The translations under genes and the position numbers were made by a program. Under the pieces are notes generated by a model. The model was not told the DNA's origin. It was given only the letters and a program-made list of their open reading frames with translations, and made no database searches. Positions 1 to 64,000 of a stretch of 64,000 nucleotides of DNA are shown here, piece by piece. The stretch comes from Ianthella basta (Eukaryota > Porifera > Demospongiae > Verongiida > Ianthellidae), in the NCBI GenBank assembly GCA_964019415.1, contig OZ025878.1, forward strand, positions 4,654,512-4,718,511, read 5' to 3'. Each line of letters starts with the position of its first letter. Position 1 is the stretch's first letter.

Positions 1-2274
1 CTGTGAAACTTGATTCATGAACTTGCCCTCAGCGTAATTGTTGCAACAGTACAGAATGGCTTGGCTCGGCGCATCCAGGCCCATTTATTAGGGGCTGCCT
101 GTGGCAGCTGCTATATTGTTGTATGGCTTTGTGTTATGCATACTGTGGTATAGATGTGTGTATGTATGTATGTATGTAGTAGTAAAGACCACCAGTGCAA
201 GTCGCCAAGCCGGGTAACCACCCTGAGTGCAGGTAGAGTGTTTGCACCTTTTTTGCACCAGAGTGTTTGTGGCCTGCTTAAAGTCCTACTAAAACACTGG
301 TTGCCATCACGCTCTCCGTAGTACACAAGCCAGCGCACAGCTAACAGTGCAGGACTAGCTGGTGCATGACCTGCTGGCACACAACACAACGTAGTAGGTA
401 AGATCGCCGAAGGTGGACTTTCCTGATAGTATTAGATAAATGCTTATCTAACCACTTCTGTAATTTGTTTGCATGTGTCATCCAAAATTTGTGTGGTGTG
501 CACCAGGAACGCATAGCTAAGAAATGAATGATGTAAACTGTCACCTTATTGAATCATTGCCAGCTCTACTGAAAACAATTGCGGCGGTGATTTTCACCGG
601 AAGTATGAGTAGGCAGATAATTTAATTGTGAATACAATTCACATAACCCAAACCCTTTGTACATGGACACATCTCACTCTACAATAGTAACGCTTGACTA
701 TGAGAAATAATCACAAATGTAATGCATGAGTGCTTCTAGTCTGGCTCACTATACTCAACTTCTGTTTACTGTCCCACCCCCATGTGATAATGAGTAGTTG
801 GGTGTAGTGGGCCAGACTAGGGCACTTCCTGTTCCTACCTTGTCCATTATTAATTCAGTGTTAAGCTTGTCACACCCTGATGGCATGCTATGCACTATGT
901 ACATGCATATGTCAAAGTAGTATATGTATCTCTAGTGAAATGTACAAAGTGATTGATAGACATGTGTCTACAAAGTACTGTGAAGGTATGCAGTGTATAT
1001 ACACCAATGCAGTCTGCTGTGCAGGTTGGAGTGAGCATCACCCTGCAATTGGATGTACTCACAGTACTTGGCAACTACTTCACAACAGTGTTGGTGTGAT
1101 CATTGCTCCTAGCTTGTTTTTAACAGTACTGTAGTGTGAGTGTGTGTGTTTGTGCCTGCATGTTTTCATAATGACAATGTACCACAATCCTCCAGAGTTG
1201 AATATGTCAATCTATCACATGGTTGTGACATTAACATACGTAGGATCTTAAGTATTACCAGTATGTAGCACTTGTCTTCACATTATTATGATCACGTAAT
1301 ACATACAAAGCACACAGAAATGTAGGCAGGACAGAAGACTAGTGTTGGAGGTACAGAGGGCTTTGTGGAATTGGAAGCTGCCTTTATCTGTCAGTTATAG
1401 GGGAGGGCACGACTGATCTGAAGGGTAGCCTCTCTGTATCGCCATGTCGGTGTGGGAGGGGAAAGGGGCTGAGGATACATCCAAACATTAAATGTCATGA
1501 CTTTGAGTATTACTGGCCATCTGTATATCAATTAATTGACCCATGGTACCATAGGCCTATGTCTTATATATAACAAACATAGTAACGTATATATCCTATG
1601 TCAATTCTATGCAGGCATTGTACTATACTAGTTACGTACATGAAAAGTTTAGCTATTTGTACAAGTCATGCAGGTGTTTATTGAAAATTATTGTTTATTG
1701 CTTTCTTCTTTCTTTGGTTTCTCTCTTCCCTTCTATCCGCCTCTGTCTCATACACTTTCCTTAAAGGCCCCTTTGGTGCCATCCTTGCCAAGCCTTAACT
1801 CCATCTCTATTGGATTTTCCACTGTTTCTTTAGATTTAGTTAATCCTATTGAGATGGAGGGAAACAGTGCACAGAGCACCATATCAAAGATAGCTCTGCT
1901 TCTGCAAGTATTGATAATTAGAAGTATATACCAAGAACACAACTAAGCACATGGATGCATTAATGAACACTACACTCTACTGTAAGTGAGGGCTTCTTGG
2001 CGGCTCAGGCACGAGAAAGTGTAGTTTACCAAGGGTTACCAGCTTAATAATAGGGTTGGAAGCTTACCACATGTACTAAACTCTGCTAGTACACTATAGT
2101 TATTTAGCATTTTGGCTGTACCCACCTGTAGTCAGGCTACTTCTAGTGGTCACCCTCACCTGCATACATTGTAAGACAATGCATTTAATCACAAAGCTGA
2201 CTGTCTCTACCATATTGTAAAGTTGACAGTGCACTGCATGAGAGAAGGCTTATTGTACTGCAATGAAGTGAAGT
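1..2274. other. 3' flank of the adhesion GPCR, no gene found
   Basis: No exon with clear splice signals and protein similarity was found on either strand. 91-113 (ggggctgcctgtggcagctg) resembles the hairpin at 27069-27089. The short open frames look non-coding. Confidence 0.5.
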
Positions 2275-4644
2275 TCATTTGTGCCATATAAGACAGTAGC
2301 ACTGGCTGACCCGCTTCTTGAGCTTGTGAAGTTTGTCTTTGATCTTTCCATACACCTTCTCATGTCTCACAACATGAAACAGAAATATGAACAAACCCTG
2401 CAAGACGAATACAGAATGAAGTAGTTAAAGAATGACAAGCACCTTTAACATCTGCTTTTCTGTACTTATAGTCCAAACTCAGAAATACTGTTGTAGTTAA
2501 CCTCTCACCTGAAACACATTGGCAATGACAAAGAGGTAGGCAAAGACCCTCCCCTCCTCTCCCACTGCAAATAGTCCAATGATCCAGGTGAAGCCCAACA
2601 GAGGGACAAGGAGGAAGGTGGCCTTCATCAGATACCTGACAATACAGACAGCCATGTATTTTTACTACTTGCATTCACATCTGCGAAGAGCTAGGCTACT
2701 TCACTCACTTGCCCACATCAATGTATTTCTGTCTTTTCTCATCCTCAGTAGACCTTATTTCAGACGTCCTCCCACACTTAGATCTGGCCAGTGACACCAG
2801 ACTGATGGTCAGCAATACAGCATTCACCTATGTGTTCATGTAATGTATTTGGATTAGTATTATGTAATTCGCCAACAGGGATCGATCTTGTAAGTGTTGT
2901 TAGCAGCTATTGCCATGCTTACTGTAATAATGGCCACCATTGGTCCAATGAAAGCAAATATCATTCCCTTTTCACTGGGCAGCCAACACCTAAGAGAAAT
3001 ATATGCAGGAACGCAATGTATACATCTTACACAGTAAAACTAGCACACCTCATTTCCAAGGTCTCACGCCTTGATATCTTCATAGTGGGGATGATTGTGA
3101 TCAAATGATGATCTAATCAGATAGTTGTCATGTCTCACTCCTCCAGTTATCACCACAACAGGAATGGGAAGAGCTGAGGGAATGGAGAGAAGGGATATTC
3201 AGTGTACCGCCAAATATGTACTTGCCTCTTTAATGGAAACATGTATGCACTGGAGGCAACACAACCATACAAATAATGTTAGGATAATAGTATAATGTAT
3301 TGATAGCTCTTTAGGAGAGGCACATAAAATGTACTGTAAGTTTGATGACTTTACTTACCCCATCCCAGTGCCAGATAGAGGTAGATCCACTTTCTCTCAT
3401 TGGCTCCAAACACTTTCACCAGAAGGATGTAAATGAGGACTGCTTCACAGAGTGTCCAGGTGAAGGTAGCCAGGAAGAAGTAGTGCAGCAAGGCTGTCAT
3501 AACCTTGCAGGCATACTAGTGAAAGGAGGGACAGGAGGTAGGTAAACAAATTCTTGACCAATTTTTGCATGGCTGCAACGGGCTATGCAGTAGACAGCCA
3601 GCAATCACCAATTGCAAATACCGTGCAGTACCATTACTGCTGCCGGCTTCTTTGGGGTTCAGGAACAGCAGGATTTATACTGCACCTGACTACCTAGTGC
3701 AAGACATTATATGTTAACCTCACGAACCTTACCGTACAGGAAGGAACAGGATTATGTATGTGAAGTGTGAAAGTCATGATGATGGCGGGGTGAGCAAAGT
3801 ATATATACAGTGCTGGTCAGGGCATAGAATGTGCATACAGGAGTGAACATGTATATAGCTCAATTTACAGAGTAGTGTCCTTGAATCTTCTAGTATAAAT
3901 TTATATTACTGTCTAGTGTCTAGCTGGCATAGCTTGATGTGTTGAAATACAAGGATGAATGACAGTGTAGTCAAAGTGAGGAATGTGTGAAATGACAATG
4001 ATGATGCAGCTAACAGCATGTTAATTACAGATCTGTTAAAGTTGATAAAGGCTATATACACCAAGTTTGATGCAACATGATTAGACTGTCTTGCTTGCAA
4101 TAAATCCCATATACTACACAGTACTATAAACTACACAGTATTTAAGCAGCTATGTAATAGCACACTATTTTCTTGTTCAGTGAAGCTCTGCGTGAGATTA
4201 CTGCATGGTTATAGAAAGTGAAATTGCTTAACTCCCAAGTACATACCTTGCAAATATATTTGTACACTAAGTTAATGATTATTTAAGGTACTTCACCATA
4301 TTTGTATAGGAATGACTGACCTGCCTCTTACACTAACTCTATATTCACATTCATTTTACTGTCACTTACAATATTGGCTGTGGCTGTCTGTATTCCAGTG
4401 AGGAACAGGAGCAGTCCCAAGGAAAGGGCAATGCACAAGTTTAGGTGGACAAAGTTGTGAAGCTTTTGAATCAATTCCTTTCTGCAGTTGGAGGAATATA
4501 ATATATGTGTGTGTGACTGACTACAGCCAAACTGACCAAACTACAGTTTTTACTTCACCTCAGTGACAAGAAGAATGTAATGGAGGCAAGCAAGCAGAGT
4601 AAAGAAATGCTGCAACCAATGTATGTGATGTAGTCCAAGGGAAG
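2275..4644 (-). CDS. Seven-transmembrane exons of the adhesion GPCR
   Basis: Eight exons code for all seven helices. TM1 follows YITYIGCSISLLCLL. TM2 is HLNLCIALSLGLLLFLTG, TM3 contains CKVMTALLHYFFLA, TM4 contains YLALGWALPIPVVV, and TM5 is CWLPSEKGMIFAFIGP. TM6 is LLVPLLGFTWIIGL and TM7 runs FAYLFVIANVFQGLFIF. The Cys in TM3 and the CWL in extracellular loop 2 give the conserved disulfide. The stop is TGA at 2277-2275 after a 20-residue basic tail ending CLIWHK. No PDZ-binding or long signalling tail is present. Confidence 0.9.
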
Positions 4645-7600
4645 CTGCAAAAAGAAGAGAATGGTGCAGTGGCTGCAACATGGCATCTGCAGTACCATTG
4701 AGAACCAGTCACTCACTGGATCTCCCACTGCGGGTACAATGCTGACCAAAACCACAAAACTGGTCAGATGTGATGCACTGCAGCGAACATGTGTGTCATT
4801 GATGACTTCAGTCTCCACTCCTCTGTAGGACCACCCTCCAGTCTGGTTGGCCCCTCCAGTGAAGTTAAAGAAGGCACAACGGAACTGCTTCACTCTTCCT
4901 AATGGAACTGTAAGGTTCTGTGCTCTCTCCTGTAGAATTCAGAAGATGATAAATGGCTAGTAACCAAACCAATGGCAAGCATGAAAACTTTGTAAAGTAC
5001 TATGTATTAATGAGGTATGAATGTAACTGCAGCTGAACAACTGAAGTTCACTGCAGTAGCTTGCAATAGACATAGTGTGACATGCACTTCCTTACATTAA
5101 TTGGGAACATCACTTCCACTGTCTCATTGGTGTCCACCTCCCCACCATCATAGCCAGGAATCTGACTTGAGAGCACACGACTAGCAGGAAGGGTATCCTC
5201 TGCCTCACCTGCACTGTATGCAAGCAAAAACACATCTCAATGTATGGCAGGGAATGTGTAACAAGACAAACACTGTTAGAAGTGCACAGTATACTGCATT
5301 TGTAAGCAGGCAAATATCAAACATTGATTACCAACATCTGTGATTGAAACTTGGAAGTGTAGTTTAATTTTTGGATAACAGCATCAAATACATCAATCTT
5401 ACTGCTATCCTGTTAAGATTCATACTTGTGTAATTGTACAACAGACTAGCACTGCAGTAATCAATGGGCAGGTTGTATTATATGTACATGTATAGTAACA
5501 GCTACAAATTAAGAATCTGGAAGGAAACCATAATCAGTATTGTATGCACCAGTAAATGCAGTAATGATGAAAGATGCTTACTTCTCCTTGTCCTGTTCAA
5601 CCACATCACTGGGCAGATAGTTCTCCATGTTGTTCATCACCACATTCACCACCTCAACAGTGTCATTTTCTGGAATATTTACCATGCATGCTTAAGATGA
5701 CGGGTACCAAACACATGCTATATTAATGATTGTATGCAGTTGTCAACCCACCAATAGTCGTTTCAATTCCTCTTGCAGCTAAAATGAAAGCTCGAGGCAG
5801 CCAAATCTGTGGAAGATATTCTGGATTTCGGAAGGAAGGTAGAGTCAGACCAGGGCCTGGGAACTCTATTGATGTCTGAAGACTACTGAATGGTAGTTGC
5901 TGCCCATTCATTGCTGGACAGAGAACAGAAAACATTAGCTGTAAATACAAAGGCTTGCAATGGGCAATGTCTTAAATGCTATCTGGACCACATGTACCTA
6001 TATTTGGTCTTGAAATAGTAAAGGTATCCTCATCCTTGGATAACGTAGACGCAATCACATTAGCAACTCGTTCTGTGCTTTGAAGTAGGCTAGTAGCTGG
6101 AATTGCTGTTTTGGCATCTTTGGGGCCAGCTGAGGACCTTTTCTGTATGTATTATGTACAATACAAAGGCTACTTTAAAGTGTATTTACATACATATGAT
6201 GTTATAGAGCTCATTACAATAACTACTGCAGAATATACAAAGACACTTCAGCAATTCACACAGTAAAATAATAATAATGGAGAAAACAGACGTTTTGTCA
6301 TGAAAGACCTTCTTCAGCTGTTAGACTGCAGAGTACGCAGTAACTCCAGTTGAACAGCTGTAGAAGCCCTCCATGGTCACACATCCATCCTGTTTGATAA
6401 CGTTATACTATGTGCCTCTAAATTGCTCAAGAGTCATATATCAAGCTTATATGTATTCTGACAGACTACACTCCTCACGCAAGGCACCTGTAGACATACC
6501 TACTGACCTCTTGTATGTATTCTGGGTGAAATTGCTGCCTAGAACCTATCATGCCTGTTATGTCTTAACTAATGATATTCTAGCTAAGGCACAACAATCA
6601 CTTCATCAGTGCTCACCTGTGCAGTAGCTTCAAATACTGGAGTATTACGTTCTTCAAGTACATTGCTCAAGATGTCAGCCACCACCTACAGTGTGACATC
6701 AAAGCACTCAGTAGTACACCCACACTGTATACATTGTGTGAAGTACTCACTTGTTGAGTCTCATTTGATTCTTCATTAAATAGTCCATTGTTCTCCCCAA
6801 GGCTGCAGCCAGGGAGGGAGTTATTGTGAGAGTGTCAATGAAAGATTAACATCTGTCTTAAAGTTAGAACACTGTGCACTAGTGACAAAATGTAGTACTT
6901 ACTCTGCCACAACTTCCACAAATATGGCTACTGTTTGCAAATCTTGTGGTGGAATTGGTATTTCCTCCTCAGCTGGTTGCAAGGCTGTGTTCAAATCTTG
7001 TGATATATTTTGAAACACCTGTATTTCACCAACATTCAGGGTGCTGTTGACTGCTTCCAAACTGTTAACAAACTCTTCAGTCTGCAAATAGTCATAGTAA
7101 TCATGCAGTCAACAATTTCATAGAGTATTCTACCAAAACCATACATTTTGAAACCCACAATGTGCACATCCCTCTTACCCTGTTCCTGACTGCCCTGACA
7201 GCCACAGATTCACATTCTGAGGCATCAACAGAATCCCACACACCACCAGCCAGACATCTCCTGTGGGCCAGACCCAACCCTGGTGTGTCCCCCTCTCTTT
7301 GACAAGCAACAGACTGAGTGGAGTCTGGAGCAGTAGCAGGCCACTGGATCCTCCACACACTGTCTTCTTCATTAGGACACCCATGGTCACCAGCTCTGGT
7401 ATCATTAGTTATAACTGGTGGAAGAGAGACGAACAGATACACTATTTCATCCATCATGTGAAGAATGTAGCTATTTAGCATACTGTGTAGGGAATACATT
7501 CAAGGGCTGCCCATTTTGGGATATTAACACAGAAATAATATGCGCATAGAAGTGGGAACACTTCATGTTGTGCATGTCATTGCCCAAAATCTAAATGGCA

Positions 7601-10600
7601 AAACAAGTTCATGCATGAGCATATTGCCTTACACAAACTGCGAGATTAAGCATTTTCTGAATAGTGTCAAAATAGTATCCATGCTGGTCCTGACCCCCTG
7701 GTATGTACTTCTACTGCATGGATGTGCTGTCTGCCCTCACGAAATGCGCTTTGACCCAACCATACTTTATGTTAGTCAGCATTATATGCACCATGCACTG
7801 CCAGTGCTCTTCTCTGTAGTGACTATGGCACACTTTATGTACAGTGATGTTTCTGTATGGTTCAACTGATGAATAATGGTACATTTCAGTGTCAATTTAT
7901 TGAAATCACTTCTGTGCATGTAATCTGCTACTGTTCTAAAACATAATATTACAGTAATGTTGCCAATACAGAGTGTGACTCTAGTGAGTGACTCTACAGA
8001 ATGTAGGAAACTCCAATTGGGATGGTTGAGCTTTTACAAATGAAGATGATGAAGGACCTATGTGTTTCAATATGAAGCCATGCAAACGCATCTAGTTTCT
8101 ATGCCATGCAGGGGAATGTCTGACAATGTTGTTGTGTAGGGGAGAGCTGGTTTTGAAGAGGCCCTGGAAAATGGTGTGACTAACAATGTCATCAATTGCA
8201 CAGCAGCTGACAAGCCAATTCATGTTGTCAACCTGTGGAAAGTCTTTACAGAGGGTGACTCTAGGAAGGCTAGCAATTAATCTGCCAACAACTATGTATA
8301 CTATAGATGCCAACTGATTGGTCAGTTGTAATTTATATAATGCATTTCATACAGTTCCCCAATCAGTGCCTCTTTCAAGTTTGAACTGCTTGCACCTGTG
8401 CCCGCATTTCACACCCTTGAGCCAATTTAGGCAGTTTAATTTGCTGCAACAGAAATTATCACCAAAGCTGTTCCTGTAAGGAGACAGAGACCACGTTTGG
8501 GGTGATGTTTGTCCAATCACTATCCAATTTGGTAAGTAATGATGTGTAAGTAATTTTTCTCTATCATGTCTCATTTGTTGTACTGTCCCCCTTTCCTGTG
8601 AATACAATATACATATTCCAATTCAATTGCAATTTATGTAATATTTCTATAAAGTTATTCTGCAGACTGTACAGTATTATTTTATTGTATTGTATTATTT
8701 TCTATACATTCATGTGTGCTGTTATGTATAATTATTTGGTAAGTGACTGTTTTCACAAGCAGTAATGGTCACACATAACAATCACCTAGCATAGCAAACT
8801 GAAAAAGCAATAAAATTGTTATTTTATTATACAATATTCTTACACAACAGTTACTATAAAATGAGTAACTATATCATAAGGTAACAAGTGCATGAATGGC
8901 AACCCAGTACTAGTGCTAGCCTACACGAAGACTGGATGATTTAAAATTCAAATCAAGTCCCCAAAATAAAGATATTGTATACTGTATATATTTATGCTAA
9001 GTAATTACTTACCACATTCCTGCACTGCGTTCTGAAAGATCCTATTTGATAACTGAACTCTGAAATCTGCAACAAACATTGCTACCTCCTGTGGCATGTC
9101 AGGATTTGCTACCTGCCCATTTCTCAGTCGCAGATTGCCTTGCCTGTCTCCACAGAGCCCACACAACTGACTCAGAGAACCACTGGCACTGGATATGCTA
9201 ATGCTAAGAAAGGGCTCTGCTCCAAGACTCTTCAAGACTGTAACATTTCCTTCAGCTGCTACTATTCCAAATGAAATACCGTTGCTAGATATTCTAACAC
9301 CACCACCACCACTGACATTAAGGATGGAGCTGTTATGAAATAAAGTGACTACTCTTTCCATCCACTGAATGGCAATATGGTCCACTACCAGATTCTCACT
9401 CTTGAAGTTAACTTGAACATGTGGGACATTCTGACTACCATCTAGAGAGCAAGTGGTTACCAGTTCGTACTCGCATGTCTCCTGGAATCGGTAGCCACTT
9501 AGTCGTGTGAAAGGAAAGATCTGGAGCGAATGAACAAGGCATTGCAGTTCATCATCTGAAGAGAAAGAAGGAAAGTACAATGAAGGATAAGACCTGCCTT
9601 CATGTTACAAGTGGATATGCTAAAATAACCAAAATTAATTTTTGTGGTGTCTTTATATGGGTGGACATGAAATGTCATTGTATGCAGAAGGTATAAAGGC
9701 ACTAGTGTGTGCAACTTCATGGCACACATCCTCACAAAGAAGGCTGACTACGGCTAACATTTATTGACATTTACTGAAGTGTATAATATGGCATACACTT
9801 TACCATCAACAGCCAAGACAATGAAGTTTATCATTCGGGGACTTCATTTAAACAATAATCTTGTGGGGCTCAAAGGCATTTACAAGGAAACTCACAGCAA
9901 CGGTACACAATTCACCATCAAATTGTATGTAGTGGTGGAAAGGTTAAGGCTAAATACCAGTCTTGTGAAATGCTGCTATAAGAGTTACTGAATGCAGTGA
10001 GATGATGAAAGCAGAGTGCTTTAAGCCACAGTACAACAGGGTCAGATGCATGCAAATGTAGATACACATTGTTAAGACTGTCAACTCATATTAGGGTTCA
10101 GGCAAGAAGGGGTTTGACCCACATCCTGCTCAAGAGCAATGCATTTTACTTAGGTTGCTACTAGTCTGTTAACATTCTGTCAGGCTACACACACACTCAG
10201 ATAGAAATGACTGCAAAAAGTTGCTCATATAATAATTATCATAATATAATTCTTCTACTTGCATTGAGGCATTGAGGCAGCACAAGTTACTTTGTATGTA
10301 ATCAGGATTTTGTTAGGACAGATCAAAGGGAATTGCTGCTGTATATTGCATTATTGTATAGTATTCCATAAAACTTCCCATGCATTGCAATCAGTACAAT
10401 GGAGATCAAATTAATTGCATTGCATCATGAGCTCTTAATGCAATCAATCACATACAAGACTCCTAACCTACTGTATGTAGTATGTACGTATAGTGTACTA
10501 TAATAGCCAATAACATATAACTGATATCTCTATTACAACGATAACTGCTAGTGGTAACTGAAGTGTTAACTCAGCAAATGTTTGATACACATTTAATGCT

Positions 10601-11869
10601 TAATATTATATCCCATTCCACTGCCAAGAGGGTTATCCTACAGAGTGGGCCACCTCGAGCTCACTGAACCTTGACTTCATGAAAGTACACACTAGGACTT
10701 CCTAACAATGTAACAGGTAACATTTTCCTCTTGGTAGATAATTTGTTTACCACATCTTTGGCTTCTGTTAACCAAGGCTTTAAAAGTGAATTGACAGTGA
10801 AATCAATACATGGCAAGTAAGTTAAAAACAAAGCGAGGCAGTGAAGCTGTATACCAATCAGCTTGTGAAAGTGATTCATAGCTATCATAAATTATATGTA
10901 TGGATAGGAATGGAACACTTGTCCAGTAAAACAATTATAATTATATTGCACAGTGTTTGCAAGTAGATCAAAATTAATTACTTGTTGTACAAATTATAAA
11001 GTAAGCAACACATCGTATGGCACAAAATTTTCACGGGAGAATATTTTCGCAAATCTTTAAATTTTGGCTGAAACTGAAAATATTCTCGGGAAACATTTCG
11101 CCCTACGTGAGAGCTATAGCCGCCCACTCCTTCTTCCAAGTTGACACGCTACTTTCCTTGAAAGGACGGCCATAGAACGCTTTGGAAAAGAATCGTTCTA
11201 GCTGTGCTGCTCTTTTCCCAATACTAGCCTTTTCATTCGGGTGTACTCGTACGTTACGCGTCATGAACTGCAAGCAGTATTCTCTGTGCCTGTATTGGTG
11301 CTGATGACCTTCTGATCTTCTCCCGCGAAACCTTTGTGCTATACGGCGTTTGAAACCTTCCGGTCTGTGCAATTAGCCGACGTGTCCGAGAGGCCACTAG
11401 GGACCACGTTCCATGCACACCTCCTTCCGCAAAAGAACGTTGATAAAGGCACTGGTGTTTAAAGTAGACCTTGTAACATTTCTCTTCGTCATCGAAGTAA
11501 AAGTAAAGTAGTCAATGGTACTTGAGATCAGGAAACATTGCTGAGCGAGAACGGCTGGTAGCAATAGCCCCGATAAACTGGGTATTCTGCATGGTTTCAA
11601 AAAGCGCGAGCCACAACCGAACTAACTCCTATGTAAGGCATCGCAGCCAAAAGCAAGGTGTGTGATATGATGGGTGATTGTAAAGACAGTAAAATCTTTC
11701 TGAGCTTGACATTTATGAGTGACCCAACGAGTAGCGTTTTAATAACTCCATGGCGATTAAAACACGTCTCTCTAATTAGGCCGTCGCCCTCAAACTCACT
11801 GGATACTTGCGCTGTGCTGTGTGTGACAAGCATTGGTAGTAGAACCACGGCTGCCAACGAAATCCTCAT
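2275..11869 (-). CDS. Adhesion G-protein-coupled receptor with VWD-like, HormR, GAIN/GPS and 7TM parts (19 exons)
   Basis: Plasma-membrane adhesion (class B2) GPCR. Exons in coding order: 11800-11869, 9013-9555, 7179-7414, 6903-7081, 6751-6802, 6617-6685, 5998-6142, 5752-5913, 5582-5669, 5096-5213, 4717-4929, 4559-4644, 4370-4481, 3359-3515, 3068-3173, 2923-2989, 2709-2827, 2509-2635, 2275-2397. They total 2772 nt, 924 codons with the stop, and every junction keeps frame and has GT/AG ends. Domain order: signal peptide 1-23, VWD-like about 24-204, hormone-receptor domain 205-283, GAIN about 284-625 with the GPS cleavage motif HLT at 608-610, seven TMs 626-900, short basic tail. The family normally self-cleaves at the GPS and signals through G proteins after the tethered peptide is exposed. 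The NH2 end is unusual: the VWD-like exon is shared with neighbouring receptors. Confidence is high in the architecture, moderate in single splice sites. Confidence 0.88.
4717..7081 (-). CDS. GAIN domain and GPS motif exons of the adhesion GPCR
   Basis: Eight exons (6903-7081 to 4717-4929) code for the helical and beta-sandwich GAIN region, with motifs such as STERVANVIAS, VNVVMNNMENYLP and ASRVLSSQIPG. The last exon holds the GPS: CAFFNF, GGWSYRG, THVRC and SHLTSFVVL. The HLT tripeptide is the normal autoproteolysis site. Two of the four usual GPS cysteines (in the GC and CxC positions) are Val and Ala here. Both members of what is normally one disulfide are absent, which looks like compensated loss rather than random decay. 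Confidence 0.82.
6287..6320 (-). ncRNA. Degenerate hammerhead-like core in an adhesion GPCR intron
   Basis: Minus strand: CAG, CTGAAGA, AGGTCTTTCATGAC, AAAAC, GTC, TG. It follows the same order as the better cores but with an imperfect second box and weak stem I. Probably a fossil. Confidence 0.25.
7179..7414 (-). CDS. Exon 3 of the adhesion GPCR: hormone-receptor (HormR) domain
   Basis: The exon reads CPNEEDSVWRIQWPATAPD, then VACQREG, then RRCLAGGVWDSVDASECES. This is the C-x-W-x-C-x-G-x-W-x-C arrangement of the HormR domain that commonly precedes the GAIN domain in adhesion GPCRs. The first two bases complete a Val codon with the last base of the VWD-like exon. It ends in phase 0 before the first GAIN exon. 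Confidence 0.82.
7415..9012. other. Intron 2 of the adhesion GPCR
   Basis: Lies between the VWD-like and HormR exons. Several short open frames exist, none with domain features or splice support. I see nothing further. Confidence 0.6.
9013..9555 (-). CDS. Exon 2 of the adhesion GPCR: VWD-like domain
   Basis: This single phase 1-1 exon codes for 181 residues. Landmarks match von Willebrand type D folds: [16 protein letters not shown] resembles the YxFxGTCxYxL region, and [11 protein letters not shown] resembles the CGLCGxFxGN motif. The usual GDPH start and the acidic Ca2+-site residues after CGLCG are missing, so it is a derived VWD. It is the most divergent of the four copies in the window (the others are at 16717, 37109 and 45780). 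The symmetric phase lets it be added or removed without breaking frame. Confidence 0.78.
9556..11799. other. Intron 1 of the adhesion GPCR
   Basis: Contains the left limit of unit 1 (about 10896) and a segment at 11030-11230 with ttcacgggagaatattttcg-type sequence, shared with 39640-39800. An open minus-strand frame at 11103-11372 is not kept in the unit 2 copy and is probably not coding. Confidence 0.55.
11800..11869 (-). CDS. Exon 1 of the adhesion GPCR: signal peptide
   Basis: The ATG at 11869 opens 23 codons beginning MRISLAAVVLLPML and ending STAQVS, a classic signal peptide with a hydrophobic core and a small-residue cleavage region. The exon ends in phase 1 at a strong donor (gtgagt). 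The next acceptor, at the VWD-like exon, supplies two bases and restores frame. A near-identical copy without an adjacent adhesion GPCR lies at 39867-39936. An in-frame TTG upstream is not needed as a start. Confidence 0.8.
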
Positions 11870-12546
11870 TTCACTCTGCAATGGAATACAGTTACGGGAA
11901 GGCAGGTCTACAGAGAGAAACTCTCACATGTACAGTGACTGCGTCTACCATCACACTGACAGGTTCCGGTGACACGTCCTGGGTATTGCCGTATTACATA
12001 TAATGATATTCACTACAGGTACAGGATACACATGCCTAATAATTCAATCACGCCGAAAAATTATTATTGTTTTGGGTACCGCCCCTATTTTGTATAGGGC
12101 ACATAATTATGCACGTGATAGGTTACTCTTAAATGACCATGATCGTAGTTGAGGCTCATTGCAAGCACGTACTTCAGTAATTTTGCTGATGACTGTAGGT
12201 ACTACTTCTGCTATTATATTATAGTAGAATTCGAAATTGATATATAGCTAATCTGCCAGGGCCTACAGTGCCCTGTGCCATAGTGTGTTCAAAGGAAATC
12301 TTTTACCCTTCCTGTGTGGCTTCCAACACCTGCCTTTGTACACATAATTTTATAGGGACTATAGGGGTATAGTATAGTATATAGGGAATAGATTGTATAT
12401 TAATCAATCAATCAATGATATTAGAGTACATCATGCCACACATGCACTAGGACACAATGTGGTCCAAAGTAGCACCTAACTACATGAGTCATGAACTCAT
12501 AATAATATTATAGTTATTGTTTCTTAGACTTCTGATTTGGAAACCA

Positions 12547-13349
12547 TTAAATGTATTCATAGTTACCACCACCCGAGGCTGCAGAAAATGTAAAAGCACA
12601 CAATATATAGTCAATTTCAAAGTCAAACATTGCACTTACATAATTATTGCAGCAATTGCACAAAGACACTGGATGGAAATCAACTAAAAGACGCTCACAG
12701 CACAGCTGCTGCCACTCAAGGTGTTTTCTGTCAGCTGTACAAACAACATTTTTAGGAATAACATTAGTAGGCCACTAACTGTGGAGGCTGCTATGACCTC
12801 AGGTATGAGGTGGTAACCTGAGTCAGCATATCCAACCATTGTTGGTTATCAAACGGACTGTATAGTAAAATTAAAGGTAGATAGACTATTAATTTATTTG
12901 TTGTTAAGTCACCTCAGTTATGAAGTGCACACATGTTAATCAACCCACATTTTTCATTACCAGTGATTGTTGCATATAAATCAGAGGTTTCCTGTGTGAC
13001 CAAGTAACATGGGTTTGACTCCATCACCACTACATCTCCTATTGCAGTGTAGGCAGGATTGGCCTGCATAGTCACAAATGCTGTTGTCTCAATAGGAAAA
13101 AATCCTACAGTAAATATACAGGATGCTTAGTATAGAGATGGTCATTAGTAGCAGATTCATAAGAGAAGTGGAGCTCCATACCCAGTCCTTGGAATGGAAA
13201 CAGGCTCTGATTTAGACAAGTGTTGTGATGGCATTGCTTACCACTGAGTTGCTTATTTATGGATTTTGGTTGCACTGCTAGTCCTCCTGCAATGTAGGAT
13301 GGATTGTCCTGCATTTTTACGATGGCATTAACTCCAGGAGAAAATTCAC
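12547..13349 (-). CDS. Cytoplasmic tail exons of NPxY receptor copy 1
   Basis: Three exons. The first two look like duplicates of one another: each carries the pattern M-Q-x-N-P-x-Y-x-A (MQDNPSYIA and MQANPAYTA). The second adds NPCYLV and SDLYATI. The last exon is only 32 nt and ends GGGNYEYI with a TAA at 12549-12547. No kinase, phosphatase or death-fold domain is visible. Confidence 0.8.
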
Positions 13350-16300
13350 CTATAGCAGAACAGATGTGACACAAAAATGTGGTTCTGTTGCACAAACATG
13401 TAAATAAATGTACATAGCTACGTAGCTAGGGAAAGGAAAGGTATGAATTGTAAAGTCATGCACTTCAGCCTGTATATTACTTTCACAATGTAGACCTGTG
13501 CAAGCGATAGGAAATATGACAGCCATCCAATCCATGCTTTACTTGGCTAGTGTAATTTGTGTGACCCAGTGAGTGTAGGTAAACATTGTGCACTCAAAGC
13601 CATACATGCAATGAGCTTATTCTGGCAATCACAAGTTGTGTGAGGAATCATTAGTCACTTGAAATGCATTTGCAGTAAACCACACCCTTCTTCACTACCA
13701 ATAACAGATTATCACAAATTATGCAAGAATAATGTTTATCATTGTACACCTGTTAGCTGCATATGGTGCACAATGGTAGGGATTTGTGAGTACAGACTGA
13801 ATCTATGGCAAAATGAAGGACCAGGTCTGTCAAATTCAATGCAGCCTATAGCCAAGGCAGACCTTACAAAGGCCAAGTGGTTTTCTATTAGAGATCAAGA
13901 AAACAATCCCAAAATGCAGGATAACACTAGTCTAGGATTTGCTATTATAACATTCATCATGTATTAATCCAGAGTGTGAAGACTGCAGACAACTCTAACT
14001 GACTGTGTCAATGCTCAATGTGTGCAGCTCATGACCTGCACAGCATGTACAGTACAACTTGAAGGGTACAGGGCACTGACGTGGACAAATGAAAGTCATG
14101 TGTTTGCAACAACAACAATCAAGCTATGCATTTCTCATTACCGGTACATGCAGGTGCAAGTGTGCACTAAAGCATTAGCTAACCTGTGTATCTTTCCCCT
14201 TCTTTACCACTCCTTCTCACTCTCCATGCAATTAGTGTAGCAGCAGCAGTAACTGACCCAACCACCAGGGCAGCCACAGCTGTTGTCACCGCTACAATGA
14301 TAACCCACTTCACTCGTACAATGGGACCATCACTAGGTGACATGGTCATTTCATCAATCTCTGATGAGGGAGCAACAGAAGGTTTTGGAGAAAGTGGAGT
14401 GGTTGTTGATGCAACTGAAGTACTAGTGATGCTTGGCACTGTGCAAGAATAGAGCAAAGTAATAATAACAATTTAACTTGAGTCAGTTCTATAAGTAAAG
14501 TAAGGGGTCATGCTGGTCGTTGCCTGCTGAGATTTTAGTCATCTATACTTTTATGATAATTTTATTATATAAATTATAAGCTGTTATTTGAAACAGAAGA
14601 GAGAGTGTTCTGTTTCATGGAGCTGAAACCTGGACCTTAACTGAGCTGCTGACATCATGGTCTGCACAACCTACAACTACTTGCTGCACAAAGCCTTGAA
14701 TGTACCCTGGAAATATCAATCACTAAGGTATAACTGTATGGGAACCTACCACGAGCAGATGACATTTTACATAACCAGTGCCTACACTTCACTGGTTTTG
14801 CAGCTCACTACATTGAAGACAGATATTAACCAGTTGCAGACCTACAGTGCTCCAAATCACAAAGGTTCCTTATCTGTCATTGAGGAAGCTAAGGACGCAT
14901 CTTTGGTATATTTCATAATAATTTCTTAGCCTTCCCCTTCATTACAAACTTCAGAAGCAAAGTTATTTGCTAAAAAGTGTGTTTATAGTGCCTAAAGTGT
15001 TTAGATAGGATCTTCCCAACAAATATGAGTTAAGCTCCCATTGTTCTTAGCGAATGCCTGGATAGTTGCACAATAACATACTAGGGGTCTCCACTGTATG
15101 GTTTGCCTAACTCACCTATGATTATGCAACAGACAGTGGGAATTTGCTTCATGGAATTATGGCTGACATTTTAAAGCATATTTATTTCTGGAATTACACA
15201 TTTATAAGTTATTTAATTTGAAAAAATGGCGGAATGGTGAAGGTGCTGACCGGAGCGGGTGATTTGTCGCTCATTGAGTATCGGGAACAGACTAAGTATG
15301 TCCGAAGCTCGATTAGAATCGATTGCGGAAGCAGATTCTCGAGCGAGGTGCGCGGTATGTCGGCGTCCTGTGGCCCTGAGAAGAGATGGCGCCATACGCG
15401 TACACGGACCGCTTGACCGCTGCGCTGGATCAGGAGAGACGCCAAGTACGGTTATCCAGGATACTGGCACTGCTTGCCATCCCCCATCACAGGCGTCCGC
15501 AACACAGACACCGACTCCGCCAGCAGTGACGGCAGGCCCCACCAGACCTCAACGCGTTCCAATCTTGAAGAGGCTTCCCCGAGCTTCTCGGGATCCAGCC
15601 GCTAGGAAGCTTGCAGCAAAGGGCCTGGGACAAGCCACGGGTACAGGCCACCTCCAATGTCTTACTGGAGACTGCCCTGGATCCGCGAGCATGGACTAGG
15701 CTTCTTGCCACCGCCACCAAGGAATCAGGTGCCTGGTTACATGCCCTGCCCATTACGTCTGGGCTCAGGATGGATGATGAAGTTGTGAGAGTTGCTGTGG
15801 GACTTTGCCTAGGGGTGCCATTGTGCCAGTCACACCTCTGCAGCCGGTGCGGAGCATTAGTTGATGAGTTAGCCACTCATGGCCTAAGTTGCTCCAAGAG
15901 CCAAGGTCGACATCCTCGACATGCTGCCATCAACGAGCTGATCCAGCGATCTTTCATCACAGCTGGAATCCCTGCGCAACTGGAGCGCACTGGAGTTTTT
16001 GTTCTGATGGGAAGAGACTGGATGGGTCCACGGTGATGCCCCAGAGGTGCGGTAGTGCCCTAGCATGGGACGTCACATGCCCAGACACCTACGCCCCCTC
16101 CCATCTGAGATTGGCCACAAGCGAAGCTGGCGCCGTTGCAGAGCAGGCTGAAGTGAGTAAGAGCATTAAGTATGCTGACCTTCAAGCAAGTCATCACTTC
16201 GTTCCAGTGGGGATTGAAACATCCGGAGTGTTCGGACAGGAGGCACTCTCTTTCATCCGAGAGCTCGGACGCCACTTGCAAGTGAAGACAGGAGAGCCCC

Positions 16301-18125
16301 AGTCACATTTCTACCTGCAACAGTGGGTTGCTGTAGCCGTGCAAAGGGGGAACACGGCTGCCGTGATGGGGACGTGCATGAGAACTGACAATGACGATGT
16401 CTATGACTCCTTGTATTGTTGAGTGCTAATTTTGAAACGGAACTAATTAGTGAACTTCATATGCACAGTACAGGTAATGCTAAACGTTTGGCAGTTGCAG
16501 CGGCATATATAGAAGTCATGGCATCATTCCAAGTGGGAACTAGACCAAAAGCTAGTTGTTCATTCCTTCTAGATCCATGCAGCAACAGATCTCTTTGATT
16601 ATGGAATAGTTATGGTAACATGCATTGTCCAATTGTACGCACACCTTAAGTTCTGCAAAAAAGAAAGCAGTGCAGCCACAAACATGAGCATGTGCACTCA
16701 AACACATGCTACTCACCACATTCCTGCCTTGTGCTCTGAATGAGCTGATTAGTGGACTGAACTCTGAAATCTGCAGCAAGCATCTCTACTTCTTGTTGAT
16801 TTGTAGGATTTGCTGTCTGTCCATTTCTCAGTCGTAGATTGCCTTGTCTGTCTCCGCACAGCCCACACAACTGACTCAGAATACTACTAGTACTGGAGAT
16901 GGTAATTCTAAAAAAGGGTTCAGTTCCAATAGCTCTTTCCAATATAATGGTACCAATACCATTGTTTGGTGTAATTGTAACTGAACTGCCTATACCATTT
17001 GTAACATTTCTGGAAAGCCTGGATTGACCATTTCTTATTGTTGATACAAAGTTGTTTTCGTTAATAATGGCGAACCCATTCATCCACTGAATGGTAATCT
17101 GACTGACTTCAAGTCTCTCATTCTTAAAGTCAGCATGAACAAGTATTGGGGACTGCAGACTGCCAGCCGTAGAGCAAGTAGTTATCAGTTCATAAACACA
17201 TGTTTCCTGGAAGCGATAGCCAATTCTTTGTGTGAAAGGAAAGATCAGAGACGAACCAACGACACAATTCAGTGTGCCAGCTGAGGAGGAGGAAGGTATA
17301 GAACAGCATGTTATGTAGATGGTTGATAGTAATTTAATAACTTTCAAACAGCTTACGTATAGGTGGATCTGCTCTAAGTTATTGAGCACTATATGGAATT
17401 GGAGTATAAATTAGTACAGGATGTCATGATTTGCAAGGTTAATGTGATCCAGTGGACTAATGCATGCGCATTATACAAGACCATCTCCATATTATACAAG
17501 GTATGACAAACATTTGCAGTTCTTGCAGTGAGTCTGTCTGTTTCAAATCCAGGTGACAGTACTGCATAAAGCTTACTTATGGAGAGGTTCCATTAGGTCA
17601 TTTAATTACACAAATTGGTGTCCTTTGTGCCTTGGTATAGCTGATTAAAGCATCTACCTACATTGCATGTATATTCACACCTTAATTTGCATATTACCTT
17701 GACTGCACAATCTTTGTGGGTAGTAACTCATTTACATACAAACTTAAACTTGAAAATCCCTAAACTAGTAGCTGCCAAATTGTGTGTCATCTGCAATTTG
17801 CTAAAGATTAATACTTGACTGTATGCCCTATCACGTTTGTGCATAATTATATCTGTGCAGGCAGAAACTGACATATCACAACAGGCAAAGTCTAGAACTT
17901 CTTAGCTGTGTGGACTTGGAAAAACATTTGACATTAGACTGCTTAATTGAGGTATGCTCCTGTATAGTCCATTTAAGGAGGGTCATGTATGCAAAAGGAG
18001 ATCATTTGCAGTCAAGGGTACTGGAATGTATGCATTTGCGAGGCTGGCAGCTTACGGGATAATCGCCTTGTGCCAAGAGCTACCAGTGTCGCCAGTAGAT
18101 CCACAACAGTCAACAGGGCAGCCAT
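12547..18125 (-). CDS. Single-pass VWD-like receptor with triple-NPxY cytoplasmic tail, copy 1
   Basis: Type I membrane protein, 390 aa, six exons: 18056-18125 (signal peptide), 16717-17280 (VWD-like), 14184-14438 (stalk and TM), 13242-13349, 12961-13104, 12547-12578. All internal junctions are phase 1, so every internal exon is symmetric. TM is about residues 256-283, with basic WRVRRSGK on the inner side. The tail carries NPSY (312-315), NPAY (348-351) and NPCY (363-366) and ends NYEYI. NPxY sequences are known docking and endocytosis signals read by PTB-domain proteins. The function here is inferred from that alone. There is no catalytic domain. The large second intron (14439-16716) holds a retroelement remnant. 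I do not recognise a named family. Confidence 0.82.
14184..14438 (-). CDS. Exon 3 of NPxY receptor copy 1: Ser/Thr-rich stalk and transmembrane helix
   Basis: 85 codons, phase 1-1. The first half is a low-complexity stalk rich in Ser, Thr and Pro (likely O-glycosylated). Then come VKWVIIVAVTTAVAALVV and a second hydrophobic stretch, ending WRVRRSG as a stop-transfer signal. It joins directly to the VWD-like exon, so the ectodomain is just one domain plus stalk. Confidence 0.8.
15298..16430 (+). mobile_element. Internally deleted retroelement remnant (N-terminal zinc finger joined to C-terminal CCHC/endonuclease-like part)
   Basis: Plus-strand coding remnant in the intron of NPxY receptor 1. 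It starts with an ATG at 15298 and an N-terminal part with CAVCRRPV...HGPLDRC, a zinc-finger-like element. At about 15610 it passes in another frame into a C-terminal part with CSRCGALVDELATHGLSC (CCHC-like), then SDGKRLDG and LAWDVTCPDT, which resemble the RPD...D core of a restriction-like endonuclease. The reverse transcriptase expected between them is missing, and a frameshift lies near 16000. GC content is clearly higher than the surroundings. The clade is uncertain; an endonuclease-bearing non-LTR type fits best. Confidence 0.6.
16717..17280 (-). CDS. Exon 2 of NPxY receptor copy 1: VWD-like domain
   Basis: This 564-nt phase 1-1 exon codes for 188 residues with [16 protein letters not shown] near the start and [17 protein letters not shown] near the end. 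It ends QEC plus the first base of the next codon, exactly as in the adhesion GPCR exon. It differs from the copies at 37109 and 45780 at several sites, for example SRLSRNVTNG instead of [10 protein letters not shown], and it lacks one Ser codon. Confidence 0.8.
18056..18125 (-). CDS. Exon 1 of NPxY receptor copy 1: signal peptide
   Basis: ATG at 18125, 23 codons starting MAALLTVVDLLATLVALG, then a phase 1 donor. The same exon occurs at 38412-38481 (kinase A) and 47103-47172 (NPxY receptor 2). In this copy a hydrophobic Ala is replaced by Asp, and the AQLS end has become RRLS, so the cleavage region is less ideal than in the paralogs. About 40 nt upstream all three have a pyrimidine-rich ctgcag acceptor-like site, suggesting a 5' UTR intron. 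Confidence 0.72.
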
Positions 18126-18520
18126 TTGTGCCACAGTATGGATGGGGATGATGGGAGATGAGCCTGCAGACAGAGAGTAATGTTGCGTTGACAAGTTGTT
18201 AGGATACAAAACATCCACGGTAGCTAACAACTGTATTTACGAACTCACCTGAGCACAGCTGTCACAATGGAACAAAATGACTGTGTATATTGCTTTTAAG
18301 CCCAGGCATTTCACTTTTGAAATCATGTTCCTGTATGACCATAGATAATTTTGTTGCTTCCAGAAGCCTTATGCAGGGTGGTCCATACATGTAGTGGGTA
18401 ATGACACTATCACCACAGTTCATGACTAGTTGTATACAATTAGCAGCATATTTGGATATTTGTTTCAGGAAGTCACAGCACATAGCAAGCATCAAGAAAG
18501 GCGCATCACATTGAAATCAA

Positions 18521-18755
18521 TAGCTTGATTCTTCTTTGGACAGTCGAGCACACCATGAGCACTTGTCAAATTCAATGCAATGTTTCGCCCATCACGGGCT
18601 TCGTCAGGCATACAAAAGTTTACATAGTTTTGTATGCCTGACGAAGCCCGTGATTTGACAAGTGTTCATGGTGTGCTCGATTGTCCAAAGAAGAATCAAG
18701 CTATTACCTACCCAGCATGCCTAATAACTTCCACGAAAGAAAACATTGAAATCAA
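18521..18755. mobile_element. Fold-back element with 13-bp target-site duplication, unit 1 only
   Basis: The 13-mer acattgaaatcaa occurs at 18508-18520 and 18743-18755 and only once in unit 2 (47555-47567), so the 235 bp between is a clean insertion. The two arms (18521-18617 and 18628-18703) are near-perfect inverted repeats around a 10-nt loop. The left arm has 19 extra bases. There is no coding capacity. Confidence 0.75.
18575..18611 (-). ncRNA. Hammerhead-ribozyme-like core in the fold-back element
   Basis: Minus strand: ATGC, then CTGACGA, then AGCCCGTGATGGGC (stem II with GTGAT loop), then GAAAC, then ATT, then GCAT. The CUGANGA and GAAAC boxes, the intervening hairpin and the ATGC/GCAT stem I match a hammerhead with almost no stem III. 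Cleavage would follow the AUU. Such minimal, dimer-acting hammerheads are known from Penelope-like retroelements. Activity is not shown. Confidence 0.5.
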
Positions 18756-19184
18756 ATTAGCTATTGAAGTAACAGGTCTTCCACCATGCATACTAGAGTC
18801 TTCACCAGGAAGGAGCTGCCATACAAGCAGTGCAGATGTTCACTACCAGGAATTCCTTATGTGTAACAGTATGTTATATGTCATACATGGCTGGGGACAA
18901 CGGATTGTGGATATTTGCTACTGAGGCACTAAATGGATGGGTATGCCACTGTAGGGCATGGAGGTGGTCTCCTGCTGCACTTGACTAGGAATATACCACT
19001 TGGGCCCAATGTTTAGTAATGCAGATGTACATTACTATATATCTAGCATAGGATAGCTAGTGGGGCCCCTTGTGTTCTAAGGAGAGAGATGTCAGCTGGA
19101 CAGCAGAGAGGCGTCAGCAGAGATTGAATGACTCGTTGGGCTTATGAGAGACAATCGAATCATGGCATTGCCACTTAGGATAGC

Positions 19185-19490
19185 CTTTTTACCCAGCAAA
19201 CTCCTCCTCCAGGCATAAAGTATGTAACATATATATCCTTGTTCAGAATGTTATGTAGATCAGAATGCATCAGCAAAGCATTTTGACAGTTTGGTAGGGG
19301 TGCTTTGACTGGATGACTTGCTGGTCTCTGGGAACAGTCTATGGCATTGTAATGTATCTTCAGGCTATCAGCAATGCTGCATCCCCAACTATAGAACTAT
19401 TGAACAAACTGTACACAGGAAGTTGTTAGCAAGTAGTTTGAGTTCAGGGGCACCCCGACGCCCCACGAGTTTCTATAACTCAAAATACTT
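19185..19490. repeat. Dispersed ~300-bp repeat with hairpin end, copy 1
   Basis: Starts near tagcctttttacccagca and ends in gccccacgagtttctataac and tcaaaatacttg. Other copies are at 31428-31735, 48000-48290 and 58974-59282. The terminal hairpin portion also forms the left end of the insertion at 25860. A non-autonomous DNA element is plausible. Confidence 0.5.
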
Positions 19491-19734
19491 GTTGTCTTTT
19501 TGTGTAAACATGTGCGTGTGTGCTGGCAATGACTGATTTAAATGACTGATGAGTATTAGCATTGTCATGTACATTTTCCAATCTCATTATCTGCATTAAT
19601 TACTACCCAGATTTGGCTTCTTGCACTTGCACTGTCATGCCATTAAAATTGTAGGAGCTGATGTATGCACTCTATTGTAAGAAAGCAAACAGTGCAGCTT
19701 ATAAGAATAATATAGCAGGAATTTTGCTGTGCTC

Positions 19735-22343
19735 AATACATTTCTAGGCCAGATCACTTTGAACTGCTTGCTATGGCCCTGAGTGAAGTTGTGAACATTG
19801 AAATCTCCCACTATAATTATATGGGATATACCACCACAGAGGAAGTAAATGACTGGGCAAATGCAATACTCATGTTAGGAACAAACACTGTTGTCCCCAT
19901 TAGATAGACTCAGCTTACATGGTCTTAGAATATTTCCTTTCTATCTCATTTACCTTTTGTTCGGTACATTAACTCAGTGTACTAGTGATACACATTGGGA
20001 GTTAGCTAGTACATATTACTTGGTGTGTGTTGGCCACTCCCTTAACCCCCACTGGCTCTATATCCACTTGCAGGTGAAGCACCCTCTCAGGGACTGGAGA
20101 AAGCTTCGGGAATGTTGTATGGACGTCATGCACAGTCCAGAGAGTGGTGAATATGGAGCAGCAGCAGTGAACAGTGAAAGTGAGAATGCGAGAGTTTCTA
20201 AAATAGATTTCAAGCTGTAATTTGACCCACACTATGTTGCTGCAACTATGTTGCTAAGTCCAACAATTCAATGCCTCACAATTGATCTATTGATGTCATG
20301 CATGCTAATCACAAGTCACCAATTGACAGCTTGCTGCATTAATGCATCATGTGGGCATACTGATCCATTTACAAACATTATGCTAAAGCAGCTAGAGAAC
20401 ACACGAAATATCCTAATTTTGCACATGTACACTCTAAGGTATCACTGTTAGTTAGCATTGCCCTTTTCGTGTGCGTTATTCTGCACTGGCTGAAATCATT
20501 TCAAACTCTGCAGTGATAATGGGCTCTTCATGGCTTCTGATCATTAGTCTTCTCATGAGTGATATGCCTTGCAGTCTCTTTCTTCTCTTCTCCTAATTCA
20601 GTCTATACGTGCATACTGTACCATTGGTTATACTGGGCAGTTCCCCTTTCATATCATGTTCCTGCATGACCATATACTATTCCTGTTGCTTTCAGAACAG
20701 AAGCCTTACGCAGAGTGGTGGTCCATACATGCGGTAGGTAATGACACTCTTACAGCAGTTCATGACTAGTAGTATACAATCAACAGTCTCAACTGTGCCA
20801 TGTTTGGGTAATTGGCTTGAAAAGGGTAAAAGTATATAGCTAGCACCAAGGAAGAATAGCCAAATTAGCCATTCACGTCACTGGTCTCCCACCACACTAG
20901 AGTCTTCACCAGGAAGGAGCAGCCATAGAGGCTGTGTAGATGTACACTACACAAATTTTTCCTTGTATGTATACACAGCAGGGGGTAATGCATTGTGGGT
21001 ATTTTCTGACTAGGCACTAGGTGGATAGGCAAGCCACTGCAGGGCATGGAGGCTATTGACTAGACTCAGAATATACCACTTGGGCCCAACGTTTAGAATA
21101 GCAGGTGTACACTACCATGTAGCAGAGGATAGCTTGTGGGGCCCTTTTGTGTAGTAAGGAGAGAGACATTAACTGGACGTGAAATTCACAGGCCAGCAAT
21201 ACATACTGAGGACATCATATCTCAACAGCATCTGATGGATGTGCATGGGTCTAGTTCTGACTGCATACCAAACCACACACAAATCCATTCATGTTTTATT
21301 ACACCACACATGTGTGCGCATGTGTAACTGTCTTTGTGTGTGCATGTGTCTGTGCTGGTGATGACTGATTAGGATAACTAGATGATCATTATCATTATTC
21401 ATATGTCATCTGCATTAATTACTGTACATAATTATAACAGCCTCTATAACCCTTCACTGTTATGCCATTAAAGGGGGAGGAGTTCATGCATGCACTTTAG
21501 TCTGAGCAAGCATAAAATACACCATGATGGGGTAGGATGTTTTCTGTGCTCAATGCATTTCTAGGCCAGATCACTTTTGAACTGCTTGCTATGGCCCTGA
21601 ATTGCGTAGTGAACATTAAAATCTCCCACTGTATGGTATACCACCACAGAAGCAGTGTATGACTGGGCAAATGCTAGTCATGTTGGGAAGAGACACTGTT
21701 GTCCCCTTTAGATTAGCTCAACTGACATTGTCTCAATTTGCATTGTTCGTTTATTTCATTAACCCTTTTGTTTAGTACGCATTTAACTCAGTGTACTAAT
21801 GGTGTACATTGGGAGTTAATAGACATGACTTGGTGTGTTGGCCACTCCCTTAACCCCACTGGCTCTCATTCCACTTGCAGGTGAGGCACCCTCTCGGGGA
21901 CCGGAGGAACTTGGAGGGTGTCGATAACAATTTCTCCGTCACTCTCATGCATGCAAAACACAGGTCAGTGAATGGCAACTTCCTACATGTTTTAATGAAT
22001 CTTGTGGGCATGCCAATCCATCAACTATATTTTATGCTAACGCGCAGAGAACACACATAATATCCTAATGTATCAGTTTGTACGTGTACACTTAAAGATA
22101 ATGCTATAGCACTGTTATCATAGGCATTGTCCATTTCTCTGAAAGTGATTCTGCGCTGGCCTATATCATTTCAAACTTTGTGGTGATGATAGTCTCCTCA
22201 TTGTCATTGGCCTTCGGATCACCAGCCTTCTCATGATTGATGCTGACTTTCATCTCCTCTTCACCTTTAGTAAGCTTTACAATATCTTTCTTCTCTCCTA
22301 ATTCAATGTTGGCCTCTGATTCTTCTGCAAAGCTGCTGCCCAT
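19735..22343. repeat. Intergenic local tandem duplication with decayed exon-like pieces
   Basis: Blocks 19735-20590 and 21548-22330 are diverged copies about 1.8 kb apart. Each has a tttctag acceptor followed by a plus-strand frame (first copy: PDHFELLAMALSEVV...), then cacttgcag and a frame reading V(K/R)HPL(R/G)D. The second copy has frameshifts. This looks like a broken two-copy gene fragment. I do not recognise it. The 20600-21180 interval also resembles the 5' flank of the VWD genes (18230-19200). Confidence 0.4.
22161..22343 (-). pseudogene. Small open frame, unrecognised (60 aa)
   Basis: ATG at 22343; a charged sequence (MGSSFAEESEANIELGEKK...). The unit 2 copy (about 51000-51140) keeps the start but is cut short by deletions, which argues against an essential protein. 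It could be a terminal exon remnant. Confidence 0.3.
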
Positions 22344-23595
22344 TTGACTAACTTACCAGAGAGGCTTGCCAGAGTGAGTGACTCCTTAAACCATAACATA
22401 AGGTACAAATGTGGCTACACAGGCTGAGCACAAGAAGAAAGCAAAGTATTCACACCTTGAATTGAGCTACCACTTTGTACTGGCTGTACGCAGTGGAGAC
22501 ATCTGGGATGCTGGCCGGGCCAGGCAGCACTGGAACTCATGGATGACCTCAGGTGATGTATCTGTCAGATGACTGGGGAAGCTAGAAGTAGGGAGCACCT
22601 TCTACAGAGGCTGTCCATAGCCATCCAGTAAGGAAATGTGGTGGCAGTACATGGAATGGCTAGGAGGAGTGGTGAACTGAATCCCTTTTGGGAGTAGCTC
22701 ATTGCATGCTGCATGTGACTGTGCTAATGTACTGACAGTGCTGTTTTCATACTATTAATTGTTGTTATTCATTTCTGAAAATAAGGACAAATTGAGCAGA
22801 TCAATATTTCATGCTACTTTATCCTTCTCTGTTCCTGTGCACAACCAGCTCTACCCACTAGTACTTCGCTAGACTGTCCCAAACAAGTACTTTCAGGCCT
22901 TGTTTGACTAGTACTACTGTCCACATATCAGGAATCGTTGAACTTTGACTGAACCCTTGACTTTCAAGTACTCGGTAGTGTTAGGATATTCTGGCCACTA
23001 GACAAATAATTTAATAATGCAATTTCCCATCATGCACACCCCTGCATTGACAGAAGTGAAGTGGCCATTTATGCAATGTGCCGAAGTCTACTCTTATCTC
23101 CACCAAATTTCATGTTATTATTCATGGGGCCATCATATATGTGATATTGTAGAGTAAATGTGCTAAAATGTGTGGAAATGACCACCGCTACAATTAATTG
23201 CAAGTACTAGTATTGTGCTAGCTGCAGGTAGAAAATAACCCAGCAGTATAGGTCATAGATAGAGCATGGCTGCCACTGTAGTGCAGATACAGCACATACA
23301 ATGATTCTTATGGAGGGATGCAGACCAATGATGTTTAATATCTGCATGCCCCTATGCAATTGACATTTGAAGATTCTCAATAATTAGAAATGCTTATTGA
23401 CAAGTGAAACATGTATAATGTAAGTGAGATCATATCCAAAATGGGGGTTGCATAATTGGCCTAATTAGGTGTGAATGATTCATTTTAATATACTGATGGT
23501 TGTAAAGAATGAGCCATGTAGTGAGCTGTATACTATAATTCATTAATATAATAATGCGGGAGAATAATATTGCTGAGTTACAGATTAGTGGCAAC

Positions 23596-25984
23596 TTATC
23601 CAGTGTTGTCTTCAGAGGCAGTTTCTAGATGTGCTTGTGGCCCACAATCACTGCTTTTAATGGGTTGTTCCTGGATTGGTGCCTCAGCTGGAATGAGGCC
23701 TGCCTCGGCTGTCACATTGCCCAAAAGCATGATATACTTGTACCCTTCTGCAATAGATATGAGACCATCAAACTCTTCTTTCAATTCCTGAAAAGTAGGC
23801 CTTGACTCTTTGTCATCACCCCAGCACTTTCTCATAATGGAGTAGCTGCAGTAGAGAGCATGTATGTGCCCATGCATGCATGTTCATTTTGGCACTGTAA
23901 GACTTACTGTATCAATGTACATTATGTGCCACCATGCAGCACAAGCTCAAAGGATTATGCCGCAATGAGTTTCAATATGTAGAGCTAGCTTACATTCTGT
24001 CAGGGCACCCCACAGGAGACTGTAGTCTGTAGCCTGCCATCACCCTGGAGATGATAACTGTGTGGCCAAATTCAGTGTATGGCAGATCACCTGCAAATGT
24101 CACAATTGGGAAGTATTCTTAAATTGCAATAGTACTGTATAATAACCCACAATGGGAATTATTTTGTATAAATGCCATATGGTTGTGACGTCAACGTAGG
24201 ATCTTAAGCATTGCAGTCAGGTTTCAATTGGTATTTGGCATACCAACCTCATACCGGGTTTGAACATATAGCCAAACCTGGGGCACTGGACACACTGAGA
24301 CACAGTTGCCATGTACATTTCCTCTAGGAGACAATTAATTCAAAACAGTTCGAAGATGCCAAGATTGTCTACTTAGGTAGCGAGTATCATTGAGCGATGC
24401 TGTACAGTCAATTCTCGGTGGAGGTACTGTGCAAAACTAACACGAAAGCAATCAGCAGATAGAAACGCAGAAAACATGGAAACTGCACCTAAAAGAAGTG
24501 ATCCATGAAGTGCCGCTGAAGCATCTGCAGCAGTGTAAGAGAACTGAATTGCTGTTAGGTAGCTGCATCTTTGTCTGAGGAGGAAATTGCAGCAACACTT
24601 CTTACAGTAGCACTGTCACCTTCTTTATAGCCTGGCAAACTATTTCCCTTTCTATTAGGGTGAACATTCTCTGCCATAATACGTCTCTTCCTTGCAGCGC
24701 TTTCTGTAATATCCTCAGAATACCATCCAATGGTGTCGTCAAAATTACTCACAGATGCATACTATTACACATACCACAAGAATTGTATCACTTGTACACT
24801 AAGTGTTCCAAAAATATATGCACAATATCGATGTACTGTCCTCACAATAAGCTTACTGTCAGTCCATTCAGTGCAGTGAATGGATAGAAGTAACAGTTAC
24901 TTTATGAAATGTATATGGGGAAAGCAATGTTCTATTTGTCACTGCATTTATACACTAGTTTCACTACTACTTCTACAGACTTACCAAAACTGAAGATTTC
25001 CCACACAGTGACACCATAAGCCCACCTGCATGCAGGGCCATGAACAGAGTAAATTACACATATTGCAGCTGTAAGCTACACAGCATTGAGTTTGCTACCA
25101 AATATAGAACACTGATTACTGTGATTATAAACATAATTTATGCAACACTTAATTGAAGACTCACACATCTGATTTCTCGCTAAACTCTCCCCTGAGGAAT
25201 GTCTCAGGTGGCATCCAGCGAATTGGTAGTCGAGTCTTTCCAGTTGAAGTGTATTCCAAGGTCTCCTTGGCTAGCCCAAAGTCACATATCTTCAGTAGCT
25301 CGTTGTCCCCTACTAAGATGTTGCGGCAGGCCAGGTCACGATGGAGGACTCCCTTTGATAGCAGATACTCCTATACAGGGAAATAGTTTGATAGCAGATA
25401 CTCCTATACAGTAGTATAATATTACACAAGTTAGGACATCGAAATCATTCACATTCTGAGCACAGTCGGAAGAGAGGCTACAGAGCAATGTACAGGTGAT
25501 GAGTAAGGCAATGGTGAGATGGGACTTCAAGGTAAATTGGAAGAAGACAAGAGTGATAAAAGTAACAAGGAAGAGAAGTGACTGTGGAGTGAAAGTTGAA
25601 GATCAGGCTTTTGAACAGGTAGAGGAAATGGAATATTTGGGGGCAATGATGAGTACTGATGGTAGGATGCAGGAGGAAGTGGAAGTAAGAATCGGGAATG
25701 CTATATATGAGATTGATTGGAGGAATGAGTGAGGCAGTATTGAGAAGGAAAGAGCTAAGCAAAGGCACAAAATTGAAAGTAGTGTCTGCTAATATGATGC
25801 TGTCATTGTTGTACGGTTGTGAGGACTGGTGTGAAGTTTGATAAACCAGCTGAAGTCAACAAGTATTTCGAGTTAAAAACTCGTGGGGCTGCCGCCCCAA
25901 CTCGAAATACTTGCTCCCTTCGGTCGCTGCTCTGTCACTCACAATAGGTAAACATGACATTGCGTCACAATACCTCAGTAACTT

Positions 25985-26069
<85 letters not shown>

Positions 26070-26088
26070 ACTATCACCAGACACATGA

Positions 26089-26128
<40 letters not shown>

Positions 26129-26285
26129 CACACACACACACACACACACGCACACACATACACATGCACACACACACACACACCGCACACACACACCACA
26201 CACACCACATGCACACACACATCACACACACACCACATACACACACACACACACACACCACATACACACACACACACACACACAC

Positions 26286-26335
<50 letters not shown>

Positions 26336-26996
26336 ACACACACACACAAACCCACAACACATGCACAGAGAAATGTCCAGCAGACAGACACATGACTGCT
26401 TATAGCACGTGCATTTACAGTGAGTAATTACAGAAACATAATATACCAAGGAACCCACAGTCGCCAGAGTAGCTAGTGGTCTGTGGTGGCAAAAGCTACG
26501 TACGTTTGCTACAGCGCAGTACGCGTGGGTCAGGTTCTGAAGAGCATTTAGAAGGGCAACCGTGCGAGTTAAGCTTTTCAACGCTAGAAACGGTTGAATA
26601 ACGTTAGCGTGTACATATCACGGCGTTCACCAGTTTCTACGTTACTCCTGTCATGTGTTCCAGGCGGCGGAGTGAAGTCCTCCGAAGCGGCGCGCCCATT
26701 ATCGAAGAAGGCGCGGGGCGAAGTCGATGACCTGTTGGGCGCTGTCTCGAAGCTGTGTCTTTGCCCGTCGACCAGAAGTACTGTAGGAGTCTGTTCCAGG
26801 ATCAGAGGCGGAAGAGAACGTCCAAAGTTCGCTAAAACGTCGTTTGGAAGCCGGTTTTCAAAGTCCCTTGGCCTCGCACACGGTCCACTTCCGGCCGAAT
26901 AAAATGGCCGACAATATAAATTCCCTATACCCAATACTTCGCCCAATACATTCAATATAAATGTAAGCATTGACGTACAACCGTAGGTTGGCGTAT

Positions 26997-27027
<31 letters not shown>

Positions 27028-29015
27028 AACATGAAGCCATATGAAAACGTCAATTTGAAAACAATATAGGGGCTGCCTGCGGCAGCCCCTAAAAATGTAG
27101 GTGACGCAAATGAATGTACCGAGAAGAATACAAGGAGTAAGTAGAATGGAGAAAACGAGAAGTGAAGACATTAGACAGCAAGGCATATTAATTGTGATAA
27201 GGAGAAGACAGGAGAATTGGAAGTATAGATTGGATAGGATGAACTGCAACAGGATGACGAAGAAAGTGTATGTAAAAGAGATGGAGGGGAGAAGGTCAGG
27301 AGGGTGAGATGGATTGATAATTTTAAGTGATTTACGAACCTATTTACTTTTCAGACAAATACATCATGCATACCTACTTTAGGGATAACCTCCGGCAAGT
27401 GGAGATATGTATCCTTGATTGATAGATTGACTGATTATTTGAAGTTGCCACATATATTGTGCAATGATTTCAGAGTGTATGCACTGTGTACCCACACTTC
27501 AGTTTATATACCACAATCATAATGCTAAACCGGCTCTTACCATTCCACTGGCAATCTGCCATCCAAAGCAAGTGAAGCTCTTGAGGTGTGGTTCAATGTC
27601 AAGTGCTTGTGTCACCGGAGAAGGGGAACCAGAGCCTTTATCATCATCAGTGGAGTCCTTATCCTATACATTGGTAATGCTAAATAATTATTTGCCTTTG
27701 CACATGCATAGTAATATACAAATTTGTACATTGTGTGCTTCAGTGAATTGCTAATGGGAATACAAACGCCCTACTGCCTATGAGGAGGAAAAATATATAC
27801 AACCAACACCAATACCATACAGCACAAACTGCAGTAAGCACATGTGGACTATTTGTGCTTTTAGTTGATCATGATGGTTGGAAAACTAGTGCTATATAGC
27901 TGCTGATGCATGGTTACCTGATCTTCAGTAATTTGCACTGCATGGCTGCATTCTTCCCCATCACCCACTATATTGCACAACTATAATATTCCACTTGTAC
28001 TTGCATTGGTCATCCTCTGCAACTAGTGGTAAACCTTTTCGGCCAAAGATCAGCACCAGTGTGAGCACATGCAAGTTGGATAGAATGCAGCAACTAAATA
28101 TGTATGACTGAACCCTATATATCTATTCTGCTGTTTACCGAGTAATTGGGAATTTTAGCAGTAGCAATTTAAGATAATAGTAATTCATGACTGGTATAAA
28201 AGAATCAAATGGCCATAGCATGTAGCAATGCAGCAAGTTACTACAATTTGCAGGACACTTTTGATCTCAAAGGACATTAAAATGACATCCAAATATAATG
28301 TTCTGTGTTAAAACGTTTGTTATTGAGATTTTCTGTATAATCATTAATAATATTGTAATGCTTTTTGCTATGTTTATACCAATGCACTTCATGTGTTATA
28401 TAGGGTACCTACTTCAAGTGGGTACCCTAACACTGACCGACCTACCACCACACAATAACGGTACAATACGATAGTTCAGCATTCCTTACTTCAGCCACTC
28501 CCCTCTTTGCTCTGAGGTAGTCTTTCAGGTTCCCATGGGGAACAAACTGCATGAGTAGCATCATCGGGTATGTGGTGGTGACACAACCAATCATCTGGAG
28601 GACATGAGGATTGATGCCATCAGACACTGTCTTCATCACTTCAATCTCATTCATAAACTGTCTTCTCTCATTGTCACTGCTGAAACCTGAAATGGCCATG
28701 TTAAGATATATATATGGCGTATTATAAATGCGAAAGATGTACTTCTAAATGAACTTCGAGTGAGAAAGAAATGCATGTGAATCCCAAGGTGCACTAACGT
28801 CGAAGCATTTTCACTGCAACAGTGAGATGTGATTTAAAATTCCTTTCAAACTCCATTTCTTGCTTGTGAGCATAGATCCTGGGGGACATGGCTGTCATCG
28901 CTAGCCGCCCTCTAAACACGACTCCATAGTCCCCCTGACCAACTTGGTCTCCAATTTCAATCTCACCCCTGGAAAGCTCCCAAGCATCAGGAGGAGCATC
29001 AGAGACATGTACGAC
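23596..29015 (-). CDS. Tyrosine kinase domain exons of receptor tyrosine kinase A
   Basis: Glycine loop [11 protein letters not shown] (909-919), VAVK lysine K952, helix C glutamate in FMNEIEVMK (E969), hinge [14 protein letters not shown], catalytic loop HRDLACRN (D1074, N1079), CDFG (D1092), activation segment ending [10 protein letters not shown], then [17 protein letters not shown] and CW...[15 protein letters not shown] and RWMPPE mark a tyrosine, not Ser/Thr, kinase. Unusual points are about 27 extra residues between the glycine loop and VAVK (R920-H946) and an acidic insert (DSTDDDKGS) before helix E. The stop is TAA at 23598-23596. Confidence 0.92.
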
Positions 29016-32000
29016 CTGTATGCAAGAGCAGCAGAAATACACTAATAATAATACTAAATTTTGTATATGCATGTATATTTTATATGTAGTACCTACGTGA
29101 ATGCTCTTGCAATTTAATGCTGCCATAATAAACATTACAGCAAAGTGAACTGTTAGTATGCCTAACATACAATCTGATAATGAAGCCCAGTCTCTCTGAT
29201 CAATGTATATACATACCTTAACATTTTCTTGTCTCCTTGTATAGTGCTGTGCCCATGGAGTCATTCTACAATAGTAAGGTTAAAGAACATACATGAGCAG
29301 ATACAATTGTTCCCTGTGATATGTAGGTTTACATTTCTGCTCACAGAGGTAAAGAGGGAAACAGAATTGCATTATAAATTGGTTAATCTTACTTAAAGCT
29401 TATTGGTTTTCAGCACCATACTCACAATACAATGCACTATACCTCTCTGTCTTCTGTTTTCTTAATTTTCTCACTCTGTACCACATGCAAGCTGAGATAG
29501 TCACACAAGCTCCTCCAGCAGACAGTAACAAAATAACGAGAGCCACAAGGATGATAGTTGTAGTGTTGTTGGGTGGTGTTGTCACCATACTAGTTGGCAT
29601 GCTTGTAGGCATACTGGAAGCTGCATAAACACAACAAAGCATGTACAGCAGTGACAATCCATGTGCGTGCAGCTATGCATTTCATTAATATGTGGAAAGA
29701 TGCTGTCATGTGTCACACTGGGTCACATTCTCCAGTGCAGCACTGAAGACCCCCACCCACACATTCCTATGACACTCCCAGTTAGTTTGCCAAGGAGAAT
29801 GGGCTTGAAACGGTCATGGAGAGCAATTATTTAGAGACATGGAAACACTGGTTCAGTACCACCTTCAACTCCATTACCTGAAATTAGAGGCAGCAATAAT
29901 CTGTATAGCTACCCAGGATTACCATACTTCTGCCGATATTGCCCAATCCATTCTTTTTACTATAATATTTATTATAACTAAAGCAGATTGTCTGAAATGG
30001 CTGCCTGCAATTTATGGCCAGCAGCTCACATTTATTCTGAATGTGGATAGCAATAATTTATGCTATTCACATCCAGATTTTGCACAACCATGTTCTGTTT
30101 GCATAATGTATGCTGCATGCATGTACATGCCTCCCAGATTACTCTGTGCAATGAACTGTTGTCATCTTACATGGTGTGCATGCCTGCAACCTACTCACCT
30201 GAACCATTGCGTTTCACATGCACCAACAACTGACTCATGTTGGACACAAAGTTGCACCTTGCAGGAACCAATTGCAACTCCAATACTAGTACACTCTCAT
30301 CTCCCATCATGATAGAGGGCAGATCATTGATAGTCACAGGACAAGTGGTTTCAGTGCTATTTATCTCAAAGTAGCAACAAGGACTTGGTGCCAGTGTGTA
30401 ATCTAAAAATGACAGATTAAGGCATAATGACATGCACAATGCAAGCCATGTGCATTCACAAAGTTATAGACGCTATCATGTAGCTAGCTACAGATGGATT
30501 ACAGGGTGTAAAAGAAGAGGCTCATTGCTACGTTGTTCAATGTAAGCGAATAATTATAGTTTGTGGGCAATACGTAGCAGATTAATCAACAACTGAATGC
30601 AGGACATTTCAGACCCAAGCCTTCATCAGCTGCGTAGAAAACGTGTTTAGAGTTTTGTACGCAGCTGACGAAGGCTTTCAGGCCAAAACGTCCTGCATTC
30701 AGTTGTTGATTTGCTATGTATTGCCCACAAATTATATTTGCTCACAGATTACAGGGTATTACTTGTTGTTAATTATATATGATGGATGCATAATGTTCCT
30801 GGGATGACACAGCTTGAGTGGCACTAATTTAAGTGAGTTCAGTAATAGTACAAAATTACAAAAGATTGCACTTGTAAAGGATTTTTGTACATGTGGGAAC
30901 TATTATTTGCAAAACTCTACGTTTTTGCCTCTCTGTATACAATTCCCTTTCCCTTTTCCTTTAGTGTTGCTGTGCTGAAACACCCTTTTCAATGCAGTGT
31001 AGGCCTATTTTCTGTCAATTGAAGAGTGCTAACGTTGTCTGGGCACAGCAAAACTTAGAGCAGCTCTTCTACAGAAAGATTTCCTTTGAGTTCTTATGCA
31101 TTCATGCTCATCCAATATGAGCTTAGCAATAAAATATTTTGGAGTTTAGCAGACTTCCCAACTTTTGAAACAATCAGCCAGTTTGATCAACATGCCTAAG
31201 CTTCTTGTTTCATTTGCCATTGGGTGCTACATGCATGCACACCTCATGACTCATGAAATAAGAGGCATATACTCATTCATTCCATTTGCCATCAAATTCT
31301 CAGGAATATGTGGCCCACTGATCTTAGAGAACATGTTTAAGAAGTCTAATGATCCATTGGTCAATAATGGCAGACCAGCAAATCATGGCATATATAGCCG
31401 TGATTCGCTCAAAGGGTCATCATAGGGTAGCCTTTCAGCCAGCACACTCCTCCTCCAGTCACAAATTCTCATTCAGAATGTCCTATTATAGATAAGAAAA
31501 AGCAGTTAGCAAACATTTGACAGTTTGGTACGGGTGTTTTCATTGGATGACTGGCTGCTGTGGAGTCTTGAAACTCTTGCAAACCCAACAGCCTAGTGTA
31601 TCTTGATGTATCTTTCTGGCCAACAACAATGCTGTACCCCCAACTATCAGATTTACTGAGCGTACATGGGGAAATTGCTAGCAAGTAGTTCAAGTTCAGG
31701 TGGGGGTCCCCACAAGTTTCTTTAACTCGAAATACATGTTACCATACTGTCACTGTAATTCTGTAGCTGATTTGCTTTAAACACACACACATACTGCATA
31801 TAGAACCAATTCCAATTTCATGACTAACTAGAATAGTATTGCCCGGTTTAGTGTATAACAATTATAATATAAAGTGTTGAACAACATCAAAACATCTGAA
31901 ATCAATAATATAGCTGTATCTATCAATAGACAATGAAGGTAGTTAGTGTATACCCATCTCAACTTACTGTCATTGAGAAGTCTGAAACTTTCATTGGGAC

Positions 32001-35000
32001 ATGCTCTTGAGCAAACCTCATGATCAGAGTTAGTAAGACTACTGCGCATGATAGTAACTTCCAGTTGTAAGGATGTTTCTCTCACACTGACATTTACCTC
32101 CATTTCTGTCATCTTCCAAGAGTATTCAGGAACTGCATTGATGAAAAGAGCAAACTTACGATATTCAAACTGTTCTATAGGCTGTGTTGAGAATAGAACT
32201 AACAATAATATGTATATAAATCACAACAACAATATCAAGGTAATGCAGCCAAAGCATCATTAGATAGAAACTGCAGATACATGCAGAATTATTATTATAA
32301 AATTTTAATGCAACAATTAATGAAAGAGTTTGCAAACATCTCAGTTGGCTCACTGTTGTATATAATAACTTCCTTTGTTTGCTTGCAAGAAGAATTGGCT
32401 ATGTCCTGCCCATTATTCAGTGTCAAGATTCCTGAAACAGTGCTGGCTTCAAGGTCCATGTTTTTACCATCCATGTCAATGAAACAATTTAAGTACAATT
32501 CCAATGGTTCAAATTTGCAGCTTTCTTCAAAGGCTGTGGGTGATATAATACTATTTTGAATTACCTCACTTACAGTAGGCCTATAAGTGAACTGATGATT
32601 GCATATATGTACACTTACACACATTCATTCCATTGCTTAAATAAAGATTCAGAGGGACGGGAGCTACATTGCAAGCAAGACCACTCCGAGTTATATTCAA
32701 AATCACACTTTTAAGGATTGCAATTGTCCCTTCGGTATTCTCTTCATCAAAGCAGAGCTCTTCTTGTGCATCTAGTATAATAATGCATAGTCAAGAACAC
32801 ATCTGACACTGTAACTTACTGTAACATCATATTATGTTTGTCACTAGATTTTACACCCACCAGCCTTCTACACCAGAGGTGTTACAAAAGTCTGGGGGCC
32901 GTAGCCCTATTGATGGCAACCAGAGATTGCCATCAATAGGGCGAATCTATTGCATTGTTATTCCTTAGGAGAGTTAGCGAAGAGCCAAGGGAATCAGGCA
33001 GAAGTATCCGTACGCTACCCCTCCGGAAACCCCTTCGTCTATGAAGGAGATGTCTTGCCCATCTCCTCCAACGCGATTGGAGGCGCAAACAAGACTAATT
33101 AATGACAAATGTATGCGTAATTACTATGTCCCAAAGAGCAGTAGGCGATGTACGTATAACAATTTAGGCAAGCAGCTCCAAATAGGAGCACTGGAACATC
33201 ACCTTTACCTTCATCAGAAATTGTGATGGAAGTTGAAGGGCGTTGACCAAGTCTGAATCCATCTCCGGGAGTGATGATGTATGCTGTGAATGTTTCATCA
33301 CACTCGGGTATATTATCATTCACTAATGGAATGTTCACACTTGCAGCGTCTGATCCATTTTTGAAAGTTACTACCGATGTGCTACAATGTATGTCATCCA
33401 TACCTATATACAAAAATACAGTATGTACACATGACATCATAATTACAGCCATCAATAATTCTACATGTCATGTATTCTTCAACTTACAATGAGCACCATT
33501 GCTGGTGATGTTCAGAGTAACGTGGAAATCCTCATCACTGACAGTGCTAGCAGTGACAGTCAAAGTGAGATTTCCTCCTTCATCTACCTTAATGCTTTCT
33601 TTTTGGAAAGAAATAAGAATCTCTTCTTGAATGTAAACAGTTGCCTCCCGGATGTTGCCCATGCCTATTACCACATCATCTGATATAACTGACTGGCCTG
33701 ATAGCTGCACCATAAAATACTCTGTGCCTTCATTTGAGTTCAGGTCTTCAACAATAGGGATGTTAATCACTGCAGATGTCTCGTTTTCTACAAAGAGCCC
33801 TTCAAAGGAACCTCCCTTGAAGTCAAATCCAGCTGCAGTGGAGTTGAATCAGTAACCTAAGGCAGCATCACACACCTTCATGACACACATGCATGTATAT
33901 GTGCATTTATCTGTCATGACCGCTGCAGCAACACTCACCCGATGCATTGCCAATGCCATATATTGTGTCCACTTGTACTGAGTAGGAGTGTGGAATGGAC
34001 TTACTGGAGCTAAGAGTGAGACGGACACTTCCAACTGACTCATAGACAGAGTACTCTGATCTATCAAAAGTGCACTGTACTATGGCAGTGTCCCGAATTG
34101 TGATGGTAGCTGTTGTGTTTGTCCCATCAGATTCTGATGGTAACTCTACAGTAAAGTACTCCTCATCCTCATCCACCAGGTCATGATGAATGAGAATCTC
34201 CACAAAGGTAGAGTTGGATCCCTTGGAAAACACTGCTTGCATGTCATTATTTCCAGTCATTGTGGTAAAATCGCTTTCAACTAGTATAAGAAAATGACAC
34301 ACTGCCATAATTTATATGGAGACAACGCCAGCACGTACTGCATTCAGCTACTAAGCAGAGTTAAACTATAAATGGGTGAGCAGCTAATTCCCACTAATCA
34401 CAGTGCCTTATGCATACTCAAATATCTACAGCTATGTACTGCAATTGCATGAGATTGTGTATATAAGGTTCCTCCTTCTGAATTGTTACATAAATATGGT
34501 ACCGTTCACTCAGTTCAATGTAGATTTCTACTGAATTTGCTATCCTGAATGAATAAACTTATATCTTGAACTGTACATGGCAGGTGGCAACATTGCATGA
34601 AAGCACACAAAATGAATTTCATATGAAAGTATTACAGTATTCACTAATTTCAGGGTCTGCGGTATGATTAAGACAGATGTACCACCCATGTTATGACAGT
34701 GTTCACAATCATCTTTCACTTACAAATAGCTGATCCATTCTTCAAATGAACAGGCAGAGAATATTCCACTATAGCTACCATGGATGGTATTACTTCTAAT
34801 TGAAGTGCTTTACTGTTTTCATATACCACATAGGTGGCACTCGAGAAATGATGTCTGACGTCTGCAATGGCACAAGGAACAATCAGTAGCTGAATTGAGC
34901 AAGGTCATATAGTAACTTTTTCTAATTTCAAATTATAGTACACTCCCTAACTGGTACACACATTCAGCACATATCAATAGTATACCTTATAGGTGAGACA

Positions 35001-38000
35001 TGGTAATATCATATAATAATTTATGAAAGAAAAGGTACAATGATTGACTAAAAGAAGAGACTATAGCTATAGTCAGATGGGGCTACTGCCCCTTTAGTGT
35101 TCAAAACAGTTGATCATCTGGAAAGAAGAAGGCGGAGGCCTCTACACTCCCGGCACTGCCCAGTACAGAAGCTGAATTCCCCCTCTGCACTGCCACTGAC
35201 AAAATATCTATTATATCTATATCATACCTACTATTATTATATCTGGAAAATAAAGTACAAGATTCCAGGAAATCATTGCATTGATTGTTATGTTCACTTG
35301 TCTTTCAATCATTTGGAAGACGTTTCACCTTCTCAGCATATAATTATACATTATAATTAATGCATGAAAAATACATCAATGACTATGAAGGTAATCAATA
35401 AAATATGTACCATATGAAAACAATGAAAGAATAGACAAAGTTCCTCATGAACGTGATGACATTATGCTAATCAACTGTACTGTAATACACCTTATTTTAT
35501 TATTATTACCATTATTTTATGATTATTTTGCTGTAATGATTAGGTTTATTAACTACATATTAATTGTTATTTTTTAGAAGTGCAATTAATATTGTCCTGA
35601 AATTGCACTGCCTATATTTGTTCAATCAATCTCTATACAGTGGTTGAAATACATGAACCCAGGCCCGTTAATAAAATATAGGCTGCTTGGCTGATTATCA
35701 TTTAAACACGTAATTGCTGTGGTGTATTTTCTGTACTTGCTTGCTAGGTTGCCGGATCCATCTTGGTAACATATATAATTTATGCTCCCAATGCTTTGCA
35801 GACAAATATAATTGTCGAATTAACCCTGACATGCAACCAAGTGACAATGTAGGTAGGTAAGTTTGGTACTCTTTGGTATCCAGAGCATAAACATTCTTGA
35901 ATAAGTATACATCAGAGACCAAAGCTGTGCATTATAACAGGGGTGCAAGTTGTGCAATGGCATGATATTTCAACCAGCTAGTTACACTGAAGCGACACAG
36001 ATAATGATTTTCTGAGTTATCTGAGTAATCTGCCTAATTGAGTGGCAAGCAGTGTTTGCCTCCCCACAGTGATCCAGAATCACAGCCATATAGCTGCCTG
36101 TCTCTCATTTGAGTCCATCACTAGTATACAGATAGGCACATGGCAAAACTTTCTGTATAGTGTACGTCGCATTTAGTCGCGTGACCCAGACTAAAGAACA
36201 AGGCAAGGTATTGTGCAACAGTCTGGTTTGCAAGACTATATTATAAATGCATGATTTGTGGATTAAACAAAACAGAAAGGCAGCCTACATACTGGCTGGG
36301 TCTGCTTGAGTTTGTTGTGTTTGTTGACATGGTATATAGATAGCTCAGCTACTAAAACTATGCAATACAGTATAGCTCCTGAGTTTAAGCCTCAGCTGAG
36401 GTGAGTTTCTTTCTCTAAACATAAACATCCTTTTGAGGTGTAGGTTTGATAATTGCCACTAAGACCTTTTATATTCTTTATTCTATTATAATTATCATGT
36501 TATTGAAGCAGATCTAATCTCTCTGAGGGTAGGCAGAACTACCCAATGCGCACAGACGCTTAAGGACATTATTATTCTTTCCCACTCAAAGGTACAGTTG
36601 TTGTATGGCAACGCCTGTCCTTAAGTAGCCTTCTTCTGCACTGATTTCTGTAAGTGCCAAAAACTGATGCATAGCAGGGATGTCTTGAATCTGAAATTGA
36701 CATGATAATATCGCCAGGGAATTGGCTGCACATGGTGATTGACTATGCTTATGCTCCCTAAAGCATGTAAGTACGTACATGGAATTAAGGTGAGTGACAC
36801 ATAAGGGTGTGATCTGAGAGTTCTAATTCTGAAAGGGAACTAATCAGTGAACCTCATATGCACACTGCAGGTGATCCTAAATGTCTGGCAGTTACAGTGG
36901 CATATATAGAGGTCATGGCATCATTTCATATAGGAAATAGACCAACAGCTATTAATTCATCCCTTCTAGATCCATGCAGAAAAAATCACTTGGATAATTG
37001 AGTGGTTATTGTCAATTGCATTGCCCAATTGTACATACACCAGTAGTTCTGCAGTAAAGCATGCAGCAACAGAACATGTACAAATGCACTCAAACACATG
37101 CTACTCACTACATTCCTGCCTTGCGCTCTGAAAGACCTGATTAGAGGATTGAACTCTGAAATCTGAAGCAAGCATCTCTACTTCTTGTTGATTTGTAGGA
37201 TTTACCGTCTGTTCATTTCTCAGTCGTAGATTGCCTTGTCTGTCTCCACACAGCCCACACAACTGACTCAGAATACTACTAGTACTGGAGATGGTAATTC
37301 TAAAAAAGGGTTCTGTTCCAATAGCTCTTTCCAATATAATGGTACCAATACCATTGTTTGGTGTAACTGTCACTGAACTGCTGCCTATACCATTTCTAAC
37401 ATTTCTGGAACCCCTGGATTGACCATTTCTTATTGTTGACACAAAGTTGTTTTCATTAATAATGGCGAACCCATTCATCCACTGAATGGCAATCTGACCG
37501 ACTTCAAGTCTCTCATTCTTAAAGTCAGCATGAACAAGTATTGGGGACTGCACACTGCCAGCCGTAGAGCAAGTGGTTATCAGTTCATAAACACATGTTT
37601 CCTGGAAGCGATAGCCAACTCTTTGTGTGAAAGAAAAGATCTGAGACGAATGAACATCACATCTCAGTGTGCCATCTGAGAAGGAGGTAAGAGGCGGATA
37701 TGGCCTTATTATTTTAAGTATTTTAGGGAATTGGAGTAAAGATCACTACATGACATAAAATGCATGCTTTATGTGATCCAGTGGAATGGTGCACATAATA
37801 TACAAGGTATTGACAAACAGTATGATCAGAAGTTCTTTTACTGAGTCTGTCTGTTTCCAGTCCGAGTGGCAGTACCGTGTAAAGCCTACTTATGGAGTCT
37901 GAGGTTCTCATAGGTTATTAAATTAGACAGATTGTTGTCCTTTGGGGCTTAATCTAGCTCTTTAGAGTATTGACTTGACTAAGTCTTACATAGTGTGTAT

Positions 38001-38481
38001 ACTTTACACCTTTACACTTTACCTTGCCTGTACAATTTTTTGTGGCTACTAACTCATTTTACACGCAAGACTTGAAAATCCGAATCCTTAAATTAGTACC
38101 TGACGAATTGTGCGTCATCTGCAATTTGCTAAAATTAGTACTTGCAAATGATTGTACATTTTCACTATCAAGCTTGTGCATTTGTCTGTGCAGGCAGAAA
38201 CTGACACATCACAAGAAGCAAAGTACATGCAGCGATTCTTTGTTGTGTGGACTTGGAAAACACTTGGGATTAGGCTGGCTAATTGAGCTGCCCCTGGATA
38301 CTCCATTCAAGGATGGTAGTGTGTGCAAAAGGAGGTCATCTGCAGTCAAGTGTACTGGAATGCCGGCACTATATAGTTCGCGATCTTGTCCGTTCAAGGT
38401 CCGTAACTTACGGGATAATTGCGCTGTGCCAAGAGTTGCCAGTGTTGCTAGCAGAGCCACAACCGTCAATGGGGTTGTCAT
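23596..38481 (-). CDS. Receptor tyrosine kinase A with VWD-like and Calx-beta ectodomain (19 exons)
   Basis: Exons in coding order: 38412-38481, 37109-37675, 34724-34861, 33939-34280, 33488-33832, 33209-33403, 32619-32771, 32354-32533, 31968-32174, 30199-30402, 29422-29620, 29217-29265, 28799-29015, 28490-28686, 27541-27663, 25165-25370, 24985-25025, 23994-24090, 23596-23845. Total 3780 nt, 1259 aa, all frames consistent. Order: signal peptide 1-23, VWD-like to about 212, Calx-beta series about 213-800, TM about 823-847, juxtamembrane, tyrosine kinase about 900-1200, short tail ending EDNTG. All ten exons up to the TM exon are joined in phase 1. The kinase has every catalytic residue, so it should be active. 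The ligand is unknown. A second signal-peptide exon at 39867-39936 could splice into exon 2. Splice choice at the TM exon (phase 2 donor) is the least certain. Confidence 0.85.
24555..24755 (-). other. Unrecognised open frame inside a kinase A intron
   Basis: About 65 codons with protein-like composition ([19 protein letters not shown]), without an in-frame upstream ATG, ending TAA. The unit 2 copy at 53323-53523 differs by one residue. It lies between two kinase exons that splice directly to each other, so it is not needed by the kinase. It may be a fragment of a mobile element. Confidence 0.25.
25354..25419. repeat. 33-bp direct repeat of a splice acceptor (two copies)
   Basis: The sequence gatagcagatactcctatac recurs with a 33-bp period at 25357 and 25390. 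It covers the 3' splice site and first bases of the catalytic-loop exon of kinase A. Unit 2 has three copies (54125, 54158, 54191). Confidence 0.85.
25440..25859 (+). mobile_element. LINE reverse-transcriptase fragment, 5' part (split by an insertion)
   Basis: The plus-strand frame contains [38 protein letters not shown] and then, after a shift, LYGCEDWC. These match the thumb/3' region of RTE/CR1-like non-LTR reverse transcriptases (KTK-x-M, YLGS-x-I-x-DG, Y-GCE-W). It lies antisense in a kinase A intron. The remainder is at 27090-27310. Confidence 0.65.
25988..26348. repeat. Long (AC)n microsatellite
   Basis: About 360 bp of AC dinucleotides with interruptions near 26070, 26126, 26184 and repeated accac steps. 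The long His/Thr and Cys/Val open frames here are artefacts of the repeat. Confidence 0.95.
26587..26930 (-). other. CpG-rich open segment inside the unit-1 insertion, possible captured gene fragment
   Basis: A minus-strand frame of about 100 codons is open from about 26930 to the stop at 26587, with protein-like composition (for example [19 protein letters not shown]). CpG is far more frequent than in the flanks. An ETS-like CCGGAAGT lies near 26893. It could be a captured first exon or promoter of a host gene. I do not recognise the protein. Confidence 0.3.
26995..27023. repeat. (TA)n microsatellite
   Basis: About 14 TA units inside the unit-1 insertion. Confidence 0.9.
27090..27310 (+). 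mobile_element. LINE reverse-transcriptase fragment, 3' part
   Basis: Continues the fragment at 25440-25859 after the 1.23-kb insertion: [19 protein letters not shown] and [15 protein letters not shown]. This is the C-terminal end typical of such elements (R-R-I-x-GVSR...ED-I-R...K-x-V). Confidence 0.6.
29217..29620 (-). CDS. Transmembrane and juxtamembrane exons of receptor tyrosine kinase A
   Basis: Exon 29422-29620 starts with a Ser/Thr/Met-rich stalk ([11 protein letters not shown]). It then has [18 protein letters not shown] as the TM helix, then [11 protein letters not shown] and ERYSALYC. Two overlapping donors exist (gtgagt in phase 1 and gtatgg in phase 2). Only the phase 2 donor joins the next exon (29217-29265, [16 protein letters not shown]) without a stop. 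Tyrosines here could regulate the kinase, as juxtamembrane tyrosines do in many RTKs. Confidence 0.75.
30199..34861 (-). CDS. Calx-beta ectodomain exons of receptor tyrosine kinase A
   Basis: Eight phase 1-1 exons. At least three Calx-beta domains straddle exon borders. Markers include [13 protein letters not shown] with [21 protein letters not shown] with [10 protein letters not shown], and [18 protein letters not shown] with [10 protein letters not shown]. These follow the family pattern of an acidic Ca2+-binding E-x-D-E-x-F strand followed by a V-x-I-x-D-E end. The exons at 32619, 32354, 31968 and 30199 are Cys-rich and more degenerate. They look like Calx-beta halves ([23 protein letters not shown]), but I rate this as weaker. 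Numerous N-x-S/T sites fit an extracellular location. Confidence 0.75.
30599..30633 (-). ncRNA. Hammerhead-like core, left arm
   Basis: Reads GCAG, CTGATGA, AGGCTTGGGTCT, GAAAT, GTC, CTGC on the minus strand. The two arms of the fold-back carry the same core in opposite directions, each with a different single lesion. Confidence 0.42.
30661..30696 (+). ncRNA. Hammerhead-like core, right arm
   Basis: GCAG, CTGACGA, AGGCTTTCAGGCC (stem II), AAAAC (one change from GAAAC), GTC, CTGC. Stem I is GCAG/CTGC and the cleavage triplet would be GUC. Confidence 0.42.
31428..31735. repeat. Dispersed ~300-bp repeat with hairpin end, copy 2
   Basis: Intronic in kinase A. It shares tagcctttcagccagcacac, gacagtttggta and the terminal tttctttaactcgaaatac with the other copies. 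Confidence 0.5.
32893..33090. repeat. Intronic segment with perfect hairpins
   Basis: cctattgatggcaa and ttgccatcaatagg form a 14-bp perfect inverted repeat with a 6-nt loop (about 32908-32941). cctccaa and ttggagg form another at about 33065-33083. It is also present in unit 2 near 60455-60635. CpG is locally high. Unknown small element. Confidence 0.4.
34862..37108. other. Intron 2 of receptor tyrosine kinase A
   Basis: Separates the VWD-like exon from the first Calx-beta exon. It contains a 16-bp palindrome (gactatagctatagtc) near 35058, a ggggctactgcccc hairpin near 35079, and near 35320-35340 (minus) a gaaacgtctt box that may be a decayed hammerhead core. No coding exon was found. Confidence 0.5.
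37109..37675 (-). CDS. Exon 2 of receptor tyrosine kinase A: VWD-like domain
   Basis: A 567-nt, phase 1-1 exon with [16 protein letters not shown] and [18 protein letters not shown]. It resembles the NPxY receptor 2 exon (45780-46346) more than the NPxY receptor 1 exon: both share [18 protein letters not shown]. The exon splices to the first Calx-beta exon at 34861. Confidence 0.8.
38412..38481 (-). CDS. Exon 1 of receptor tyrosine kinase A: signal peptide
   Basis: ATG at 38481; [18 protein letters not shown] followed by TAQLS and a phase 1 donor. It is paralogous to the first exons of both NPxY receptors, which shows that the promoter-proximal part and the VWD-like exon moved as a block between the kinase gene and the NPxY genes. 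Confidence 0.78.
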
Positions 38482-39366
38482 TTTGCGCCACAGTACAGCT
38501 ACTGGGAGATGAGCCTGCAGAGAGAGAATACCGTATCGATAAGTTGTGGAGATACGAAACATCCTCCGTAGCCAACAGCCAAATAATGTACGAACTCACT
38601 TGAGTAAAGGTGTCACAATGGAATAGAAATGCTGTGCATACCATTTTATTGAACCAGGCATTTCGTCAATCACGTTCTAATACTTGCATTTCTGTAGATT
38701 GAAGCTTCCTGAAGCCGTATGCTAGTCCAGTGGGTATTGACGCTACTACCGCAGCACATGACTAGTTGTATAGAGATAACAGTCATATTGTGCCATGTAT
38801 GGGCAATTGGCGTAAGAAGCCAGCATATGCTACGACCAAAGAAAGCGCACCAAACTAGCCATAGAAGCCACGGGCCTCCCACAATACTATAGTCTTCATC
38901 AGGAAGACGGGCGGCTTTGCAGCCAGGCAATGTTGACTATCAAGAATCCCTTGTGTGCATTTACAGCAGGGAACAATGCATTGTGGTATTTGCTGACTAA
39001 ATGGATGGATATGCCACTGTAAGACATGTAGGGCATGGACCTGGTCTCCTGCATGCTGCACTAGACTAGGAATATACCACTTGGGCCCAATGTTTAGTAA
39101 TGCAGATGTACATTACTATATAGCATAGGACAGCTAGTGGAGTCCCTCTGTACTAAGGAGAGAGACATCAGCTTGACTTGAACTTAGCAATATATACTGA
39201 GGGCATGTTAGCTATGTACGCAGCTGTTGCCATGGTAGAACACCATATAGCTACTCTGGCAATTGTGGGTTCCTTGGTACATTATATTTCTGTAAATATA
39301 CTGACTGTAAATGCATTTGCTGTAAGCAGCCGTGTGTCTGTCTGTGCTGGAGCTTTCTCTGTGCAT

Positions 39367-39378
39367 ATGTGTGTGTGC

Positions 39379-39452
<74 letters not shown>
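39367..39452. repeat. (TG)n microsatellite at the unit 1/unit 2 junction
   Basis: TG dinucleotides with a few TGCG steps, followed by a ctccctccctccct run. The left flank (39210-39360) matches the right flank of the AC repeat at 25988 in inverted orientation. Confidence 0.92.
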
Positions 39453-39453
<1 letters not shown>

Positions 39454-39866
39454 TGGTATGTAGGTGTGTGTTACATGTTTATCTCTCTCCCTCCCTCCCT
39501 GACCACAATATGTATGAATATGAATGGAACATTTGTCCAGTAAAACAATTATAATTATATTGCACAGTGTTGCAAGTAGATCAAATTAATTACTTGTTAT
39601 GCAAATTATAGAGTAAGCAACACATGCATCGTATGGCGCAAAATGTTCACCGGAAAACATTTTCTCAAATCTTCAAATTTTGGCTGAAACTGCAATTTTC
39701 GGGGGAAATTTTCCCTTACGTGAGAGCTAATGCCATGGCCACCTACTTCTTCTTCCAAGTTCGCACGCTGCTTTTCTTGAAAGGACGGCCATAGAACGCT
39801 CTGGAAAAGAATCGTACGGTCGCTGTTACACCGTTCTGTGCTGCCCTTTTCCTCCCTCAAACTCAC

Positions 39867-39936
39867 TGGATACTTGCGCTGTGCTGTGTGTGACAAGCAT
39901 TGGTAGTAGAACCAAGGCTGCCAACGAAATCCTCAT
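39867..39936 (-). pseudogene. Orphan signal-peptide exon, copy of adhesion GPCR exon 1
   Basis: 70 nt, intact ATG (at 39936), 23 codons with one Val-to-Leu change from 11800-11869, and an intact gtgagt donor in phase 1. No adhesion GPCR lies downstream. The next compatible acceptor on this strand is the VWD-like exon of kinase A at 37675. It is either a relic carried along by the tandem duplication or an alternative first exon. Confidence 0.6.
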
Positions 39937-40059
39937 TTTACTCTGCAATGAAATACAGTTACGGGAAGGCAAGGCTACAGAGAGAAACTCTCACAGTGAC
40001 AGCGTCTACCATCACACTGACAGGTTCTGGTGACACGTCCTCCGTATTCCCGTATTATA

Positions 40060-40609
40060 ACTAGGGCATACATTAAAATGCAACCAGCCTCGCTTGAATG
40101 TATATAGCTAGCTATTTCAGTAAAGTACAGTGCATGAGCGTAACTCGGCCAGGGAAAGTACATTTTGGGCAATAATAGAACTGTAATCTGCTTTCACTGG
40201 CTGTCAGAATGAAGGGATAGCAAGCCATACGAAGCACCGAATGGCAGCTGGGCAATCGACATTTACATATTTGGAGCTGCGCAGGGAAGCCCGTCCGTGC
40301 TGTGCTAACCACAGTGCGCGTTTTGCGCTTCACCCGCGGGAACAATGAAAGTGTTCCGGGTCACGCAAGGCAAAAGACGTCAGCCAATATGGCGGACTCG
40401 CCAACAGGCGTGCAGCTCTCGCTGGAGCAATAGGCGACGTTAACAGCAATCTGAACGTAGCGAGCAGCGATGAAGTGGAGTGTAGAGCAGTTTTGTGGCT
40501 AGCGGTGGCCAAGTAGAGCGTTTTGTTGTCGTGAGCGCCTGCGGAGAACACCGGGCTATTGCGCAATCTAGGTGTCTCGGGTTGACTGGGACGGATATAC
40601 ATATATACA

Positions 40610-40643
<34 letters not shown>

Positions 40644-40688
40644 CAAACGGGGGACGACAACGCATCACGATTACTTGCCTCGCCTTTC
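40060..40688. other. CpG-rich insertion present only in unit 2
   Basis: Unit 1 has no counterpart between about 12015 and 12028. The middle (40240-40590) is rich in CpG, unlike the rest of the window, and carries gacgtcagccaatatggcgg near 40376, that is a CRE-like half, a CCAAT box and a YY1-like atggcgg. It looks like a promoter or 5' UTR piece. No long convincing reading frame was found. Confidence 0.45.
40596..40645. repeat. (ATAC)n tetranucleotide microsatellite
   Basis: About ten ATAC units within the unit-2-specific CpG-rich insertion. Confidence 0.9.
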
Positions 40689-41192
40689 GGATACACATGC
40701 CTAATAATACAATCACGCCAAAAAATTATTATTGTTTTGGTTACAGCCCCTATTTTTGTATAGGGCACATAATTATGTACGCGATAGGTTACTCTTAAAT
40801 GACCATGATCGTAGTTGAGGCTCATTGCATGCATGTACTTCAGTAATCTTGCTGATGACTGTTATATAATAGTAGAAGTTGGTAGCTAGTCTGCCGGGGG
40901 CCTACAGTGCCCTGTACCATAGTATGTTCAAAGGAAATCTTTCACCTTCCTTTGTGGCTTCCAACACTTGCCTTTGTACACAGAGTACAATATAGGGACT
41001 ATAGGGGTATAGTATAGTATATAGGGAATAGATTGTATATTAATCAATCAATCAATGATATTAGAGTACATCATGCCACACATGCACTAGGACACAATAT
41101 GGTCCATAGTAGCACTACATGAGTCATGAACTACATGAGTCATGAACACATAATATTAGTTATTTTTCCTCAGAGTTCTGATTTGGAAACCA

Positions 41193-42243
41193 TTAAATGT
41201 ATTCATAGTTACCACCGCTTGAGGCTGCAGAAAATGCAAAAGCACACAATATATAGTCAATTTCAAAGTAAAACATTGCACTTACATAATTATTGTAGCA
41301 ATTGCACAAAGACACTGGATGGAAATCAACTAAAAGACGCTCAAAGCACAGCTGCTGCCACTCAAGGGGTTTTCTGTCAGCTGTACAAACATTTTCAGGA
41401 ATAACATTAGTAGGCCACTGACTGTGGAGGCTGCTATGACCTCAGGTATGAGGTGGTAACCTGAGACAGCATACCCAAACATTGTTGGTTATCAAACTGA
41501 CTGTATTAGTAAAATTTAAGGTAGACTGATAATTTGTTAGTTGTTAAGTCACCTCAGTTATGAAGTGCACACATGTTAATCAACCCACCTTTTTCATTAC
41601 CAGTGATTGTTGCATATAAATCAGAGGTTTCCTGTGTGACCAGGTAACATGGGTTTGACTCCATCACCACTACATCTCCCATTGCAGTGTAGGCAGGGTT
41701 GGCCTGCATAGTCACAAATGCTGTTGTCTCAATAGGAAAAATTCCTGCAGTAAATATACAGGATGCTTAGTATAGAGATGGTCATCAGTAGCAGATTCAT
41801 AAGATAAGTGGAGCCTCATATACCCAGTCCCTGGAATGGAAACAGGCACTAGGTAAAGGCTAGGAGTTTGTGACAACTGAACAGTGAATGCTTCCATCAA
41901 TGCGATACAGATACACTGCTTTGAATGATGTCAGACAGATGTAGTGAATTACATAACCTCATTCTATAATAATGAAAGCAAGGGGAGGGGTGCAAGTAAA
42001 CCACCAAGCAGCAACAGATCTTACATAGGTAACACTAGGTGACTATAATAGGTAACAATGCATTTTGCACAGAGGTTTGAACAGAGACTGGGCATTAATA
42101 GAGATTTAGACAAGTGTTGTGATGGTGTTGCTTACCACTGAGTTGCTTATTACTAGATTTTGGTTGCATTGCAAGCCTTCCTGCAATGTAGGATGGATTG
42201 TCCTGCATTTTTATGATGGCATTGACTCCAGGAGAAAATTCAC
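41193..42243 (-). CDS. Cytoplasmic tail exons of NPxY receptor copy 2
   Basis: Exons 42136-42243, 41601-41744 and 41193-41224 carry MQDNPSYIA, MQANPAYTA, NPCYLV and SSGGNYEYI. The intron between the first two contains about 240 bp (about 41845-42105) absent from copy 1. Confidence 0.8.
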
Positions 42244-45200
42244 CTAAAGCAGAACAGATGTGACACAAAAATGTGGTTCTGTTGCACAAACATGTAAATA
42301 AATGTACATAGCTACATAGCTAGGGAAAGGAAAGGTATGAATTGTAAAGTCATGCACTTCAGCCTGTATACCACTTGCACAATGTAGACCTGCGCAAGCG
42401 ATAGAAATTATGACAGTCATCCAATCCATGCCTTGCTTGGCTAGTATATTTTGAGTGACCCAGTGAGTGTAGGTAAACATTGTGCAGTCAAAGTCATACA
42501 TCTCCACTAATTTATGTATCTAAGGCAATCAGCTTATTCTGACAATCACCAGTCATCCAAGGAAGCATTATTCACATAAACTGCATTTGCAATAAATCAC
42601 ACCCTTCTTCACTACCAATAACAGACTATCACAAATTATGCAAGAATAATGTTAATCATTGTGTGAACCTGTTAGCTGCATATGGTGCACAATGGTAGGA
42701 ATTTGTAGTAATTATGGCAAAATGAAGAACCAGGTCGATGTCTGTCATATTAAAAGCAGCCTATAGCTCAGGCTGACCTTCTAAAGGCCAAGTAGATTTC
42801 TATTAGAGATCAGCAAAACAATTCAAAAATGCAGGATAGCACTAGATTTGCTATTATAATTAGCTAACCTGTGTATTCTTCCCCTCCTTTACCACTCCTT
42901 CTCACTCTCCATGCAATTAGTGCAGCAGCAGCTGTAACTGACCCAACCACCAGGGCAGCCACAGCTGCTGCCACCGCTCCAATGATAATCAACTTCACTC
43001 GTACCATGGGACCATCACTAGGTGACATGGTCATTTCGTCTATCTCTGATGATGGAGCAACAGAAGGTTTTGGAGAAAGTGGAGTGGTTGTTGTTGTTGA
43101 TGCGACTGAAGTACTAGGGATACTTGGCACTGTGCAAGAAAAGAGCAAAGTAATAGTAACAATTTAACTTGAGTCAGTTCTATAAGTAAAGAAAGGGGTC
43201 ATGCTGGTTGTTGCCTGAGGTTCTAATCATCTACACTTTCAGGATATATAAATTATAAGCTGTTATTTGAAACAGAAGAGAGAGTGTTCTGTTTCATGGA
43301 GCTGAAACCTAGACCTTAACTGAGCTGCTGACATCATGATCTGCACAACCTACAACTACTTGCTGCACAAAGCCCTGAATGTGCCTTGGAAATATCACAT
43401 CACCAATGTATAACTGTATGGGGACCTACCACTAGCAGATGACATATTACACAACCAGTGCCTACACTTTACTGGTTATGCAGCTCACTTCATTGAAGAC
43501 AGATATCAACCAGTTGCAGACCTACAGTGCTCCAATCACAAAGGTTCCATATTTGTATTGAGGAGATAGCTAAGATCCAAAAATGCTAAGTAGTGCCTAA
43601 AATGTTTAGATAGGATCTTTCCAACATATATGAGTTAAGCTCCCATTGTTTCCTAACAAATGCCTGGATAGTTGCACAATAACATACTAGGGGTCTCCAC
43701 TGCATGGTTTGCCTAACACACCTATGATCATGCAATAGACAGTGGGACACACCTATGATCATGCAATAGACAGTGGATTTGCTTCATGGAATTATGGTTG
43801 ACATTTTTAAGCATGTTTTTTCTGGAATTGCACATTCATAAGTTATTTCAGGTTCATATTTCACAGTGAAGGAAGGTTCTTTCATAAGGTAGATAATGTT
43901 TGTTTCATCACATAGTAATACCTATGTTATCATCAGTATGTGATTGTGGAACCTTTAGGATTGGAGCATTGTAGTACTCTGGCAGGGCTCAGATCCTATG
44001 TGAAGGGAGCAGGGAAGCAGAAAGACATTTTTTGACACAAATATTCAGGATTTGGGAGGACAAGTGGCAGTTGCAGAAGTTTAAAGATGTGCTGCAAACA
44101 GAGAAGGATGGTTTAAGCAAATCAATTAGCTACATAGGCCAGTTACCAACTTACAGGCACGCACAACGCTTTCATGGACGTAAACCTACTATAGCTTCTT
44201 TTAATGTAACACCAGTGCTGTAATAGGATGATGAATGTATTCAAAATGTATTTATACAGCTATGTACAAAATACTACTGTACTACTAAATGTTGATCATG
44301 CATGTTTTCATTAAAGAATTGACATAATGCATTCCATGTACCTTGTCCACTGCCAGGTGATGAAGTTGGAAGAGGTGACAAGAGCAATGATGATACCTCG
44401 CTGGAAGTTGTGCCTGCATTGGCATAGCATATTTACTCTTCACTATAAATGCCACTAACTAAACAGCACATGTACAGCTAGCCACACTGCAATATGAACT
44501 GAAGAGGACCTCTCAGAGCAAATAAAAAATTGATAGAGCAGCATGACTGCTTGCTTCGCATGTGCAGAATATGTACATTTATTGTCTACATATGAAAGAA
44601 TGCAGTTCATGACATGATAGGAACTAATTGTTTGCTAGCATGTGTTGTGAGCTGGCTGTATCTGTGGCAACAGTGTATGTATGTACAATTCACAGCTGGA
44701 AAGGATATGGTGAGAAGAAAAGTCAGCCATGAATGAAGCTTGAATCAGGACCTGCAAGACTATTTATGTACATAGTAGCACAAATAGTGAGATGGAGTAC
44801 CACAATTACTGTCCATCTCAGACTCATGGCAATAGGCTGATGTGACTCTGAGTCAATTTGAGCTCACCATCACACAGTACAATCTTACGACTGTGGATTC
44901 AAGTGGTCACAGCATTGAAGCACACACTAAGCTAGTACAAAGGAGTGAGGGCTGAATGGCTGTTGTCAGGGTATATAAATGGCTCAGTGACTGAAACTAT
45001 GTGATACAGTATAGGTCCCAGGCTTGAGCCCCAGTTGAGGTGAATTTCTTTCTCTAAACATAAACATCCTTTTGAGTTGTAGGTTTGATACTTGCTACTA
45101 TGACCTTATATATATATATGTATATTCCTTAATCTACCATATCATGTTACTTAAGCAGATCTAATCTCCTTGATCTCTGATGGTAGACGAACCACCCAAT

Positions 45201-47172
45201 GTGCACAGACGCTTAAGGAGCACATTCTTCTTTCCCACTCAAAGGTAAAGATGTTGCATGGCGATGCCTGTCCTGAGTAGCCTTCTGCACTGATTTCTGT
45301 AAGTGACCAGAGGTTGTCAATAACTGATCTATAGCAGTGATGTCTTTAATCTGAAATTGACATAATCATATCGCCGGGGAATTGGTTGCACCTGGTGATT
45401 GACTATGCTTATGCTCCCTAAAGCATGAAGTACGTGGTCAGGAATTAAGGTGAGTGATACAAGGGTGTGATCTTAGAGTTCTAATTTTGAAAGGGAACTA
45501 ATCAGTGAACTTCATATGCACACTACAGGTGATGCCAAACGTCTGACAGTTGCCGTGGCATAGATAGAGGTCATGGCATCATTCCAAGAAGGAAGTAGAC
45601 CAAAAGCTAGTTGTTCATCCCTTCTAGATCCATATGCATGAAACAAAAATCTCTTTGATAATGAAATAGTTACTGTAAGTATCATTGCTCAATTAATGTA
45701 CATGCACCTGTATATAGGTCTGCAGAAAACTTTGCAGCAACAGAACATGTGCATATGCACTCAAACACTTGCTACTCACCACATTCCTGCCTTGCACTCT
45801 GAAAGAGCTGATTAGTGGGCTGAACTCTGAAATCTGCAGCAAGTTTCTCTACTTCTTGTTGATTTGTAGGATTTACTGTCTGTCCATTTCTCAGTCGTAG
45901 ATTGCCTTGTCTGTCTCCGCACAGCCCACACAACTGACTCAGAATACTACTAGTACTGGAGATGGTAATTCTAAAAGAGGGTTCTGTTCCAATAGCTCTT
46001 TCCAAAATAATTGTACCAATCCCATTGTTTGGTGTAACTGTCACTGAACTGCTGCCTATACCATTTCTAACATTTCTGGAACCCCTGGATTGACCATTTC
46101 TTATTGTTGACACAATGTTGTTTTCGTCAATATAGGCGAACCCATTTATCCACTGAATGGCAATCTGACCGACTTCAAGTCTCTCATTCCTAAAGTTAGC
46201 ATGAACAAGTATTGGGGACTGCACACTGCCAGCTGTAGAGCAAGTGGTTATCAGTTCATAAACACATGTTTTCTGGAAGCGATAGCCAGTTCCTTCAGAG
46301 AAAGGAAAGATCTGAGACGAATGAACATCACAATTCAGTGCGCCACCTGAGAAGGAGGAAGGTACAGCACAGCATGTTATGTGGATGGTCGAAAGTAATT
46401 GAATGACTGTCAAACAATGTATAGGCAGATCTGGCCTTATATTTTAACTACTTTAGGGAATTGAAGTAAAGATCCCTACAGGATGACATGAAATGCATGC
46501 TTCATGTGATCCAGTGGAATGGTGCACATAATATATATATACAAGGTATTGACAAACAGTATATGTAGTTCTTACAGTGAGTCTGTCTGTTTCCAGTCCG
46601 AGTGGCAGTACTGTGTGAAGCTTAATTATGGAGAGGTACCATTAGGTCATTAAATTACATAAATGAATGTCCTTTGTGCCTTGGTAGAGCTGTTTAAAGC
46701 ATCTACCTACATTGCATGTATACCTACACCTTAATTTGCACATTACCTTGACTGCACAATCTTTGTGGGTAGTAACTCATTTTACATACAAACTTAAACT
46801 TGAAAATCCCTAAACTAGTAGCTGCCAAATTGTGTGCCATCTGCAATTTGCTATAATTAATACTTGACTGTATGCACTATCACGTTTATGCATAATTATA
46901 TCTGTGCAGGCAGAAACTGACATATCACAACAAGCAAAGTCTGGAGCTACTTAGCTGTGTGGACTTGGAAAAACATTTGACATTAGACTGCCTAATTGAG
47001 ATGCCCCTGTATACTCTATTTAAGGAGGGTCGTGTATGCAAATAGAGATCATTTGCAGTCAAGGGTACTGGAATGTATGCATTTGTGAGGCTGGCAACTT
47101 ACCAGATAATTGCGCTGTGCCAAGAGCTACCAGTGTTGCCAGCAGAGCCACAACAGTCAACGGGGCAGCCAT
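41193..47172 (-). CDS. Single-pass VWD-like receptor with triple-NPxY cytoplasmic tail, copy 2
   Basis: Exons 47103-47172, 45780-46346, 42869-43129, 42136-42243, 41601-41744, 41193-41224; 393 aa, same architecture and same phases as copy 1. Differences include two extra Thr codons in the stalk, an extra residue in the VWD-like exon and GRLAMQPKSS in the first tail exon. The three NPxY motifs and the NYEYI end are conserved, although the rest of the protein and the introns have drifted. That suggests both copies are under selection. The signal peptide [18 protein letters not shown] with GTAQLS is more canonical than that of copy 1. Confidence 0.83.
42869..43129 (-). CDS. Exon 3 of NPxY receptor copy 2: stalk and transmembrane helix
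   Basis: 87 codons, phase 1-1. It has a Ser/Thr/Pro-rich stalk with a run of four Thr, a hydrophobic span containing IIIGAVAAAVAALVVGS, and WRVRRSGKGG after it. It is two codons longer than the copy at 14184-14438. Confidence 0.8.
43130..45779. other. Intron 2 of NPxY receptor 2
   Basis: The stretch of about 43853-45475 has no counterpart in unit 1, where the retroelement remnant sits instead. A plus-strand open frame at 44032-44223 is unrecognised, has no splice context and is not called. Confidence 0.5.
45780..46346 (-). CDS. Exon 2 of NPxY receptor copy 2: VWD-like domain
   Basis: A 567-nt phase 1-1 exon. It opens [18 protein letters not shown] and carries [16 protein letters not shown] and [17 protein letters not shown]. 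The segment between these ([17 protein letters not shown]) is the most variable part among the four copies, which would fit the exposed face of a binding domain. Confidence 0.8.
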
Positions 47173-47999
47173 TTGTGCCACAGTGTGGATGAGGATGATG
47201 GGAGATGAGCCTGCAGACAGAGAGTAATGTTGCGTCGACAAGTTGTTGGGATACAAAACATCCTCGGTAGCTAACAGCCATATTTACGAACTCACTTGGG
47301 CACAGCTGTCACAATGGAACAAAATGACTGTGTATACTGCTTTTAAGCCCAGGCATTTCCCTTTTAGAATCACTTTCCTGTATGACCATAGATAATTTTT
47401 GTTGCTCCAGAAGCCTTATGCAGGGTGGTCCATACATGTAGTGGGTAATGACACTATCACCACAGTTCATGACTGGTTGTATACAATTAACAGCATATTT
47501 GGATATTTGTTTCAGGAAGCCACAGCACATAGCAAGCTTCAAGAAAGGCGCATCACATTGAAATCAAATTAGCCATTGAAGTAACAGGTCTTCCACCATG
47601 CATACTAGAGTCTTCACCAGGAAGGAGCTGCCATACAAGCAGTGCAGATGTTCACTACCAGGAATTCCTTGTGTGTAACAGTATGTTATATGTTATACAT
47701 GGCTGGGGACAATGGATCGTGGATATTTGCTACTGAGGCACTAAATGGATGGGTATGCCACTGTAAGGCATGGAGGTGGTCTCCTGCTGCACTAGACTAG
47801 GAATATACCACTTGGGCCCAATGTTTAGTAATGCAGATGTACATTACTATATATCTAGCGTAGGATAGCTAGTGGGGCCCCTTTGTGTTCTAAGGAGAGA
47901 GACTTCAGCTGGACAGCAGAGAGACGTCAGCTGAACAGCAGAGGTTGAATGAGTCGTTGGCTTATGAGAGACAATCGAATCATAGGCATTGCCACTTAG

Positions 48000-48290
48000 G
48001 GTAGCCTTTTTAGCCAGCACACTCCTCCAGGCACACAGTAACATGTACATCCTCATTCAGAATGTTATGTTGATCAAAATGCATCAGCAAAGCATTTTGG
48101 CAGTTTGGTAGGGGGGCTTTGACTGGATGACTTGCTGGTCTCTGGGAACAGTCTATGGCATTGTAATGTATCTTCAGGCTATCAGCAATGCTGCATCCCC
48201 TGCTATCAGAACTATTGAACATACTGTACAAAGGGAATTTGTTAGCAAGTAGTTTGTAGCACCCCGGCGCCCCACGAGTTTCTTTAACTC
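48000..48290. repeat. Dispersed ~300-bp repeat with hairpin end, copy 3
   Basis: Unit 2 counterpart of 19185-19490, with the terminal ggcgccccacgagtttcttt. Confidence 0.5.
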
Positions 48291-48549
48291 AAAATACTTT
48301 TTGTCTTTTTGTGTAAACATGTGCGTGTGTGCTGGCAATGACTGATTAAAATGACTAGATGAGTATTAGCATTGTCATGTACATTTTTTCAATCTCATTA
48401 CCTGCATTAATTACTACCCAGATTTTGGCTTCTGGGAGCTTCCACTGTCATGCCATTAATATTGTAGGAGCTGATGTATGCACTCTATTGTAAGAAAGCA
48501 AACAGTGCAGCTTATAAGAATAATATAGCAGGAATTTTGCTGTGCTCAA

Positions 48550-51140
48550 TACATTTCTAGGCCAGATCACTTTGAACTGCTTGCTATGGCCCTGAGTGAA
48601 GTTGTGAACATTGAAATCTCCCACTATAATTATATGGGATATACCACCACAGAGGAAGTAAATGACTGGGCAAATGCAATACTCATGTTGGGAACAAACA
48701 CTGTTGTCCCCATTAGATAGACTCAGCTTACATGGTCTTAGAATATTTCCTTTCTATCTCATTTACCTTTTGTTCGGTACATTAACTCAGTGTACTAGTG
48801 ATACACATTGGGAGTTAGCTAGTACATATTACTTGGTGTGTGTTGGCCACTCCCTTAACCCCCACTGGCTCTAATTCCACTTGCAGGTGAAGCACCCTCT
48901 CAGGGACTGGAGAAAGCTTCGGGAATGTTGTACGGACGTCATGCACAGTTCAGAGAGTGGTGAATATGGAGCAGCAGCAGTGAACAGTGAAAGTGAGAAT
49001 GCGAGAGTTTCTAAAATAGATTTCAAGCTGTAATTTGACCCACACTATGTTGCTGCAACTATGTTGCTAAGTCCAACAATTCAATGCCTCACAATAGATC
49101 TATTAATGTCATGCATGCTAATCACAAGTCACCAATTGACAGCTTGCTGCATTAATGCATCATGTGGGCATACTGATCCATTTACAAACATTATGCTAAA
49201 GCAGCTAGAGAACACACGAAATATCCTAATTTTGCACATGTACACTCTAAGGTATCACTGTTAGTTAGCATTGCCCTTTTCGTGTACGTTATTCTGCACT
49301 GGCTGAAATCATTTCAAACTCTGCAGTGATAATGGGCTCTTCATGGCTTCTGATCATTAGTCTTCTCATGAGTGATATGCCTTGCAGTCTCTTTCTTCTC
49401 TTCTCCTAATTCAGTCTATACGTGCATACTGTACCGTTGGTTATACTGGGCAGTTCCCCTTTCATATCATGTTCCTGCATGACCATATACTATTCCTGTT
49501 GCTTTCAGAACAGAAGCCTTACGCAGAGTGGTGGTCCATACATGCGGTAGGTAATGACACTCTTACAGCAGTTCATGACTAGTAGTATACAATCAACAGT
49601 CTCCACTGTGCCATGTTTGGGTAATTGGCTTGAAAAGGGTAAAAGTATATAGCTAGCACCAAGGAAGAATAGCCAAATTAGCCATTCAAGTCACTGGTCT
49701 CCCACCACACTTGAGTCTTCACCAGGAAGGAGCAGCCATATAGGCTGCGTAGATGTACACTACACAAATTTTTCCTTGTATGTATACACAGCAGGGGGTA
49801 ATGCATTGTGGGTATTTTCTGACTAGGCACTAGGTGGATAGGCAAGCCACTGCAGGGCATGGAGGCTATTGACTAGACTCAGAATATACCACTTGGGCCC
49901 AACGTTTAGAATAGCAGGTGTACACTACCATGTAGCAGAGGATAGCTTGTGGGGCCCCTTTGTGTAGTAAGGAGAGAGACATTAACTGGACGTGAAATTC
50001 ACAGGCCAGCAATACATACTGAGGACATCATATCTCAACAGCATCTGATGGATGTGCATGGGTCTAGTTCTGACTGCATACCAAACCACACACAAATCCA
50101 TTCATGTTTTATTACACCAAACATGTGTGCGCATGTGTAACTGTCTTTGTGTGTGCATGTGTGTGTGCTGGTGATGACTGATTAGGATAACTAGATGATC
50201 ATTATCATTATTCAAATGTTGTCTGCATTAATTACTGTACATAATTATAACAGCTTCTATAAACCTTCACTGTAATGCCATTAAAGGGGGAGGAGTTTAT
50301 GCATACACTTTAGTCTGAGCAAGCATGAAATACATCATGATGGGGTAGGATGTTTTCTGTGCTCAATGCATTTCTAGGCCAGATCACTTTTGAACTGCTT
50401 GCTATGGCCCTGAATTGCGTAGTGAGCATTGAAATCTCCCACTGTATGGTATACCACCACAGAAGCAGTGTAGGACTGGGCAAATGCTAGTCACGTTGGG
50501 AAGAGACACTGTTGTCCCCTTTAGATTAGCTCAGCTGACATTGCCTCAATTTGCATTGTTTGCTTATTTCATTAACCCTTTTGTTTAGTACGCATTTAGC
50601 TCAGTGTACTAATGGTGTACATTGGGAAGTAATAGAAATGACTTGGTGTGTTGGCCACTCTCTTAACCCCACTGGCTCTAATTCCACTTGCAGGTGAAGC
50701 ACCCTCTCGGGGACCGGATGAACTTGGAGAGTGTCTATAACAATTTCTCCATCACTCTCATGCATGCCAAACACAGGTCAGTGAATGGCAACTTCCTACA
50801 TATTTTAATGAATCGTGTGGGCATGCCAATCCATCAACTATATTTTATGCTAACACGCAGAGAACACACATAATATCCTAATGTAGCAGTTTGTACGTGT
50901 ACACTTTAAGGTAATGCTATAGCACTGTTATCATAGGCATTGTCCTTTTTCTCTGCAAGTGATTCTGTGCTGGCCTATATCGTTCCAAACTTTGTGGTGA
51001 AGATGATCTCCTCATTGCCATTGGCCTTCTGATCTGATGCTGACTTTCATCTCTTCACCTTTAGTAAGCTTTACAATATCTTTCTTCTCTCCTAATTCAA
51101 TGTTGCCCTCTGATTCTGCTGCAAAGCTGCCGCCCATTTG
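48550..51140. repeat. Unit 2 copy of the intergenic local duplication
   Basis: Blocks at about 48553-49400 and 50361-51140 mirror 19735-22343 with few differences. The first block again keeps the open plus-strand frame after tttctag. Confidence 0.45.
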
Positions 51141-52380
51141 ACTAACTTACCAGAGAGGCTTGTCAGAGTGAGTGATTCCTTAAACCATAACATAAGGTGC
51201 AAATGTGGCTACACAGGCTGAGCACAAGAAGAAAGCAAAGTATTCACACCTTGAGTTGAGCTACCACTTTGTACTGGCTGTATGCAGTGGAGACATCTGG
51301 GATGCTGGCCGGGCCAGGCAGCACTGGAACTCATGGATGACCTCAGGTGATGTATCTGTCAGATGACTGGGGAAGCTAGAAGTAGGGAGCACCTTCTACA
51401 GAGGCTGTCCATAGCCATCCAGAAAGGAAGTGTGGTGGCAGTACATGGGATGGCTAGGAGGAGTGGCGAACTGAATCCGCTTTGGGAGTAGCTCATTGCA
51501 TGCTGCATGTGACTGTGCTAATGTACTAACAGTGCTGTTTTCATATTATTAACTGTTATTGTTCATTTCTGAAAATAAGGACCAATTGAGCAGATCAATA
51601 TTTCATGCTACTTTATCCTTCTCTGCTCCTGTGCACAACCAGCTCTACCCACTAGTACTTGGCTAGACTGTTCAGCCCTTGTTTGACTAGTACACCTAGT
51701 ACTGCTGTCCACGGATCAGGAATCGTTGAACTTTGACTGAACCCTTGACTTTCAAATACTCGGTAGTGTTAGGATATTCTGGTCACTAGACAAATAATTT
51801 AATAATGCTATTTCCCATCATGCACACCCCTGCATTGACGGAAGTGAAGTGGCCATTTATGCGATATGTGGAAGTCCACTCTTATCCCCACCAAATTTCA
51901 TGTTATTATTCATGGGGCCATCATGTATGTGATATTGTAGAGTAAATGTGCTAAAATGTGTAGAAATGACCACTACCACAATAAATTGCCAGTACTAGTA
52001 TTGTGCTAGCTGCAGGTAGAAAATAACCCAGCAGTATAGGTCATAGATAGAGCATGGCTGCCACTGTAGTGCAATACAGCACACACAATGCTTCTTATGG
52101 AGGGATGCAGACCAATGATGTTTAATCTCTGCATGCCCCTATGCAATTGACATTTGAAGATTCTCAATAATTAGAAATGCTTATTGACAAGTGAAACATG
52201 TATCAATAAGTGAGATCATATCCAAAATGGGGTTGCATAATTGGCCAAATTAGGTGTGAATGATTCATTTTATTATACTGATGGCTGTAAAGAATGAGCC
52301 ATGTAGTGAGCTGTATACTGTAATTTATGAATATAATAATGCGAGAGAATAATATTGCTGAGTTACAGATTAGTGGCAAC

Positions 52381-55300
52381 TTATTCTGTGTTGCCTTCAG
52401 AGGCAGTTTCTAGATGTGCTTGTGGCTCACACTCACTGCTTTTAATGGGTTGTTCCTGGATTGGTGCCTCAGCTGGAATGATGCCTGCCTCGGCTGTCAC
52501 ATTGCCCAAAAGCATTATATACTTGTACCCTTCTGCAATAGATATGAGACCATCAAACTCTTCTTCCAATGCCTGAAAAGTAGGCCTTGACTCTTTGTCA
52601 TCACTCCAGCACTTTCTCATAATGGAGTAGCTGCAGTAGAGGCATGTATGTGCATTTTGGCAATGTAAGACTTACTGTATCAATGTACATTATGTGCCAC
52701 CATGCAGCACAAGCTCAAAAGATTATGCCGCAATGAGTTTCAATATGTAGAGCTAGCTCACATTCGTTCTGGGCACCCCACAGGAGACTCCAGTCTGTAG
52801 CCTGCCATCACCCTCGAGAGGATAACTGTGTGGCCAAATTCAGTGTATGGCAGATCACCTGCAAATGTCACAATTGGGAAGTATTCTTAAATTGCAATAG
52901 TACTGTATAATAACCCACAATGGGAATTATTTTGTATAAATGCCATATGGTTGTGACATCAATGTAGGATCTTAAGCATTGCAGTCAGGGTTCAATTGGT
53001 ATTTGGCATACCAACCTCATACCGGGTTTGAATATATAGCCAAACCTGGGGCACTGGACACACTGAGACACAGTTGCCATGTACATTTCCTCTAGGAGAC
53101 AATTAATTCAAAACAGTTCGGAGATGCCAAGATTGTCTACTTAGGTAGCGAGTATCATTGAGCGATGCTGTACAGTCAATTCTCGGTGGAGGTACTGTGC
53201 AAAACTAACACGAAAGCAATCAGCAGATAGAAACGCAGAAAACATGGAAACTGCACCTAAAAGAAGTGATCCATGAAGTGCCGCTGAAGCATCTGCAGCA
53301 GTGTAAGAGAACTGAATTGCTGTTAGGTAGCTGCATCTTTGTCTGAGGAGGAAATTGCAGCAACACTTCTTACAGTAGCACTGTCACCTTCTTTATAGCT
53401 TGGCAAACTATTTCCCTTTCTATTAGGGTGAACATTCTCTGCCATAATACGTCTCTTCCTTGCAGCGCTTTCTGTAATATCCTCAGAATACCATCCAATG
53501 GTGTCGTCAAAATTACTCACAGATGCATACTATTACACATACCACAAGAATTGTATCACTTGTACACTAAGTGTTCCAAAAATATATGCACACTATCGAT
53601 GTACTGTCCTCACAATAAGCTTACTGTCAGTCCATTCAGTGCAGTGAATGGATAGAAGTAACAGTTACTTTATGAAATGTATATGGGGAAAGCAATGTTC
53701 TATTTGTCACTGCATTCATACACTAGTTTCACTACTACTTCTACAGACTTACCAAAACTGAAGATTTCCCACACAGTGACACCATAAGCCCACCTGCATG
53801 CAGGGCCATGAACAGAGTAAATTACACATATTTCAGCTGTAAGCTTCGCAGCATCGAGTTTGCTACCAAATATAGAACACTGATTACTGTGATTATAAAC
53901 ATAATTTATGCTACACTTAATTGAAGACTCACACATCTGATTTCTCGCTAAACTCTCCCCTTAGGAATGTCTCAGGTGGCATCCAGCGAATTGGTAGTCG
54001 AGTCTTTCCAGTTGAAGTGTATTCCAAGGTCTCCTTGGCTAGCCCAAAGTCACATATCTTCAGTAGCTCATTGTCCCCTACTAAGATGTTGCGGCAGGCC
54101 AGGTCACGATGGAGGACTCCCTTTGATAGCAGATACTCCTATACAGAGAAATAGTTTGATAGCAGATACTCCTATACAGGGAAATAGTTTGATAGCAGAT
54201 ACTCCTATACAGTAGTATAATATTACACAAGTTAGGACATCGAAATCATTCACATTCTGAGCACAGTTGGAAAAGAGGCTACAGAGCAATGTACAGGTGA
54301 TGAGTAAGGTAATGGCGAGATGGGACTTCAAGGTAAATTGGAAGAAGACAAAAGTGATGAAAGTAACAAGGAAGAGAATTGACTGTGGAGTGAAAGTTGG
54401 AGATCAGGCTTTTGAACAGGTATAGAGGAAATGGAATATTTGGGGGGCAATGATGAGTAGTGATGGTAGGATGCAGGAGGAAGTGGAAGTAAGAATTGGG
54501 AGTGCTATATATGAGATTGATTGGAGGAATGAGCGAGGCAGTATTGAGAAGGAAAGAGCTAAGCAAAGGCACAAAATTGAAAGTAGTGAATGCTAATATG
54601 ATGCTGTCATTGTTGTATGGTTGTGAGGACTGGTGTGAAGTTTGATAAACCAGCTGAAGTCAAAAATGTAGGTGACGCAAATGAATGTATCGAGAAGAAT
54701 ACAAGGAGTAAGTAGAATGGAGAAAACGAGAATTGAAGACATTAGACAGCAAGGCATATTAATTGTGATAAGGAGAAGACAGGAGAATTGGAAGTATAGA
54801 TTGGATAAGATTAACTGCAACAGGATGACAAAGAAAGTGTATGTAGAAGAGATGGAGGGGAGAAGGTCAGGAGGGTGAGATGGATTGATAATTTTAAGTG
54901 ATTTACGAGCCTATTTACTTTTCAGACAAATACATCATGCATACCAACTTTAGGGATAACCTCCGGCAAGTGGAGATATGTATCCTTGGTTGATAGATTG
55001 ATTGATTATTTGAAGTTGCCACATATATTGTGCAATGATTTCAGAGTGTATGCACTGTGTATGGGGACCCACACTTCAGTTTATATACCACAATCATAAT
55101 GCTAAACCGGCTCTTACCATTCCACTAGCAATCTGCCATCCAAAGCAAGTGAAGCTCTTGAGGTGTGGTTCAATGTCAAGTGCTTGTGTCACAGGAGAAG
55201 GGGAACCAGAGCCTTCGCCTTTATCATCTCCAGTGGAGTCCTTATCCTATAAATTGGTAATGCAAAATAATTATTTGCCTTTGCACATGCATAGTAATAT

Positions 55301-58300
55301 ACAAATTTGTACATTGTGTGCTTCAGTGAATTGCTAATGGGAATACAAACACCCTACTGCCTATGAGGAGGAAAAATATACACAACCAACACCAATACCA
55401 TACAGCACAAACTGCAGTAAGCACATGTGGACTATTTGTGCTATTAGTTGATCATGATGGTTGGAAAACTAGTGCTATATAGCTGCTGATGCATGGTTAC
55501 CTGATCTTGGCTGATCATGGCTGCATTCTTCCCCATCACCCACTATATTGCACAAATATATATTCAACTTGTACTTGCATTGGTCATCTTCTGCAACTTT
55601 CACTAGTGGTAAACCTTTCTGGCCAAAGATCAGCACCAGTGTGAGCACATGCAAGTTGGATAGAATGCAGCAACTAAATATGTATGACTGAACCCTATAT
55701 ATCTATTCTTCTGTTTACCGAGTAATTGGGAATTTTAGCAGTAGCAATTTAAGATAATAGTAATTCATGACTGGTATAATAGAATCAAATGGCCATAGCA
55801 TGTAGCAATGCAGCAAGTTACTACAATTTGCAGGACACTTTTGATCTCAAAGGACATTAAAATGACATCCAAATATAATGTTCTGTGTTAAAACGCTTGT
55901 TATTGAGAGTTTCTGTATAATCATTAATAATATTGTAATGCTTTTTGCTATGTTTATACCAATGCACTTCATGTGTTATATAGGGTACCTACTTCAAGTG
56001 GGTACCCTAACACTGACCGACCTACCACCACACAATAACGGTACAATAAGATAGTTCAGCATTCCTTACTTCAGCCACTTCCCTCTTTGCTCTGAGGTAG
56101 TCTTTCAGGTTCCCATGGGGAACAAACTGCATGAGTAGCATCATCGGGTATGTGGTGGTGACACAACCAATCATCTGGAGGACATGAGGATTGATGCCAT
56201 CAGACACTGTCTTCATCACTTCAATCTCATTCATAAACTGTCTTCTCTCATTGTCACTGCTGAAACCTGAAATGGCCATGTTAAGATATATATATGGCGT
56301 ATCATAAATGCGAAAGATGTACTTCTAAATGAACTTCGAGTGAGAAAGAAATGCATGTGAATCCCAAGGTGCACTAACGTCGAAGCATTTTCACTGCAAC
56401 AGTGAGATGTGATTTGAAATTCCTCTCAAACTCCATTTCTTGCTTGTGAGCATAGATCCTGGGGGACATGGCTGTCATCGCTAACCGCCCTCTAAACACG
56501 ACTCCATAGTCCCCCTGACCAACTTGGTCTCCAATTTCAATCTCACCCCTGGAAAGCTCCCAAGCATCTGGAGTTGCATCAGAGACATGTACGACCTGTA
56601 TGCAAGAGCATCAGAAATACACTAATAATAATACTAAATTTTGTATATGCATGTATATTTTATATGTAGTACCTACGTAAATGCTCTTGCAATTTAATGC
56701 TGGCATAATAAACATTACAGCGAAGTGAACCGTTAGTATGCCTAACATACAATCTGATGATGAAGCCCAGTCTCTCTGATCAATGTATATACATACCTTA
56801 ACATTTTCTTGTCTCCTTGTATAGTGCTGTGCCCATGGAGTCATTCTACAATAGTAAAGTTAAAGAACATACATGAGCAGATACAATTGTTCCTCTCTGA
56901 TATGTAGGTTTACATTTCTGCTCACAGAGGTAAAGAGGGAAACAGAATTGCATTATAAATCGGTTAATCTTACTTAAAGCTTATTGATTGTCAGCACCAT
57001 ACCCACAATACAATGCACTATACCTCTCTGTCTTCTGTTTTCTTAATTTTCTCACTCTGTACCACATGCAAGCTGAGATAGTCACACAAGCTCCTCCAGC
57101 AGACAGTAACAAAATAACGAGAGCCACAAGGATGACAGTTGTAGTGTTGTTGGGTGGTGTTGTCACCATTCTAGTTGGCATGCTTGTAGGCATACTGGAA
57201 GCTGCATAAACACAACAAAGCATGTACAGCAGTGACAATCCATGTGCGTGCAGCTATGCATTTCATTAATATGTGGAAAGATGCTTTCATGTGTCACACT
57301 GGGTCACTTTCTCCAGTGCAGCACTGAAGACCCCCACCCACACATTCCTATGACACTCCCAGTTAGTTTGTCAAGGAGAATGGGCTTGAAATGGTCATAG
57401 AGAGCAACTATTTAGAGGGACATGGAAACACTGGTTCAGTACCACCTTGAACTCCATTACCTGAAATTAGAGGCAGCAATAATCTGTATAGCTACCCAGG
57501 ATTACCATACTTCTGCTGATATTGCCCAATCCATTCTTTTTACTATAATATTTATTATAACTAAAGCAGATTGTCTGAAATGGCTGCCTGCAATTTATGG
57601 CCAGCAGCTCACATTTATTCTGAATGTGGATAGCAATAATTTATGCTATTCACATCCAGATTTTGCACAACCATGTTCTGTTTGCATAATGTATGCTGCA
57701 TGCATGTACATGCCTCCCAGATTACTCTGTGCAATGAACTGTTGTCATCTTACATGGTGTGCATGCCTGCAACCTACTCACCTGAACCATTGCGTTTCAC
57801 ATGCACCAACAACTGACTCATGTTGGACACAAAGTTGCACCTTGCAGGAACCAATTGCAACTCCAATACTAGTACACTCTCATCTCCCATCATGATAGAG
57901 GGCAGATCATTGATAGTCACAGGACAAGTGGTTTCAGTGCTATTTATCTCAAAGTAGCAACAAGGACTTGGTGCCAGTGTGTAATCTAAAAATGACAGAT
58001 TAAGGCATAATGACATGCACAATGCAAGCCATGCTACAGATGGATTACAGGGTGTAAAAGAAGAGGCTCATTGCTACGTTGTTCAATGTAAGCGAATAAT
58101 TATAGTTTGTGGGCAATACGTAGCAGATTAATCAACAACTGAATGCAGGACATTTCAGACCCAAGCCTTCATCAGCTGCGTAGAAAACGTGTTTAGAGTT
58201 TTGTACGCAGCTGACGAAGGCTTTCAGGCCAAAACGTCCTGCATTCAGTTGTTGATTTGCTATGTATTGCCCACAAACTATATTTGCTCACAGATTACAG

Positions 58301-61300
58301 GGTATTACTTGTTGTTAATTATATATGATGGATGCATAATGTTCCTGGGATGACACAGCTTGAGTGGCACTAATTTAAGTGAGTTCAGTAATAGTACAAA
58401 ATTACAAAAGATTGCACTTGTAAAGGATTTTTGTACATGTGGGAACTATTATTTGCAAAACTCTACGTTTTTGTCTCTCTGTATACAATTCCCTTTCCCT
58501 TTTCCTTTAGTGTTGCTGTGCTGAAACACCCTTTTCAATGCAGTGTAGGCCTATTTTCTGTCAATTGAAGAGTGCTAACGTTGTCTGGGCACAGCAAAAC
58601 TTAGAGCAGCTCTTCTACAGAAAGATTTCCTTTGAGTTCTTATGCATTCATGCTCATCCAATATGAGCTTAGCAATAAAATACTTTGGAGTTTAGCAGAC
58701 TTCCCAACTTTTGAAACAATCAGCCAGTTTGATCGACATGCCTAAGCTTCTTGTTTCATTTGCCATTGGGTGCTACATGCATGCACACCTCATGACTCAT
58801 GAAATAAGAGGCATATACTCATTCATTCCATTTGCCATCAAATTCTCAGGAATATGTGGCCCACTGATCTTAGAGAACATGTTTAAGAAGTCTAATGATC
58901 CATTGGTCAATAATGGCAGACCAGCAAATCATGGCATATATAGCCGTGATTCGCTCAAAGGGTCATCATAGGGTAGCCTTTCAGCCAGCACACTCCTCCT
59001 CCAGTCACAAATTCTCATTCAGAATGTCCTATTATAGATAAGAAAAAGCAGTTAGCAAACATTTGACAGTTTGGTACGGGTGTTTTCATTGGATGACTGG
59101 CTGCTCTGGAGTCTTGAAACTCTTGCAAACCCAACAGCCTAGTGTATCTTGATGTATCTTTCTGGCCAACAACAATGCTGTACCCCCAACTATCAGATTT
59201 ACTGAGCGTACATGGGGAAATTGCTAGCAAGTAGTTCAAGTTCAGGTGGGGGTCCCCACAAGTTTCTTTAACTCGAAATACATGTTACCATACTGTCACT
59301 GTAATTCTGTAGCTGATTTGCTTTAAACACACACATATACTGCACACAGAACCAATTCCAATTTCATGACTAACTAGAATAGTATTGCCCGGTTTAGTGT
59401 TTAACAATTATAATATAAAGTGTTGAACAACATCAAAACATCTGAAATCAATAATATAGCTGTATCTATCAATAGACAATGAAGGTAGTTAGTGTATACC
59501 CATCTCGACTTACTGTCATTGAGAAGTCTGAAACTTTCATTGGGACATGCTCTTGAGCAAACCTCATGATCAGAGTTAGTAAGACTACTGCGCATGATAG
59601 TAACTTCCAGTTGTAAGGATGTTTCTCTCACACTGACATTTACCTCCATTTCTGTCATCTTCCAAGAGTATTCAGGAACTGCATTGATGAAAAGAGCAAA
59701 CTTACGATATTCAAACTGTTCTATAGGCTGTGTTGAGAATAGAACTAACAATAATATGCATATAAATCACAACAACAATATCAAGGTAATGCAGCCAAAG
59801 CATCATTAGATAGAAACTGCAGATACATGCAGAATTATTATTATAAAAATTTTAATGCAACAATTAATGAAAGAGTTTGCAAACATCTCAGTTGGCTCAC
59901 TGTTGTATATAATAACTTCCTTTGTTTGCTTGCAAGAAGAATTGGCTATGTCCTGCCCATTATTCAGTGTCAAGATTCCTGAAACAGTGCTGGCTTCAAG
60001 GTCCATGTTTTTACCATCCATGTCAATGAAACAATTTAAGTACAATTCCAATGGTTCAAATTTGCAGCTTTCTTCAAAGGCTGTGGGTGATATAATACCA
60101 TTTTGAATTACCTCACTTACAGTAGGCCTATAAGTGAACTGATGATTGCATATATGTACACTTACACACATTCATTCCATTGCTTAAATAAAGATTCAGA
60201 GGGACGGGAGCTACATAGCAAGCAAGACCACTCCGAGTTATATTCAAAATCACACTTTTAAGGATTGCAATTGTCCCTTCGGTATTCTCTTCATCAAAGC
60301 AGAGCTCTTCTTGTGCATCTAGTATAATAATGCATAGTCAAGAACACATCTGACACTGTAACTTACTGTAACATCATATTATGTTTGTCACTAGATTTTA
60401 CACCCACCAGCCTTCTACACCAGAGGTGTTACAAGAGTCTGGGGGCCGTAGCCCTATTGATGGCAACCAGAGATTGCCATCAATAGGGCGAATCTATTGC
60501 ATTGTTATTCCTTAGGAGAGTTAGCGAAGAGCCAAGGGAATCAGGCAGTAGTATCCGTACGCTACCCCTCCGGAAACCCCTTCGTCTATGAAGGAGATGT
60601 CTTGCCCATCTCCTCCAACGCGATTGGAGGCGCAAACAAGACTAATTAATGACAAATGTATGCATAATTACTATGTCCCAAAGAGCAGTAGGCGATGTAC
60701 GTATAACAATTTAGGCAAGCAGCTCCAAATAGGAGCACTGGAACATCACCTTTACCTTCATCAGAAATTGTGATGGAAGTTGAAGGGCGTTGACCAAGTC
60801 TGAATCCATCTCCGGGAGTGATGATGTATGCTGTGAATGTTTCATCACACTCGGGTATATTATCATTCACTAATGGAATGTTCACACTTGCAGCGTCTGA
60901 TCCATTTTTGAAAGTTACTACCGATGTGCCACAATGTATGTCATCCATACCTATATACAAAAATACAGTATGTACACATGACATCATAATTACAGCCATC
61001 AATAATTCTACATGTCATGTATTCTTCAACTTACAATGAGCACCATTGCTGGTGATGTTCAGAGTAACGTGGAAATCCTCATCACTGACAGTGCTAGCAG
61101 TGACAGTCAAAGTGAGATTTCCTCCTTCATCTACCTTAATGCTTTCTTTTTGGAAAGAAATAAGAATCTCTTCTTGAATGTAAACAGTTGCCTCCCGGAT
61201 GTTGCCCATGCCTATTACCACATCATCTGATATAACTGACTGGCCTGATAGCTGCACCATAAAATACTCTGTGCCTTCATTTGAGTTCAGGTCTTCAACA

Positions 61301-62408
61301 ATAGGGATGTTAATCACTGCAGATGTCTCGTTTTCTACAAAGAGCCCTTCAAAGGAACCTCCCTTGAAGTCAAATCCAGCTGCAGTGGAGTTGAATCAGT
61401 AACCTAAGGCAGCATCACACACCTTCATGACACACATGCATGTATATGTGCATTTATCTGTCATGACCGCTGCAGCAACACTCACCCGATGCATTGCCAA
61501 TGCCATATATTGTGTCCACTTGTACTGAGTAGGAGTGTGGAATGGACTTACTGGAGCTAAGAGTGAGACGGACACTTCCAACTGACTCATAGACAGAGTA
61601 CTCTGATCTATCAAAAGTGCACTGTACTATGGCAGTGTCCCGAATTGTGATGGTAGCTGTTGTGTTTGTCCCATCAGATTCTGATGGTAACTCTACAGTA
61701 AAGTACTCCTCATCCTCATCCAACAGGTCATGATGAATGAGAATCTCCACAAAGGTAGAGTTGGATCCCTTGGAAAACACTGCTTGCATGTCATTATTTC
61801 CAGTCATTGTGGTAAAATCGCTTTCAACTAGTATAAGAAAATGACACACTGCCATAATTTATATGGAGACAACGCCAGCACGTACTGCATTCAGCTACTA
61901 AGCAGAGTTAAACTATAAATGGGTGAGCAGCTAATTCCCACTAATCACAGTGCCTTATGCATACTCAAATATCTACAGCTATGTACTGCAATTGCATGAG
62001 ATTGTGTATATAAGGTTCCTCCTTCTGAATTGTTACATAAATATGGTACCGTTCACTCAGTTCAATGTAGATTTCTACTGAATTTGCTATCCTGAATGAA
62101 TAAACTTATATCTTGAACTGTACATGGCAGGTGGCAACATTGCATGAAAGCACACAAAATGAATTTCATATGAAAGTATTACAGTATTCACTAATTTCAG
62201 GGTCTGCGGTATGATTAAGACAGATGTACCACCCATGTTATGACAGTGTTCACAATCATCTTTCACTTACAAATAGCTGATCCATTCTTCAAATGAACAG
62301 GCAGAGAATATTCCACTATAGCTACCATGGATGGTATTACTTCTAATTGAAGTGCTTTACTGTTTTCATATACCACATAGGTGGCACTCGAGAAATGATG
62401 TCTGACGT
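52381..62408 (-). CDS. Receptor tyrosine kinase B, exons 3-19 (5' end beyond the window)
   Basis: Tandem copy of kinase A. Exons: 62271-62408, 61486-61827, 61035-61379, 60756-60950, 60166-60318, 59901-60080, 59514-59720, 57782-57985, 57003-57201, 56797-56845, 56379-56595, 56070-56266, 55118-55246, 53933-54138, 53753-53793, 52762-52858, 52381-52630. Each has the same length and phase as in copy A, except 55118-55246, which is six bases longer and adds Gly-Glu to the acidic kinase insert. All catalytic motifs are intact. By the copy offset the VWD-like exon is expected near 64650 and the signal peptide near 65950, both outside. The C-terminus ends EGNTE instead of EDNTG. Confidence 0.85.
54122..54215. 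repeat. 33-bp direct repeat of a splice acceptor (three copies)
   Basis: As at 25354-25419 with one more copy. Use of a distal acceptor would add 33 bases ending in an in-frame TAG. Confidence 0.85.
54230..54880 (+). mobile_element. LINE reverse-transcriptase fragment, uninterrupted copy in unit 2
   Basis: Counterpart of 25440-27310 without the insertion. It carries frame disruptions (extra bases around 54420-54450), so it is a fossil. It shows that the LINE fragment was present before the tandem duplication and that the insertion in unit 1 is later. Confidence 0.62.
58106..58281. mobile_element. Fold-back element with two hammerhead-like cores, unit 2 copy
   Basis: Same as 30560-30735. Cores lie at 58145-58179 (minus) and 58207-58242 (plus) with the same sequence lesions. 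Confidence 0.62.
58974..59282. repeat. Dispersed ~300-bp repeat with hairpin end, copy 4
   Basis: Unit 2 counterpart of 31428-31735. Confidence 0.5.
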
Positions 62409-64000
62409 CTGCAATGGCACAAGGAACAATCAGTAGCTGAATTGAGCAAGGTCATATAGTAACTTTTTCTAATTTCAAATTATAGTACACTCCCTAACTG
62501 GTACACACATTCAGCACATATCAATAGTATACCTTATAGGTGAGACATGGTAATATCATATAATAATTTATGAAAGAAAAGGTACAATGATTGACTAAAA
62601 GAAGAGACTATAGCTATAGTCAGATGGGGCTACTGCCCCTTTAGTGTTCAAAACAGTTAATCATCTGGATAGAAGAAGGCGGAGGCCTCTACACTCCCGG
62701 CACTGCCCAGTACAGAAGCTGAATTCCCCCTCTGCACTGCCACTGACAAAATATCTATTATATCTATATTATACCTACTATTATTATATCTGGAAAATAA
62801 AGTACAAGATTCCAGGAAATCATTGCATTGATTGTTATGTTCACTTGTCTTTCAATCATTTGGAAGACGTTTCACCTTCTCAGCATATAATTATACATTA
62901 TAATTAATGCATGAAAAATACATCAATGACTATGAAGGTAATCAATAAAATATGTACCATATGAAAACAATGAAAGAATAGACAAAGTTCCTCATGAACG
63001 TGATGACATTATGCTAATCAACTGTACTGTAATACACCTTATATTATTATTATTACCATTATTTTATGATTATTTTGCTGTAATGATTATGTTTATTAAC
63101 TACATATTAATTGTTATTTTTTAGAAGTGCAATAAATATTGTCCTGAAATTGCATTGCCTATATTTGTTCAATCAATCTCTATACAGTGGTTGAAATACA
63201 TGAACCCAGGCCCGTTAATAAAATATAGGCTGCTTGGCTGATTATCATTTAAACACGTAATTGCTTTGGTGTATTTTCTGTACTTGCTTGCTAGGTTGCC
63301 GGATCCATCTTGGTAACATATATAATTTATGCTCCCAATGCTTTGCAGACAAATTTAATTGTCGAATTAACCCTGACATGCAACCAAGTGACAATGTAGG
63401 TAGGTAAGTTTGGTACTCTTTGGTATCCAGAGCATAAACATTCTTGAATAAGTATACATCAGAGACCAAAGCTGTGCATTATAACAGGGGTGCAAGTTGT
63501 GCAATGGCATGATATTTCAACCAGCTAGTTACACTGAAGCGACACAGATAATGATTTTCTGAGTTATCTGAGTAATCTGCCTAATTGAGTGGCAAGCAGT
63601 GTTTGCCTCCCCACAGTGATCCAGAATCACAGCCATATAGCTGCCTGTCTCTCATTTGAGTCCATCACTAGTATACAGATAGGCACATGGCAAAACTTTC
63701 TGTATAGTGTACGTCGCATTTAGTCGCGTGACCCAGACTAAAGAACAAGGCAAGGTATTGTGCAACAGTCTGGTTTGCAAGACTATATTATAAATGCATG
63801 ATTTGTGGATTAAACAAAACAGAAAGGCAGCCTACATACTGGCTGGGTCTGCTTGAGTTTGTTGTGTTTGTTGACATGGTATATAGATAGCTCAGCTACT
63901 AAAACTATGCAATACAGTATAGCTCCTGAGTTTAAGCCTCAGCTGAGGTGAGTTTCTTTCTCTAAACATAAACATCCTTTTGAGGTGTAGGTTTGATAAT
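62409..64000. other. Intron 2 of receptor tyrosine kinase B (cut by the window edge)
   Basis: Closely matches 34862-36454, including the palindrome and hairpin. No exon was found. The next exon to the right should be the VWD-like one. Confidence 0.6.

Follow-up and report, generated by a model that had tools for sequence, protein, structure and literature searches.

The 64,000-nucleotide stretch of Ianthella basta contig C11 analyzed here (the window) was found to be part of a tandem receptor array that extends over 246 kb (C11:4.558-4.805 Mb) and contains 12 copies of a VWD exon. The exons behind these copies encode NPxY tails in seven cases, a GPCR in two, and a kinase in two, and the remaining copy is a fragment. 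A sequence-only reading had placed four such exons in the window; each was recovered exactly to the base on the minus strand, in phase 1-1 and homologous to the others, and the phase-1 signal-peptide exon said to precede each was confirmed when the donor phases were read. The tails assigned in that reading, namely, an adhesion GPCR (gene G), two NPxY type I receptors (N1 and N2), and one receptor tyrosine kinase (K1), with a second kinase (K2) cut by the edge, were also borne out (Table 1). The splice sites of all gene models are consensus matches in one genome. Most of the window is made up of an N-plus-K unit that is present twice, at an offset of 27.5 to 28.8 kb, with the kinase parts of the two copies sharing 95.8 to 99.5% identity and the NPxY parts 86 to 91%. 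Thus, N1/N2 and K1/K2 are duplicates rather than independent cases.

Table 1. Features of the receptor genes in the window (positions are those of the window)
Feature	Position	Strand	Remarks
G signal-peptide exon (MRISLAAVVLLPMLVTHSTAQVS)	11800..11869	-	donor phase 1
G VWD head exon	9013..9555	-	phase 1-1; Pfam VWD, 26.3 bits
G putative HRM exon	7179..7414	-	acceptor phase 1
G GAIN-region exon	6903..7081	-	from conservation with other copies, not Pfam
G GPS motif and TM1 exons	4559..4929	-	intron between; GPS donor position approximate
G exons TM2 to TM7	2278..4540	-	TM4 to TM7 assigned by eye
N1 signal-peptide exon	18056..18125	-	donor phase 1
N1 VWD head exon	16717..17280	-	phase 1-1
N1 Ser/Thr/Pro stalk and transmembrane exon	14184..14438	-	phase 1-1
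N1 cytoplasmic exon with NPSY	13242..13349	-	
N1 last exon with NPAY, NPCY, LYATI	12917..13104	-	
N2 signal-peptide exon	47103..47172	-	donor phase 1
N2 VWD head exon	45780..46346	-	phase 1-1
N2 stalk and transmembrane exon	42869..43129	-	
N2 cytoplasmic exon with NPSY	42136..42243	-	
N2 last exon with NPAY, NPCY, LYATI	41557..41744	-	
K1 extra GPCR-type signal exon, upstream	39867..39936	-	relic or alternative first exon
K1 signal-peptide exon	38412..38481	-	donor phase 1
K1 VWD head exon	37109..37675	-	phase 1-1
K1 Calx-beta exons (four, phase 1)	34724-34861, 33939-34280, 33488-33832, 33209-33403	-	three stretches, 86.5 bits
K1 further ectodomain exons	30199..32771	-	no Pfam match; boundaries partly approximate
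K1 transmembrane exon	29426..29620	-	
K1 tyrosine kinase exons	23599..29015	-	169 bits (PF07714)
K1 head block in common with N2/N3	36322..38834	-	77-92% over introns and exons, ~2.5 kb
K2, second Calx-beta receptor kinase	52387..62408	-	VWD exon beyond the window, 64656-65222

The VWD exons of the window are 543, 564, 567, and 567 nucleotides long, each divisible by three and free of internal stops, with GTAAGT or GTGAGT donors and acceptors ending in TTCAG or CTCAG. One of the four, that of G, passed the Pfam cutoff for VWD (PF00094; 26.3 versus 22.9 bits), while the other three scored 15.8 to 19.8 bits, below this value; copies V1, Y, and W elsewhere in the array were above it. Using a profile of 13 head sequences, the VWD domains of FCGBP were identified among PDB sequences (E = 3.2e-16), and a CGLCGD motif and the final EC were invariant in all 13 alignment rows. 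An AlphaFold model of the N1 head built from the 13-row alignment was of low confidence (pLDDT 48.8), and a fold search of the PDB with this model returned no match at E <= 0.001 and 833 at E <= 10. The heads of K1 and N2 share 90 and 86% identity, respectively, with that of N1, and from their sequences the kinase and NPxY heads of the window could bind the same ligand, in which case a single cue would have different outputs. The GPCR heads are only about 50% identical to the others, making a ligand common to both groups doubtful.

The three tails are unrelated to each other. In G, both GPS (36.8 bits) and 7tm_2 (40.7 bits, profile positions 4 to 126 of 250, i.e., the first half) exceeded their cutoffs, while HRM, at 25.3 bits, fell just under its cutoff of 26.2; a GPS adjoining 7tm_2, the arrangement by which adhesion GPCRs are recognized, is thus present. 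G is the only one of the two VWD-headed GPCRs in the array without a visible defect. The N1 tail carries three NPxY motifs, a number reached in none of 200,000 shuffled tails; N4, another NPxY gene of the array, has NLSY where the others have NPSY. Many PTB sites typically have a hydrophobic residue at position -5 of the tyrosine. The motifs found here have Q or E at -5, neither hydrophobic, and M at -6 in all three. The kinase frames contain VAVK, HRD, and DFG with the catalytic residues intact, the kinase lies behind the transmembrane (TM) exon, and the best PDB matches of the K1 domain are chains of EGFR, VEGFR, and FGFR. Beyond its VWD, the K1 ectodomain comprises three Calx-beta stretches and further sequence of its own; the N1, N2, N3, and G models showed no Calx-beta.

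When spliced in silico, N1 and N2 gave 395 and 398 amino acids (aa), the first six exons of K1 gave 552 aa, and the first four exons of G gave 342 aa, all with no stops; the frame of N3 is likewise continued by a matching phase-1 acceptor without a stop. When the spliced N2 model was searched against a database and the best 8,000 candidates were scored, only the unspliced VWD frame P0001 matched, leaving the joins without support from a database protein. In 9 of the 11 copies examined, the third codon reached by reading through the VWD donor is a stop, so that intron retention would yield a soluble VWD protein, and gaps of 1.6 to 2.65 kb separate the VWD exon from the next exon in the four window genes. 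Both features would be expected if the VWD exons encoded separate secreted proteins and the receptor exons were part of different transcripts, each with its own start. This arrangement is very improbable, as the frame runs on without stops through the phase-1 acceptors of N1, N2, N3, K1, and G, and as a phase-1 GTRAGTA donor by itself produces the third-codon stop. In addition, no second signal exon was detected in the window between the VWD and the TM, HRM, or Calx-beta exons at E values up to 1, in a search that missed the signal exon of N1.

Relatives of each chassis were identified without this VWD. Kinase relatives are present on C11, C4, C13, and other contigs; the relative at 6.354 Mb has a distant VWD gene about 4 kb away, on the opposite strand. 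NPxY relatives occur on C15, where the one head exon read had no VWD match, and a neighboring GPCR of the G chassis (C11:4.642 Mb) has SRCR, SRCR, and FN3 heads. Thus, one head family came to front three chassis at a single locus. Outside the array, the nearest VWDs are those of Calx-beta genes on the same contig; the VWD exon at 6.36 Mb has phase-1 borders and shares 39 to 40% identity with the array heads. These distant Calx-beta/VWD genes, at 2.84, 5.47, 6.36, and 8.06 Mb, extend into a C-terminal part that is conserved; none was seen to have a TM. Sponge aggregation factors have a C-terminal Wreath domain. Grice et al. in 2017 are said to have described aggregation factor genes of sponges as carrying Calx-beta plus VWD. 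On this domain content, the distant genes may be sponge aggregation factors. Both domains are also found in K1; the window genes differ from aggregation factors in ending in TM and signaling parts.

To either side of the K1 VWD exon, the introns share 89% (upstream) and 87% (downstream) identity with those of N3. That the kinase gene had received a lone exon was ruled out, as the homology runs on through both introns; sharing of a 2.5-kb block that includes introns points to local duplication or recombination. In N4, the VWD exon is 96% identical to that of N3, but the downstream intron is 93% identical to that of Y and only 41% identical to that of N3. The VWD exon of X is 77% identical to that of G, with a downstream intron 87% identical to that of N4 and 46% identical to that of G. 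A second copy of the 3' end of the VWD exon is found about 40 bases downstream of the exon in N4 and Y. N4 is an NPxY gene in which the VWD exon has been replaced, leaving a scar, and X is a broken NPxY gene with a head of the GPCR type. Exon-sized exchange is visible in N4 and X, the latter being broken.

In the head tree, K1 and K2 group with N1 to N4 (100/100) and X groups with the GPCR heads (100/100), and a single clade of all NPxY heads was rejected (p-AU = 6.5e-39). Grouping of N4 with N1 to N3 on the tail coding exons alone was not rejected (p-AU = 0.074); X, Y, W, and N4 were selected for tree tests once the mosaic was visible. Two changes of tail type suffice on the head tree, the minimum for three types, so each chassis may have gained its head just once. 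The tree was therefore dropped as proof of repeated shuffling, the case for which rests on the flanks. Symmetric-exon shuffling, as proposed in the sequence-only reading, agrees with one head family on three chassis, frame-preserving phase-1 borders, and mosaic boundaries between head and flank; it does not describe the kinase/NPxY sharing, where the unit is the intron-containing block rather than a lone symmetric exon. Plain tandem duplication with divergence, in which ordinary unequal crossing over substituted a GPCR on one occasion and a kinase on another for the downstream part of a duplicated VWD receptor gene, with any subsequent exchange being functionally meaningless gene conversion among paralogs, has close to an even chance of being correct. 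The duplicated unit of the window, the block common to K1 and the N genes, and the two tail-type changes all conform to such a history, which would itself still produce a multi-output cluster. Against it, the exon and downstream flank in N4 and X come from different lineages, and most heads remain open. On the anatomy of the locus, this account overlaps with the explanation that we prefer, exchange of heads within the array.

Several copies in the array are damaged: X has a frameshift and a lost donor, V1 has a stop in a GAIN exon, the TM exon of Y is truncated, the usual stalk acceptor is absent from N4, and Z is also defective. The dN/dS values were 0.45 to 1.12 for the heads (45 pairs), 0.00 to 1.46 for the first tail exon (21 pairs), and 0.00 to 1.08 for the TM exon (10 pairs), suggesting weak constraint on all three. 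For the last NPxY exon, dN/dS was below 0.5 in 12 of the 14 pairs with a value, and a general rule of fast heads and conserved tails was rejected, as it was true for this last tail exon only. The defects in X, Z, V1, and Y and the head dN/dS values are what would be expected if much of the array were decaying, with redundant receptors whose weakly constrained heads have no recognition function. We consider this unlikely, given that 10 of the 12 VWD copies retain an open frame and splice sites at dS values of up to 0.72, that the joined parts of G, N1 to N3, and K1 lack stops, and that the kinase residues are intact.

The locus is therefore probably best described as a tandem receptor array in which a VWD head, possibly of aggregation factor origin, fronts three chassis and has been moved between array members. 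A signal-peptide/VWD head, possibly taken from an aggregation factor, would have been joined to a GPCR, a Calx-beta kinase, and a short NPxY chassis; as the joins use phase-1 introns, the head could be swapped with the frame kept. Spliced receptor proteins would then be made, with the VWD head predicted to bind a matrix or cell surface partner. The GPCR would report via its GAIN/GPS region and G proteins, the kinase via tyrosine phosphorylation, and the NPxY tail may act via PTB adaptors or endocytosis, so that one cue might be reported through three pathways. A more specific proposal, that the array is a sponge self-recognition or matrix sensor in which heads derived from aggregation factors were shuffled by exon-bounded phase-1 recombination onto the three chassis, one aggregation factor or neighbor cell cue being read through three pathways and head variants spreading between outputs, seems rather unlikely.

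Similar ectodomains on different signaling ends are already known from vertebrate immune genes, as paired receptors have very similar ectodomains with different ends (PMC3533184, PMC2413239). The array resembles them in its homologous ectodomains and different tails; as far as the available parts of those papers describe them, the paired receptor ends are activating or inhibitory, whereas the VWD heads front 7TM, kinase, and NPxY chassis. Adhesion GPCRs of Amphimedon include the HRM-GPS-7TM chassis and SRCR heads (PMC4302439), as do G, with its putative HRM, and the SRCR-headed GPCR next to it, respectively; neither "von willebrand" nor "calx" occurs in the available part of that text, in contrast to the VWD heads of the array. 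Ectodomain shuffling is a known theme among receptor tyrosine kinases of the holozoan kinome (PMC8662651), and the accessible portion of this source contains neither "calx" nor "von willebrand," while K1 has both domains. In what could be consulted of PMC12716839, holozoan adhesion GPCR ectodomains include Calx-beta and HRM, and "von willebrand" and "vwd" do not occur; the 7TM-tyrosine-kinase fusions it records in sponges are single proteins, whereas the outputs of the array are on separate genes with a common head. No published sponge VWD-headed GPCR or kinase receptor was present among the matches listed, which comprised titles and abstract openings, with few subscription papers. The array thus brings three receptor classes with a common head together at one locus, where some recombination boundaries can be read, and is a concrete system in which to test the origin of modular receptors. 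The role of sponge aggregation factors is addressed in PMC8380372, in the part available; if the link to these factors holds, the array would provide a candidate set for their poorly known cell surface partners.

The search covered a 209-Mb eukaryotic genome of 96 contigs, the window's own contig (C11) being 8.2 Mb. The sequence-only reading had placed the same VWD exon, behind a phase-1 signal-peptide exon, in an adhesion GPCR gene (G), two NPxY-tailed receptors (N1 and N2) and a receptor tyrosine kinase (K1). All four VWD exons were recovered at exactly those positions, with consensus splice sites, phase 1-1 borders and no stop codons, and a signal exon ending in phase 1 lies upstream of each. 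Every receptor gene discussed is on the minus strand. When signal, VWD and following exons were joined in silico, all five models were open without stops: N1 (395 aa), N2 and N3, the latter outside the window (398 aa each), K1 (six exons, 552 aa) and G (four exons, 342 aa). One of the four window exons scored above the Pfam VWD cut-off and three scored below it; a 13-row profile matched the VWD domains of FCGBP (E = 3.2e-16).

Features of the window (nucleotide positions) and of related loci (contig and Mb)
Feature	Location	Strand	Remark
VWD exon, G	9013-9555	-	
VWD exon, N1	16717-17280	-	
VWD exon, K1	37109-37675	-	
VWD exon, N2	45780-46346	-	
Block shared by K1 and N3	36322-38834		stops within the intron ahead of the first Calx-beta exon
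Second signal exon, GPCR type	39867-39936		upstream of K1, open, good donor; K2 (kinase gene cut by the window edge) also has one
Retroelement-like open frames	15250-16422	+	by eye, inside N1 intron
Tandem duplicates	12024-36453 and 40689-64000		offset 27.5-28.8 kb; identity 95.8-99.5% (kinase parts), 86-91% (NPxY parts)
Orphan NPxY last exon (L028)	C11:4.564		upstream of array copy V1, without matching TM exon
NLR-type parts (L023-L028)	C11:4.570-4.611		array region; NACHT frame 72.1 bits; Death-domain frame 25.0 bits (cut-off 22.6); repeat-like frames by eye
GPCR with G chassis (L019, L020)	C11:4.642-4.654	-	
7tm_2 matches	C12:4.78-5.04		33 rows, 30 in single open frames >650 aa; window-region GPCRs, in contrast, are multi-exon
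Other VWD genes in tandem	C21:1.535-1.571		spacing ~3.2 kb

The three signalling ends that had been proposed, an adhesion GPCR, NPxY receptors and a receptor tyrosine kinase, are all present as judged by domains and motifs. The predicted build of G is signal, VWD, HRM, GAIN region, GPS and 7TM (TM4 to TM7 recognised by eye), that of the N genes is signal, VWD, Ser/Thr/Pro stalk, TM and a tail with NPSY, NPAY, NPCY and LYATI, and that of the K genes is signal, VWD, three Calx-beta stretches, further ectodomain unmatched in Pfam, TM and a kinase with VAVK, HRD and DFG (exon borders provisional, 33.2 to 30.2 kb). GPS, 7tm_2, the three Calx-beta stretches and the tyrosine kinase were above the Pfam cut-off, and HRM in G reached 25.3 bits (cut-off, 26.2). 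The best PDB sequence matches of the K kinase were EGFR, VEGFR and FGFR chains. A frame of G contains HLTSF, which would signify GPS autoproteolysis. When the N1 tail was shuffled 200,000 times, three NPxY motifs never arose, and two arose in 14 shuffles. A hydrophobic residue at -5 is textbook for NPxY motifs; in the tail this position is Q or E, preceded by M at -6. The GPCR-type signal exon upstream of K1 and K2 is a possible alternative first exon.

In a tree of 11 VWD exons, K1 and K2 joined the heads of N1 to N4, and X, a copy elsewhere in the array, joined the GPCR heads (support, 100/100 each). A single clade of all NPxY heads, with tail groups named beforehand, was rejected (p-AU = 6.5e-39). 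Two groupings named after the mosaic had been seen were also rejected: X with the array copies Y and W (p-AU = 1.8e-6), and a group of N4, X, Y and W (p-AU = 3.8e-7). On tail exons alone, N4 grouped with X, Y and W (100/100), and a grouping of N4 with N1 to N3 was not rejected (p-AU = 0.074). GPCR heads and kinase heads may each have split off just once from an older pool of NPxY heads. The head tree requires only two changes of tail type, the minimum possible (as low in 3 of 200 shuffles); thus, one join per chassis is enough, and later exchange is argued from the flanks.

Against a baseline of about 31 to 49% identity for unrelated flanks, K1 and N3 are 89% identical over 400 bases of the upstream intron, 94% over the exon and 87% over the downstream sequence. 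The N4 exon is 96% identical to that of N3, whereas its downstream flank is 93% identical to Y and 41% to N3; similarly, the X exon is 77% identical to G, with a downstream flank 87% identical to N4 versus 46% to G. In N4 and Y the exon end is repeated about 40 bases further on, with a W-type donor, consistent with what exon replacement would leave. What the sequence establishes of the proposal that one module was shuffled onto different outputs is the homology of heads across three chassis, phase-1 borders that keep the frame in the window genes, and exchange within the array; repeated joining is not required by the tree.

Relatives of the chassis were found without this head. For the kinase, scoring 150 of 1,100 candidates gave at least 169 matches at exon level, which lie on C11, C4, C13, C7, C2, C21 and C22, and for the NPxY TM and tail, 58 matches (125 of 125 scored) lie on C11 (array locus), C15 and C22. 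Pfam gave 64 VWD matches genome-wide, all 66 candidates having been scored; none of these matches is on C4, C13, C15 or C2, and on C7, C21 and C22 none is within 390 kb of any listed kinase or NPxY relative. Because Pfam misses some derived heads of the array, absence of VWD from these relatives is read from the Pfam scan and the head search jointly. At C11 6.354 Mb, a plus-strand kinase relative is separated by about 4 kb from a distant VWD gene on the minus strand and is not fused to it. In one NPxY relative on C15, of which a 5-kb part was read, the head exon has a donor in phase 1 and an acceptor that is possibly also in phase 1, and it matches no Pfam domain. The GPCR at 4.642 Mb carries an N-type signal exon followed by SRCR, SRCR and FN3 (93.6, 55.0 and 44.4 bits) and no VWD; its SRCR borders are in phase 1 and its FN3-HRM border is apparently in phase 2, so that a head swap here would be only partly phase-1.

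Inspected by eye, four distant relatives on C11 (L031/L032, L033, L034 and L035) are genes that combine Calx-beta exons with a VWD and conserved C-terminal sequence. Two were scanned with Pfam from VWD to C terminus: in the 6.36-Mb gene, VWD was above cut-off (25.1 bits) and ITI_HC_C was weak and below it, and in the 8.06-Mb gene VWD was below cut-off (15.0 bits). One C-terminal exon of the 2.84-Mb gene matched no family at E <= 0.01. The 6.36-Mb VWD has phase-1 borders and 39 to 40% identity to G, N1 and W. This is the build of sponge aggregation factors, which these genes possibly are; such an origin of the head is a lead.

The dN/dS of heads was 0.45 to 1.12 (45 pairs, 10 intact heads). For the last tail exon it was 0.15 to 0.94, being <0.5 in 12 of the 14 pairs with a value (15 pairs from six copies, without X), and for the other tail exon and the TM exon it was 0.00 to 1.46 (21 pairs) and 0.00 to 1.08 (10 pairs). 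Stronger constraint than in the heads is clear for the last tail exon only.

If spliced into proteins and displayed at the cell surface, these receptors would bind through the VWD head and signal through a G protein with GPS autoproteolysis (G), a tyrosine kinase (K) or a PTB or endocytic route via the NPxY tail (N). Paired receptors (PMC3533184, PMC2413239) already combine similar heads with differing ends; the array shares that principle but spreads its head over 7TM, kinase and NPxY chassis. Excerpts of PMC4302439, PMC8662651, PMC12716839, PMC8242945, PMC10855680, PMC11229196, PMC5450542 and PMC8380372 were read; no such head across the three chassis was seen among the titles and abstract openings listed.

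P0005 and P0007, two proteins from one megabase-sized contig, match the N4 head at 94% and the G head at 91%, and two from another contig (P0004 and P0008) match N4 and V1 at 99 to 100%. The two pairs are possibly alleles, in which case the heads would be polymorphic.
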